Below are positions 1 to 64,000 of a stretch of 64,000 nucleotides of DNA, in pieces. The notes beneath the pieces are model-generated. The model was not told the origin of the DNA and did no database searches. It saw only the letters and a list, made by a program, of their open reading frames with translations. This DNA is from Gigantopelta aegis (Eukaryota > Mollusca > Gastropoda > Neomphalida > Peltospiridae), in NCBI RefSeq assembly GCF_016097555.1, contig NC_054713.1, positions 40,673,023 through 40,737,022 of the forward strand, given 5' to 3'. Each line of letters starts with the position of its first letter. Positions within the stretch are counted from its first letter, which is position 1. Position numbers and translations under genes: made by a program.

Positions 1-7
1 GAAAAAA

Positions 8-250
8 AGGAAAAATGTTTTATTTATCGACGCACTCGACACATTTTATTTACGGTTATATGGCGTCAGACATATGGTTAAGGACCACACAGATATTGAG
101 AGAGGAAACCCGCTATCGCCACTTCATGGGCTACTCTTTTCGATTAACAGCAAAGGATCTTTTATATGTACCATCCCACAGACAGGATAACACATACTAT
201 GACCTTTGATATACCAGTCGTGGTGCACTGGCTGGAGCGAGAAAGGTCTC
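8..250 (-). mobile_element. SINE, tail 1 - core, head missing
   Basis: Reading leftwards on the minus strand: core (TCGATTAACAGCAAAGGATC complement) then tail 1, ending in an A/T-rich tail at about 8. The head is lost after about 250. Confidence 0.85.
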
Positions 251-378
251 CCGATAGAGTTGACCTTGCGACGGGGTACCTCGCGCGAACGAACAGCAGA
301 GCTGTCCTCCTTGTTTCTCATCGTAGACCTGTCTTCCATGGGTAAATTATTCTTAGTAGTGTCCTTTATACTAAACAC

Positions 379-765
379 CGGCCTCGGTGGCATCGTGGTT
401 AGGCCATCGGTCAACAGGCTGGTAGGTACTTGGTTCGGATCCCAGTCGAGGCATGGGATTCTTAATCCAAATACCGACTCCAAACCCTGAGTGAGTACTC
501 CGCAAGGTTCAATGGGTAGGTGTAAACCACTTGCACCGACCTGTGATCCATAACTGGTTCAACAAAGGCCATGGTTTGTGCTATCCTGCCTGTGGGAAGC
601 GCAAATAAAAGATCCCTTGCTGCTAATCGGAAAGAGTAACCCATGAAGTGCCGACATTGGGTTTCCTCGCAAATCTATGTGGTCCTTAACCATATGTCTG
701 ACGCCGTATAACCGTAAATAAAATATGTTGAGTGCGTCGTTAAATAAAAAACAGTTCTTTCTTTC
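379..765 (+). mobile_element. SINE, head 2 - core - tail 1, with 12-bp target duplication
   Basis: The tRNA-like head GGTGGCATCGTGGTTAGG (box A) and GGTTCGGATCCC (box B) leads into the shared core (AAGATCCCTTGCTGCTAAT) and tail 1 (CATATGTCTGACGCC...GTTAAATAAA). TATACTAAACAC at 367-378 and 766-777 is a perfect target duplication, so this is a complete retrotransposed copy. Confidence 0.9.
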
Positions 766-880
766 TATACTAAACACGTATCCATATAGTAATATATAGT
801 TGTCTGGTGTACTCGTTACAACGCCTGCAATACCCGTGACAACAATTAAAAATACACAATTGTCTTTGATCGCTCGTTTA

Positions 881-1368
881 CAATCTAATTAAAATTAGCT
901 CCACTATTACATGTGGATCTAAAGACAGCCAGTTGGAGCTCATGTCCACCAATCAAAACCTTACTTGCAGAATCCTGCCAGTGATTTGTAATGTAAAACT
1001 GAAGACTGATTTAGTTTTTTTTAATTTTATAAATAAATAAATAATTTTTAATGTAAAATTGAAGACTGATAACCCACCCCGTACGTATTGATATGGTTCG
1101 CTGTACTGCGGCCACTAAAATAGACTCGCCCGATATTTTTAGAATTTGTATGCTCCCAAATAACGTTATAAAAGGCGAACTGTGATTGGTCAATATTTAA
1201 ATTATTATTTACAGACGAAATGTTACCTGGACGTTGGGGACTACGCAGTGTTGTTAGTTTTAAATCACTGGCAGGATTCTGCAAGTAAGGTTTTGATTGG
1301 TGGACATGAGCCCCAACTGGCTGTCTTTAGATCCACATGTAATAGTGGAGCTAATTTTAATTAGATTG
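881..1368. mobile_element. Foldback/MITE-like element with about 110-bp inverted arms
   Basis: 881-990 and 1254-1368 are near-perfect reverse complements (ends CAATCTAATTAAAATTAGC and its complement). The 260-bp centre contains a short direct repeat of GTAATGTAAAACTGAAGACT at about 989-1010 and 1048-1070. There is no coding capacity. No convincing target duplication was seen. Confidence 0.85.
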
Positions 1369-1504
1369 CATATTTTATTAGTGCTTGACACTAATTGGTT
1401 TGATTCGCAGGTTGCTAACTAAATAAGAGACCACGGCAGGGGTCAGGTTACCAATTAACTAATTCTAATTAATAAATATATAAACTGTATTGTTATAAAG
1501 TTGA

Positions 1505-1549
1505 AATTAAAGAATTAAGGGCCAATAGATATTTTCGGACATTTTCTTT

Positions 1550-1553
<4 letters not shown>
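1505..1553 (+). mobile_element. Diverged solo terminus of a related Tc1 element
   Basis: AAAGAATTAAGGG followed by GATATTTTCGGACATT closely matches the left end of the element at 5217 (AAAGAATTTAAGGG...GATATTTTCGACATT). No transposase and no opposite end follow; the fragment runs straight into an (AT)n tract. Confidence 0.6.
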
Positions 1554-1637
<84 letters not shown>

Positions 1638-1690
1638 AAAACAAATAAACAAAACAAAACAAAACAAAACAAAACAAAACAAAACAAAAC
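1552..1690. repeat. (AT)n then (AAAAC)n low-complexity tract
   Basis: About 78 bp of AT dinucleotides (1552-1630) pass through ACACAC into about ten AAAAC units (1643-1690). Apparent reading frames here are repeat translations. Confidence 0.95.
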
Positions 1691-1708
1691 ACACATTTTC
1701 TTCCAGTG

Positions 1709-1940
1709 TAATGAGCTATTTCTCGTTCCAGCCAGTGCTAGTATATTAAAGGCGGTGGCATGTGCTATCCTGTCTGTGGAATGGTGTATATAAAATATCC
1801 CATGCTACTAATGGAAAAATGTAGCGGGTTTCTCTCTAAGACTATTATGTTAAAATCATCAAATGTTTGACATCCAATAGTCGATGATTAATAAATCAAC
1901 GTGCTCTAGTGGTGTCGTTAAACAAAACAAACAAACTTTA
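1709..1940 (+). mobile_element. SINE, core - tail 2, 5'-truncated
   Basis: Begins ATGAGCTATTTCTCGTTCC, runs through the shared core, then tail 2 (TTTGACATCCAATAGTCG...GTGGTGTCGTTAAACAAAAC). Confidence 0.85.
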
Positions 1941-2189
1941 TAAGCTTTATAATAAAAACAGCAAATTGTAATAAATACATATTTACGATATTAGATAATG
2001 GTGGGGAGCGCTTTAGCACTATCAAAGAATACATTCATGCATGAAACAATCAATACATGGCTAAAATAAACCAAATAAACCATAGATACATGCATGCATG
2101 TTTTCAGAAACTTAAAATGCATGAAAAATCCACTGTGTATAAGATTTGTTTTATGGCGTATCCATAAGTGTAAGGCAAGAGGGTGAGGG

Positions 2190-2635
2190 ATGGGGGGTGG
2201 GGGGGGGGTATCAGAGAGAGGACAACCATCCCAACCCCCAGTGCTGGAGCAAAAAAAACGTTGGAGACATTCGGGCAAAATAAACTGGCCTGAAACTTGT
2301 TCACCATATATTTCCATTATTCTTCTCACAATATTAGTTGTATTTCATGTAAATGTTTAGTGAATCGTTTGCAGCTCTGTGTAGCTGTTTGGTAGTAATG
2401 CTCATTCAGAGCCGGTTTAAGGATCCGCAGGGCCTGTAGCACAAATAACAGAGGGTCCCCCTTCCCAGAATATATATTTTGCAAGCCCCTCGGGGAGAAG
2501 GAGAAAATGACCTGGGGAAAATAAATGTACAGATCACTGCGAGTCCCCCTGAAGCGCGAGGCCCGTAGCACGTGCTACGTGTGCTACTAGGATAAACCGG
2601 CTCTGATGCTGATATGAATAAATGTTGTTATCACC
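2190..2635 (+). repeat. Dispersed repeat also present at 27185-27430
   Basis: Shares CATCCCA..CCCAGT.CTGGAGCAAAA, TTCCATTATTCT, TTAGTTGTA and TATGAATAAATGTTGTTAT with 27185-27430, in the same order and spacing apart from the insert at 2407-2605. No coding potential. Confidence 0.75.
2407..2605. mobile_element. hAT-like MITE with TIR CAGAGCCGGTTTA and 8-bp target duplication
   Basis: CAGAGCCGGTTTA at the left and TAAACCGGCTCTG at the right are exact inverse complements. ATGCTCAT (2398-2405) and ATGCTGAT (2606-2613) form an 8-bp duplication with one mismatch. The paralogue at 27185-27430 lacks the insert (ATGTTAAT at about 27407), so it serves as an empty site. Confidence 0.85.
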
Positions 2636-4004
2636 CACCCATCCCTCCAAAAAAAAAAAGAAAAAAAAAAGAGGAATAAAAAAAAACCCCCAAAAACCCC
2701 CAACGGATTCAATTTTACTGAAATTTTTAGAAGTCATCTTTTATCAAAACATTTTCGAAAATGATATCACACTACTGGCCCTCAATTAATTTTGTTGAGT
2801 ATAATTTATATTTATTATTTAACCCCTATTGAAACCCCAGAAATACAACTTCAAAGTTGTACACCCAAGTCACTATCTTTTGCGACTTAACATCAGTTTA
2901 CTTTGTATAGGGGCCTAAACATGTCTAGAGACATGCGCATGTACACACGCACACGCACATCAGTGGTGGATCCAGATAATTCTTCTTTATTTTTTTATTT
3001 TATATATATATAAAAAAATAAAAAAATAAAATAAACACCCTTATTCATTCATCGCTAATATACAACTTCCATTAAAGCAGCTGAATGTAGACCCCTTGAG
3101 AAAAATCCTGGACCCGCTCCTGAATCATTTGACGTGACTCACTGTCAACCCAACCCTCCCCTATTATATTATATATATATACGAACACACTCGAAAAACT
3201 CCGAACACCGAAATAGCAACGTAAAGGGGAGATAACGCTAATAACTGACGTTGCGCGCATTTGTAGCAGACGGATTGTTTGCAAAACGTAATAAATTTAG
3301 ATTGTAGAAACAAAGTTTTAAAATATTAGACACCAGCATAAAATTACAAGACAGTACAGGCAAAATACCACCAAAACAGTTAATAATACGCAGGTAACGA
3401 AATGGATTATTAGTTTTTAATTACTGGTAAAAACAAATATGAAGGCAAGCTACTTTTTAATGTCAGTAGATTATCTCCCATACCACTTACGTTGAAATTT
3501 ACATCTTTGATGGTTTCATGTTGGTGACCACCTACTTATTTTGATTCTTATAAATAAATAAAGTTGTGATCACTTTTTATATAACGTCCAAAGATTGTAA
3601 ACGTTTCACACTTTATTATAATATTGTTCCATATCATATTTCTCTTGCTTTTTTGTCATGTTTACAAAAAACCTGAAAGTGAAAGACCTCAGCAAATTCA
3701 AAAGTGTAAACTAGAAAGAACTCATCGACTAACGCCAAACAAATCTGCATAACCTATATTGATTTGCATATCCATTTTATTTTTATAGGCCTATTAAGAA
3801 ACAAAATAAGACACATTGCAAGTTTCCATTTTTATGTTTTTAAAAATATTTTTTTGGTCAATTATTTCAGTTTGGCTTGATCAAAAAAGAAAAAAGAAAA
3901 AGAAAGTGTTGGATTTTTTTAAAAATAAATTTATTGCAATTTGTAAAAAGTGGACCTCGGCTATTGCAGGAGGGTTCAGACACCCTGAAGACCCTCTAAA
4001 TATG

Positions 4005-4853
4005 GACCTGCTTAAAATAAGGGACAAGTGGCGTAACGTGGGCAGGGCCACTGGGGCAGTTGCCCCAGGCACAAAATTCTGGACTAGTGGAAGGGACTCG
4101 GGGAGTGCTAATGGCCCACTGGGTGCTGGCAACCCACGCTACGCCACTGTAAGGGACCGCAGACTCTTTCTAAATGTGGCAAGAATGATAGCACTTTTTT
4201 GTTGTACTGATGGAATACCTTTAAAATGACTATTTTCAAAAACAAAACATTTAAGTTTTCCCTTACCTCCTAAAATGAAAGTTTTCTATTACTGGGAAAT
4301 AACTCCATTTAGCAAACATTTATAGAAAACCTAAAAAATTGGCACATTGAAAAGTTAAAAAATTTAAGTCTTATTTTGGGTTAAAATACCTTTATTAGCA
4401 TTTACCATAGACTATAAATATTTCCACTAAATTGTCTTTAAAATAACCCAAAGTTTTCTTTTGAGCCCCCCCCCCCCCCCCCAAAAGGACCATTCACTTT
4501 TCTTAAATTATATGTATATGGTACATGAATACAGAACCGGTATATCCTTTTAAAAAAGTTTGCTAGATTAATTAAATCAATCTAATTAGACATTATGCAT
4601 AATACATATATATATATAATAATCAACCGCAGATACAGGAGATGGGTTTGAAGGGTGTGCACGCCCCCATTTTAAAATGCCCGGAAAATCCATTGTACAA
4701 TTATTATTTTTTATTAGGGGTATTTAATATCTTGGTCAGCTGGATATTTAGAAGTTTATTATGTAATGCAAGTTAATGTAATTTTGACTATGTTAGGTGC
4801 TCTTTTTCTGTCTTACACCCTCAGTATGAGTACTATAGCTGCCCCTTTTTAAA
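4005..4853 (+). repeat. Segmental direct duplicate, copy A (partner 6953-7577)
   Basis: Shares ordered blocks with copy B: TAAATATGG.CCTGCTTAA, TTTTTGTTGTAC.GATGGAATACC, CCTAAAATGAA, TATTTTGGGTT.AAATAC, ATTAATTAAATCAATCT and TATAGCTGCCC. No reading frame is conserved. Copy A carries the MITE at 4026-4149. Confidence 0.85.
4026..4149. mobile_element. hAT-like MITE with TIR (C)AGTGGCGTA and perfect 8-bp target duplication
   Basis: AGTGGCGTAACGTGG at the left pairs with CCACGCTACGCCACTG at the right. TAAGGGAC at 4018-4025 and 4150-4157 is a perfect 8-bp duplication. The paralogous block at about 6953-6990 reads straight through (TTAATATTAGGGACTG), an empty site. Length 124 bp. Confidence 0.92.
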
Positions 4854-5216
4854 CCTTGCACCCTTGCTAACACTCTTGGATCCACCCTTGATAATATTCA
4901 TTATATTATGTATATGGGCCAGTCAAAGAATACAATGATTCATATTACCAACATTTTCATAGACTTGTAAATGCAGGGAGATGTGTAATGTGCCATCAAG
5001 ATTATGTAATAATTCTAAACATCTTAATTTTATGCTCTATTCGACCAGTAATGGATTAAGAATGTTATATCACAAAACTGGACACTTGTCATTATGACAA
5101 TACCACTATTTTTCAATAACTAATGGCGGTCTCCTTAATTTCTGACTTTGTCACTGAATAAAATATAACGTAGCAATTAAAATGAGTTCTGTTTTGTGTA
5201 CGTTTATTTTACTGTA

Positions 5217-6821
5217 TACTACTCAAAAGAATTTAAGGGTCAGACGATATTTTCGACATTATTTTCTGAATGTCAGTTATATTAGCTAGACCATAATGTC
5301 ACGCATGGTATTGTTCCATTTTGACGAAAGTGGGTCTAAGCAACCCATAAATGAATTAAAATCCACTGTCAATGACACTGTCGACTAGTTCTAATGGCGA
5401 AAACATGCTTACATTTGCACGTAAATTAGGGCGAAAGCGAAAGGTCTGCTAAGTGCCCATAACTTGCTTTTTCACAAAGCGCTTCATTTGCACGCTTTGC
5501 ACGTGTATTCCATGTTCCCAATGCTGAATTTCCGTATAATTGGAGCTTGTGTTCGTGTACGGTGCACACTCCAAATTCGACAATGGTACGACTTCAACTG
5601 ACTATCGAAGATCGAGGAAGGGCTATTGCTTGGCTTCAGGATGGCAATACGCAAAGAAATGTTGCTCTGAGACTTGGTGTCAGTCAGAGTGTCGTTGGCC
5701 GACTGTGGCAACGGTACCAAGCAACGAATTCTGTTCGAAATCGTCCACGTTCGGGAAGACCCCGAAGCACTACAAATAGAGAGGACCGCTACATCACCAA
5801 TATGGCTCTACGTCAACGCACAACCACTGCACGCCGATTACATGACAATCTGCGGACTGCGACTGGAACTCGAGTGTCTGATCAAACCATACGCAATCGT
5901 CTGAGAGCCAATAATCTACGCTGCCGTCGCCAGGCTGTTCGACCACCACTCCTACCACGTCACAGAACGGCCAGACGTCACTGGTGCACGCTTCATCTGC
6001 GGTGGCAACGTGTTCAGTGGTGTCGAGTGATGTTCACTGATGAGTCCAGGTTTAGTCTCCAGTTCAACGACGGTCGGGTTCGTGTCTACAGACGTCCTGG
6101 GTAGCGCTTCGCTGACGTTAACGTTAGACAACGTCACCGGTTCGGTGGTGGCAACGTCATGGTGTGGGGCGGCATCTCTATCCACCACAGGACCCCCCTC
6201 TATGTGGTGGATGGCAATCTGAATGGAATCCGCTATCTGAATGAGATTATCCGGCCGTTGGTTCTCCCAGGCCTTCAGCAGATTGGCGGCGGGGCAGTTC
6301 TGCAGGATGACAATGCCAGACCCCACCGCGCCAGGGTGGTAACGGACTTTCTCAGACAACAAGGTATCGCCAGGATGGATTGGCCAGCATATTCGCCTGA
6401 CTTGGCCCCAATAGAGCACGCCTGGGACGAATTAGGCAGGAGAGTTAGGGATAACCATGCCCCTCCGGCCAACCTTCATGATCTGGGTCAACTTCTTATG
6501 GCAGAGTGGCAGGCCATTCCCCAAGAGTTCTTCAGACGTCTGATCAACAGCATGAGGCAACGATGTGTCGAGTGTATTCGCGCCAGGGGTGGATTCACAC
6601 ACTATTAAACGAATGTTCTAATGTGTAAAATCCATGTTTGACAACCTTCAACTTTGACAGCATGTCATGTGACTTTCTTGTATACGGTGACGTTTATTTG
6701 TGGTTTTTTGTAAATATGGAACAATAAATAAAAAATTTGGTGTAGTTTACATCATCAATCTAATACACTCTTAAAGTTGTTTGGTTATAAATTTTTGACC
6801 CTTAAATTCTTTTGAGTAGTA
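5217..6821 (+). mobile_element. Tc1/mariner DNA transposon, 1.6 kb, flanked by TA
   Basis: Perfect 26-bp terminal inverted repeats (5217-5242 and 6796-6821, starting TACTACTCAAAAGAATT) flank a 341-codon transposase frame. TA dinucleotides at 5215-5216 and 6822-6823 fit the usual TA target duplication. Both ends are intact, so only the coding region is visibly damaged. It lies between two direct segmental-duplicate blocks (about 4005-4853 and 6953-7577). Confidence 0.93.
5583..6608 (+). pseudogene. Tc1-like transposase (DD34E) with one in-frame nonsense codon
   Basis: The frame starts at ATG 5583 and would give 341 aa, the usual Tc1 length. An N-terminal helix-turn-helix region (residues about 5-50, DGNTQRNVALRLGVSQSVV) is followed by the GRPR linker motif and a second DNA-binding region. 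The catalytic core has FTDESRF, then LQDDNARPH, then SPDLAPIEHAWD. Exactly 34 residues separate the second Asp and the Glu, the DD34E signature. A single TAG at 6102-6104 interrupts the frame right after RRPG, where related enzymes normally continue with Glu-Arg-Phe. The frame resumes in register and I saw no frameshift. It is probably a recently inactivated copy. Confidence 0.92.
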
Positions 6822-6952
6822 TATTTTATACCAGTTACATCTACTGATGTTCTTGTAGTACTACAGACAAATGCTGTAATTATAGACAACAAATGAGGTT
6901 TTCAACTATTGGCAATGGACTAATGGCAGTGTATTGTGCTAACCAGTCTTCC

Positions 6953-7577
6953 CTTAAATATGGGCCTGCTTAATATTAGGGACTGTGGACACTTTTTAAA
7001 TATGACAAGAATTATAGCGATTTTTGTTGTACCGATGGAATACCATTAAAACAACTATTTAAAAAAAAAAAAATTAGTTGTCCCTATCCACCTAAAATGA
7101 ACATTTTCTATTAAGGGGAAATAACTGTTTAGCAAAAATTTACAATTCTAAAAAACCCCAGTTGAAACATTGAAAATTGGTTAAATTTAAGCCATATTTT
7201 GGGTTTAAATACACTTACTAGCAATAACCCAATAAATATTTCCACAAAATTGTCATAGTAACCCCAATTTGTTTCAAGGCATGTACTTTTAAAAAAATGT
7301 GCTGCATTAATTAAATCAATCTCATATGCATAACACAAATAATAATCAACCTTGGATCCAAGTGATTAGTGTTAGGAGTGCACACACACACATTTTCAAA
7401 AGACCAGAAAATCTGTTTAACAGATGAATAAAATTAATTTGTTTTTAGTGGGGAGTATGATCTTGTTCAGCTGGATGTTTTTAGAGAAGTTTATAATTAC
7501 ATAATGCATGTTAATGTAATTATGACTATTGTAAGTGTTGTTTTCTACCCTACTTTCTATAGCTGCCCTTTTTAAAC
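6953..7577 (+). repeat. Segmental direct duplicate, copy B
   Basis: Diverged partner of 4005-4853, same orientation, about 2.9 kb to the right, with the Tc1 element between them. It lacks the MITE. Confidence 0.85.
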
Positions 7578-8033
7578 GAGTTCTGTTTAAGGAACAAGAC
7601 ACCACACCTTAGTACATTGTATGCAGCAGAATGTTGTAGTAGAATGCTTTTTAAGTTAAAATTTGTTGTGTTTAATGATAGTAGGCTAGTGTATGTTTGA
7701 CATTTGGTCTTTGTGACATGTACATGTAGTTAGTGGAAACCTGGTAGTTTTGTATTAGGAATGAAAAAAAAAATGTGTTTCATGTTTTATCCTTGAAAAA
7801 AATATGGTAGGTAGATTGGTAGGAAGTTGTTTTTTTGTTGTTTTTTTCCTTTTTGTTTTTTTAAAAGTCTAATCAAATGGAGAAACCATAATCAGCCAAG
7901 GTGTTCCAAATCTAGTTTATTGATTGCAAAAAATCAGGGATCAAGATTTTAAAAAACAAACAATTTTTCTTATTTTTTTGGCTTCAAAAATCAGTGTAGG
8001 TCGGGGAAACCGGAAGCACACATGTTTGTTTTT

Positions 8034-8240
8034 AGGCCTTTGCAGCAAGGGATACTTTATATGTACTTTCCCACAGACAGGACAGTATATACCACAACCT
8101 TTGATATACCAGTCGTAGAGCACTATTTAAGATGGAGGCGGGGGGGGGGGGGGGGGGACCCAGTCAGAGAATGGGTCCATTGAGAGGATTTGATCCTTTA
8201 TCACAAGCACCTCAGGTGAGCACTCGACCAACGAATCTGG
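8034..8240 (-). mobile_element. SINE fragment, core - head 1, with internal G run
   Basis: GCAGCAAGGGATACTTTAT through CCACAGACAGGACAG to a degraded head (GATTTGATCC...GCACTCGACCA). A run of about 20 G at 8138-8157 interrupts it. Confidence 0.75.
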
Positions 8241-8599
8241 ATCCTGCCACCAACAGTGCATGCTGAAGGTGCTGTGTGCTACAGGATTAATCCTGTCCAT
8301 GCTTCTTCGTGTTCCAATCAGGCCTGACATGCAGTTCTGTTATTTAACATTTAGACTACTGGATTCAGTTTTGACAAAATCCACGTTGAGTGGGTACAAG
8401 TTTATGATTTTTACTGACATATATTCACTTAAATGTTTTATAAATACATAAAATAAAGTTCATTTGAATTGGTAAATATTGTTTTCGTGGGTTTTTAAAA
8501 AACATTATGATATTTTAGATAAGTTAATGTTGATTAAAATTAGGCACAAAATCGAAAAAGTTGCGTTTTTACTTATGGTCCAGTATTTATGTCCATTAT

Positions 8600-8790
8600 C
8601 AAATTAGCTGTCACAATCAGCTATCAATCCCTGAAAATTACCGCGATGTGCCGCCATTGTTATCTAGCAGAAATACTTGCCCAAAACCAGTTTTTCAACT
8701 CAAAATTCCAAGGTATTTTCCATTGAAAAACGAAAAACTAAAGATAGTTGAAACCGAGTTGTGTTCCGTTTACTGTTATATAATTGTTTC
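8600..8790 (+). promoter_or_regulatory. Possible promoter and untranslated first exon of the 9251-12175 gene
   Basis: The coding exon begins after a good acceptor at 9204-9205, so an untranslated exon should lie upstream. A consensus donor CCG|GTGAGT occurs at 8790/8791. About 130 bp before it (8644-8662) is a GCCGCCATTGTT block, the reverse complement of a YY1-type AANATGGCGGC motif often found at metazoan start sites. No TATA box is obvious. The pairing of this donor with the 9205 acceptor is inferred. Confidence 0.3.
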
Positions 8791-9250
8791 CGGTGAGTGG
8801 TGTGTGCAAAATGGCTGGAAATATATAAATTGGGGACAGTGTACAGTATGTCGACTGGCGTGATGTTGGGTGAGATATCTCACCTGCAGTAGTGAGAAGG
8901 TTAATAAGTTAAACCATTTAGCAGCAGTGGGTTTCTTCGCTTATTCTCTAAACTAAGTGTTGCAGGGAACATTCTGTTTTCGAAAATTTCAAATAGCATT
9001 TCTAGTCAATTAAAAATTGATTAGCAACTACGGTACTATTTAATGTTTTAAAATTGTGCAGCAATCTTTGAAACTTGTATTGCGAATTGTGAGGTGTTAC
9101 TGAACAAATGTTCTTTATGATACAGCTACAATATATTTGAAATTTACAACCTGAATAAAAAAAATGTGCTGTGTTCTCAGTAAAATGTATCCCATTCTTC
9201 TGCAGGTTTGCACGAAAGATCCTCTTCCGAAAGATAGATATTTGTGAAGA

Positions 9251-12175
9251 ATGGAGAGTGGTTCTGTAGGGGCAGGTGCCCTTACGAAGTCCAAGATTCA
9301 AGACTCTTCCAGGGATGGAGGAAAGCATCAAGTAAAGCTTCCACAAAGTGATAGAAAGCTTCCACCCAGTGAAGATATTTCTAATATTAAAGAAAACGTG
9401 AACAACAATGCCAGTCTATCGTGTGATCCTGACTATGGCGAGGATGCAAGTGAAGCACATTACCAAGATTCTGCTTCTGCTCGTATTAATGATGATGTTC
9501 CAGTTGAGGTCAGAGAAGAGGCTGTGCATGATGATGTTCAGATGCAAAGTCACAATGTTGAGGATGCCTCCCATCCTTCAAATAATGGCCGTAGCAGTGT
9601 TACCGAAGCACAGGGCAATCATGTTACGACTACAATTACGACCACGACTAAAAAATCCAAACAGTGTTTACAAGTTGATGTAGGTGGTTGTGGAGACCAT
9701 AGAGATACTAATTCCACTTCCAAAGAGAAATCAGTGACCAGAAAGATTATAAAGGAAGAGAATGTTTGTGATGAGCTGCCAGTTTATAATGATATTGCAA
9801 TGGATCCTTCACCAAATTATCAAAACAATGCCACTAACTCTACACAGCATCCAGCTGACAACAGGACCAAAAGTCATTGTCGTGAAACAAAAATCTTAAT
9901 TCAGAATCGGCAGGCACTTGAGGAACAAGAAAAGATTGATAATGAAAACACTCAGATTCTGCTTGTGTATGTAGACGAAACCAGTAATGAATCTGTGCTG
10001 ATGGTTGATGAAAACAACACTCAAACAAAAGAAGACAACAAAACAGCTATGTCAACATCTAATCTTGTGGAAACTGTCATTGTTAAAAATGAACAGTCTA
10101 CAGAAGACAGTTTAAAAAAAACTATTGTTAAAGACGAGACAATCGATTCTGCTCCAAGCTGTAATTTGAAGACTGCTCGTCCTACAGAACACAAGCAAAT
10201 GGAAATCTGTGACACAGATGATAGTCGTAGAAATGGAAATATTGCAGACAATGTAGTCAGTGAAAGAAATGCTCCTAGATGTTCACCACGAACATCTGCT
10301 GTAAAGATTAACGGTGGTGCTGGTGATGTGAAATCAGTGATACCTGTGGAACCTGCTGCCACATATGGTAAAAAGCAAACCACTAATGGGCAGCAGGTTC
10401 TCCGTGTATCAAGCAGTAATAAGCCTTTAGAATCTGACGTGTTCAAAGAACCCAGTACATGTAGTCAACTTAAACAACCGACATTGGATGGAACCAGAAG
10501 GCAAAATGGAGAGAATGTCATTATGGGTTCTGACAACAACAATAATAGCAGCAGGGTAGCAAAATCTGAGACGGTCATTTCACAGTTTAACATGTTCCCC
10601 ACCGAAAAGGATGTCATGGCCGCAGTCTATCAGAACACGGCAGAGACTTCACATCTGACCGGCAACTGTGGCTTGATGAACAGTCAGAGCAGCTCCACAT
10701 CAGTTGTGTCCACACACAGTGGTTGCAGTTCTTACATACCAAGTGACCTTCAACCGAACTCTAGTTATCCTGAAGCACAAAGCTCACACTCAAAATGGTT
10801 TGCAAACCAGGTGAATCTTGCTGCGGCCTTGTGTGTGGCCAACAACAGCAGCTATCAGGATGTTCACGGATCATCACCTCTCATTCCACAGCGATCTCCA
10901 CAACAGAGAAATGTTTTCAGTCCATCGTATCAGAAGGATTTTTCCCAGTTTGTCCTGCAGAGCCCAAAACCGAATGTCCATGGCAATCAGAACATCTCGC
11001 CAAGCATGCTGTGTTCACCGTCAACGAATCTCTTTGAAACTTTGATGTATCAGAGTGAGAATCCATTTTCTCCATCAGCGTCCAGATCTGACACAGGTCG
11101 TAACTATAGCAACGTGCAAGACTTGGATGAGCTTATGTCTGCACAGCAGGCTTACCAGCCACGGCAGCCACCATGTTTTATGAACACTTCAGCTCACTCA
11201 ACCAGCCAGCAGGCAAACCGGTCTCAAGATGTAAACTGGAATAGCATGAACCAGCCAGCCACCCTGCCTGGTGTTGCCTCTTTGCTCCCTTCGAGCTCTG
11301 TACACCATGCAGAGGGAAGACCTAGCAGTAGCAGTGCAGGCCATACTCCTTACAATACGAGAGATAGATATGCAAGTAATTCTGTCTTACCAAGCATGAG
11401 TAACGTAGCCGTTGAACATGTCAGACCACAGAAAGATACAAACAGTTTGATAGCTTGTAACAGTAATGTGGTGATCGAGGAGTACACTGCAACCCAGTAT
11501 CAGGAGATCCTGCAGAGACCAGAATTGGGTCACGGACATGGCAATAGGAACTGGAATGCTGCACCTCATGAGGATCGGGATTGTCAAGGACGTCCAAATC
11601 AACACAAGACGAGACCTCGCAAACAGAACATAAGTGAATCAAGCAGCGCTCCCCATCTTGCGTCAAAGCAGTCATCTTCGGGGAAAGGCACGAAAAGAAG
11701 CCACAGCAACACGGATCACAGTGCTTCTGTGACTTCATCATCAACTAAAAAAGCCTGTCACTCACCAACTGAAGAAGACTCCAAGGGATACGTCAACTAT
11801 CAGATAGCCTCAACTATTCACACACTCAAGCCTAGACACATCGTATCTTGGTACATCGATTTCCTCATCAAGGAAAATGAGAACATCACAGATATGTCGC
11901 ATTCGTATTCCATCCCAGCTGGCATCTTCGATGACAGGGATTTCTACTTCATGGAGAGCCTGCTGAAAAGGATGTCGTTCCCCACAAAGAAATTTGCTAA
12001 CTGGATGCAGGTGAATTTTCCTAGCATTAATATCAATGCCATTGACTTCAGTGAGGGTCGGCGAAGACAGCAGAATTTCATCATCGACGAAGCCAAATAC
12101 TGGAGTGAGAGAACTCAAGTGGATATTATTAATGAAGTCTTCTACCATTTTCAGTCAGTTCGGGATCAGAAGTAA
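9251..12175 (+). CDS. Uncharacterised 974-aa, mostly disordered, probably nuclear protein (single coding exon)
   Basis: I do not recognise this protein. The start ATG (9251) has A at -3 and G at +4 and is preceded two codons upstream by an in-frame TGA, so the N-terminus is well supported; the reading frame is open to TAA at 12173-12175. Residues 1 to about 840 are low-complexity, rich in Ser, Asn, Gln, Thr and Asp, with no membrane segment or signal peptide. Basic patches near residues 785 (KTRPRKQ), 811 (KGTKR) and 834 (TKK) look like nuclear-localisation signals. Residues about 845-974 are different: they are rich in aromatic and hydrophobic residues and probably helical (SWYIDFLIKENENI, FANWMQVNFPSININ), so they are the likely folded domain. 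No zinc-finger, homeobox or BEN signature could be confirmed by eye. A strong acceptor (TTCTTCTGCAG, ending 9205) implies a 5' UTR intron. A role in transcription or chromatin is only a guess from composition. Confidence 0.8.
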   Translation: MESGSVGAGALTKSKIQDSSRDGGKHQVKLPQSDRKLPPSEDISNIKENVNNNASLSCDPDYGEDASEAHYQDSASARINDDVPVEVREEAVHDDVQMQSHNVEDASHPSNNGRSSVTEAQGNHVTTTITTTTKKSKQCLQVDVGGCGDHRDTNSTSKEKSVTRKIIKEENVCDELPVYNDIAMDPSPNYQNNATNSTQHPADNRTKSHCRETKILIQNRQALEEQEKIDNENTQILLVYVDETSNESVLMVDENNTQTKEDNKTAMSTSNLVETVIVKNEQSTEDSLKKTIVKDETIDSAPSCNLKTARPTEHKQMEICDTDDSRRNGNIADNVVSERNAPRCSPRTSAVKINGGAGDVKSVIPVEPAATYGKKQTTNGQQVLRVSSSNKPLESDVFKEPSTCSQLKQPTLDGTRRQNGENVIMGSDNNNNSSRVAKSETVISQFNMFPTEKDVMAAVYQNTAETSHLTGNCGLMNSQSSSTSVVSTHSGCSSYIPSDLQPNSSYPEAQSSHSKWFANQVNLAAALCVANNSSYQDVHGSSPLIPQRSPQQRNVFSPSYQKDFSQFVLQSPKPNVHGNQNISPSMLCSPSTNLFETLMYQSENPFSPSASRSDTGRNYSNVQDLDELMSAQQAYQPRQPPCFMNTSAHSTSQQANRSQDVNWNSMNQPATLPGVASLLPSSSVHHAEGRPSSSSAGHTPYNTRDRYASNSVLPSMSNVAVEHVRPQKDTNSLIACNSNVVIEEYTATQYQEILQRPELGHGHGNRNWNAAPHEDRDCQGRPNQHKTRPRKQNISESSSAPHLASKQSSSGKGTKRSHSNTDHSASVTSSSTKKACHSPTEEDSKGYVNYQIASTIHTLKPRHIVSWYIDFLIKENENITDMSHSYSIPAGIFDDRDFYFMESLLKRMSFPTKKFANWMQVNFPSININAIDFSEGRRRQQNFIIDEAKYWSERTQVDIINEVFYHFQSVRDQK

Positions 12176-12191
12176 TGAGCATGTGTTACCA

Positions 12192-12197
12192 AATAAA
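12192..12197 (+). terminator. Candidate poly(A) signal AATAAA
   Basis: AATAAA occurs within AAATAAATAAA 17 bp after the TAA stop of the 974-aa reading frame. It is the first canonical signal downstream; a longer 3' UTR is possible. Confidence 0.4.
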
Positions 12198-12364
12198 TAA
12201 ATTTAAAAACACCCCTCCAAGACCAAGGTGCATTGACAGTTGGCTTCAACTGATGACTGATGGCTTTTACACAAATTAAATTTCCTAAAAACAAAGTGAA
12301 AAAAATCTTTGCCATCGAGAAGTTTAGTATTTGATGCAAATTAACTGTTTTCATTTGTTGTATA

Positions 12365-12537
12365 CAGGGGTGGGAATTCTCCTCGGATCAGCTGTTTTCA
12401 TCTCATGGACAATCGCATTTTAATCATCCTTTACTCCAAAATGTGTCAGATGGCACAGATTTTAACCTAGGAGTTCAAGAATTTCCGGGACCCCTCTAGA
12501 TTTCCTCTTTTTCACAGTTCACCAATTCCCACCCCTG
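12365..12537. mobile_element. MITE with hAT-type TIR CAGGGGTGGGAATT
   Basis: CAGGGGTGGGAATT at the left and AATTCCCACCCCTG at the right are perfect inverse complements. TGTATA at 12359-12364 and 12538-12543 abuts both ends. Length 173 bp, non-coding. It lies in the probable 3' flank of the 974-aa gene. Confidence 0.9.
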
Positions 12538-12544
12538 TGTATAA

Positions 12545-13840
12545 CAGATGGCACTGCTGTTGACATTTTGACAAGTTACTGTTAATGTTTAAGTTTACAG
12601 TAATGAATGAATTTGGGTAAAGACACTTTGACTCACGAATCACGAGTCAAAATGTTTCTACTCATAGTTTTTTAGTTCATAAATTTCAGCCTGCTATGCA
12701 GCCATTTTTATTCATCTCATTTACATTAATGAAAACCTTACTTACTTTGGTACATGCCTATCAAAAGAAAGAGATGTAGTAGGAAATTTCATCGTTGTGA
12801 AAAATTCCATAGTACCAATGTCAGTGTTTCTGCCAGAAAAAAAATTTGGGGTATGGCGCTGTGCAATTGAATGCATCCATCAGTAAGGGGTATGGGAGGC
12901 CTCCCCCAAAAAGAAAATAAGTTACGTTTAGGGTTAGGGTTAAGAAAAGCATACAGTAATGATAAGAATAATTAATTTTGTCAAAAGGTTAACTTAAAAA
13001 ACCCTCATCTGCCAAAACTTTGGGTATGACACCATACCCGTTTTACCCTCTGGCAGAAATTCTTAGAATGGAAATTGCATTTTAAAAACTTTTAAAATTA
13101 CTTTATAAAAACAACTCATGGTAGCTTGAAAAATTGCATTTTGAAAATATTTTCGACTATACCTTATGGTTGAAATGTTTAGAAAATTTATTGTTGATCT
13201 GTGATGGCACACACAGGTGCTGTTACTACATGTAGTTTTAATAGAAAATACTCCAAACGACTTACGTTGTTTGTCGTTTCATCTTGAGACAGCTGAATGT
13301 GAACTTTTCTCTTTTGTGACATTTTCAGCTTTAAAGCCGTTTCCCCATAGATCAGTCAGCAAAAAGTGTGTTAATATATTTAATTAGGAATACATGTTGT
13401 GCTTGTTTGAAATTGTGGCAATTTACAGTTTGCAATTTAAATCCGTATTCATGTGACTATTCAGGCATTTAAATTGCTATCAGATACATGCTAGCAGAGG
13501 TTTGATTGTTCAGTTGAAAAGTCATGCACACAGGGACCATACCCCCCCAATCAATTTTTTTTTAAACTATTAAATTTTATAAAATCATACATACATAGTG
13601 TGGGTTGGCCCCCCAATATGGGTTACTCCCCCCCCCCCCCCCCCCAAAAAAAAATGACACACTAATACTGTGTTATCAGGGTTCAACAACTCCACTAGCC
13701 CTTGGTCCTGGCTAGTGAATTTTTGGTCTTGGCTACTGGAAATTATCAACTGTATTACTATAATACATAGGACACTAGCCAAAGTTTCTGTGAGGGATAG
13801 TGACTTTCTCAAACATTTGTTGAATACTGGTTGTTAGTCA
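12545..13840. other. Non-coding stretch after the 974-aa gene
   Basis: Apart from the MITE at 12822-13066 and a C/A homopolymer run at 13629-13654, nothing recognisable is seen. GGCTAGTGAATTTTT near 13711-13727 weakly resembles the CAGGGCTTCTAGA MITE interior. Confidence 0.6.
12822..13066 (+). mobile_element. MITE of the GTTTCTGCCAGA family (copy 1 of 4)
   Basis: Starts CAGTGTTTCTGCCAGA and ends CTCTGGCAGAAAT. Inside are GGGTATGGCGC, a TTAGGGTTAGGGTT stretch and a GGTATGACACCATACCCG palindrome near the right end. Related copies are at 18401-18607, 43477-43736 (reverse) and 54434-54664. Confidence 0.85.
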
Positions 13841-14420
13841 CCTACCGGTCCCATCAGAGGGGACTATGGCTTTCGTCTCCATCCATCCATCCTTCCTGTC
13901 TGTCTGTCTGTCCAATATAGTTTTTCTGGAGAAAAACAATTCCACAATGCCTAAACATATTGAGCTAAAACTTTGTATATAGGTTTATTATGTACGGTTA
14001 CATATCAAGTTTAACTTTAATGATGATTTACTGATTTTTTGAGAGTTATGGCCCTTGATGCCATATAACCGTAAATAAAATGTGTTGAGTGCGTCGTTAA
14101 ATAAAACATTAACTTCCTTGAATTTAGGAGATACAAATGTTTGTTTTCCCGATTTTATTTTTGCAATGCCTCAACATATTGAGCTAAAATTTTGTATATA
14201 GCTTTATTATGTACCGTTACAGATCAAGTTTGACTTTAATGCAGATTTACAAATTTTTTCACAATTATAACCCTTGAACTTTGGAGATAAGAAAAAAAAA
14301 AATCCTGACATTTTTTTTGCAATGCCTCAAGATATTGAGCTACAGTTTTGTGTATAGCTTTACCATGTTCTGTTAGGAGATGTGAAAAATGTTTGGGCAA
14401 GGTAGGTGAATTGTATTGCT
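13840..14420 (+). repeat. Dispersed repeat with CATAACTCT-type motif, interrupted by a SINE tail
   Basis: Repeated motifs are GAGTTATGGCCCTTGA, AAAATTTTGTATATAGCTTTA and AACAGATCAAGTTTGACTTTAATG, also seen (reverse) at 28548-29075 and as fragments at 34500-34690, 50375-50650 and 62620-62730. A 5'-truncated SINE tail 1 (14060-14117, ATAACCGTAAATAAAATGTG) sits in the middle. Confidence 0.7.
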
Positions 14421-14521
14421 TTAGTCTACTGTATTGAAAGGTGTATATGCTTGTATTTTATATTTTAATATAAAATTGATGAGGACCATTTCATATAAGG
14501 GGACCCCATTATGTTCCATAT

Positions 14522-15240
14522 GGAACACAGGATTTCTCACATCCCTAGCTATGCAAAACAGACCCATTCCATGACTTCAGCCCATGCGGAATAAATCTGT
14601 CTTGCATGGGCTATGACGTCAATGAATTTAATATGGGGAGTATTACGGCATTGGTAATATATGACATCATATCAATGTCAGTTGGTTAGTTTTAGATACA
14701 TGTATTTCTTTCTCTTATGAGCCTATTGTGATTGCATTTTGCGAAGGATGTTAACTCTATTGTTATGTTTATAACACTTTCAAATTAATATTTTGCGATT
14801 GAAACCTTCATTGTAAAAGCTATCTGGTTAATTTATAGTGTAAAATGTTATTTAACCCATGTCACAAACAAGGTCAAATAGAAAAGTTACTTATTCAGCC
14901 ATCTTTGTTACTGTTAGTCATATTTTTACCACCTCAGGTATACTTTTTTTTCTATCCCACATGGCCACATATGATGGATTCTTACATTCTCCCATCCCTA
15001 GCCATGCAAGACAGTCCCATTCCATGATGTCAGCCCATGCAGAATAAATCTGTCTTGTATGGTCTATGACGTCATTGAATTTAACATGGGGAGTATTACA
15101 GTGTTGGTAATATATGACGTCATATCAGTGCCAGTTGGTTAGTTTTAGATAAATATTTTGTTATTAAAACCTTCATTATAAAAACTATCTTGTTAATTTG
15201 TTGTGTTAAATTTTATTTAACACATGAAACAATGATGCGG
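14522..15240 (+). repeat. Two direct copies of a 250-350-bp segment
   Basis: 14522-14870 and 14970-15230 share CATGCRGAATAAATCTGTC, ATGGGGAGTATTAC, GGTAATATATGAC and TCAGTTGGTTAGTTTTAG in order. Copy 2 keeps a TGACGTCA palindrome where copy 1 has TGACATCA. Confidence 0.85.
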
Positions 15241-15357
15241 AAAATATGATAGTGTAGTTTATTTATAATAAAACGGTCAAATAAAGAAGTAACTTTTTAA
15301 GCCATCTTTGTTTGTTCGTGTAAAATAATGGTTTATTTATCGAATGGATGGGAGAAA

Positions 15358-15475
15358 AAAAAGAGACTCCATCATATGTGGTCATATGGGATAGGCAAGC
15401 CTTGTCCTGGGTCGAAATTTCCACCTCCTCAGGTGTACTTTTTCTATTTCACATGACCACATATGATGGGGTCTA
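15358..15475. repeat. Short inverted repeat around ACCACATATGATGG
   Basis: CCATCATATGTGGTCATATG (15368-15387) pairs with CATGACCACATATGATGG (about 15452-15469). It is probably part of the same repeat family as 14970-15230, which also contains CACATATGATGG. Confidence 0.65.
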
Positions 15476-15919
15476 TTATTGCAAATAATGTTAAAATCTC
15501 TGAAAAGTTTAATGATAAAAAGCTCTATATGTACAGCACTGGGCCTAGGAATAATTATTGAATTACACAAGATTGATTAAGTGTTTTAGTTTTAAAATTA
15601 TTTGAACAATGTTCAAGACTGGAGAAAAAGGGTGTTCCTTATATGCAATGGCCCATGAACATTGTGGTGTTTTTGATTAATAAGATAAGATTACTATTCT
15701 AAACTTTCTTAGTATGTGGTAACCTGGTAACCTCAAGAACCGTTGTCAACTTATTCCGATGATTGTTTTTTGTTGTTGGGTTTTTAAAGTGTTAACATGA
15801 TCACTCCTCAGTTGTTTACACCCAATTTTTAAACTGCATGTACATGTATTCATTCGGCAAACAAATAGCCATGTGTGTGTGTGTTGTTTTCACAATTCAC
15901 TTGTAAAATTCATTCTTTC

Positions 15920-16180
15920 ATATATTTGTTCCATTCATTCATTCATTCATTCATTCATTCAGTTATTTTCGTGCTTATATTCAGTTACGGTTAAAGCACG
16001 CTGTCCTGAACACACCTCAGCTATTTGGACTGTTTGTTGAGGACAGAGGGTTAGTTGTTAGTAGTTAGTGAGAGAGAAGTTGGCATACTGGCCTTACACC
16101 TACCAGTGAAGTCCTTAAACTCGCTCTGGGTGGGGGCTGTTACTGGGAGGTGAACCCAGTACCTACCAGCCTTATTCATT
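15920..16180 (-). mobile_element. SINE of the head-3 family (partial) preceded by (CATT)n
   Basis: (CATT)n at 15932-15960, then TTCGTGCTTATATTCAG, GCACGCTGTCCTG, GGACAGAGGGTTAGTTG and TGAACCCAGTACCTACCAGCC. The tRNA-like end is truncated. Confidence 0.8.
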
Positions 16181-16447
16181 CATTCGTTTATTCATTTCAA
16201 CTTATTTTCATGCTTATATCCAATTAAGGTTCAAGCACGCTATCCTGGGCATACACCTCAGCTATCTGTCCAGGACAGTGGGTTAGTTGTTAGTTGGTTA
16301 GCGAGAGAGAAGAGGGTGTAGTGGCCTTACACCTACCTATTAAGCCATTAAGAACTCACTCTGGGTTGGAGTTGGTACTGGGCTGCGAACCCTGTACCTA
16401 CCAGCATGTAGACCGATGGCTTAACCACTGCGCCACCGAGGCCGGTA
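16181..16447 (-). mobile_element. SINE of the head-3 family, complete head
   Basis: On the minus strand the head reads GGCCTCGGTGGCGCAGTGG (box A) and GGTTCGCAGCCC (box B), followed by the specific body (AGAGGGTGTAGTGGCC, CTATCTG.CCAGGACAGTGG). Confidence 0.88.
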
Positions 16448-16499
16448 GCCTTATTCATTCTATTCATCCATTTATTCACTTATCATTTCATTCATTCAT

Positions 16500-17285
16500 T
16501 CTGTTTACTTGATTACAAAAGCTCAGTTCTGTGAATTATTGTACATTATATCAACCAGTAATTCCCCAGATCCTCAGTATGTGTTAATTACCTTCGTAAA
16601 GTAAAACAAAATTTAATGTTACAGCTGAAAATTATATTCCCATTTCTTTCGGTGTTCAGTACATTATGACATTTTGGCACAGAAGATTGTTGCCATTTTA
16701 AGAGTTTAATTTTAATGTTCACAGAGGTTATTTACTTTTACTGAAAATGTTGCAAAGCACAAAAACCACATTTTTTTTAGGTTAATAAAATATTTATATC
16801 TATGCTTTGTCAGTTATATATTTTTCTTGTAATTTTTAAATAGCACTGATAAAAATGTAAATGTAAATTGAATTAATATTCATGTTTGTATTGAAAAACT
16901 AAATTATTTTGACCCCACTCCTCCTTCACAACAAACAGATAAACAAAAACAACCCACAGCCAAAACACTGGCACATTTGAGGGATTATCCAACATTTTCT
17001 GCCCTAGCAAGACTTGCAATTATTCCGCCCCTCAAACAAAAAACACATATTTAAAAACAACTTAACTTACAATAATATGTTTTAAATATAATACAATATA
17101 CAGATAAATTAATTTCGAATGACCTTTGTCCATAACCTATCCCGCTGATATTCCCCATTATTATTATCTTATTATTGAAGCGAGTTAGTTTTAAAATGAC
17201 CAGGATCCACATGGATTGACAGGTGCCCGCTTGTGAACAAAGCAAAATCAAGTTGAAAATGACAATGATTTCAAAGTGGGAAGGA
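16500..17285. other. Non-coding AT-rich stretch
   Basis: No exon-like frame, no inverted repeat and no recognised dispersed repeat were seen here. Confidence 0.6.
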
Positions 17286-17289
17286 AAGA

Positions 17290-17440
17290 AATGTTCAATT
17301 TAATGACGCACTCAACACATTTTATTTATGGTTATATGGCATCATGGGCTACTCTTTTCGATTAGCAGCAAGGGATTTTTTTATATGCACCATCTCACAG
17401 ACAGGATAGTACATATCATGGCCTTTGTTACAGACTACCA
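17290..17440 (-). mobile_element. SINE fragment, tail 1 - core
   Basis: TTTAATGACGCACTCAACAC, then a deletion of the tail centre straight to GGGCTACTCTTTTCG and the core; the head is missing. Confidence 0.8.
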
Positions 17441-18082
17441 ACTGCCAGCACAAAGTAGGCCAAAGTTTTGCTGTCATGACTTCAACGACCGTCCAGGTGC
17501 TAATCCGAGTGCTCTTACAACTCGATTCTCGTCATAACCCATTAGTTAATCTGAGCACATCTGTCTTAAGTTGGGAGTTGGGGAAAATTACAACCCAACC
17601 GTCGAGTTGATCAACTTTGTCGTGCCAGTTGACAGTCTGATCCTATCATAAGTGTATATAATTCTGAGTGTATAATTGAAAGTATAATCAAAACGACTAC
17701 CAACACTTCACCCTGACCATTCCCTGATATTTTGGGTATGCTGTTGAAAGACTAAAAGGAATTTGAAGAACCACAATGGAACAAAATGTGTTAGCCATTT
17801 ATTAATTAACAATCAATCAACACAAAATTTATAACTTTTAAAACACAGCAAAAACATTCAAAACCTGGTATCATAGGGCAGTTCCAGTACTGTTCACATA
17901 GGGGAGGCAAAGACACAGTTTATTTTGTTTAACAACACAACTACAGAACATTGATGTACTGTACTAACCATAATGCCTGAAACCGTAGTGGTATAGGGGT
18001 AGGTTAAAAAAAGTTCAAGATCAACTAACCATCGGCTATTGGATGTCAAATATTTGGTAATTTGTTATTAGTCTTATGTACA

Positions 18083-18391
18083 AAGAAAGAAAAAGAAAGA
18101 AATGTTTTATTTAACGATGCACGCAACACATTTTATTTATGGTTATATGGCATCAGACATGGTTAAGGACCACACAGATTTTGTTAGGAAACCTGCTGTC
18201 ACCACTACATGGGCTACTCTTTCCGATTAGCAGCAAGGGATCTTTTATTTGCGCTTCCCACAGGCAGGATAGCACAAACCATGGCCTTTGTTAACCAGTT
18301 ATGGAAAATCCCATGCCTCGACTGGGATCCGAACCCAGTACCTACCAGCCTGTAGACCGATGGCCTAACCACGATGCCACCGAGGCCGTCC
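18083..18391 (-). mobile_element. Nested SINE, tail 1 - core - head 2, with 11-bp target duplication
   Basis: TCTTATGTACA at 18072-18082 and 18392-18402 flanks a full unit: tail 1, core and head 2 (minus strand GGTGGCATCGTGGTTAGG, GGTTCGGATCCC). Confidence 0.88.
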
Positions 18392-18400
18392 TCTTATGTA

Positions 18401-18607
18401 CAGTGTTTCTGCCCGAAAGAAATTTTTGGGTGTGGCCCTGAATGCAACCACAGTCAACAGGGACTATGAGGTGCCACCCTCAGAAAGAAAATGGGTTAGA
18501 TTTTGGGTTAGGGTTAATTCTGTCGAAAGATTAACTTAAAAAAATTAAATCTGCAAAACAATTTGGGTATGGCACCATACACATTTTACCCTCTGATAGA
18601 AACCCTG
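18401..18607 (+). mobile_element. MITE of the GTTTCTGCC family (copy 2)
   Basis: Starts CAGTGTTTCTGCCCG and ends GATAGAAACCCTG, with the interior AAATGGGTTAG and TTTGGGTATGGCACCATAC shared with the 12822 copy. Confidence 0.85.
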
Positions 18608-18889
18608 TCTTAAGAGAACAAACCCATTACATTTTTCCATTAGTAGCAAGGAATTGTTTATATGCACCATCTCACAGACAGGATACTACATACCATGGCC
18701 TTCGATATACCAGTTGTGGTGCACTGGCTAGAATGAGAAATAGCCCAATGGGCCCACCAATCGATCCTAGACCGACCACACATCAGGTGAGCACTTTATA
18801 ATTATTATTTTATGCTCGTTAAGTCTACTGTAATTTTTTCTCTATACTAAAAGCCCCAACTACACAGGTTTATAATTAAATTTCTGTTA

Positions 18890-19040
18890 CATTCATTACA
18901 ACGTAACGTCATCCGATTGGTCCAGACGTAGCAATGGGAGTTTTATCATTTTTCGATGAACGTAAAAATTACGTCGTCGGGGAACGTCGTATTTGATGAC
19001 GTCATTTTATATAGGCAACTTGTCTTAATGAGCGTTATTG
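18890..19040. promoter_or_regulatory. CRE-like TGACGTCA followed by TATATA, function unknown
   Basis: TGACGTCA (18997-19004) sits a few bases before TTATATAG (19007-19014) in a patch of ACGTC-containing motifs. It resembles a compact promoter, but no gene follows on either strand, so it may be part of a transposon. Confidence 0.25.
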
Positions 19041-19117
19041 TTTATGGATAAAAAATAATTCAAAATAAATAAGTATGACGTTTTAGTGTTATTATTAGCA
19101 TGTATCATTCAAATTTA

Positions 19118-20021
19118 ATTATAAGTATTGTCGGTTATTTCTTTTACGTTCATCTGGGTATGAACAAAAAAAATCATCCGCAAACTTAAGTGAGAAGTTC
19201 TTGAGATAACAGTACATGTAGCTGTTCTGCTTACTCCCACTTGTTAAAAAAAAAGGTGGAAACCATTTGTTAATTTTAAAATCCTTTATAATTATTGGAT
19301 ACACTACATTGAACTGTCAACAATAAATACATTTATAGTTTATTTCATTATATTTTATGCTATTTTAAGCAGTTTGTATTGCACAAAAGCCTCTTGCTTC
19401 AGACTAGGACACTCGACCCGACAGAGCTCCGTACACAGGTGTTGACAGGTGTTGATTGTAACCAGTTGCAAATTCTGGGTCCTTTGTTTTAATTGGAGTG
19501 TAATACCTTGATGGCTTTCTAAACCAAGAATGGTGCTATCGTTAACGTCTGTTTAATCTCTTGACCGGCTCAGCGACTTTGATAAATGTCTAGCCTAGTG
19601 GCAGTCGATTGACACTACTGTAGGTCCAACTTCAGTGACTGGCGATATACTTAGGCAGACTTTAAAATCACAAACGTCTGAAACACCAGCCATATTGACC
19701 ACTATTTATTTATTATTTTAAATCATGCACGAGATACCGATGTCTGGGCTGGCCGGTCCACTTGACCGATAGGAATTTGTTCCAATAATAGAAATGGACA
19801 GGTGCTTCGGACCGACAAGAATGACAAAAGTGGGACCGGCAAACGCGCGTTTTTCAAAAATAATGTAGGTCTCAGAGATCAAGAATTGGTCCCAGACTGG
19901 GGAAAAATGGCTTTTCCCCACCACTGATGAGAACGGCTTCGCCGATTCACACAGTTTGCGGATGATTTTGTTTGTTCATACCCCGATGAACGTAAAAGAA
20001 ATAACAGACAATACTTAAATA
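19118..20021. mobile_element. Element bounded by about 68-bp inverted repeats
   Basis: 19118-19186 and 19954-20021 are inverse complements at roughly 90% identity (TTATTTCTTTTACGTTCATC and TATGAACAAA..AAATCATCCG shared). The 770-bp interior has no long reading frame. Confidence 0.7.
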
Positions 20022-20042
20022 ATCTGGGTTAACTGTCTACAC

Positions 20043-20317
20043 AGGAGATTGGACATAGCCCAGTGGTAAAGTTCACCTGATGTGTGGTTGAATTAGGATC
20101 GATCCCTGTCAGTGGGCCCATTGGACTTTTACGTTCCAGCCAGTGCTCCATGACTGGTATACCAAAGGCTGGTATAAAAGATCCCTTGCTGCATTAGGAT
20201 AAATGTAGCGGGTTTCCTCTGATGACTGCATGTCAGAATTAACAAATGTTTGACATCCAATAGCCCATGATTAATTAATCAATGTGCTCTAGTGGTGTCG
20301 TTAAACAAAACAATTTT
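20043..20317 (+). mobile_element. SINE, head 1 - core - tail 2
   Basis: Head 1 with box A (AGCCCAGTGGTAAAG) and box B (GGATCGATCCC), a shortened core (AAAAGATCCCTTGCTGCA) and tail 2 (TGACATCCAATAGCCC...GGTGTCGTTAAACAAAAC). Confidence 0.88.
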
Positions 20318-20650
20318 TTTTTGTCTACACGGTGAACAATAGAGATAATTGTAGTTAAAATTTAACTCGGGTTAATTTAACTCCAGCCATACACACTGTC
20401 TATATATTTATGACTACTAGCATTTGCATTTTAAAAAAACAATTATAATATTGGCAAATTGATCACAGAGGTGAGTCTTTTTCTTTTTTTTTACAATTTT
20501 CATGGTCCCGGTAGAGAAATTCACGGGGTCGGTGCGGGGTCCTACCAGCCCCTAGGGGAAACACTGCATATATACCAGGGTCAGACTCCGCTTTTACCTG
20601 CGTTAACTTCAACGCAATTTTTATCTTCCCATGTAGATAGTTATCCTACA

Positions 20651-21517
20651 TTAAAGGGACAGACCCTAGTTTCAACCCGTGAAAATTAACACTAAGTTTA
20701 GTTAAAGGGACAGACCCTAGTTTCAACCCGTGAAAATTAACACTAAGTTTAGTTAAAGGGACAGACCCTAGTTTCAACCCGTGAAAATTAACACTATGTT
20801 TAGTTAAAGGGACAGACCCTAGTTTCAACCCGTGAAAATTAACACTAAGTTTAGTTAAAGGGACAGACCCTAGTTTCAACCCGTGAAAATTAACACTATG
20901 TTTAGTTAAAGGGACAGACCCTAGTTTCAACCCGTGAAAATTAACACTAAGTTTAGTTAAAGGGACAGACCCTAGTTTCAACCCGTGAAAATTAACACTA
21001 TGTTTAGTTAAAGGGACAGACCCTAGTTTCAACACGTGAACATTAACACTAAGTTTAGTTAAAGGGACAGACCCTAGTTTCAACCCGTGAAAATTAACAC
21101 TATGTTTAGTTAAAGGGACAGACCCTAGTTTCAACCCGTGAAAATTAACACTAAGTTTAGTTAAAGGGACAGACCCTAGTTTCAACACGTGAAAATTAAC
21201 ACTATGTTTAGTTAAAGGGACAGACCCTAGTTTCAACACGTGAAAATTAACACTAAGTTTAGTTAAAGGGACAGACCCTAGTTTCAACCCGTGAAAATTA
21301 ACACTATGTTTAGTTAAAGGGACAGACCCTAGTTTCAACCCGTGAAAATTAACACTAAGTTTAGTTAAAGGGACAGACCCTAGTTTCAACCCGTGAAAAT
21401 TAACACTAAGTTTAGTTAAAGGGACAGACCCTAGTTTCAACCCGTGAAAATTAACACTAAGTTTAGTTAAAGGGACAGACCCTAGTTTCAACACGTGAAA
21501 ATTAACACTAAGTTTAT
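20651..21517. repeat. Tandem array, 17 x 51 bp
   Basis: The unit starts TTAAAGGGACAGACCCTAG and ends CACTAAGTTTAG, so each unit is bounded by TTAA. Units alternate between an AAG and an ATG variant over much of the array, a 102-bp higher-order period. The 17-codon unit length leaves the minus strand open for 297 codons, which is an artefact and not a gene. Confidence 0.97.
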
Positions 21518-21838
21518 TTAATCTACAAACCTGTAACACATTTGGATAAAGTTACAATTGAGTGAGTCTGTCACTTTGAAATGATGAAATACCCTCTAAA
21601 AATAGACTGAAACTCGACTCCATAACCGTTACTTCTCAGATGCACATGCGTTTTTAAAAATATGATAAATGCATTTTGTGATATTAAAAACACCAGGAAG
21701 ACCAAAAACACTTACAATGTATCGAAATTGATAATCTAAACAATTAACTCTAAGTAAGGTATGATTTCAGTTATCAAGAACGGCTATAATAGTCAAAAAT
21801 ATAACTTAGTGTTTAAAAACTAGGGTATGTCCCTTTAA
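20651..21838. mobile_element. TTAA-bounded MITE with one end expanded into a 51-bp tandem array
   Basis: Both ends read TTAAAGGGACA (20651 on; TGTCCCTTTAA to 21838). The right 320 bp match the 383-bp copy at 29653-30035 in reverse (AATCTACAAA.CTGTAACACAT, ACCCTCTAAAAATA, TGATATTAAAAACACCAGGA). The left terminal 51 bp are present 17 times here but once there. Confidence 0.9.
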
Positions 21839-21839
21839 A

Positions 21840-22960
21840 TCACAGTGTCTTGATTTTGTTATAGAGGTAGTGATTGTTGTCCGTCTACTCGTGCTACTGA
21901 TAGAATTTTAAAAACGTACAAAAATTAAACATTTAATGATAAACTACTGAATGGATGAGAGAAAAAAAAATCCATCATTCATGTGAGAAAGAAAAAAATA
22001 CACTCGGTGGTGGAAATTTCAACCCTAGGTCGGGTTGACAACTTGATCCAGGTCGAAATTAACATTCTAATTAGGGTAGGTAGGCTCAAATAAAAAATTA
22101 TTTAGTGCAGGTAGTAGTGTATAAACTTTATTTTTAAAACTGAAATATTTTATATTAAGATAGATGTACGAAGACAGCAACATTTTTCTTATGTTTAATT
22201 ATACTTACCGTAATATAATATTAAAAAAAATTAATATACGTATATATATATATATGTATGATATTAAATTTGGCCATATGATTAATAGATGTATCTGTGT
22301 GATATAAAACAAAATAATTAAACAACATAAAAACAAACAGTCTTTAAATGGAAAAGTGTTTATATCTTTATATCTAGTTCAATATCAAACAATAAAATAA
22401 AAATTTAAACAAATTAACATTACAATACACACCAAAAAAAACCCCAGATTGTCACACGTTTGCATGTGTGTACAGACATACTGTTCAACGTTTTGAACTT
22501 TAGGTCATACAAAGTATTTGGCTTGGGTCTGAGATTTTCATGGGTTTATTTTGTGGTAAACGTGGCAAAAAAATGAATGATATAGATTTTAATAATGGTT
22601 CTATGATGTCGGACAAAGAGATCATTATACAAGCTTGTGTGTCGTACTGATTTTACGAAACAAGTGTCAGGATTCTTGTATTGCCCGAGCGACATGAGAT
22701 ATCGTAAAATCAGTACGACTCACACACAAATGTAATAATTTCTTTATTATCCATATTATAATTGTTATATTTTTATGAATAACAAGGAAAGTCCAAAATA
22801 TTTCAATCATAACTAGAAGGAGATGACAAAATTATGCCACATTTCACATGCACTAGAACCAGGGAAGCAATGTCATGTCATGATATCGCTTCCCAAAATT
22901 ACGTCAGTACACTTTGTTATTACATGTGTGCTTCATATGGTTTTTATTAACTTAATTATG
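21840..22960. other. AT-rich stretch without genes
   Basis: Apart from the hairpin at 22600-22745 and a TATATATA run near 22240, nothing recognisable is seen. Confidence 0.6.
22600..22745. repeat. Hairpin-forming inverted repeat
   Basis: TGTCGTACTGATTTTACGA pairs with TCGTAAAATCAGTACGA about 40 bp further on, around a centre GCCCGAGCGACATGAGATA. A similar centre (GCGCGAGCGCGACTCGTG) lies in the hairpin at 35130-35205. Confidence 0.7.
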
Positions 22961-22977
22961 TTGAACCATGCGAATAA

Positions 22978-23240
22978 TAAATAGGGTTAAGGACCACATA
23001 GATAACGAGAGAGGAAACCCGCTGTCACCACACAATGGGCTACTCTTTCCGATTAGCAGCAAGGTATCTTTTGTATACAGCATCCCAGAGACAGGATAGT
23101 ACATACCACAGCCTTTGTTAAACCAGTTGTGGAGCACTGGCTGGAACAAGAAATAGCTCAATGGGTCCCCACCAACAGAGATCGATCCTAGACCGACTGT
23201 GCATCAAGCGAGCACTGTACCACTGAGCTGTATCCCATCC
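22978..23240 (-). mobile_element. SINE, tail 1 (truncated) - core - head 1
   Basis: GGTTAAGGACCACATAGATA, core, then head 1 on the minus strand (ACTGAGCTGTATCCC region, GAGATCGATCCTAGACCGAC). Confidence 0.85.
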
Positions 23241-23688
23241 TGTGAAAAAAGAGCAATAAAGTATATTGAGAAAGAATTTAAATGTAAAACAAAGCTAAAT
23301 GACAAAAAAATAGCTGCCTTGTTATAGTGTTTAATTTATCAGTCGGAATTTTTACTTACATTTGGAAAGCAGACAAGTGCTTTTTGCACCCCTAAAAATA
23401 GCATTAATTTCCCCAAAAAGGTACTTTAAAAGCGGTCTTGAACTTCCATAAATATCAGGACCACCAAGAAAATATTGAAGTGCAGAAAAATATGAAGAAC
23501 ACACCCTTAAAATCTCACACTCCATAAATTTGAGAAAGAACCAACAAAACATTCACTTATTTAACATGCTTCGTAGCCTTCATTGACTGACTGAACAGTA
23601 CGCTCAATTTGTGATCTCTGATTGGCCAGTACATCTAATACAGGAACTGTGATTGGCCAGTGACTTGTTACAGCATTAATAACAGTCA

Positions 23689-26600
23689 TCATGATTGGTC
23701 GGTGGTATCTTCAGTGTCTGGTGGCTTGGACGAATCACTGCGGTGCTCTGTCTTCAACTTCTTCTTTGCTCTCGTGTCGTTAAGAACCTGCTCTATCGTT
23801 CTCTGATCACGTTTGTTGTCACTTGGAACTAAAACACAAACAAAGAGTCGATACCTATAGTGTGGCCTACCCCATGGCACTAAGTAACAATTAAAAAAAA
23901 TTGTGAACTAAAAAAGAAAGTGTCATGTTTATATTACAGTTTAACACAAGGACCTGAGCTAAGAAAATTGGCTTGCCTATGAAATACCCAACACTCACAG
24001 ATAACAGAGAAGCATAGAGGAAATGAAAGCAATGTTTGGTTAATGAAAAGTGTTTTCCATGAAGTTTGAAATCCTATGACCTGCTATAGCTATTATGAAG
24101 GAAGCAAAATTTTATTTAACGATGCACTTAACACATTTTATTTATGGTTATATGGCGTCGGACATATAGTTAAGGACCATACAGATATTGGGGGAGGAAA
24201 CCCACTGTCGCCACTTCATGGACTACTCTTTTCGATTAGTAGCAAGGGATCTTTTATATGCACCATCCCATAGACAGGATAACACATACCACGGCCTTTG
24301 ATATACCAGTCATGGTGCACTGCCTGGAGCGCTTTATCACTAGGCTAAATCTCATCCCTAGCTATTTGGGGTCTATCATATGGTTATTTGAGGTTTGGTC
24401 AAAAGAGGGGAACCTGCTGCCACCATATTCAAGTTTGTTTTGTTTAACGACACCACTAGAGCACATTGCTTTATTAATCACCAGGGTACGTCCCATCCCG
24501 GGCACAACCAAGAGTGCCATTCAGTAATTACAGATTACTAATAGGTAAAATCTGTATAATCCAAATCTCTTTATATACAGACACATTTCAAGAAATAGCC
24601 CAATGGGTCCACTAATGGGGATTGATCCAAGACTGACCAAGCATCAGGCAAGTGCTTTACCACTGGGTTATACCCTGCCCCTATGTTGTTTGTAGTTTTT
24701 TTAAAGTATCTTTAGTCTGTCCCATCCTCCTACAGAAATGTTTTATGTAAATAATTTCAGTTTGGTTTGACGTATTGCAAGGCTTCTAGATTATAGTAGC
24801 CCCACTCCCATGGCTAGTGATATTCAATGTTGGGCTAGTAAATAACTAATATTGCCATGCCCGACAGGGCTTCTAGATTATGGTAGCCCCACTCCCATGG
24901 CTAGTGATATTCAATGTTGGGCTAGTAAATAACTAATATTGCCATGCCCGACAGGGCTTCTAGATTATGGTAGCCTCACTCCCATGGCTAGTGATATTCA
25001 ATGTTGGGCTAGTAAATAACTAATATTGCCATGCCCGACAGGGCTTCTAGATTATGGTAGCCTCACTCCCATGGCTAGTGATATTCATTGTTGGGCTAGT
25101 AAATAACTACTATTGCCATGCCAGACAGGGGCTTCTAGATTATGGTAGCCTCACTCCCACGGCTAGTGATATTCAATGTTGGGCTAGTAAATAACTACTA
25201 TTGCCATGCCAGACAGGGGCTTCTAGATTATGGTAGCCCCACTCCCATGGCTAGTGATATTCAATGTTGGGCTAGTAAATAACCACTATTGTCATGCCAG
25301 ACAGGGGCTTCTAGATTATGGTAGCCTCACTCCCATGGCTAGTGATATTCAATGTTGGGCAAGTAAATAACTACTACTGCCATGCCAGACAGGGGCTTCT
25401 AGATTATGGTAGCCTCACTCCCACGGCTAGTGATATTCAATGTTGGGCAAGTAAATAACTACTATTGCCATGCCAGACAGGGGCTTCTAGATTATGGTAG
25501 CCTCACTCCCATGGCTAGTGATATTCAATGTTGGGCTAGTAAATAACTAATATTGCCATGCCTGACAGGGCTTCTAGATTATAGTAGCCCCACTCCCATG
25601 GCTAGTGATATTCAATGTTGGGCAAGTAAATAACTACTATTGCCATGCCAGACAGGGGCTTCTAGATTATGGTAGCCTCACTCCCATGGCTAGTGATATT
25701 CAATGTTGGGCTAGTAAACAACTAATATTGCCATGCCTGACAGGGCTTCTAGATTATAGTAGCCCCACTCCCATGGCTAGTGATATTCAATGTTGGGCTA
25801 GTAAATAACTACTATTGCCATGCCCGACAGGGCTTCTAGATTATAGTAGCCCCACTCCCATGGCTAGTGATATTCAATGTTGGGCTAGTAAATAACTAAT
25901 ATTGCCATGCCCGACAGGGCTTCTAGATTATGGTAGCCTCACTCCCATGGCTAGTGATATTCAATGTTGGGCTAGTAAATAACTAATATTGCCATGCCCG
26001 ACAGGGCTTCTAGATTATGGTAGCCGCACTCCCATGGCTAGTGATATTCAATGTTGGGCTAGTAAATAACTAATATTGCCATGCCCGACAGGGCTTCTAG
26101 ATTATGGTAGCCTCACTCCCATTACTAGTGATATTCAATGTTGGGCTAGTAAATATCTACTATTGCTATGCCTGACGGCTACTGAAATGTTTTGGTCAAA
26201 TGTTGCAGTTAAGTCTATTTTGTAAATATGAAAATCCTGCCCTCACCCCAACACCTCAATGTTAGTGTTTTTAAGCTCTATTTTCCTTTTTAGGTGACAT
26301 ATCTGATTATTACCATTATTTAGTAAAATTTTATTAACTTAAAGTGAAGTAGGGCTAGTGAATTCTTAATTGTGGCTGGTAAATTAAAAAAATCATGGGT
26401 CCCATGGCTAGTGTATTTTATCAAAATTCTAGAAGCCTTGCATATTGAATGAATGAATGAATGAATGAATGAATGAATGAATGAATGAATGTTTAACAAC
26501 ACCCCTGCACAAAAATACCAATCCCTGCATTTGCCCGCGGCAATCGTCAATGCTGTGGAGTTTTGTTAAAAATGAAATATACTTTGTGAACTGTGGAAAC

Positions 26601-29600
26601 AGATTAAAAGTAGATATTAAGCAAAAACTGCAGTTATTAATAAGTATCTGAATCTCCTCGCCATCGGGCATTTTCGAAAATACATGCAAATTACCAACTA
26701 GGCCATTGAAATCTGTTGACTGTTCATAACACGTGCGTTGCATAGACCACTGGATTGCAGGGGGTGACAGCTTCTACATAGTTGAACCGTGGCTACCGTG
26801 CAGTACCTGTGTTTTATTTTTAGTAAAACGTTCAACATACACTCCAACAAGTCATTTGAAGAACATATACATATACCGTATATAGAGAGGTCTTCTGGTG
26901 TAGAGTGGCCTGATAAAAAAACCCATAACTCTACCAATTTACTTGGGTTTGAAAGTGGGGCATTCGGTCTTGGTGACAGATTTCCAAATAGAAATTATGC
27001 TGTTATTATAGAAAAAGATTTAATTATATAATGCATTAAATATATTCTGACACTTTGATGTAATGTAATTAAAAGATAAGCACTGAACTGGTACGTCACT
27101 GTGGACTGACTACTGAACATGATAAATTGGCATCCCCTTACAACCCCACTATTCTTGATCATGCACATATAAGCATATGAAATAGGGGAGGGGACAGCTG
27201 CCCCTCCCCCCCATCCCAGTACTGGAGCAAAACCTCAAATTTAGGCAAACATTATAGAGATATTTGGACAAAATGTGCCATCCTAAGACTTTCTACTATT
27301 AATTTCCATTATTCTACCGCAAAATTAGTTGTAATCCATGTAAAAATGCGTAGTGATTTGTTTGCTTCCACCATGCAAGAACCCTATATAGCTTTTTGCA
27401 GTAATGTTAATATGAATAAATGTTGTTATCCATGTTTGGACATTTTCGTTTAATTTGGCAAAAACCACCACTTCTTCTTACATATAATGTTCTGGTTCAA
27501 CAAACTCATATCCAAAATGATAATGGCTTTTATTCACTGAGGACATAGACTTGTCATCTGCTTGGCTATGACGTAACTTTGGGATGCACTTCCGGTAATT
27601 GTTATATTAACACTTGTGGTAATAGTAACTAAACAATAATAGTTTCTGTATCGCTATTGGTATTAATGCTATAAACATTATATTACGTCAAACCAAACTA
27701 AAATTATTTCCAAAAAACATTTTTATAGGAGGATGAGATGGACTATAGTTTGTAAATTCTGCAACCTACCAAACCCGTAAGATTTATTAGCTTTCATGTT
27801 CTTGGCGGCATCCTTGGCGGCATCCTCCCCTATAAGATGTTTGTATTTGTCGCGGTAGTTTGATGCAGGCACCGCCGTTCCTGCATTCTTCTGTTCCGCA
27901 TCGAGTCGGTCATCCAGTTCCTTCAAATGTCAGAATTTAAAATACACAATTAATTCCACTGCTAAGTAATTTATTTCTAAAAGTGTCTGATAATTTTCTC
28001 TGCATTAGTATTATATATTGATGAAAAAACAAGAAACATGATATTTGAGACCAAACTGAATTCACTACTAATGCTAAGAGTAGTTATGTCTGTATAAAAC
28101 AAGCATTCTGAGATAACTGGTACTGCTAAAGTACAGGGCTTCTAGATTATGGTAGCCCCACTCCCATGGCTAGTGATATTCAGTGTTGGGCTATTAAATA
28201 ATTACTATAACTAGCTCGACGGCTAGTGGAAACAAAACCTTGTCAAATACTGCATTTACATATTTCATAAATGTGAATATCCTGACCCTTCTTTCCACCC
28301 CAATCTAAGGATTTCTAAGCTCAATCTCCTTCTTTAGGTGACATATCTGATTATTACTATTAGTAAAATTGTATTTATTTGAAGTAGGGCTAGTGAATTT
28401 TTAATCATGGCTAGTACATTTTTAAAATCACTGATCCCATGACTAGTGAATTTTTAATCATGGCTAGTACATTTTTAAAATCACTGATCCCATGACTAGT
28501 GAATTTTTATGAAATTCTAGAAGCCATGAAGTAATACATATCCCATACTGGACCCAATAAATTTTCGTATATCCTAAATTCAAGGGCCATAACTCTGTGA
28601 GAAATGGATAAATCACCATGAAAGTTAAACTTGATCAGTAAGAGAACACAATAGAGCTATATACAAAATTTTATCTCAATACATGTATATTCAGGCTGGA
28701 AAACAAATTTCCATATCTCTTAAGTTCAAGGGTCATAACCCTTTGAAAAAATGGCTATATTGCCATGAAAATCAAACTTGATCTGTCACAGAAAATGATA
28801 AAGCTATACACAACAGTTTAGCTCAATATATTGAAGCACTGCAATAAAAAGTCAGGATATTGTTTTTCAATTATCCTAAATTCAAGGACCATAATGCTAT
28901 GGGTAAATCGCAAATTAAAGTCAACCTTATCTGTAACAGTACATCATAAAGTTATATAAAACATTTCAGCTCAATATCTCAAGACATTGTGAAAAAACAT
29001 CTGCAAAACTATATGTGAGACAGATGGATGGACAAACAGATGGAGGTGAAAGCTATATTTTTGCCCACTGGACTGAATTAGCCAGCTTTTGCACAGTGCT
29101 AGATAAATCTGTCTAGTACCCCTTTACTACCCTGGTGCTGGATGATTTCTACATACATGTACGTGTGAGGTCATAACTCATGTTTTACGACAATTGACGT
29201 CATAAGCCATGGTTTTCTGAATTCTGTTTGCCATTTCACATTATATCATTGTTTTAAAAATATTCAAACAAATTAATATTTTTAACTTTATATTTATTGT
29301 TAAGTTGTTATATTTTTGTGTCGTTGCATAAGATGGACTATATTTTTCCAATATGATTAAATGAGTTTGTAGGTGCAAGGTTTACTAATCGTTATACAAT
29401 AAACAAACTGTAGCTTACACAATTAATGTTTTATTAATGTACATATAATTAAATGGGCAAGAAAAAGAACCAATCACCATTGTGAGGTATAGTTAAGGCA
29501 ATTCCAACACTCAGTACAAAATGTTTTTGTAAGGGCCTTGGCAAACTTCGGCCTCACAAAAAACATTTTGTCCCTTGGGTTGGAACTGCCTTATCTATAC

Positions 29601-32600
29601 CTCACAATGGTGAATGATTCTTTTAGTCCCCTCTCGTTGGACTGGTAAGAGATTAAAGGGACATACCCTAGTTTTTAAAAACTAAGGCATATTTTTGACT
29701 ATTATAGCCGTTTTTGATAACTGAAATCATATTTACTTAGATTTTATTCTTTAGATTATTCATTTCCGAACATTCGAAGTTTTTTTGGTAATCCTGGTGT
29801 TTTTAATATCACAAAATGCATGTCTCATATGTTTAAAAACACAGGTGCGTCTGAGAATAAACAGTTATGCAGTCGAGTTTTAGTATATTTTTAGAGGGTA
29901 TTTCACCATTTCAAAGTCACAGACTCGTGTTTCACTCAATTGTAACTTTATTCCAAATGTGTTACAGATTTGTAGATTAAGTAAACTTAGTGTTAAAATT
30001 CATGGGCTGAAACTATGGTCTGCATGTCCCTTTAATGTATGATTGATACAGTGTATAAGAGACCACACAGTATATAATAAAGAGACTGTCAGTAATGTAG
30101 CATTAGTGCTTTTGCAACCACACCATTACTGTTATGGAAGGAAGGAAATGTTTTATTCAACGATGCTCTCAACACATTTTATTTACGGTTATATGGCGTC
30201 AGACATATGGTTAAGGACCACACAGATATTGAGAGAAAAAACCCACTGTCGCCACTTCATGGGCTACCCTTTTCGATTAGCAGAAAGGGATCTTTTATAT
30301 GCATCATCCCATAGACAGGATAGCACATACCACAGCACTGGCTGGAGCGAGAAATAGCGCAATGGGCCTAATGATGGGGATCGATCCTAGACTGACTGTG
30401 CATCACGCGAATGCTTTACCACTGGGCTACGTCCACCCTACTGTTATGGATACTGATAGCTAATCATACATGTGTAATGGGCCGAAAAAATGTAAGTTCG
30501 GCCATTCATAATTATGATTCGGTTAGAATACTAATCATTTAACTAATTTCGCAGATTGGCACGGTTAGTAACTTAAAGATGGTGGAATTCTGAGAAGGGT
30601 TACTTATTTATTATTATTATTTAAATCATTTATTAGCCACAAAATTTATTACGTATAGCAGGCTTTTTAATCGTAAAGAAGCAAACTGCTATGACAGTCA
30701 CCACCTACACTCAAAGTGGTGACCTATCACTATCCACATCAGCAATGGTATGGTTGCGGCGAAACCTCTCTATTGTTTCTCTATTGTCTGGGCTAGCTCT
30801 GCCACAAGCTACATTCACCAATTGTGAATTTTGAGAACTACTGGTGAATTTTATTTTAATTTGGAAAAAAACAATTGTGTAATAATTGATATTTTGTTGG
30901 AAAATAGCTATAGCTTTTCTTTTTTTTCTTCTTTTTTTTAGATAATGCGACGAAAAATGTTTTACCACCCAGAGCTAGCTCTAGTTTTGGATGCAGTCAG
31001 TATTTGCTGTTACTACTTATGTGTTCCCTTATTTGTTTCCATCAGCGTACATTCCCTCTGGCAGCCTCTTTTGCTTTTACTGGATCCCACTCTTCCCCAT
31101 GATGTATTAATCATCAGCTATTGGATGTCAAACATCTGGTAATTTTGACAGAGAGGAAACCCATTACAATTTTCCATTAGTAGCAAGGGATCTTTAATAT
31201 GCACCATCCCACAGACAGGATAGCACATACCATGGCCCTTGGTAGTCTTAAAGATGGAACCTGCTACATTTTTCCATTAATAGCAATGGATCTTTTATAT
31301 GCACCATCCCACGGCCAGTATAGCAGATACCATGGTCTTTGATATACCAGTCGTGATACATTGGCTGAAACAAGAAATAGCTCAATGGGTCCACTGAGGG
31401 GGATCGATCCCAGACTGCATGCGCATCAGGTGAGTGCTTTACCTCTAGTTTTGGTTGCCGTCCATATTTGCTGGTACTATTTTTGCAGGGCTTGAAACGG
31501 CCTGTGGCCAGGTCGCCAAATGTGACCAATGTTCTCTATCTTCTTTAGAGCTATAACATATGAGCCACTATTAATATCTGTATTCCACATTAAAATCTTG
31601 CTCGTGGTTCGCTTACCATAATTTGCCAACATGCATTATTATTTTTTGGGCCACCATATTTTTTGTTGAGTTTCGAACCCTGTTTATGTGTACCCATATT
31701 TGTTTCCATCAGCGTACTTTACCTTCTGTCTGGCAGCCTCTTTAGCTTTTTCTGGGTCCCACGCTTCCCCACGCTTATATGCATTCAGTTCATCGTCACC
31801 GGGACAGAATTCCTGTAAAATCAAAAACAAAAGGTTTGAGGTACCGGTACTGCTGTTTTATAAATTGCACCCCCCCCCCCCAAAAAAAAGAGAACATTTT
31901 TGTTATTTTGGAAACTCTTTAGCTTGTCATTTTATGTCAAGCTAGATATTAATAACCAAAAAACATGTTTAGTGTAGGCTGGGCAAGCTTATACTATAGC
32001 ATTGAAATTGGTATCGATTTAGCTCAAGTCTAGGCATGTGTGCAGAAAATTATATAAGAATGGGGGGGGGGGGGGATGGAATGTATGTCCACATTGTGGC
32101 AAGTGAAGCTTTTGGGGAGGGTGTGGTCATGCTTCCCCAGGAAAATACATTAAAAAAAAAGGAGAAAATATTCTTGGGCCAGGGGAGTGCATCAAACCCC
32201 AAAACCCCTACCTCTACAAACACATCTGAAGTCAAGAATATTTTTGTGTCCCAAAAACTTGAATTGTTTTGCCTTTTCATCAATAACCTGACCTCTGACA
32301 TACTGTAGTTCCCTTTGACATACTGTAGTTCCCTCTGACATACTGTAGTTCCTCTGACATACTGTAGTTCCCTCTGACATATTGTAGTTCCCCAAACATC
32401 CCACAGGTCAGATGTCAGATTATGTAAAAAAAAAAAGGCTTTACCTTTTTCCAAATCATAACATATCGATCTTCTTCTTCTATACCAAAAGAAAATGATG
32501 TGAGACCAGCAACATCCGCAATATCATGTCTGAAAAAATAGAATACAAACAACTTCATTTATAAACAAGACAAACCTGGGACCACGCTTTCTGTAATTTT

Positions 32601-35562
32601 CAATTCAACAAATTAACAAAAAGGTTTAAAAGTTTAAAACTACACCTGTAGCAGATTTATGGTCCGTCCCACAGGGAACGCCTTTTTTCATACTATGGAC
32701 TTTACTACAAGTTATTTATTTCTGAGCCAATTGTTTTCTAAATTGCACCCAATTTTTTTTTTTTTTTTTTTAATTATTTCTGAAACACCTTTACTTTTCT
32801 TCTTACATCAAATCAAACTGAAATTATTTACAAAAAAATAGGATAGGATGGACTATATAATAGGTTCATTTGGATGAATGATTAACTTTACGGAATCATT
32901 GATAAGTTTGTAGAGATTGATGTTCATCAAATTCCCAATATTACTCACCAATCCACAAGTTACTAAAAACTTTTAAAATGTGTCCTTCATTAAAACTTGA
33001 AAAATACAAAATAAATAGAGCTGGGTGGCATTGAAAGTTGAGGTTCGTTATTGAAATTTGAGGTTCGTTATCGATATCAGTATTTTTTTTAGGTCATTTA
33101 CCTTGGTACGGTATTCGGTATTGACACAATATTAATATCGGTATTTTCGGTATACTCGGTTTTAAATGTATGCCCGAGTTGAAGCTCACCCGCTAATTTC
33201 ATCTGAATAAAATTAAATTCTATGCACACGGCTCTCGTCTGATTTATACCCAACCCATTCTGCGCTCGTCAGATATATTGCTAGTGCTTTACTAAATGGT
33301 GGGAAACATTTTTCAATACAAAAGTTTCATTATTTTGAAATTTGCTCAGTACGGTAAATCGGTATTGATATGATGCCAAACAGTACATACAGTATACTGG
33401 CCAGCTCTAAAAATAAATCTTACATCAAGGCTCGGAAGACTTTTTCCATCGGTTCAAACTTTAACTTTGGCTGTGCGGCATCTTTAATAAACTCATGTAT
33501 CCTCTTCTGCATCTATAAAAGAAGACATTAAATGTTTAACGACACTTCGGCACACTAACTATTTAATCAACCAAGACAGGGGGCCAAAAGGAAATGATAT
33601 TCACAACATACAATATGCATTTTGATAATCAATTTCACAAGTAGATTTTGCCGTCATCTATTTTTTGGCAGTATTCCAGATGTATTCAGAATTCCTCATG
33701 TTTAGCAGTGATTATATAATAAAAGTAGTACAGCAGAATCTCGTTGGGTCGAACTCGGAAGGGTCGAACACAACGCAACGCTTGAACCAAAAATGAAGTC
33801 CCGAGTTACACTTACACGATGTTGACTGAATGGTTCGGTCGAACTACCCGATGGGTTCAACACTTTCTCGAGCACCGACAGGGTTCGAGCCAACGGGATT
33901 CAAGCAAACGGGATTCAACTGTCATATAAATCAGTAGCTTTATCCACATAAATTATCCATGTTTGTTTCAAGCTTTCCAAATTGCTGTTGAAAAAAGTCA
34001 CTCTATAAATCTAACAAGTTGTTCTATTTCCAGACTACTTTCTAGAGCCACTTCTCAATTTCTAAATTTACTTCCAAATTAAAACCGGGCTCGGTGACGT
34101 CGTGGTTAGGCCATCGGTCTACAGGCTGGTAGGTACTGGGTTCGGATCCCAGTCGAGGCATGGTATTTTTAATCCAGATACCGAGTCCAAACCCTGAGTG
34201 AGTGCTCCGCAAGGCTCAATGGGTAGGTGTAAATCACTTGCACCGACCAGTGATCCATAACTGGTTCAACAAAGGCCATGGTTTGTGCTATCCTGCCTGT
34301 GGGAAGTGCAAATAAAAGAACCATTGCTGCTAACGGAAAGAGTAGCCCATGTAGTGGCAACAGCGAGTTTCCTCTCTTAATATATGTGTGGTCCTTAACC
34401 ATATGTCTGACGCCATATAACCGTCAATAAAATGTGTTGGGTGCGTCATTAAATAAAACATTTCCTTCCTTCCTTCAATGATATGACTCCACATAAGTCA
34501 CTTCTACAAAACAACAAGGGATATTTTTTTTCTACAAAAAGGGACATGAAGGGACAGAACTCTGTAAAACAATGGACAAGTCGACATGAAAGTCAAACTT
34601 GATCTGTAACACTATATGTTAAAGCTATGTACGTAAAATTTCAGCTCACTATCTTGAAGCATTGTGAAAACAAAAAGTGAAAAAACCCTGATATTTTATG
34701 ACACCACAGCACATATAGGTTATAGTTACAAATGATATTTTGTTTTATGAACTAAGAAAACCATTTCCAAGTACCTTTTCTCGAAATTCATCCAACTTTT
34801 GCTTCTCCTTTAATTGTTGTTTCTCAACAAGAGCTTTTTGTGCTGTACAAAACAAAAAATATTGTATCACTTGAGTATCTTCCAACCTTTATCTACCAAT
34901 AACAGCTTAAAAATGTGTCAGTGTCACATTGTATTATATAACATTTAACGAAATATCATATAATATCAGTGAAATAAAAGTGTTACCAGTCACTCAGTGA
35001 CGATAACACATTTTAGAGTGAAAATTTCACTATGGCACTCTAAAATATGTTATCTTCACTGTAAGAAAGCCGAAACTATTTTGCTGCTGGCATTTTAAAA
35101 ATAAAGGTAAATTGCCAAAAGTTATATAATAAATAGAAGTTTGCAATCATATCATACTGGTTGCGCGAGCGCGACTCGTGAGATATGATTGCAAACATCA
35201 CTCAATGAGATATAAATCATATTTGACAAAAAAATAGAAATATCCTCTATGTATTAAATCATCATGTATAGAGATAATACACAGACAAACATATAGCTGC
35301 CTATAAACATATTGGGCATATATGTTATTGGGGTATACGATAAGCCTACTGTGTATGAGGGCAAACATTTAGGTGTAGAAGTAACCATTTTTTTCAGTAA
35401 AAGAAAGTGCATTTGTTTAACGACACCTTAGCACAATTTAAACTACAACTATCTGATGTTGTTTCATTTCAAACCTTGGTCACAAGAAAATATATGAGAG
35501 AGAGTGAGAGAGAGAGACAGAGACAGAGACAGAGACAGAGTGAGTGAGTGAGTGAGTGAGTG

Positions 35563-35654
<92 letters not shown>

Positions 35655-36701
35655 TCACCCAGGCTACTCCTTCCTAAAAAAAGCTGCTACGGCTTTTTGA
35701 TAATCACTTTCTGATAAATATGACGGTGTTTGAGACACCTGTTGTGGTAAGACACAATATATACATGGGATGGGATAACAAAAACAAAACCTCCAGCCTA
35801 TGGAGGGCTACCTATGAAGTTCAAGCAAGTGTTCATGCAACATGAGCTAACGTCCAAACCAAGTTGTTAACAACTACGATAAATTACTCTCCTACCTTTA
35901 ATTACCGTTAAATTTTCTTCACATTTTGTCCAAACATAAATTGTGAAAAAAGCCATTACATTGACATGGATTCCACATAGTAGACTACATGTATCTCGAC
36001 TTTAAGATCTCCTAGGACAAAACGTGTGCAATTTTTCACCGTCTGCCAGTTTGCTTTTCTATGGAATACTCTTCATGAGGGGTGGAAACCTTCTAAGTAT
36101 GTGACATAATTAATCTGATGTCAAGATGAGAGCGTTATACCTTAACACATAAAAACTGCCTTATATGATCTCAGCAAAGTTGATATTGGTGACATCATTG
36201 GGTTTTTTTTGTGTGGAATCAGTGTCACTGTAATGGGTTTTTTTCACAATTTGTGTCTGGACAATATTCAGGGGAACCTAATGGTAATTAAAGTTACAAG
36301 AGTATTTATCATAATTGTTAACAATCTGCTTCAGACTTTAGGCCTCACCCCTTAATTAAAAAAAAAAGGCTTAAACTTCTTAACCACTATGTAACAATAA
36401 CGTAGAACTGTGATATTTTTAATCTTTAACAAACACAAATGTGTTAAAATGGAAGAGAAGGAATACTTGCTTTAAATTGGGGACGAATATTATTGGGGGG
36501 TTTCATACGGGAGCAATATGTTTTTGGTAACCAGTGTATTTTAACTATTTATCTAAACTTTACTCATATATTTTAAAAGGCAGGCATGGTGATCAGATGT
36601 AATGATAGCACTAATTTATAACCTTTAGCTCTTTTCTTTTCTTTATCATCTATTGTTGGAGGCTTTTCCATAGACCCTAAAATTGACCCCAGCAAATCCA
36701 T
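23689..36701 (-). CDS. SPAG7: SPAG7 orthologue, R3H-domain protein, seven coding exons
   Basis: Coding exons (minus strand) are 36701-36623, 34842-34775, 33512-33424, 32529-32445, 31812-31723, 27920-27770 and 23828-23689. All have AG/GT junctions and compatible phases, giving 233 aa against 227 in human SPAG7. The N-terminus [15 protein letters not shown] matches the family. A Lys/Gln/Glu-rich coiled-coil follows (about 20-60). The R3H motif Arg-x3-His is at residues 76-80 and is split by intron 3. Then come [28 protein letters not shown], the [19 protein letters not shown] block and a basic C-terminal RAKKKLK. R3H domains bind single-stranded nucleic acid; SPAG7's molecular role is poorly defined. 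The 13-kb gene is mostly introns filled with SINEs and MITEs: intron 5 holds a decayed exon-5 copy and intron 6 an 87-bp array. It is divergent from NDUFB5. Confidence 0.96.
24103..24350 (-). mobile_element. SINE, tail 1 - core
   Basis: TTTTATTTAACGATGCACTT, ATATGGCGTCGGACATATAG, core GGGATCTTTTATATGCACC; the head is truncated after GCACTGCCTGGAGCG. In SPAG7 intron 6. Confidence 0.85.
24433..24690 (-). mobile_element. SINE, tail 2 and head 1 with internal deletion
   Basis: AGTTTGTTTTGTTTAACGAC (tail 2) at the left and head 1 at the right (AAGAAATAGCCCAATGGGTC...CACTGGGTTATACCCTGCC). Most of the core is replaced by unrelated sequence. Confidence 0.7.
24778..26176 (+). repeat. Tandem array, 16 x 87/88 bp
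   Basis: Each unit begins with the MITE terminus (GGGCTTCTAGATTATGGTAG) and ends CCATGCCCGACA. Sixteen occurrences of CTTCTAGATTA were counted. An 88-bp variant with GGGG (CAGACAGGGGC) is common in the centre, while 87-bp units predominate at both ends. Confidence 0.97.
24778..26440 (+). mobile_element. hAT-like MITE (TIR CARGGCTTCTAGA) with one end expanded into an 87-bp array
   Basis: The left end CAAGGCTTCTAGATTA is inverse to AATTCTAGAAGCCTTG at the right. The 260 bp after the array match the single-copy relatives at 28134-28528 and 55923-56266 (GGTGACATATCTGATTATTA, GTAGGGCTAGTGAATT, CCCATGGCTAGTG). It lies in SPAG7 intron 6. Confidence 0.9.
26443..26500. repeat. (GAAT)n joined to a TTTAACAACACCCCTGCAC repeat
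   Basis: About ten GAAT units lead into a fragment also seen at 57935-58005 next to GAATGAATGAATG. The pairing suggests a retroposon with a GAAT tail. Confidence 0.7.
26530..27180. other. Non-coding part of SPAG7 intron 6
   Basis: Nothing recognisable. Short reading frames here have no exon-like splice sites or family resemblance. Confidence 0.5.
27185..27430 (+). repeat. Dispersed repeat, partner of 2190-2635 (empty site for the 2407 MITE)
   Basis: Shares CATCCCAGTACTGGAGCAAAA, TTCCATTATTCTACCGCAA, TTAGTTGTAATCCATGTAAA and TATGAATAAATGTTGTTATC with the 2190 copy. Confidence 0.75.
27663..27752 (+). repeat. Short dispersed motif beside SPAG7 exon 6
   Basis: ACGTCAAACCAAACTAAAATTATTTCC...ATAGGAGGATGAGATGGACTA recurs in reverse at 24716-24776 and directly at 32800-32855. 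It may be a conserved MITE end; the copy here ends 18 nt from the exon 6 donor. Confidence 0.6.
28134..28528 (+). mobile_element. hAT-like MITE, CAGGGCTTCTAGA family, single-copy left end
   Basis: CAGGGCTTCTAGATTATGG at the left and AATTCTAGAAGCCATG at the right. The left 87-bp block is present once. Near the right end a 56-bp block (ATGACTAGTGAATTTTTAAT...) is duplicated in tandem (about 28388-28500). Confidence 0.88.
28548..29075 (-). repeat. Dispersed repeat (reverse relative to 13840-14420)
   Basis: Three successive degenerate subunits each carry TTCAAGGGCCATAACTCTGT, GAAAGTTAAACTTGATC, and AAAGCTATATACAAAATTTT...CAATATATTGA. It ends GACAGATGGATGGACAAACA before CCCACTGG. Confidence 0.75.
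29067..29640 (+). repeat. Dispersed repeat with terminal hairpin; partner 61375-61880 on the opposite strand
   Basis: GGACTGAATTAGCCAGCTTTT, CTAGATAAATCTGTCTA, ATCATTGTTTTAAAAATATT and AACAAACTGTAGCTTAC are shared with the complement of 61375-61880. At the right, AATCACCATTGTGAGGTATAG (29472 on) is inverse to CTATACCTCACAATGGTGAAT (to about 29615). Confidence 0.8.
29653..30035. mobile_element. TTAA-bounded MITE, compact copy (no tandem array)
   Basis: TTAAAGGGACATACCCTAG at the left and GTCTGCATGTCCCTTTAA at the right. The interior matches 21518-21838 in reverse. The terminal 51-bp unit is present once, followed by ACTTAATC at its inner edge. Confidence 0.9.
30139..30438 (-). mobile_element. 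SINE, tail 1 - core - head 1, with 12-bp target duplication
   Basis: TACTGTTATGGA at 30127-30138 and 30439-30450. Tail 1 (AAGGAAGGAAATGTTTTATT, GGCGTCAGACATATGG), core, and head 1 ending CCACTGGGCTACGTCCACC. Confidence 0.92.
30786..30910 (+). repeat. Dispersed repeat, also at 60465-60575
   Basis: GCTAGCTCTGCCAC, TGTGAATTTTGAGAACTACTG, AATTTTATTTTAATTTGG and TGATATTTTGTTGGAAAATA recur in the same order at 60465-60575. Confidence 0.75.
31052..31100 (-). pseudogene. Decayed duplicate of the 3' part of SPAG7 exon 5
   Basis: On the minus strand this stretch reads [15 protein letters not shown], closely matching [16 protein letters not shown] of true SPAG7 exon 5 (31812-31723). The homology continues into the adjoining intron on the low-coordinate side (about 30975-31051 against 31441-31485 plus 31683-31722). 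The duplicate lacks the 5' part of the exon, because a SINE joins at about 31104, and the donor region is altered (AGAGGGAATGTACG instead of AGACAGAAGGTAAAG). It therefore cannot be a normal cassette exon. It shares the sequence found on both sides of the MITE at 31486-31682 but lacks that MITE. Confidence 0.8.
31104..31460 (-). mobile_element. SINE, tail 2 - core - core - head 1 (core duplicated)
   Basis: Tail 2 (ATTAATCATCAGCTATTGG) is followed by two cores in tandem (GGGATCTTTAATATGCACC at about 31188 and GGATCTTTTATATGCACC at about 31290), the second starting again at GTAGTCTTAAAGATGG. Head 1 follows (GGGGATCGATCCCAGACTG). Confidence 0.85.
31486..31682. mobile_element. MITE, TIR CAGGG(C/T)T(T/C)GAAAC, 40 nt past the SPAG7 exon 5 donor
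   Basis: CAGGGCTTGAAACGG at the left and GTTTCGAACCCTG at the right. The duplicated block at about 30980-31050 reads through without it (TTACTACTTATGTGTTCCC), giving an empty site. Confidence 0.82.
32297..32391. repeat. Short tandem repeat, about five 20-21-bp units
   Basis: The unit is TGACATACTGTAGTTCCCTC, with single-base length variation, in SPAG7 intron 4. Confidence 0.92.
33016..33409. mobile_element. hAT MITE with perfect 8-bp target duplication next to the SPAG7 exon 3 donor
   Basis: TAGAGCTGG at the left and CCAGCTCTA at the right. AAAATAAA flanks it exactly (33008-33015 and 33410-33417). The 394-bp interior is rich in TCGGTATT motifs. The duplication lies 6 nt from the exon 3 end at 33424, so the element starts just inside SPAG7 intron 3. 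Confidence 0.93.
33730..33922. mobile_element. pogo/Tigger-like MITE
   Basis: TACAGCAGAATCTCGTTGG at the left is inverse to the duplicated CAAACGGGATTCAACTGTCA at the right. The shared pattern ACAGTNGAATCYCGTTNG resembles pogo-type ends. In SPAG7 intron 2. Confidence 0.7.
34087..34475 (+). mobile_element. SINE, head 2 - core - tail 1, full length
   Basis: CTCGGTGACGTCGTGGTTAGG, GGTTCGGATCCCAGTCG, GGTAGGTGTAAATCACTTGC, core, then CATATGTCTGACGCCATATA and a TTCCTTCCTTCC tail. In SPAG7 intron 2. Confidence 0.9.
34975..35220. repeat. Adjacent inverted repeats (hairpins) in SPAG7 intron 1
   Basis: ATAACACATTTTAGAGTG pairs with CACTCTAAAATATGTTAT (34999-35055). GTTTGCAATCATATC pairs with GATATGATTGCAAAC (35140-35205) around GCGCGAGCGCGACTCG. 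Confidence 0.75.
35492..35651. repeat. (GA)n-rich microsatellite
   Basis: GAGA with GACA and GAGT variants, then about 80 bp of pure GA. Confidence 0.97.
35846..36341. mobile_element. Palindromic foldback MITE in SPAG7 intron 1 (copy 1 of 2)
   Basis: Left arm AAATTACTCTCCTACCTTTA, ATGGATTCCACATA; right arm TGTGTGGAATCAGTG, CTAATGGTAATTAAAGTTAC. Arms are about 200 bp each around a short centre. Same family as 58908-59475. Confidence 0.88.
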
Positions 36702-37056
36702 GCTTTTTTGTGTTTTGACTCAAACTCGATGCACTCTGATAATTATTCTTGCAATTTGTGAAGTTTATAAAATGCTATAATTTAAGAATATCAAATTGTA
36801 CATCGCATCTTCCTTCTCTGTTCAAATTGCTTTAAAGAAATAAATTGAATATATTTTTTTTATAAAGCCATTGTTAAAATTCATATTAAATAAATGTTAT
36901 TGGCGTATTGCGTAATTGTTCCTGCAAACTATATCAGTATATGCTGCGCTGTTATACAAATCAGTTTAAAAAAAAGATGTAAGAGAGGACCAGTCTATGT
37001 CGTAGCCTCTTAAATCTAGACATACATCACATGTACATTTTCATTAGCGAGATGCC

Positions 37057-37187
37057 TGACGTTTTTTTACCCCAAGCATGTTCGCCCCCAGTCCATTCGC
37101 TCCCAGTCAGTTCGCCCCCAAAACGTATGTCAGTTCGCCCCCAACGCATTACCAGTTGGCCCCAATGAATTACCAGTTCGCCCCCGC
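37057..37187 (+). repeat. Iterated CAGTTCGCCCCCAA block, left
   Basis: Six to seven degenerate copies of (CA)GTTCGCCCCCAA, beginning GACGTTTTTTTACCCCAAG. The inverse block is at 39012-39086. It lies 360 bp upstream of the SPAG7 start codon. Confidence 0.85.
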
Positions 37188-37564
37188 AAAAAAAAAGAAG
37201 AAAAGAAGAAGCAACGTATGGTTTGGTGTGCCTTCGGCTGTGGCACGAGAGGCGCTATGTGTCAAAATCCCTTTGATTTAGGCTGATCAAAATGTCGTGT
37301 ATTTCAGCATGACAGTATCTTTACACGAGGTAGGGACAGTGAATACCACTTACAAAAACAAGAAGAAGGAAGGGAACTGTATTAACGTGCCCACATCCTT
37401 TCAGTTCAGGCACGCCCACCATGGACTCGGGTTCTGACTTCGCCAGCCTTCGATTCCATGGCGGGGCAAACAAGAAGAGGCCATTATCAAAGAAAGGAAA
37501 GTGTTTTATAACATGTCTTAATATGTCAAACTGTAATCACTATACAGTCTTTCTTTCTTCTTTC

Positions 37565-37795
37565 TCTTACTTATTTTCGTGTTTATATCCATTTAAGGTT
37601 CAAGCACGCTGTCCTGGGCACACACCTCAGCTATCTGAGCTGTCTGTCCAGGACAGTGGGTTAGTTGGTTAGTGGTTAGTGAAAGAGAAGAGGGTGTAGT
37701 GGCCTCACATTGAGCCCTTAAGAACTCGCTCTGGGCGAGAGCCGGTACCGGGCTGCGAACTATGTACCTACCAGCCTGTAGGCCGGTACTATACA
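37565..37795 (-). mobile_element. SINE of the head-3 family
   Basis: TTCGTGTTTATATCCATTTAAG, GCACGCTGTCCTGGGCACAC, AGAGGGTGTAGTGGCC, CTGCGAACTATGTACCTACC. The head end is lost at a (TATG)n tract. Confidence 0.88.
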
Positions 37796-37796
37796 G

Positions 37797-37884
37797 TATG
37801 TATGTATGTATGTATGTATGTATGTATGTATGTATGTATGTATGTATGTATGTATGTATGTATGTATGTATGTATGTATGTATG
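37797..37884. repeat. (TATG)n microsatellite, about 22 units
   Basis: Uninterrupted TATG/TGTA tetranucleotides between SPAG7 and NDUFB5. Confidence 0.97.
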
Positions 37885-38506
37885 CCCACAAATGACTGTC
37901 AGGTCAGATGTCGGGAATTAACGTGCTTATATCAATTTAATGTTCAAGCACATTATACAGTGTGCTCTAGGTTATTATAGTCTTGATGCTTAATTACAAT
38001 CTACTCATTTGTTAATCCCTTATGATACAAAGGACAATGAATACCACTTAGGCTACACACACATGTAAGAAGAGGCCACATCGTCTGTGGTTCAAAGCAT
38101 GATTCTTCGACCAGGAACATTTTGTTCAGTATCCACACACTAATTTTAAAACATTAAACAGTAGTCGCTAATAAATTTTATATTGACTAGAAATATTGCT
38201 AATCAAGATTTTGAGAACAAAATGTTCCCTATTTGGTGTTAGCCGACATCATAATGGTACACCATCAATCCACAATTTATTATGGGAAGAAGCCCTGATT
38301 TTAATCTAATTTAGCGTGTTTGAACCCTCAGAATATAAGCACGTTAATACCTGTCAAACAAACAAAATCCTCAATCCTGATTTTAATCAGAGGTTGGGCC
38401 CACAAAGTATTTATGCCTGCCTATTTACCAACAAAAAAACAAAAAAAAACCCAAAACAAATAATACAAACCCATGTTCCTACTTCCACTCTCTCCCTTAA
38501 AGGGAC

Positions 38507-38851
38507 ATTCCTGAGTTTGCTGCAATTTGTAAGATGTTATCGACAAACAGACTTTTTAACGATTGTATTTACATATTAGTGGCTGTATATTAAACGTGTT
38601 TCTGATCGTTCTAATATTTGTACTAGTTTAAATTTCATTTTATTTCCTAAAATATTTGTTGTACGAAATTATTTGAAGACAAAATCTAGTTTGGGCTTCT
38701 TACAAATATTAAGACGACCAGAAACACATTGAATATACAGACATTGATATTCTAAACAAGAAAATACATTTAATATACAAGTTTAATCATAAAAATATTT
38801 TATTACTCGGAAAGATCTTACAATGCAGCAAACTCAGGAATGTCCCTTTAA
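38507..38851. mobile_element. TTAA-bounded MITE, second family
   Basis: TTAAAGGGACATTCCTGAGT... at the left is inverse to ACTCAGGAATGTCCCTTTAA at the right for about 38 bp. It shares only TTAAAGGGACAT with the 20651/29653 family. Lies between the divergent promoters. Confidence 0.92.
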
Positions 38852-38942
38852 TACTTTTCAAACAAACACGCGCGCATAACAAAAACAAAAATGAACACAA
38901 CAAAACAAAACAAAACAACCTCCGCTAAAATCATCTTTATAT

Positions 38943-38945
38943 GAC

Positions 38946-39006
<61 letters not shown>
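38943..39006. repeat. (TG)n microsatellite
   Basis: About 30 TG dinucleotides, 140 bp upstream of the NDUFB5 start codon. Confidence 0.97.
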
Positions 39007-39007
<1 letters not shown>

Positions 39008-39011
39008 CTTG

Positions 39012-39086
39012 ACAAATAGTTGGGGGCGAACTGACAAGGGGCCCACTGACTTGGGGATAACTGGTTTTGGGGCGAAACGTCTGGTA
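39012..39086 (-). repeat. Iterated GGGGGCGAACTG block, right (inverse of 37057-37187)
   Basis: TTGGGGGCGAACTGACAAGG, GACTTGGGGATAACTGG, TTTTGGGGCGAAACGTC. It ends about 60 bp before the NDUFB5 start codon. The two blocks could be iterated ends of one 2-kb element. Confidence 0.85.
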
Positions 39087-39145
39087 CCCCATTAGTGTGA
39101 CGTATATGAAAAACGAGACTGTTTGTCCTTGGGCAGAACACAAAA

Positions 39146-42100
39146 ATGGTTGCAATGAGTGTGTTGCGTCCCTTACTTCAAGGGACTCGCACGCTTTTGT
39201 CAGCTGGGAAAATGTCAAAAGCAGGTAGTTACAGTTTTGCATGATTTAAAAAAAAGAGATTAAATGCATATCAATTACCAGCCTGGGTAATTTTGTGATG
39301 ATGGACATCCCTTTCACAAAACGTCCAATGTCGGCAATGATTTTCATTTCATAAAAAATAATAATTATAAAATAATATGAATTTAAGGTGCAACCTAGAG
39401 GCGAGCTCTGTAGACTGATGCCCATTAATTATAGTCATGGCTACGTTCACAACACTGAACAAACTCAGTACAAACTCTGTCTAGTCACTGCGAATCCTAA
39501 GGCTAAGGGCCTAAACCTAAACCCAACTCGACCCTAATCCTAATCCCCTAATCCTGATATGATCACCGAGATAGAGCAAGAAAGCCATTAGATATGAGCT
39601 GTATCTGCTGTTGCGACTGAATCTGTTTCGGAGCAATGTGAAGTAGAGCCAAGTTCTATGATTCATTATTATAGGTCCAACCAGAGGCTGCAATAACTTA
39701 GTATAAGTTGTAGATTTTGTCTCCGACCTTCTGTTGACCTATGGATCTGTTTGATCTACATAGTTAAAGATTTTTTTTCCTGCAATGCCTCAAGATTTGA
39801 AAAACCCCAAAAGCTGCAGGCCTGTGCATATGATGTCTTCCTGGTAAAATTATATATAGGAGCCAGTAAATCTAATTGATCAGTGTGTGATTTTTGTTTT
39901 CAGTGGTTATACGAAACATGAGCGAAAAAAGGACCATGATAGTTAAACCCTCCAGATTCGAGTGGGACAGATGGAAGGACGATGTGGTAAGTTGCAGGGT
40001 ACAGTAACTACATTGTGGCAGGGCACAATATTTCATGAGAACTGTTGTTTACGCAACTTTAAAAGCACGAGAACCGCCAATTGGTTACATTGTCAACAAT
40101 TACATTCTAACATTAAAAGTACCATACATCAGAAATGAAAGTGAAAATCAGTTTGTTTTTAAATACATTTGAAACATCAATGTAGCACAGAACTGTAGTT
40201 CAAATGTTTTAGGATTAGGTAAACCTAACTCTGCATTTATGAGAACTATATTCATGTAACCGAAAAATCGGTTACCTAAGTAAAATTCACGTTAACAGAC
40301 TTCCAGTTACCTAAGATTTTGAAATATTGTCACCTGTTGTAGAACTTCTAAATACAGTATACATATTACATTGTGTACTAAAGCATTATTCACAATCTGA
40401 TGAGTTTACAAACCAGTCGAAGGGCAGTGTGCGATTTTGAGGAGAGTCCGGGAGCCTGAGGCTTGCAAAAATCATATAGGACTCTCTAGCTTGGCTAGCA
40501 TACAAGCCCGCAAGGCTAGTTATTTGTACAAATTACATTGATTCTTTGAGATGACACAGTCAACATATATCTCAAAATCCTGGGAAACCACAGTCTTGAA
40601 TAGCGATCTTTTCCATAATTTCATGCAAAACATGTAGTGATCTTCTGATCTACTGGAGATGCATGGCAGGGCTCATTAGGGTGTTGGCGGGCTCTAAAGA
40701 TTTGCAAATAGGGAGTCTTTATGACACTGTTTTAAACCAAAATCACACACTGACAAACCAGTGGAAGGGGATTAAAAAGTTAAGTTTGTTTTATTTAACA
40801 ACACCACTAGAGTATATTGACTGTTAGTCATAGGCTATATTGCATGTCAAACATTTGGTAATTTTCACAAATAGTCTTAAAGCTAGAGGTAACCCGCAAT
40901 ATTTTTTCATTAATTAGTAACAAGAGATCTATATATGCACCAACCCACAGACAGCATAAATAATTTGGTTTGTATATATATGTACATGTAAAATTTTTTA
41001 TAATTCTACAGCCGGTTGATAACAATCTAATAATAATTTTTCCATTTTGTATGTCAGAAACATTTATTTTGTAATGTGTTTTTAATTCTGTTCTTTTCAT
41101 TTTGTTTCAGCATTACTTTCTGTTTCTTGGACTGGTACCAATGGCTCTTTTAATAACCTATGTGAATCTCTTTGTTGGTAAGTAAGTTAGGAGAAATGGA
41201 ATACTTAATGTATGTACATTTGTACTGTTTAGGTCTTAAGGGAATTAACATGCCACACACAAAACACACACACACATGCACACACACACACACATGCACA
41301 GACACACACATACACAAACAAACACACAGACACATACACACACACAGACACACACACACACACACAGACACACATACACAGACACACACACAAACAAACA
41401 CACAGACACATGCACACACACAGACACACACAGACACACATACACAGACACAGACACACACACATGCATGCTTAAACACACAGATGCATTCACACGCAGA
41501 TGCATTCACATGCACATGCATTCACACATGCACAGAGAGACAGACACAGAGAAAAAATCCACTAAGAACTACCCCTCCCAACTCATTAAACATCCATATA
41601 AGACATTTTAGTGTTGCAGTAAAACCAGTTTTGTTGGTTCCACAGACAGACAGCACCTGTCGGTCTTCGCTATGATCACTTGTTCCAGCCAGATGGTACA
41701 TCAAAGGCTGTGGTATGTGCTATCCTATCTATGGGATGGTGCATTTAAAAGATCCCTTGCTGCTAATTGAAAAGGGTAGCCCATGAAGTGGCGACAGTGG
41801 GTTTGATCCCTCAATATCTGTGTGGTCCCTATGTTCGACACCGTATAACCATAAATAAAATGTGTTGAGTGCTTTGTTAAATAAAACATTTCCTTCGCTA
41901 TGATCAAAATCAGGCATCGAAATAAGTTGAGAATGGTCGTTCAGGTTACCGGGAGGTTACCACATGTAAGAAAAGTCGAGAATGGTGTTTCGTTCTCGAC
42001 AAAAATTTCAACGTAATGGTACTTTCGTTTCCGAACATAAACCAGGCAATGCATTCCGGACTCTTGTGCAATTGCAAGCAATTATAGTCATTCCGCATTT

Positions 42101-45100
42101 AAGCAGCGTCCACTAGATGAATTTACTTCTGCGTTTCGTTTTCTCGTACGAAATTGCACCAATGTTCGTGCGCACTTGTGCAATTGCAAGCAATTATAGT
42201 CATTCCGCATTTAAGCAGCGTCCACTAGATGAATTTACTTCTGCGTTTCGTTTTCTCGTACGAAATTGCACCAATGTTCGTGCGCACTTGTGCAATTGCA
42301 AGCAATTTTGGCAATCTGCGTTTAAGCATTGCCCACTAGATAAATTTACTCCGGATTTCTTTTTCGTAACAATGTTCGCCCGCACCGATATATTTCAGAA
42401 TGTCAGCGTTTTAACATTAAAATTAGTAGTAGTAACAGGAATTCAATTCTAACTTTCATATAGTTGTGGTAACCTATAGGTTGCCAGGCTATATTTTGTG
42501 GTAACCTGTAAATGGGTTACCAGACACAATGTTTAGTTCGATGCCTGAAAATGAAGGCGAACTTCAGATCACTGTTCTGAAAAAGTGCGAGGTTAGCAAT
42601 CACATGACATTGCACACAAAATGTATTAAATATTGTATCACAAGGTGATCAATTTGCAGCTCTCCAAAATCGTTTTAGGCAAGTATGGAGGAGAGTGGGA
42701 CAGATCACTCACTTTTTCTGGCAAAGACTCATATCGGCCAGCCAGTCGCAGCTGGTCACAGGTTATATCTGGTCGCCTTCAATAAAATAATAAACTTTAT
42801 AAAATATTTCAAGACAGTACATTGTGAAGCTCTTTGTCCGATTGTGCCCAGGTTTGCGCTGTGTATGCATGCAACCCCTGCAATTAAGAGAACGAAAAAT
42901 TGCACGGCAATCTCCATGGCATTGCCATTTGCCGCATGCAATTGCAGGGGTTGTGCATGTAAAGATTATTAATGCATAAGTGCATGGGGCTGTCTATTCC
43001 TTAACGAAGGGTGACTGACAAAATGTGCCTGTATATACAGAGCACTCAAACTAATTCTTGAACAGCACACACAGTCGTGCTGGATTACACAGATGTCAGT
43101 TTGGATACGGAATTAAAGTCCTAGAACCTAGTTTCAACCTGTGAAAATGGACACTAAATCTGGAGGCAGTAGAATGAACCAAGAGTCTGTGCACGAAAAT
43201 ACACTTAAAAAGTAGTCTAGAGCCCGTCTCCATAACGATTACTTTTACATGTGCATTTTTGAAAATAAGGAAAATGCATTCTATGATATTTGAAACCCCA
43301 GGATGACCAAAAACACCACGGAATAATCTAAATAAAAAAATCTTAAGTAATGCATCAGCAACGGCTCCAATTGTGAAAAATGTGACATAGTGTCATCAGC
43401 AACGGCTCCAATTGTGAAAAATGTGACATAGTGACATCAGCAACGGCTCCAATTGTGAAAAATGTGACAGTGACATCAGGGTTTCTGCCAGAGGGTAAAA
43501 CGGGTATGGCGCCATACCCAAAGTTTTTGGCAGATGTTTTTTTTTAAAGCTAACCTTGACAAAATTAATTACTCTTATCATTACTGTATGATTTTCTTAA
43601 CCTTAACCCTAAACGTAACTCATTTTCTTTCTTGAGGAGGCACCCCCCCCCCCCCCCCCATACCCCCTGTTGACTGTGGTTGCATTCAATTCCATAGCGC
43701 CATACCCAAAAATTCCTTTCTGGCAGAAACACAGTGTGTTTAAAAGTGTTTTTTAAATTATGGGGGGTCTGGTTTTAAGTGTACTGTATTATAAAGTAAC
43801 ATTTAAATAAGACAGATTCATGTGTATTAATGTTCCTATTTTGTTTGTCTTTCTCAGGTCACGCCGAACTCTCCGATATCCCAGAGTGCTACGAACCAAA
43901 CCACTGGGAGTATTATAAGGTATGTCAGTACTAAAAAAAAAACCCCGTCTTAATGTTGACAACTTTGTGGCTTTTAAAACATTATTTTTGTTCATCTACT
44001 GACCCATTTCCAGATATCATGGTAACAGTGTCAGTAAAATCACAGAATTGAAAGTTTGTTAACCATTATGTTATGGGGTGGGGATGGATGTGTGTCAATT
44101 CACACCACCTGCTGCAGACTTACCCACCATGTTTTGTATGCTACAGTATAGACCGAAATAATTGTAGGTACGGTTAATTGTAGTAACTTAAGGTGAGATT
44201 TACAAATGGCACTATAAACTTTACAGCTGTTCCACAAAGAAGCCTTGGTACTCTTTAAGTGCCCATTTAATTATTAAAATCTTCTTTGTGAAGAAGTGCG
44301 AATTAGTTAAATAAAAAATTGGTTACCGACTTTTTGGAACATCTTGGATGTATTCATTGGTATCGGACATCCATGAAGTAACTTTGTCAGTTTATTTGCT
44401 AAACGATAGTTGCAGAATGCATAAGACATTTCCCGTATTTTTGTGTGAAGATCATATGGCCTAGAATGTTTTTCATTGAACACAGAGTTTCATAAAAGGT
44501 ATTTGGTATATATTAGATCCATATACACAAAAACTTAGTATTCTTCTTAGAAAATTATCAAATCATCACCTAACATTTGACATCTACGTTAGTGGCTTAC
44601 AACTGCCTCGTACCAATTGTACATTTGCACTGTAATTTATGATGATAGTAAGCTATGCCGCGTCATGGAACGGGCTGGCGATTGTAGAAAAAAAGTAAGG
44701 TCTCGATCGTAGGTATTTACGGCGATAGTAAGGCCCAGATCACCATAATATTTTAGTGGGCTACATCCCACTTATTAGCCAGATAAATATCCAGGTCCAC
44801 TATGTTTTTTGATCTGTTTTCAGGGCCCCATAGAGCGCTGGTTTGCACGGTACATCTATGATTCGCCAGAAAAAATACATGAGAGAAATCTACATTTTTT
44901 GAAGGAAGAAATGGAGACCAGCAAACTTAGGTAAGTGATATTGGGCCGACTTTACGAAGCCTGTTTTTCTTAACTGCAGGTCTTTTAGCATTGTACATGT
45001 ATGTAGTAACATGCGTGTAAGACATAAACAGGTGTTTTAGCATTGTACATGTATGTAGTAACACGCGTGTAAGACATAAACAGGTGTTTTAGCATTGTAC

Positions 45101-46358
45101 ATGTATGTAGTAACACGCGTGTAAGACATAAACAGGTGTTTTAGCATTGTACATGTATGTAGTAACACGCGTGTAAGACATAAACAGGTGTTTTAGCATT
45201 GTACATGTGTGTTGTAACACACATGTAAGACATAAACAGGTGTTTAAACATTGTACATGTGTGTAGTTACACACATGTAAGACATAAACTGGTGTTTTAG
45301 CATTGTACATGTATGTAGTAACACACGTGTAAGACAAACAGTTGTTTTAGCATTGTACACGTATGTAGTAACACGTGTAAGACATAAACAGGTGTTTCAG
45401 CATTGTACATGTATGTAGTAACACACGTGTAAGACATAAACAGGTGTTTTAGCATTGTACATGTATATAGTAACACACGTGTAAGACATAAACGGGCTTT
45501 GTAAATTCAGCTCTTAATGTTTACATTTTTGTATTTTATTTCATTTCTCCCAATCTTGTCCAATCCTTTTTAGTCTATGAGATATAATAGTTTAACTCTT
45601 TGACAATCCCCAGTTTATTGAAATGTTTGCATAGCTCTTTACAGTGTTTTCAAACTATATTTAATTTGTTTTAACAATACCACTGGAGCGCATTGATTTA
45701 TTAATCATCAGCTATTAGTTTTGAGATATTTTGTAATTCTGACATATGGTCTCGCTGCATTTTTTCATTAGTAGGAAAGGATCTTTTTATGTCCACCATC
45801 CCACAGGCAGGATAGCACATACCACAGTCTTTGATATATCATTCATGGTGCACTGGCTGTAATGGAAAATGGCCCAATGGGTTATTTCTTGTTCTAGCCA
45901 GTGCACAGTGTCTGTACATATAAAAGATCCCTTGCTACTAATGGAAACATGTAGCGGGTTTCCTCTCTAAGACTATGTCAGAATTACAAAATGTCTGACA
46001 TCCAATAACTGATGATTAATAAATCAATGTGCTCCAGTGGTGTCATTAAACAAAACAAACTTCTTCGTCTTTGGAGGATCTGTCTGATAAACCATGGTCA
46101 TCATTAAGGGTTTTGAAAAATTCAAGATGGCATCCATAATGGCTGCCATATATTCTATGTTTTTGGCTATAACATGCACCATATTAAAGCCAGGATGTTT
46201 GTTACTTCAGGAAACTGGAGAAGAAGGTGAAAGAAGTGATGTACCAGAGACAGGACTACAAAGGCTGGTATTTTATTCCCATGGACAAGTCGAGGATCGA
46301 AATGGCCCGGGAAGCTGAACGGGAAACGGCAGCTTTGAGAGGCTCAGGACCAATATGA
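39146..46358 (+). CDS. NDUFB5: NDUFB5 (SGDH), accessory subunit of mitochondrial complex I
   Basis: Coding exons are 39146-39224, 39904-39986, 41111-41177, 43858-43919, 44824-44930 and 46211-46358. All have GT..AG introns and consistent phases, giving 181 aa (human about 189). Exon 1 encodes a Ser/Leu/Arg-rich mitochondrial presequence (MVAMSVLRPLLQGTRTLL). Exon 2 carries the family block IVKPSRFEWDRW. Exon 3 encodes one transmembrane helix (about residues 57-77, LFLGLVPMALLITYVNLFV). Exon 4 gives GHAELSDIPE..PNHWEYYK, exon 5 gives PIERWFARYIYDSPEKIHER, and exon 6 ends in a charged C-terminus with WYFIPMDK. These are the conserved landmarks of a B-type subunit of NADH:ubiquinone oxidoreductase, a single-pass protein of the inner-membrane arm. 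Introns 3 and 5 carry three tandem arrays and a head-to-head SINE pair. The promoter is close to a repeat block (39015-39085). Confidence 0.97.
40777..40970 (-). mobile_element. SINE, tail 2 - core, head lost
   Basis: AGTTTGTTTTATTTAACAAC, GCATGTCAAACATTTGG, CAAGAGATCTATATATGCACC. In NDUFB5 intron 2. Confidence 0.8.
41257..41545. repeat. (CA)n-rich tract in NDUFB5 intron 3
   Basis: CACA with CAGACA, CATACA and CATGCA variants over nearly 300 bp. Long open frames on both strands here are low-complexity artefacts. Confidence 0.96.
41679..41892 (+). mobile_element. SINE, core - tail 1, 5'-truncated, 14-bp target duplication
   Basis: CTTCGCTATGATCA at 41665-41678 and 41893-41906 encloses core (AAGATCCCTTGCTGCTAATT) and tail 1. 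The 5' truncation inside an intact duplication is typical of target-primed reverse transcription. Confidence 0.92.
41911..42547. mobile_element. MITE (TIR CAGGCATCGAA) with internal 112-bp array
   Basis: CAGGCATCGAAATAAG at the left is inverse to TTAGTTCGATGCCTG at the right. AAAAT abuts both sides. The centre holds three 112-bp units. In NDUFB5 intron 3, immediately after the SINE at 41679-41892. Confidence 0.88.
42063..42385. repeat. Tandem array, about 3 x 112 bp
   Basis: CTTGTGCAATTGCAAGCAAT starts units at 42063, 42175 and 42287. Units 1 and 2 are nearly identical; unit 3 has diverged. Confidence 0.95.
43107..43476. mobile_element. TTAA-type MITE, third, damaged copy with a 3 x 40-bp array
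   Basis: AACCTAGTTTCAACCTGTGA, TGGACACTAAATCTG, TCTCCATAACGATTACTTT and AATGCATTCTATGATATTTGA match 20651-21838 in order. Its subterminal CAACGGCTCCAATTGTGAAA block is triplicated (43354-43475). A GTTTCTGCC MITE follows at 43477. Confidence 0.8.
43477..43736 (-). mobile_element. MITE of the GTTTCTGCC family (copy 3, reverse)
   Basis: CAGGGTTTCTGCCAGAGGG at the left, then GGGTATGGCGCCATACCC, TTAACCCTAAACG, a C run, and CTGGCAGAAACAC at the right. Confidence 0.88.
44943..45513. mobile_element. MITE (TIR GGGCYGAMTTTACRAAGCC) with internal 52-bp array, 12 nt past the NDUFB5 exon 5 donor
   Basis: GGGCCGACTTTACGAAGCC at the left is inverse to GGCTTTGTAAATTCAGCTC at the right. A 100-bp relative without the array is at 47158-47257. 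It starts 12 nt after the exon 5 donor at 44930/44931. Confidence 0.88.
44983..45492. repeat. Tandem array, about 10 x 52 bp
   Basis: The unit contains TTTTAGCATTGTACATGTAT and GTAAGACATAAACAGGTG. The middle of each unit, ACACGCGTGT, is a palindrome whose sequence varies between units. Confidence 0.96.
45658..46062. mobile_element. Head-to-head pair of tail-2 SINEs
   Basis: 45658-45888 is a tail 2 - core SINE on the minus strand (ACCACTGGAGCGCATTG...GGTGCACTGGCTG). 45889-46062 is core - tail 2 on the plus strand (TTCTAGCCAGTGCAC...CTGACATCCAATAACTG). The joined unit is a long palindrome ending 148 bp before NDUFB5 exon 6. Confidence 0.88.
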
Positions 46359-47157
46359 AGGAGGGATTAAAAAACAAGGAATATTACTGTGTGTTTAACA
46401 TTGTAGGTGCCATTTTGTTTAAAAAAAACTGTTCAGGACAAGGACAAAAAAAAAGAAAAAGAGGAGAATATGCAGTGCATTCATATATTTTTTATTATGG
46501 AGTGGTAACCAATTTTAAAGCAATCATTGTGTTTGGTTAATGTTTAGGACAAGGAAAAATAATGATTTAGATATGTACTTTACAGATTTATAACTGTAGT
46601 GGATAGATTAACAAAACCCCCACAACAATGATTACACTGTATTTCCAATGATTGAAAAGCGGTGAGTAATTTAATAAATTGGTAGACACGTGTGCTCAAT
46701 CTTGGTCAAATTCAAAACAAGCGAGGCATTGTGGATATCTGAATGCTAGACTAAAACAAAACATGGATATCAAAGTTAAAAGTTAATTTAAAAACAAAGT
46801 GTACAATATCATGCACAATACAATGACTTCATTCTAAAACGGTGCGAGTTTGAATGGCTTCAAATGACATGACAATTCATTGGATTAGTGCATGAACATC
46901 ATTTAAAATTGATTTCGCGATATTGGTTTCATTTCAGTCATTGTGAAAACAGCAAAATATGTAATAAAAGTTAACACGGTCAGTATGCAAAACTTCTTTT
47001 TCATGTGGGTTGTTTTTGTCTGGTATTCAGGTGTGCACTTCTACAATATATTTTGAGATTTATTGTAGAATTTTTGGAAAATGTCAATTTAATAACACCG
47101 CTGTCAAAGTGTAGGTTTTTCCCCCCACTCTTTATGGATGCTAAAGGTTGTAAATAA

Positions 47158-47257
47158 TGGGCTGAACTTACAAAGCCTGTTTTTGTGTTACATGTGTGTA
47201 ATATCGATAATTAGTAAACACCTGTTTACGGAAAACAGGTTTTGCAAATTCAGCCCA
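47158..47257. mobile_element. Compact MITE, single-copy relative of 44943-45513
   Basis: TGGGCTGAACTTACAAAGCC and the inverse of TGGGCTGAATTTGCAAAACC. The interior keeps GTTACATGTGTGTAA and AAACACCTGTTT, which are parts of the 52-bp unit. Confidence 0.88.
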
Positions 47258-47643
47258 ATATCACTATTTGCAAGAGTGGATATTCCTATAAACGAGTGGT
47301 TTCAAGTAAAAAGTTTCATTGACAGATCAGTTTGACAAAATGTTTTTGAAGTGTAAATAAATGAGTGAATATTGTGTCCTGACTTGTTATATTTTAGAAC
47401 AGAATCTCTATTATTTCACACAATAATTATAATATATGGTTATTCAGGGGTCGAAATTTAAGACAACAGGTTACTATAGTTAAATGGATATTTACCTTAG
47501 GTAACAGGTTGTTTGTTAATCATATGCAAGTTATTTGACACTCCATGTCTATTAGTTGTTTTAAATTAACAGATTTTTCAATGAGATAGTATTCTTATAT
47601 TTAATTACCGATTCTTTTATTTAATTACTGAGCAATGCATCAA

Positions 47644-47885
47644 ATATTAGTTTGTTTTGTTCCAACGACACCACTAGAGCACATTGGTAATTCTGTAGTC
47701 TTAAGAGAAAATCCACTTCCATTAGCAGCAAGAGATCATTTATATACCTTTTCCCACAGACGGGACAACACATACCACTACCTCTGATAAACAAGTTATA
47801 GAGCACTGGATGGGACACGGAAAAAACACTGCAATTGATCCACTGACCAGATTCAATCCAGCAACCCAAAGCACCACAAAAAAGA
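47644..47885 (-). mobile_element. SINE, tail 2 - core - degraded head 1
   Basis: TTTGTTTTGTTCCAACGAC, CATTAGCAGCAAGAGATC, CCCACAGACGGGACAAC, AATTGATCCACTGACC. Confidence 0.82.
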
Positions 47886-47899
47886 GCTCTACTGACAAG

Positions 47900-50100
47900 A
47901 GCTTAATCATGACATAAAGACTTCAATATAAAAAGAACACCTTTATTTTTCATGTGGAATGTAAATTTAATACATCAGGAAAGAAGAAAACAAAGAATCA
48001 GTTATCGTATAAAAGAACTAATCTAATTTATATACATGTAAGTTACCTCAAATATCTTAAATAGCATAACCGTAAAAACGCAAACAAGTTCTATACTTTC
48101 CAACCAAACACTAATAAAACAAACATAAGTGATTAACAACAGTAATGAACAATTTAACGTTATAATTTATCTAAAAAAACCAAACCAAATATTCACCAAA
48201 ACCACTGAAATTTACTATTTAATTTAAGATCAAAACGTAATTTAAAAAAAAAAAAAAATATTTAAAATGGAGGCTTTATGTCTGTACATGAGTTTATGGT
48301 TATTCTAATGATTGTAGTAGCTCAAACTTTCTTTTAGTTCCTAATACAAAATAAAGTTTTGGAAAAATATCCATCCCCCCTCCCTTAACCTTAACTAAAA
48401 ATAATACAGGGAGGGGAGGGGAGACCGGGCGGATATTATACCATATTTTTGAATCTTCAACAACATTAATAGGTGGTAAAATCCAGTTTCGGCTACTACA
48501 AATCTTGAGCATTATGCAATCACTTGGATTGCCGACTACTTGTAAGGTGTGTGCTTATTTCCATAATCTGGAGTGATGGGGAAAAAAAAAGAGAAGATAA
48601 ATAGAACACTATATTTTTATTTGTAAACCGCAAAGGGTCTTTCATTTCCCCCATCCACCCCAAATAGGTTAGCATATACTCATTAAAGTATAATATATAT
48701 ACACCGAGTATAGATATACACACACACACACACACGACAATAGAAGTATTATATGACACTGGACAAAAAATCTGGGAAAACTGAACGTCCTTGAGAAGTA
48801 CAGGGTCACTGCAAGCTTTTCACTAGGGATATGCAATATTATTGATATATACTGACAAACAAAAGAACTGAGAAAATAATATGGATGGGTATTATGAAAC
48901 TTGCGGTCATAGCCTGCAATGTCCAAAAAAGTCTTCGGGACGAATTTTAAGGTATTTTTAAAATGTATACCCCATGGACAATAGTCAATACACAGAAGAT
49001 ACAGTGATCATGTGAGGGGCTGGAACAAAAAGGCTTACTGTGGCCGGGGTTCAGGGACCACTTAAGGGCCCCGGAAGGAAAACTGTTGTTTGCAACCCAT
49101 GGAACTGTCAAACATTGCATTCAATGCTAACAAATCTAAACTGGTTATGACTTATAATATAAGGCACACATCATAAACTTGAAACTCTGAAAACATGCAA
49201 ATGAACCTTGTGTGGTCAACAGTATTGAACATCATGTTTTTGTTGTTTTAGACTAAATGAAAAAGCACATTTACAAGTAGCTCTCACATGCCTGTAGATA
49301 ATTCTAAAACTATTAATTTAGAAGCAAACTTAAGCTTTGGCATTTTCGGGTTCACTGCTCAACATTTTCCCTATGACCACTGAAGATAGTGAAATAAAAC
49401 GGCTCGTCTAGCCCATAAAATGTTTATCAAGTCAGGTTATTTTTCACTCGCCTGCATATTTCAAAACTCAAAACCTGAACCAGAATGAGTTTCTAGTAAA
49501 TGAAATCTTAAGCAATTAAGTGGAATGCTCTAACACCCAAGCAAAAACAAATTCAACAATAAACCCCAACTGTACATTTGATCTTATGCACACACACAAT
49601 TTTGTTTTTTAAATTACCGGAATAATATTTGCTGAACAAAATATAAATTTACCCAGATATACTTAAATGTAACACACCAATGAAACAGTATATTTAATAC
49701 AAAATTAACAAAGCACAAATATGCAATAAAAATGGCTTGATTATGTCCAAATTAAACTGAAAAAACACAAAAACTATGTACACTTCTCCTCAATTAACAT
49801 TATTAATCATACTGAAGTAAATTTAAACAAGTCATATTTTCCGTAACAGTGATCCATAAATTACACAATAATGAGATCAGTATTAAATATTATAATTGCC
49901 TGTACTTGATTCAAACAATATTTGTCAGTGTTAATGATTAAGAATAATGACCAACAGTTTAAAACTAAAATACAAATTACATTGTTACAATAATTAATAA
50001 AGCCAATTGTATGTGTGCGACGTCATTTGAGATGGGAGTCTGGACTGTAAATTGAAAGTTTTATAACCACTGGCCCTGGTAAAGCAATACATATCTACTA
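47900..50100. other. Repeat-free AT-rich stretch between NDUFB5 and M6PR; possible distal M6PR 3' UTR
   Basis: No SINE, MITE or tandem array was seen here, unusual for this window. On the minus strand AATAAA occurs near 47942 and could end a very long M6PR transcript; this is only a guess. A (CA)n stretch is at 48717-48735. Confidence 0.3.
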
Positions 50101-50114
50101 CCAGACTCAACATT

Positions 50115-50372
50115 TCATTTCAACTTATTTTCGTGCTTATATCCAATTAAGGATCAACCACGCTGTCCTGGACACACACACATACCTCAGCTATCTGGGC
50201 TGTCTATCCAGGACAGTGTGTTAGTTGTTAGTGAGAGAAATGAGGGTGTAGTGGTCTTACACCTACCCACTGAATCGTTAAAACTCGCTCTGGGTGGAAG
50301 CCGGTACCGGGCTGCCAACCCTGTATTTACCAGCCTTATGTCCGATGGCTTAACCACGAAACCACCAGACCC
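50115..50372 (-). mobile_element. SINE of the head-3 family
   Basis: TTCAACTTATTTTCGTGCTT, CCACGCTGTCCTGG, GAGGGTGTAGTGG, GGTACCGGGCTGCCAACCC, ATGGCTTAACCACG. Confidence 0.88.
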
Positions 50373-51095
50373 AACAAATTATTATCTCCAAAGCTCAAGG
50401 ACCATAACTCTATCAAAAAGTTAAACTTGAATGGCATTTCAAATAAATAAAAAAGTATACAAAACTGTCAGGGCGTTAGATCTCAATAATTTGGGCATAA
50501 CGGGGACTCTCGTCTTTTCAGAGTGCAGGAAGGTCGTAAAGTAATTAAAGTTAACATTTCAGTGGTTTTGAGGGAAATATTTTCAGTTTGTAATCGTCTC
50601 GACTATAATGCAATCTAATGCCCTGACTATACATGTGACAGACAAATGGACAGACAGACAAAAGCTATAGTAACCTCCATTTTGTCTAGTTTGGGACTAA
50701 ACAAAATTGCTTGCTGTGCATTGTTCGATCATTTAGTAGTGGACTACTCAATTATTGTTAGCTCGCCAAAATTGCCAACTAGACAAAATAATTTCATTAG
50801 ATAAGGGATTGTCATGGAGAAACTGGATTCTAATTTTATTTTATTAAATAAAAAGAAACAAAATATTCAGGCACTAGTCTAGCGAAATGGATTTTTTTCA
50901 ACCGAAAGACAACTCAAGTCTCCAAGTTATTAGCAATAGTGATAAGTTAAGTCGTCGTAATATTTTAGAATCCGGGGGCTGTGCTCACCACCATTTAAGG
51001 ATGAATTTTTTTTCTCTTTTTCTACTCTATATCAATAAAGATAAAAATATAGCTTGTGCCCGACTCCTCCCCAAACCCCACTAGATTGTGCACCC

Positions 51096-51129
<34 letters not shown>

Positions 51130-51416
51130 TTCCAGATATCGTTCCTATGGGCCTGTAATTCTAATCTTTATAGACGCTTAACTTACATATACATGTAGCC
51201 GGGTTACACAAGCTTATGTAAATCTATCATAGCAAAAATAATACTGCATTGTGTTGCTACATGTGAACACAGTAGGACCATCCTCTGGGGGAAAAAAGGA
51301 GTCAGTTTACTGTAACTCATAATTTATTTAGTAATTTGTTAGTATTATTTCAATCCCACACTCTGTAGCAAAAATACCCCAAACAAGGCCCCCCCCCCCC
51401 CCCCCCCCCCCCCCCC
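51096..51416. repeat. Two long poly(C) runs
   Basis: About 33 C at 51097-51129 and about 28 C at 51389-51416, both downstream of the M6PR stop codon. Their length in the assembly is uncertain. Confidence 0.9.
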
Positions 51417-51633
51417 AAAACAAAAGGCTCCCAGGGCTAATTTAAACCAAATACTAAATGTTACAGCTACTTTGTATAAAAATGAGTAATTGCCTAATCT
51501 GGCAATGGGCAGGACGATTTCTGACCCTTGATCAGCAATGTTAACTTTGTTGTCACACATTCTTCCAACAGCCGAACACGAACAAGCATGCACACACTCA
51601 GTCAGACCCAGTGATTGACCAGTGGTCCTTCCA

Positions 51634-54600
51634 TCACATCGGTAACAAGTTATCGTCTCTGTCGTCCCGCTCTTCAAGCTGGTCATCACCAATGCCCTGG
51701 TATCTCCGCTGGCCTTTGTTTCCATCACCCGATCTGCACAGGAAATTACACCCATCCTAAAAAACCCAACCCCAAAACAAGAATGAGTTTAAAGTTTGTT
51801 TTGTTTAACGACACCATTAGAGCACATTGATTTATTAATCATCGGCTACTGGATATCAAAGATTTGGTAATTTTGACAGATAGTCTTAGAGAGGAAACCC
51901 ACTATATTTTTCCATTAGTAGCAAAGGAAGGAAGGAAATGTTTTATTTAACGACACACTCAACATATTTTATTTACGGTTATATGGCGTCAGATATATGG
52001 TTAAGGACCACACAGATATTGAGGCTACTCTTTTCGATTAGCAGCAAGGGATCTTTTATATGCACCATCCCATAGACAGGACAGCACACAGCCTTTGATA
52101 TACCAGTTGTGGTGCACTGGCTGGAACAAGAAATATCCCAATGGGTCCACTGATGGCGATCGATCACAGATCAACTGTGCATCAAGCGAGCGCTTTACCA
52201 CTGGGCTAAACAAGAATGAGATAAATATAATTTATTTATTTAGTTTTTTGCAAATGAGATGTAACATAGCAGTGTGTATGTGCAAAGTTGGCATTATTTA
52301 GCTTTAGAATGTTTATAGATCATGAAACGTCAATACTGCCAGGAGTCTAAACTTCAAAAGGATCCCTTGCTGCATTAAGAAAATGTAGCGGGTTTCCTCT
52401 GATGACCATGTGTCATAATTACCAAATGTCTGACATCCAATAGCCGATAATTAATTAAACAATGTGCTCTAGTGGTGTTGTTAAACAAAACAAACTGTAT
52501 AAGTTTTATAAGCTGCTAAGCATAAGGCTAAAAAGAAAAAACAAGCATGCTGAAAGTACTGTTAAAGCAATACATGGCCACAACCAGGCCCAACAAATTT
52601 TCACATCACTCGTATAACTGTTAACAATGGGTAAATTGCCATAAAAGTCGAACTTGATTTGTAACTACACATGTACATGATATGGCTATACAAACCTATG
52701 ACAGAAGGGCGGAGGTGAAACCTACAGGTTGGACCAGTAGGACATTACAAAATATATGCTGAGTGACAAAAAAAGAAAAGGAAAAGAAATGTTTTATTTA
52801 ACGACGCACTCAACACAATTTATTTACGGCTATATGGCGTCAGAAATATGGTTAAGGACCACACAGATATTAAGGGAGGAAACCTGCTCTCGCCACTTCA
52901 TGGGCTACTCTTTTCGATTAGCAGCAAGGGATCTTTTATATGCACCATCCCATAGACAGGATAGCACATAACACAGCTTTTGATGTACCAGTCGTGGTGC
53001 ACTGGCTGGAACAAGAAATAGGGACCAGTAGGGGATTACAAAATATATGCCAAGTGAGGAAAAAAAATCAAATCAAATCAACACAATAATCTGTAGATGT
53101 ATAATCCCCATCATATATGAGGAGTTCAGGCGCAAAACCCTTAAGTCCATCTGACTTGTTTGTTTTAAAATGAAGACTTTTACCTGATGGTAATTTTAAG
53201 TCTCACTAATTACACTTTTCGTGTCATGAAATGGTTATAGAGCAATAAACAAAAAATATGAATGTAAAAAATGAACCGTTATTAAAAATAAACTCGGTAT
53301 TTACCAAAATGTGATTGATTTTTCTGTAAGTCCACCTTCAGTTAGTTTGCAAAACTCAATAAGTCCATTTCTGGAGATTAGTCTTATGGCAATTTTGCAG
53401 AATCAAAGAACAGACAATTAGAAACATCTTAAAAGTGAAGGTTGAATTAAACATTTACAAAAGAAGAACTTTACTTGTCCATGGATATACCAAAGTTTGG
53501 CAATTGCTGGCCTATTGTTCCAAACCTTCACAAAGCGTTAAAACTCACACTTATTTAAAACTATTGTGCCATCCCAGTGTAATAACAATGACAGTAAGAT
53601 ACTCACTCTAGAATTATAATTATGGAAAGATCACTGGAAAATAATGCCAGTTGGGTCACAACATACTCCATCCCCCATTGGAAGTCATCAAAAGATTACA
53701 CAAAAGTTCAGTCAGTCCTCCTGCCCCCTCCCCCTATTTGAACACACATCCATCGATTTATTGAAATTGGGCTAGTGAGTGTGAAAGTAATTGTTCACAA
53801 TATTGAACAAAGCTGCCCTTTAATGTATTCTAAGTCATTTTCATTCAGAATTCAGGCAGTACACAAAGCATTTTTATGTGTGCATGTTACACGAGGAATC
53901 AAACCTTCATGACTGTAGCGAGCTGTTTTGGCTATAGAACGGGCCGAACTTTGTGGCCGACATCGTTTACGCGTTCCTGTTGGTGATAACATCAAAGGTT
54001 CGTCAACTGCATCATAAGTTTCCATAACTAGTGTGGATAAATTGGCCAAAATCCGAAGGAATTATACGAATTCAGCACCAAAAAATGCTTACTATGGGCG
54101 TGGCCATCTTATGCATCATGTGCTCTGATGCACACATGTAACTGGCGGTCTACAAACTACGTGGTTCTGCAGACAAACTCAGATGGCGTTTCCGAGGTTC
54201 TGCAAAGAAATTGTATTCTAGCTTAGATTTAGAGTGGGACTAACAGGCTTTTGAAGCAAAATTTATTTGCTCATCAGGTACCAGGGACTGAGAAGGTTTG
54301 TCTCCAATGGTTATCTCAATTTCCATGGATGTGGCGTTTACGAGGTTTTGTGCCTGAATTCCTCATATGCAAACCTCAACATTTAAGGTTACACAGCACC
54401 ATTAATTACCCCATACAGGTCAAAACAATTTCTACGTCTTTCTGCCAGAAAGAAATTTTGGGGTATAGCACTATGGAAATGAATGCAACCACAGTCAAAA
54501 CGGGGTATGGGGGCGCTTCCCCAGAAAGAAAATGGGTTAGGTTTAGCGTTACTGTTTTACAAAAGCGTCATTAATTTTGTCAAAAGGTTAACTTTAAAAA

Positions 54601-57600
54601 ATAAAATCTGCAAACAAATTTGGGTATGGCGCCATACCTGTTTTATCCTCTGGCAGAAACCCTGTTTCTAAGTCAGAATATATTCTGTGAACAAATACAA
54701 CACTATCGAGAGGGTCATGTGACTACTAATTTTAGGGAGTGCTCTAAACTGACAAGTACTGTGTAAAACACCAACATCAGTCGACCACAAAATTGTTCAA
54801 TTAATGGCCCCTATGCCTGACCAACACCTTGTGTTGCTGTTACACAAGTGGCACCATACCACTTGTACAGTTGTTATCAGTTAGTACTACATATAACTAG
54901 TTACTTCAAACCTATGGGTTATTTAAATACTACAGGTCAACAAATGTGTAATCATCAAACAAAGATTTCAAAAAGCATATCAGAATTTTCTAGTATTATT
55001 TTTATGAACTAGTCGAACCTCGTTAATCTGGACAGAATGGTTTTCCCACAAACTGACCAGATAAACGAATTTCCGGACTACTGAATCATGTCCAGAGTAG
55101 TTTCCCTTTGTGTAACTCAAAGTTAATTACCCTTAATTGGCTGTTCTAAAGATTATAAAACACAACAGGATCATAGAGCGGTATATCGAACACAGTGCAC
55201 CGAACCGATAAGTGTGTAAAACAAACGGAGGTGTGAAACCCCTTGCAGCCATTAGAGCTCGTGTGGATTGCCTGACTGGTCTTAACTGGTCACGTTTACT
55301 GAAGGCAGAGAATTTGTTGTTTTAGCAGTAACCGGTTAAATGAAGCAAATTTCCTTTATTCTTAACACTTTGTTTTGGATTATGACCGTCCGGATCCGGA
55401 AGCTGAATATCCGGACTAATGAATAAATTTGCAAAGTAGCCGTTTTGTTTTGTCGCTCATCTGTCCGGAAGTGGGGTTTCCGGATAATCGGAGTCCGGAT
55501 TAATGAGGTTCGACTGTATTTCCCAAACTGGACTATATTAAGCTGCTATAACAAGTAACAACACGACAAATGTTGGTGTGTTGCCTCAAGGGGAGATATC
55601 AAATTTGCTCCCCATCTCTCCCCTGAAACTACATGTACCTCAAGGATAGTAATTGTTAGCTCCCTTTAGCAAGTAAATTTATATGGTATCAATATGATAT
55701 CGATATGGTAATATCTTAAATAACTCCCCGTAATCTGATTTAGGGGAGCAATTAATGACTCACCTCAATGTTTTTCACATCGACATCTGCATATAATATT
55801 ACTCAAAACAGAAACTTTTGGTTTGAAATCACAAAATCTCAACATTTTACTATTCATTTCACATCACCATTTAAAACAATACATTTTACAGCACCATTTT
55901 TTTTTTTGTCGTTTAGTATATTCAGGGCTTCTAGATTATGGTAGCCAGACTCCCATGGCTAGTGATATTCAATGTTGGGCTAGTAAACAACTACCATTGC
56001 TATGCCTGACGGCAAGTGGAAAAAAAAGTTGTCAAATGCTGCATTTAAATATATTTTGTAATTAAGAATATCTTGCCGTCACTCTCATCCCCCAATCTTA
56101 GTGTTTTAAAGCTCTATCTTCCTCTTTAGGCAACATTATTACTATTAGTAAAATTGTATTAACTTAAAAGTAAAGTAGGGCTAGTGAATTTTTAATCGTG
56201 GCTAGTAAATATTCTAAATCACTGATCCCATGGCTAGTGGATTTTATAAGAATTCTAGAAGCCCCGAGTATATTTAAGAACTAAAAAGTAGACTTACAGC
56301 TTGAAGATTTCCAAAGTCCTGCCAGAATGAATAGTTGGGGATCTGTTCCATACCTTTAGCACCAAGAGCAAATCTCATATATAGAGCACCCACCACCAGG
56401 TAAACCGCCACGACGGAAAAAAATCTGAAAAAGAAAATCATTAGATATTCGGTTTCTGTCTCTCGTTTGTGAAATGTCTGGCCTGCATTCTGTAATAACA
56501 AACAAGACTGACATCCCAGAATGATTTGAAGGAAGGAAGAAAGACAAATGTTTTATTTAACGACACATTAAGTACATGTTAATTACAGTAATATGGCGTT
56601 GGACATATGGATAAGGATCACAGATAATGATTGCGGAAACCTGCTGCTGCCATGGCAAACATCTGGCAAGTTTGACATAAAGTCTTAGACAGAAAATGTA
56701 CTACATCGTTTCCATTAGTAGCAAGGGATCTTTATATGCTCCATCCCAGACAGGATAGCACATACCGTAGCTTTTTATGCATCAGTAATGGTACACTGAC
56801 TTGAAAAACAAACATAAATACAACTCATTTTTTAGAACAAATTATGAGGATTTTTTATAATACATTGTGGGTGTGTACAAAATTTACAGGATGAGAAAAA
56901 TATAACTGCACACTTTTATCTGTTGAGGACAAACAAAAATGACTGGAGACTGTTGTTTTTGCGAATAACAATGTTCATCATCAGGTAAAGACATATACAG
57001 AACTTCACATACGTTGTTTTTGCTTCCTATTTATTGCACGAATTTAGTTTGCACAAGAATATATACCACAAGACCGTGTAGTGGTTGAGTGGTATGTTCT
57101 TTTGCAAAATAAATGAGTGCAATAAATAGGAAGTGAAAACAACGTATGCGAAGTTCTGTTTTTATTACATACCTTCTTTTTATGTTTTACAAAAACGGTT
57201 TTTAATTTAACGTCATAACAACACTTTGTTTAAATCTATGATCAAAACTCCTTTCATGGATTTACTTAATGTTAAGAATCATACACTGCGACAGTGTAAT
57301 GTTTCAAATACGATGTGATGTCATTTGTAAATCATATGTATAAGTAAATAAAAGGCACCAACTGCAGTAAAAAAGAAAAAGGTCCATATCACACATATGT
57401 GCGATACACAATAAATTTATTACACGGTTTCAAAGTGTCTTTATCACTATAGTAAGATTGAATAGGTATGCAATAAAAACAATAACAGCTTTAAGATAGT
57501 CATTTTGAGGAATACATTGGTAAAATCATTTTCAATTGTTCGTGTCGTGTCATCTTTTAGAATAAATTATAGGTGTTATTTTTCGGAATAAACTATGGGT

Positions 57601-60600
57601 TTAATTTTTTGAGAATAAATTGTGGTTGTCATTTTGTTCAGACAAGTCTTTTGTATTAAGAAGAAAATACCATTAGTTTGAGATTAAGCTGAAAAGAAAT
57701 AAATTGTGGAGGTAATTTTTAAAAATAAATTTTGGGCGTCATTTATGAGAATACCTTATGGGTGTCATTTTATAGAACAAACTGATTGTGTAATTGTTTT
57801 TAGTGTAAATTATGGGTGTCATTTTTTTTTTACATTAAATTATGGATTTTGTTTTTGAGAATAAACTGTGGGTTATTTTTTTGAGAATAAATTGAGGATT
57901 TCGTTTTTTTGTGAATGAATTATGGGTGTCATATCTGAATGAATGAATGTTTAACGACACCCCAGCACGAAAAATACATCGGCTATTGGGTGTCAAACTA
58001 TGGTAATGCAAATAAATAAAGTGATGATCAATACCAATATAAAACTTAAACAAAAACAGTGTAAAGAACTGTGCAAAAACACAAATATCACAGAATGTTA
58101 CGGATACTGAATTTTACTTAAAACTTAAATTTTGTGCTGTATTGGCCATTCTCAAAGAGAATGTTACACCCCTGCACCACAGTGAGGTTACAGCACATGC
58201 AGGGGTGTCATATCTGAGAATGATCTGTGTGTGTATAAACTGTCTTGAGACTCACATGATGAGAAAAATGGATCCCAGACTGAGCACAGTGGAGCTGGTT
58301 CTGTCACATATCTCCTTGTGATCCAGCTGGAAGAGGTAGTAACAGTCCTTCGTCTTGTTCGTGTTTTCCTCCAGTATCAACATGCCAGGTTTCGACTGAA
58401 AAAAACCCCCAAAATGTTTATTAAAGTAAAAACACTTGTTTTGTTTACTGAGCACATTGATTAATTAATCACTGTCTACGGGATGTCAAACACTTGATAA
58501 CTATGAAAAAGAGGAAAAACCTATTTTTTTCATTATCACACACTCCCACATATATATGGGTAGTGCTAAGATTGCTTCAAAAACCTGTAGCGTGAACCCA
58601 ATTTCACAAAACATTGTAAGCCTACAGGGTAATTTTACACATAAACGTAAATTAACAACTAAACCACAATTCTTATTACTAGTATAGTACAACAAATATA
58701 GATAAAAATACACATATTTCATTTTCTTATGTCTTTATAATGTTCCATTTTTCTAAATGATGTAATTTTCTTTGTGAAATAGATGCCAAACATTTATAAA
58801 TGTATGCCCGGTATAACTGCAAGTCGGAAACGTAAACTTACGATGTTTTGTGAAATTAGGCCCTGGCCTATCAAAAGCAAGCCATCGTAAAACTACCACA
58901 GTCAGAACTAAAGTCCAAACCAACAACTATGATAAATTACTCTCCTACCTTTAATTACCATTAGATTTCCCTAAAATTTTGTCCAGAAACAAATCATGAA
59001 AAACCCCATTGCAGTGACAGAGATTCCACATAAGAGACTTCGCTGAAATCGCATAGGGCAAAATACATGCAGTGTTCTGCCATTTACCATTTTGCATGTT
59101 TATGGAATACAGTACTAATCAAGAAGGGTGGATCAATATGACGTAATCTAACAATGTTATGACATACACTAAGGTATAACACACTTAGCATGACGTCATA
59201 TTAATTACGTCACATATTTAGGCTTCCACCCATCTTGAAGAATATTCCATAAAAAAAGCAAAATGGCAGACGGTGAAAAATTGTATGTGTTTTGTCCTAA
59301 AAAGACCTTAAAAGTCAATTAGGTGATATGGTTTCAGTCTAATATGTGGAATCCATGTCAGTGTAATGTTTTTTTTCACAATTTATGTTCGGACAAAATG
59401 TGGAGAAAATCTAATGGTAATTAAAGGTAGGAGAGTAATTTATTGTAGTTGTTAACAATTTGTTTCGGACTTTAGGTAACAATCCAAAATGGGATAAAGT
59501 TTGTTTTGTTTAACGACACCACTAGAGCACACTGATTTATTAATCATCGGCTATTGGATGTCAAACATATGGTCATTTTGACAGACAGAGAAAAAACGCT
59601 ACATTTTGCCATTAGTAGCAAGGGATCTTTTATGTGCACCATCCCAGACAGGATAGCACATACCACAGCCTTTAATACACCAGTTGTGGTGCATTGGCTG
59701 TGACGAGAAATAGCCCAATGGGCCCTCTGACGGGGATCAATCCCAAACCCACCGTGCATCAAGTGAGCGCTTTACCACTGGGCTGCATCCCACCCCAAAA
59801 TGGGATAGAAAACCTTAGTAACGTAAACTCACATCGGTTGCTGATTCATCACAGGTGAACATAATGACCGCTCTTCGTGGACCGCTGTTGCAATGGTTAC
59901 CATATGGTTTACCATCTCCGTACTCCAGCAGCACCCAGTTAGCTGAAAACAGCACAGACTCTTACAAGAACATAATCACATTTCAGAAAAATCTACACCA
60001 ATATAGGAAAGAAAGAAAGAAATGTTTTATTTAACAACACACTCAACACATTTTATTTATGGTTATATGGCGTCAGACACATGGTTAAGGACAACACAGA
60101 TATTGAGAGAGGAAACCTGCTGTCGCCACTTCATGAGCTACTCTTTTTCGATTAGCAGCAAGGGATCTTTTATATGCAAAATCCCACAGACAGGGTAGTA
60201 CATACCACGGCTTTTGATATACCAGCAGTGGTGCACTGGCTGGAATGAGAAATAGCCCAATGGGCCCACCGATGGGGATTGATCCCAGACCAACTGCACA
60301 TCGAGCAAGCGCTTTACCACTGGGCTACGTTCCGCCCTACACCAATATATGAAGTCGACAGCTAATTTGAGGCTTAAGAGTTACGACCGACTTGCGTTAG
60401 AACAGAAGTACAACCTGAATGGTCCACTGCTTAATATAGGTTATTTAAAAAAAATACAGGACTAGCTCTGGCACTCGCCAGCTGTGATTTTCAAAAACAA
60501 CTGTTAAATTTTATTTTAATTTGGCGAAATAATTTTATGACATAACTGATATTTTGTTAGAAAATACTGAGTGTTTCTGCAGTTTTTAAGGTTTGACAGT

Positions 60601-62117
60601 TAATTGGGCGAAATCTTCTGTGGACTTGGAGTTAGCCCTGCAACACTACAAGAGAAGTGTTTTCACTAGGAGGAGGTAGGCGATGAGTGTTGGCAACTTT
60701 GCTGCCATCACCTCAGTCCTTCACATCTGAGGTGTGCGATCGAGCTTGCATGCCAAAGCACATCCTAATTTTATCTCAGAAGTGGGTTTTTTCATCGTCC
60801 ACCTAAACACATGGTTACAGCACGCTTCCCGTTGGTTGCTTGAAAATAAACTGCTTTAACCCCAGCCAACCCCCATGTTTGTATACTACTATCATTATAA
60901 AGCTTCAGTGAGTATTCAATGTGTCCTATTAAAAACATCTTTTGTGTTAATACGTGCAAGCTTTACTCAAGATCTTTCCTATGTAATGCAAAGCACTTGC
61001 TTGGAACAAATGAAAGTAATTTATCACTCACCTGATACTTTTAAACATGAAGGACTGATGCCTACGTGTATGTTTCATGCTTACAGTTATAAAAATCTCT
61101 GCATTTTTAAAATATAAACAACTACTTTTCACAAACAACCTTCTATTTTGAAAATTAATTAAAACCCTGCGAGAGAACATTAGTTAATCCCCCGAGCTGC
61201 CCCACCCCCCAAAAAAGAGAGAAGCAGAATGAATGTTAAATTTAGTTTTACTGATATGTTACAGGGATCGAAATAAGAATGTTCGTTCATGTTTGTGGAG
61301 TAATTGGACAGGTTTTTTTACAGTAAGCTAATGAAAATGGTAGGCTGAGAAAGATGAATGAATGTGTAAACCAGTTTTATTTTTGTGAGAGCCAAGGTTT
61401 AGCCTACTGAGGTCCTTACAAAAACATTTTGTCCCGAGGGTTGGAATTGGTGTATCTATACCTCATAATGGTAACTGATTCTTTTTCTTGCCCATTTAAT
61501 TACAGTAACAAAACATTAATTTTGTAAGCTATGATTTGTTTATTATAGAATGATTCAAAAATATTTTTCCTACAAACTCATTTAATCAGGTACTGAAAAT
61601 ATAGTCCACAGTATGCAACAACATAAAAAAACTTAAAAACAAACATAAGATGAAAATATCAATTAGTTTAAATATTTTTAAAACAACGATACAATGTGAA
61701 ATGGCGACTTGGGGAATACCTAATTCAACAGAATTCTGAAGAACATGAGTTTTAAAAACATTTGACGTAAAAACATGAGTTATAATGTCAGGAGTATGTA
61801 GAAATCATCTAACACCGGGGTAGACAGATTTATCTAGCACCATGCAAAAGTTGGCTAATTCAGTCCAATGGGCAAGAAATAGGTTGTCAGACACTAGGCT
61901 TATTTCGATGACTGTGTTAACAAAAAGAAATTACAATAAAATGTACGTACGTCCAGCCATGATTTGAGAGTGTGTGTATTTACCGACGACTACTCTAAAC
62001 GATTCATCTTTCAGTTTTTTCTGCAACACTCCAACATCTTTCGCCGACCCATCGGCCTCTGCATCCGTACATATCCCAACATTGTATGAATATCCAGATG
62101 TGTCCACGACGCTAAAT
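51634..62117 (-). CDS. M6PR: Cation-dependent mannose-6-phosphate receptor, 3' five coding exons (5' part outside or not found)
   Basis: Exons (minus strand) are 62117-61984, 59942-59833, 58395-58256, 56424-56298 and 51756-51634, with consistent phases, encoding about 210 C-terminal residues (human protein 277). The first exon enters in phase 2, so upstream exons for the signal peptide and about 50 luminal residues are missing. The luminal MRH lectin fold is recognisable: VLQKK keeps the Gln, SGPRRAV the Arg, and LEEN and CYYLF the Glu and Tyr that contact mannose in this family. Cysteines are in the usual places. One membrane helix ([20 protein letters not shown]) leads into the tail [20 protein letters not shown], then DGCNFLC (palmitoylation-type cysteines) and [17 protein letters not shown] with the DxxLL sorting signal. 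It carries lysosomal hydrolases from Golgi to endosome. The acidic cluster lacks the serine that precedes DxxLL in vertebrates. Confidence 0.94.
51788..52208 (-). mobile_element. Chimeric SINE: tail 2 joined to tail 1 - core - head 1 within one target duplication
   Basis: AACAAGAATGAG at 51776-51787 and 52209-52220 encloses tail 2 with the start of its core (to TTAGTAGCAAAGG, about 51926), then directly a complete tail 1 - core - head 1 unit (AAGGAAGGAAATGTTTTATT on). The internal junction has no duplication of its own. In the last M6PR intron. Confidence 0.9.
52360..52498 (+). mobile_element. SINE, core - tail 2, 5'-truncated
   Basis: GGATCCCTTGCTGCATTAAG, GCGGGTTTCCTCTGATGACC, TGACATCCAATAGCCGAT, TTAAACAAAACAAAC. 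Confidence 0.85.
52786..53020 (-). mobile_element. SINE, tail 1 - core, head lost
   Basis: AATGTTTTATTTAACGACGC, GGCGTCAGAAATATGG, GGGATCTTTTATATGCACC, truncated after GAACAAGAAATAGGG. Confidence 0.85.
53030..53780. other. Non-coding part of the last M6PR intron
   Basis: No repeat or exon was recognised between the SINE at 52786-53020 and the candidate exon at 53905-54025. Confidence 0.5.
53905..54025 (-). CDS. Possible first coding exon of an unrecognised gene inside the last M6PR intron
   Basis: From ATG at 54025 (G at -3 and +4) the minus strand encodes [20 protein letters not shown], then a basic Arg/Ser/Gln-rich stretch to YSHE. A possible donor CATGAAG|GTTTGA is at 53905/53904; read through, the frame stops at 53852. 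Upstream (54085-54105) lie a GC-box-like GGGCGTGGCC and an overlapping AAGATGGCC YY1-like motif, as at a housekeeping start site. The composition is not repeat-like and no SINE or MITE covers it. I could not find a second exon, so this may be a spurious reading frame. Confidence 0.22.
54434..54664 (+). mobile_element. MITE of the GTTTCTGCC family (copy 4)
   Basis: TCTTTCTGCCAGAAAG at the left, GGGTATAGCACTATGG, GGGTATGGCGCCATACC, and CTCTGGCAGAAACCCTG at the right. Confidence 0.85.
55010..55516. mobile_element. pogo/Tigger-like MITE with TA flank
   Basis: AGTCGAACCTCGTTAATCTGG at the left is inverse to CCGGATTAATGAGGTTCGACTG at the right, followed by TA. CCGGA motifs recur through the 500-bp interior. 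In the last M6PR intron. Confidence 0.82.
55923..56266 (+). mobile_element. hAT-like MITE, CAGGGCTTCTAGA family, perfect 8-bp duplication
   Basis: AGTATATT at 55915-55922 and 56267-56274 flanks CAGGGCTTCTAGATTATGG ... AATTCTAGAAGCCCCG. Its 87-bp left block is single-copy. The duplication lies 23 nt from the end of the M6PR exon 56424-56298, just downstream of its donor. Confidence 0.93.
56523..56805 (-). mobile_element. Chimeric SINE: tail 1 joined to tail 2 - core
   Basis: Tail 1 (GTTTTATTTAACGACACATT, ATATGGCGTTGGACATATGG, AACCTGCTGCTGCCATGG) runs directly into tail 2 (CAAACATCTGGCAAGTTTGAC, AAAGTCTTAGACAG) and then the core (TTAGTAGCAAGGGATCTTT). The order is the reverse of the chimera at 51788. 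Confidence 0.8.
56850..58250. other. M6PR intron with degenerate repeats
   Basis: 57540-57930 holds a run of diverged units around GAATAAATTATGGGTGTCATTTT, about 40 bp each. 57935-58005 has GAATGAATG plus TTTAACGACACCCCAGCACG. 58165-58210 has an ACACCCCTGCA palindrome. 57000-57170 holds a short inverted repeat (GAACTTCACATACGTTGTTTT). Confidence 0.65.
58438..58530 (-). mobile_element. SINE tail 2 fragment
   Basis: TTGTTTTGTTTACTGAGCAC, ATTAATTAATCACTGTCTAC, GGATGTCAAACACTTG. Confidence 0.7.
58908..59475. mobile_element. Palindromic foldback MITE in an M6PR intron (copy 2 of 2)
   Basis: CTAAAGTCCAAACC at the left is inverse to GTTTCGGACTTTAG at the right. Arms of about 260 bp share AAATTACTCTCCTACCTTTA/TAAAGGTAGGAGAGTAATTT. 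The centre carries TATGACGTAA and GCATGACGTCATA. Confidence 0.92.
59497..59794 (-). mobile_element. SINE, tail 2 - core - head 1, 13-bp target duplication
   Basis: CCAAAATGGGATA at 59484-59496 and 59795-59807 is perfect. The full order is tail 2, core, head 1 (minus strand AGCCCAGTGGTAAAGCGC, GATTGATCCC). It ends 26 bp from the M6PR exon at 59833. Confidence 0.95.
60006..60336 (-). mobile_element. SINE, tail 1 - core - head 1, 13-bp target duplication
   Basis: CTACACCAATATA at 59993-60005 and 60337-60349 is perfect. GGAAAGAAAGAAAG tail, tail 1, core, head 1 ending CACTGGGCTACGTTCCGCC. Confidence 0.95.
60465..60575 (+). repeat. Dispersed repeat, partner of 30786-30910
   Basis: CTAGCTCTGGCACTCGCC, TGTGATTTTCAAAAACAACTG, AATTTTATTTTAATTTGGCG, TGATATTTTGTTAGAAAATA. 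Confidence 0.75.
61375..61880 (-). repeat. Dispersed repeat, partner of 29067-29640 on the opposite strand
   Basis: CTATACCTCATAATGGTAAC, TTCTTGCCCATTTAATTA, AATATTTTTAAAACAACGAT, TAGACAGATTTATCTAGCAC, AAAAGTTGGCTAATTCAGTCC. It sits 100 bp from the M6PR exon 62117-61984. Confidence 0.8.
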
Positions 62118-62154
62118 CTAAGAATAAAAAAGCATTTCATATAAATTATTTTCA

Positions 62155-62405
62155 TTTCAACTAATTTTCGTGGTTGAAGCACGCTGTTCTGGGCACACAC
62201 CTCAGCTATCTGGGCTGTCTGTCCAGGACAGTGGGGTAGGTGTTAGTTGGTTAGTGAGAGAGAAGAGAAGAGGGTGTAGTGGCCTTACACCGCCCACTGA
62301 GGCCTTAAGAACTCACTATGGGTTGGAGCCAGTACCGGGCTGCAAACCCTGTACCTACCAGCCTGTAGTCCGATGGCTTAACAACTGCATCACTGAGGCC
62401 GGTAT
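62155..62405 (-). mobile_element. SINE of the head-3 family
   Basis: GAAGCACGCTGTTCTGGGCA, AGAGGGTGTAGTGGCC, GGTACCGGGCTGCAAACCC, GGCTTAACAACTGCATCAC. It starts about 38 bp upstream of the first recognised M6PR exon. Confidence 0.88.
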
Positions 62406-62409
62406 ATAA

Positions 62410-63470
62410 ATTAAAGGTACTTTTGGCAGGGATTTCTAGATGGTAAAAACTTGCTTTAAAGCTTTTAAATGTAGGCTACTATATCTTTTACATGGGTGTT
62501 CTATCGTGGGATAGTGCGCCCTCTAATTTTAACTCAGCGGGAACACTGGGTAACCATTCACACTAATTATTAAATTAAACAAGCACTCTGAGAGTACTAC
62601 TAAAGCAATACGTGTCCCCTACAGGGCCCAACAAATTCTCCTATCTCAACAGTTCAAGGGAAATAACTCTGTGAAAAATGTGTAAATTGCCATGAAAGTC
62701 AAACTTGTCATAAATGAAAATGTGCCCGTTACCAAATGTTAAAATGTTACTGTTGTCCTTTATTAATCATGTATTGTTACATATACTAGTACGTACAAGT
62801 ATACATGATGCAGTGAATCTCCTTTAAACAGTACCCATAACCCATGGGCCAAATTGGGCCCAAGTAAATTTGATCCATGGGTATCCAGTTTACAGGGGGA
62901 TTGAAGTAAAGGTCTTTATTGTATTCTATTCACTATTAATTACAGAAAAAGTAATAGCAAGCGCCAGTGAGTGCTTATGACAAGGTGAAATAACCTAAAC
63001 AGACTGAGTCCCATATGTTAAAAGGAGGGTAAACTCAAATAAGAGCCTTATGTGTTGGAAAGATGCACACCCGGACCACCAACACATACTGACACTTTAA
63101 CAAATGAAAAACGCGTAATTTTAGAATTAATAAAAAAACATGATTATTCCTGTTAACTGGGGGCAGCCATTTTGTTTTGTTTTTGTGACGTCTGGTGGTA
63201 TAGCTTGGGGCAAGTGATGTCAGCTCCGCCGAACTCCTCTTAAGCAAAGTGTAAACAAACGCTCTAATTTACGACAAGTGGGACTTGTAAAACAACATAA
63301 ATACTTGATAGTATAATAAACTATTTAACTAAATATATTTCAATTTGCATCAATAGAATGAAATGGAGTTATAGTACTTTTCTCTGAAAAAAAATACAAA
63401 GAAAAAATGCTTATTATTAGGCCTATTGGTAGGGTAAGTTCGAGCAAAAACGACCACTCATGATATCCAA
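62410..63470. other. Non-coding stretch upstream of the recognised M6PR exons
   Basis: I looked on the minus strand for a signal-peptide exon and found none that fits M6PR. A CATAACTCTGTG-type repeat fragment is at 62620-62730. An AAAATGGCTGCC start-like sequence on the minus strand near 63168 stops after five codons. Confidence 0.5.
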
Positions 63471-63471
63471 A

Positions 63472-63657
63472 CAGTGTTCGAGATTAATGGTATCCCGATA
63501 TCCCGGGGATACCAGAATTTAATTTTGAATACCAGACTTCAAGAACCCAGTATCCCACTGGGATACCATATAATACTAAATTCTCAGGAGGGATACCAGA
63601 TTTTGAAATGTTAGTATCCAACTGGGATACTGCCCCAAATTTTAATCTCGAACACTG
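63472..63657. mobile_element. MITE with TIR CAGTGTTCGAGATTAA
   Basis: CAGTGTTCGAGATTAA at the left and TTAATCTCGAACACTG at the right are perfect inverse complements. GGGATACC repeats fill the 186-bp interior. No clear target duplication. Confidence 0.9.
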
Positions 63658-64000
63658 TCAAGTGATAAGTTTCTTTTCTTTGGGACTACGTAATTGGTCA
63701 GTTTTGTGATTTGAGATGGGAAAGTCTACTTAATCAAGGGTTTTACAGAATTACTTACAGTACTAAAGTGATAATGTCCATTACGATTTGAGGGGCGTCT
63801 GCGCGGCTATCAGACAATACCATGTGATTTTAATAAAAGGCACGTCTTTTTAGTGTGTCTAGACACGGTGTCTGGGGACCATCTAAATATACACCTGCCA
63901 ATCAGGAACCATAGGTATAGGCCATGGAAAGAAAAGACCAATTAACCAAAAACACACTCTGATTATTATTTCAGTATGTGGGTTAATTTATGTAAAACAT

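Follow-up and report, generated by a model that had tools for sequence, protein, structure and literature searches.

The window analysed here, a stretch of 64,000 nucleotides (positions 40673023-40737022 of its contig), bears on the question of how satellite arrays originate: do short elements with terminal inverted repeats (TIRs) give rise to tandem arrays and, if so, by what route? A sequence-only reading had placed five longer arrays of the window in such elements, belonging to four families with different ends, and had suggested that MITEs are a general seedbed for arrays in this genome, which was searched here over 1,149,253,464 bases in 5216 contigs. TRF returned 31 rows for the window, and merging left eight arrays with a period of 35-200 and a score of at least 150 (units of 51, 87, 53, 147, 39, 112, 41 and 52 bp); the five arrays named beforehand (51, 87, 112, 41 and 52 bp) were all real. 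The stretch 46212-46358 presumably encodes the end of an NDUFB5-like protein, and the repeats resemble what might be expected of a mollusc.

The first family, F1, occurs in a young and an older type. The young type is represented by an element at 20651..21838 (forward strand), with the TIR TTAAAGGGACAKACCCTAGTTT and TTAA at both ends, which carries 17 copies of its own 51-bp left tip; the unit of this array (20651..21521, forward strand, 17.1 copies) is bounded by the terminal TTAA on one side and by the TTAA at element position 52 on the other. A single-unit relative lies in the orientation opposite to this copy at 29653..30036 (reverse strand). The older type, which reads TTAAAGTC.. instead of TTAAAGGG.., is seen in a damaged copy at 43107..43481 (forward strand), whose right end was not recognised and which holds 3.1 copies of a 41-bp unit (43353..43479, forward strand) derived from the right subterminal stretch of F1. 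An array-free element with F1-like termini (TTAAAGGGACATTCC..), m38497, occupies 38497..38851 (forward strand), and its relatives are often nested at the position-52 TTAA of F1. The F2 element at 24778..26440 (forward strand; ends CAAGGCTTCTAGA and TCTAGAAGCCTTG) carries 16 copies of its 87-bp left tip (24781..26176, forward strand, 16.0 copies), and the family form of its ends, CAGGG..CCCTG, is one that we take to be hAT-like. Another F2 copy, at 28134..28528 (forward strand), has one tip unit and 2.3 copies of a 53-bp unit near its right end (28390-28509), and at 55923..56266 (forward strand) lies a relative that has both of its ends and for which TRF lists no array. The F1 unit opens with the terminal TTAAAGGGACA, the tip of the element being the repeated piece, and the 87-bp unit of F2 opens with the terminal CAGGGCTTCTAG; both units thus start at a terminus, so that the TIR itself is repeated and both arrays are terminal. 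The view that all arrays of the window are internal to their elements was dropped accordingly, as the 51- and 87-bp units include the element's own terminus.

The two remaining families carry their arrays internally. The F3 element (41910..42548, forward strand; TIR TCAGGCATCGAAMTAA) contains 2.6 copies of a 112-bp unit (42063-42350). Its right terminus was reached within two bases in 37 of 40 scored copies, and both ends were found in all three further loci read, which brings the TIR to four of four loci; the 112-bp array was present in these three loci as well, which had been found with an array-containing query. A 5-bp direct repeat flanks F3 at all four loci, by eye and allowing one end base to shift. 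The F4 element (44940..45517, forward strand), with the diverged TIR GGGCCGACTTTACGAAGCCTGTTT, contains 10.0 copies of a 52-bp unit (44977-45493), and its ends rest on a single relative, a short element without an array at 47157..47260 (forward strand; TIR GGGCTGAACTTACAAAGCCTGTTTT). The 3-bp AAT lies on both sides of this relative and not of the array copy.

Inverted ends were scored with a gapped inverted-repeat finder, with three first-order Markov sequences as controls. Sixty pairs scored at least 50 in the window, against none in the three controls, many of the 60 being unit-to-unit pairings inside the single F1 array. The F1 ends (a 22-bp TIR at 20651/21838, score 59 with this finder) pass on their own score. 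The ends of F2, F3 and F4 scored 45, 41 and 38 (p = 0.07, 0.17 and 0.27 against random intervals); since such short ends do not rise above background by score, these three families were accepted from relatives with common ends. On this basis four of the five arrays do lie within matching inverted ends, the 41-bp array being in the damaged copy without a recognisable right end, as had been said. Array-free relatives were likewise found where they had been placed for F2 (55923, no TRF array), F4 (47157-47260) and F1 (29653, single-unit), with the exception of the F2 copy at 28134, which carries the 53-bp array. Three other arrays detected by TRF fall outside recognised elements, namely a 147-bp array of 1.8 copies (28559-28828), a 20/39-bp array (32292-32392) and a 26-bp array (57547-57932), and the claim that all longer arrays lie in elements therefore hinges on the cut-off. 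Recognised elements make up 17% of the non-array sequence, and the probability that five of five arrays lie inside them, 1.5e-4, is post hoc, because the element list was hand-made and several elements were spotted by looking around arrays.

Is the window then typical of the genome? Ten stretches of 10 kb, drawn at random from this genome (with 5 kb, half of one stretch, masked), yielded 18 arrays with a period of 35-200 and a score of at least 150, 13 of them with units of 40-120 bp. A single one was in a recognised TIR element (1/18, or 1/13 with units of 40-120 bp), the F2 array of L047; the other 17 could not be assigned to any such element. Each array's best flanking inverted repeat was also compared with those of 150 random intervals of the same length (up to 1200 bases, N masked), drawn from the window and the random stretches. 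Around the random-stretch arrays, scores of at least 38 were reached in 6 of 18 (5.7 expected), at least 41 in 5 (3.4), at least 45 in none (2.2) and at least 50 in none (1.4); in the window, the corresponding numbers among eight arrays were 5 (2.5 expected), 4 (1.6), 3 (1.1) and 1 (0.7), one of these matches, at 32292, being A-rich. The 18 random arrays are not independent, as six of them lie in L044, and the flank test is a small sample that is weak for TIRs under about 20 bp. The genome-wide comparison that had been proposed, of arrays within TIR pairs against background, was thus run in small, and within these limits it points towards the outcome that had been named as refuting the idea: no enrichment was seen, and the suggestion of a general seedbed found no backing. 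Other repeats also give rise to arrays here: a single dispersed repeat includes both the array of 158 bp in L046 and that of 147 bp at window position 28559, and relatives of the 82-bp array of L045 occur at window 44666-44730 and in L058, L043 and L031. The link between arrays and MITE families is nevertheless not confined to the window, since arrays are also borne by F1, F2 and F3 copies elsewhere in the genome. We conclude that holding an array characterises certain families; MITEs are among the sources of arrays in this genome, but the data do not show them to be the general one.

F2 illustrates how one family yields different arrays in different copies. Both of its ends, with up to two mismatches in the right 10-mer, were found at 30 fetched loci, one of which (L021) is doubtful. 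A second 87-bp array lies in a random stretch (L047:6586-6898), and 53- or 32-bp arrays occur in 7 of the 30 fetched copies, including the window's own (L009). Three direct repeats of the type GGCTAGTGAATTTTTA lie in subterminal position in array-free copies of F2. The distance from the first to the third of these matches the 53-bp unit (L009-L012, L023), and the distance from the second to the third matches the 32-bp unit (L019, L021). Because the units match the spacing of existing repeats, slippage or unequal exchange suffices to account for these arrays. As for the flanks of F2, where a hAT MITE would have a target duplication of 8 bp, direct repeats were seen by eye at 8 of 30 loci, of 7 bp at L011, L016, L018, L024, L028, L030 and L033 and of 8 bp at L026; a fixed-frame scan of the 30 loci gave no consistent direct-repeat length.

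The F1 array is abundant in the genome. For single-unit F1, 7041 first-look candidates were obtained, which are candidates and not confirmed copies; all 40 of those that were scored showed at least 90% identity, and 32 of the 40 reached both query ends within two bases. Right edges of F1 arrays, of the form unit-unit-TTAATCTACAAA with up to three mismatches, numbered 298 genome-wide, against 0 for the reversed control. In six array loci (L001-L005, L008), the array starts at the terminus in five, the TRF array of L004 beginning five bases before it, and ends with TTAA-TCTACAAA in five of six, with TTGA in the sixth; L001, L002 and L008 have a complete right part and L003 and L005 a partial one, while that of L004 is interrupted. 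With 49.7 units, the array of L005 is the longest single one that TRF gave for F1. Eight further loci, taken from about 100 listed places of the 298 edges, have 2, 2, 5, 5, 6, 7, 11 and at least 12 units, differ in their left flanks and have one right part each within the stretch read, its terminus being visible in six and truncated in two. The units of the two 2-unit elements read are nearly identical, with 1 and 2 differences, and among the F1 loci read no element with more than two units was seen to have two right parts. Of 19 right parts (from 11 array-bearing and 8 array-free copies), 17 lie at 91-96% of their consensus, and the exceptions, L080 (83%) and L083 (75%), are both truncated copies. 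No right-part site separates array-bearing from array-free copies (lowest of 119 uncorrected p-values, 0.018), so that the F1 arrays may go back either to a single founder that spread later or to many independent events.

F1 has internal TTAAs at positions 36, 52, 188, 218, 278 and 347. The one at position 52, which forms the right boundary of the unit, is a hot target into which TTAA elements, F1 among them, insert. The junction TGTCCCT-TTAA-TCTACAAA, expected to the right of a TTAA element nested at this position, was found at 28 places exactly and at 71 with one mismatch, against 0 for the reversed control, and 26 of the 28 exact places were read (L049-L074). They hold an element of the m38497 type in 19 cases, F1 in the same orientation in 3 (L053, L057, L072), F1 in the opposite orientation in 2 (L062, L065) and another TTAA element in 2 (L070, L071). 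By comparison, the TTAA at position 36 of F1 gave only 2 exact and 3 one-mismatch junctions, with a pattern two letters longer and so slightly stricter. In array-free F1 there is one TTAA at position 52, and in nested copies a TTAA flanks the inserted element on either side; this demonstrates that the target is duplicated on insertion. Where F1 is nested in F1 in the same orientation, two 51-bp units stand in tandem. The outer element of each of the five F1-in-F1 nests belongs to the older type, with a unit about 80% like the inner one; against the right-part consensus, the outer copies of L053 and L057 stand at 83% and 86%, and that of L072 aligns poorly (48%). A young F1 is the outer element only with m38497 inside (L050, L056, L060, L073), and no young-in-young nest was present among the 26 read. 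The nests found were consequently dropped as direct parents of the arrays, their outer elements being of the older type; the nest intermediate is shown in principle, and not in the array-bearing F1 lineage.

With some reserve, as we rate its chance at a little below even, the reading preferred here is that non-autonomous TIR elements come to hold direct repeats near an end, created anew or pre-existing, which are then expanded, F1 having been seeded by insertion at position 52. Short direct repeats near one end would expand by unequal exchange or slippage, the element keeping both of its ends. In F2, such events between the pre-existing subterminal repeats would produce the 53- and 32-bp arrays. 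In F1, one element would insert into another at the position-52 TTAA in the same orientation, placing two 51-bp units head to tail; recombination would then remove one of the two downstream parts, and unequal exchange would lead to n units with one right end. What this genome shows directly is where the unit begins and ends, that the target is hot, that TTAA is duplicated, that F1 nests in F1 in the same orientation, and that there are elements combining a single right part with anything from 2 to about 50 units. That a nest came first and was followed by loss of a right part and by expansion is what we infer from them. It is a possible but more doubtful proposition that F1, through self-insertion at an internal target, makes its own satellite, with the 51-bp distance from terminus to target setting the unit length. 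Insertion as the seed is favoured by unit boundaries running from terminus to TTAA, by the 298 edges, by the nest junctions and by the small number of junctions at position 36; it is weakened by the lack of a young-in-young nest, by the near identity of the 2-unit copies and by the lack of a multi-unit element with two right parts.

Given that no young-in-young nest was seen, a route through microhomology is nearly as likely as seeding by insertion. A template switch, end-joining or gap repair after excision may have joined the terminal and internal TTAA of one F1, duplicating the 51-bp tip, which then spread and expanded. Such a route needs a match of only 4 bp, and it agrees with the near-identical units of the 2-unit elements and with the 26 nests, none of them young in young; the 87-bp junction of F2 also has a short match (..CCCGAC-GGCTAG against CAGGGCTTCTAG), and the F2 analogue of the nest junction had 0 exact matches in the genome, in a search of low power limited to exact matches. 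Microhomology alone, however, does not account for an outer breakpoint that coincides exactly with the terminus in each of two families, or for the use of position 52 when the TTAA at position 36 matches equally well. Less probable, in our view, is a coincidence of the window, whereby arrays of this size arise anywhere and happen here to lie in elements: the random sample, with its 1 in 18 and no excess of flanking inverted repeats, is what such a coincidence would give, but the arrays borne by F1, F2 and F3 at other loci speak against it. Selection is the explanation to which we give the least credence. Repeated tips would add putative transposase binding sites, so that array copies move better and spread from one founder, whatever caused the first duplication. 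The repeated F1 unit does contain the TIR and there are 298 array edges, and the TIR tandem repeats of Galileo are described as holding extra transposase binding sites (PMC4079207); yet the 7041 single-unit candidates do not suggest that arrays are needed, and the array-bearing copies have no common diagnostic site.

The preferred reading, in which insertion seeds the F1 array, can be set beside known systems. The duplicated TTAA target and the TTAA-AGGGA that bounds the copies at 20651 and 29653 on either side, which fits the terminal AGGRR of T2-MITEs, suggest that F1 is of the T2/Kolobok type. A Helitron or Helentron with central repeats was rejected for F1 on account of the TIRs and the TTAA duplication, and a foldback element because the array is one-sided and the right end single. 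Xmix of Xenopus, described as a T2-MITE, presumed Kolobok, with a TTAA target, terminal AGGRR and an amplified segment named Xstir (PMC6004289; PMC12628747), resembles F1 in the description of its target, terminus and amplified segment; Xstir is described as an internal segment, whereas in F1 the terminus is part of the unit, whose other boundary is an internal TTAA. The coral CMITE elements are TTAA MITEs that form tandem arrays, and a TTAA between direct repeats was the target of a further insertion, CMITE-IN (PMC2872659). Unlike in F1, full-sized elements are repeated there, for which the authors infer replication slippage, and the terminal motif and relationship are piggyBac-like (PMC2872659). 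The pearl MITEs of bivalves (CvA, DTC84) contain short internal arrays of up to six monomers that are similar to satellites (PMC5139131), and F3 is like them in its internal tandem repeats and mollusc host; their description in that source includes no terminal unit, in contrast to F1 and F2.

Tandem dimers of transposable elements formed by double insertion (McGurk and Barbash 2018, via PMC12628747) offer another parallel, as an insertion preference there makes expandable tandem copies, one type of element inserting repeatedly at one site (PMC12628747). In F1, by contrast, the target lies inside the element near one end, and only the tip would be repeated. Tetris and Galileo, which are foldback elements, have tandem repeats derived from part of the TIR, with long TIRs on both sides (PMC4079207), whereas in F1 one tip is repeated and the right end is single. 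The models of array origin gathered in a 2025 review (PMC12628747) comprise slippage, stem-loops (Angel, Xstir), capture (miDNA4), rolling circles, double insertion and LTR recombination; an insertion whose target lies within the element close to its tip does not figure in the first part of its section 4, and no proposal of this kind was recognised in a literature search of limited depth and coverage. Other satellites related to mobile elements have been described, 75.61% of the satellitome of the Pacific oyster resembling Helitron central repeats (PMC8268682) and further satellites having been derived from TIR elements (PMC4079207; PMC9659126; PMC6947457).

Arrays in MITEs are already known from frogs, clams and corals, and the F1 case is thus a variant of these with one testable new idea. 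The wider claim has to be tempered: MITEs bear arrays in this genome, but the small random sample gives no evidence that they are the origin of most arrays of such size. What F1 offers is one family whose single-unit, 2-unit and roughly 50-unit copies all occur, alongside nests, in one genome. For other TTAA families, F1 leads to the prediction that the unit would run from the terminus to an internal target site. If the self-insertion of F1 is true, the unit length of an array would be predictable, in any genome, from the target sites inside the element.

The 82-bp repeat that forms an array in a random 10-kb stretch of the same genome (L045:6524-7353) is a further dispersed repeat that tandemises, and single copies of its unit were found at window 44666-44730 as well as in three other fetched loci (L058, L043 and L031). 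Another dispersed repeat, of which AAGGGCCATAACTCTG is part and which has tandem copies of about 150 bp, was observed at window 28559-28828, L046:8142-8486 and L019:480-605, in a position outside recognised TIR elements. Six arrays, with periods ranging from 67 to 131, were clustered within a single random 10-kb stretch (L044), including a 67-bp array of 41 copies, and no TIR element was recognised in this stretch.

The 41-bp array (window 43353-43479), located in a damaged older-type copy of the TTAA-target family F1, is directly adjoined at its end by a copy of the repeat TTTCTGCCAGAGGGTAAAACGGGTATGGCGCCATACCC (43482-43519), which is also present at 13022-13059 and 54622-54659; the end of the adjoining copy was seen by eye in reverse complement near 43735. 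In L070 and L071, a further TTAA element, ending in ..TGTCCCTTTAA, is nested at the F1 insertion hot spot (position 52) upstream of the junction left by a nested element, and its L071 copy is distantly F1-like.

Elsewhere in the window, a very young long inverted repeat (881-1368) consists of two 107-bp arms, 99% complementary, separated by a 274-nt spacer. The 112-bp F3 array (42063-42350) and the 52-bp F4 array (44977-45493) both lie upstream of 46212-46358, which we take to be the last coding stretch of a putative NDUFB5-like gene, whose introns perhaps hold these two arrays.
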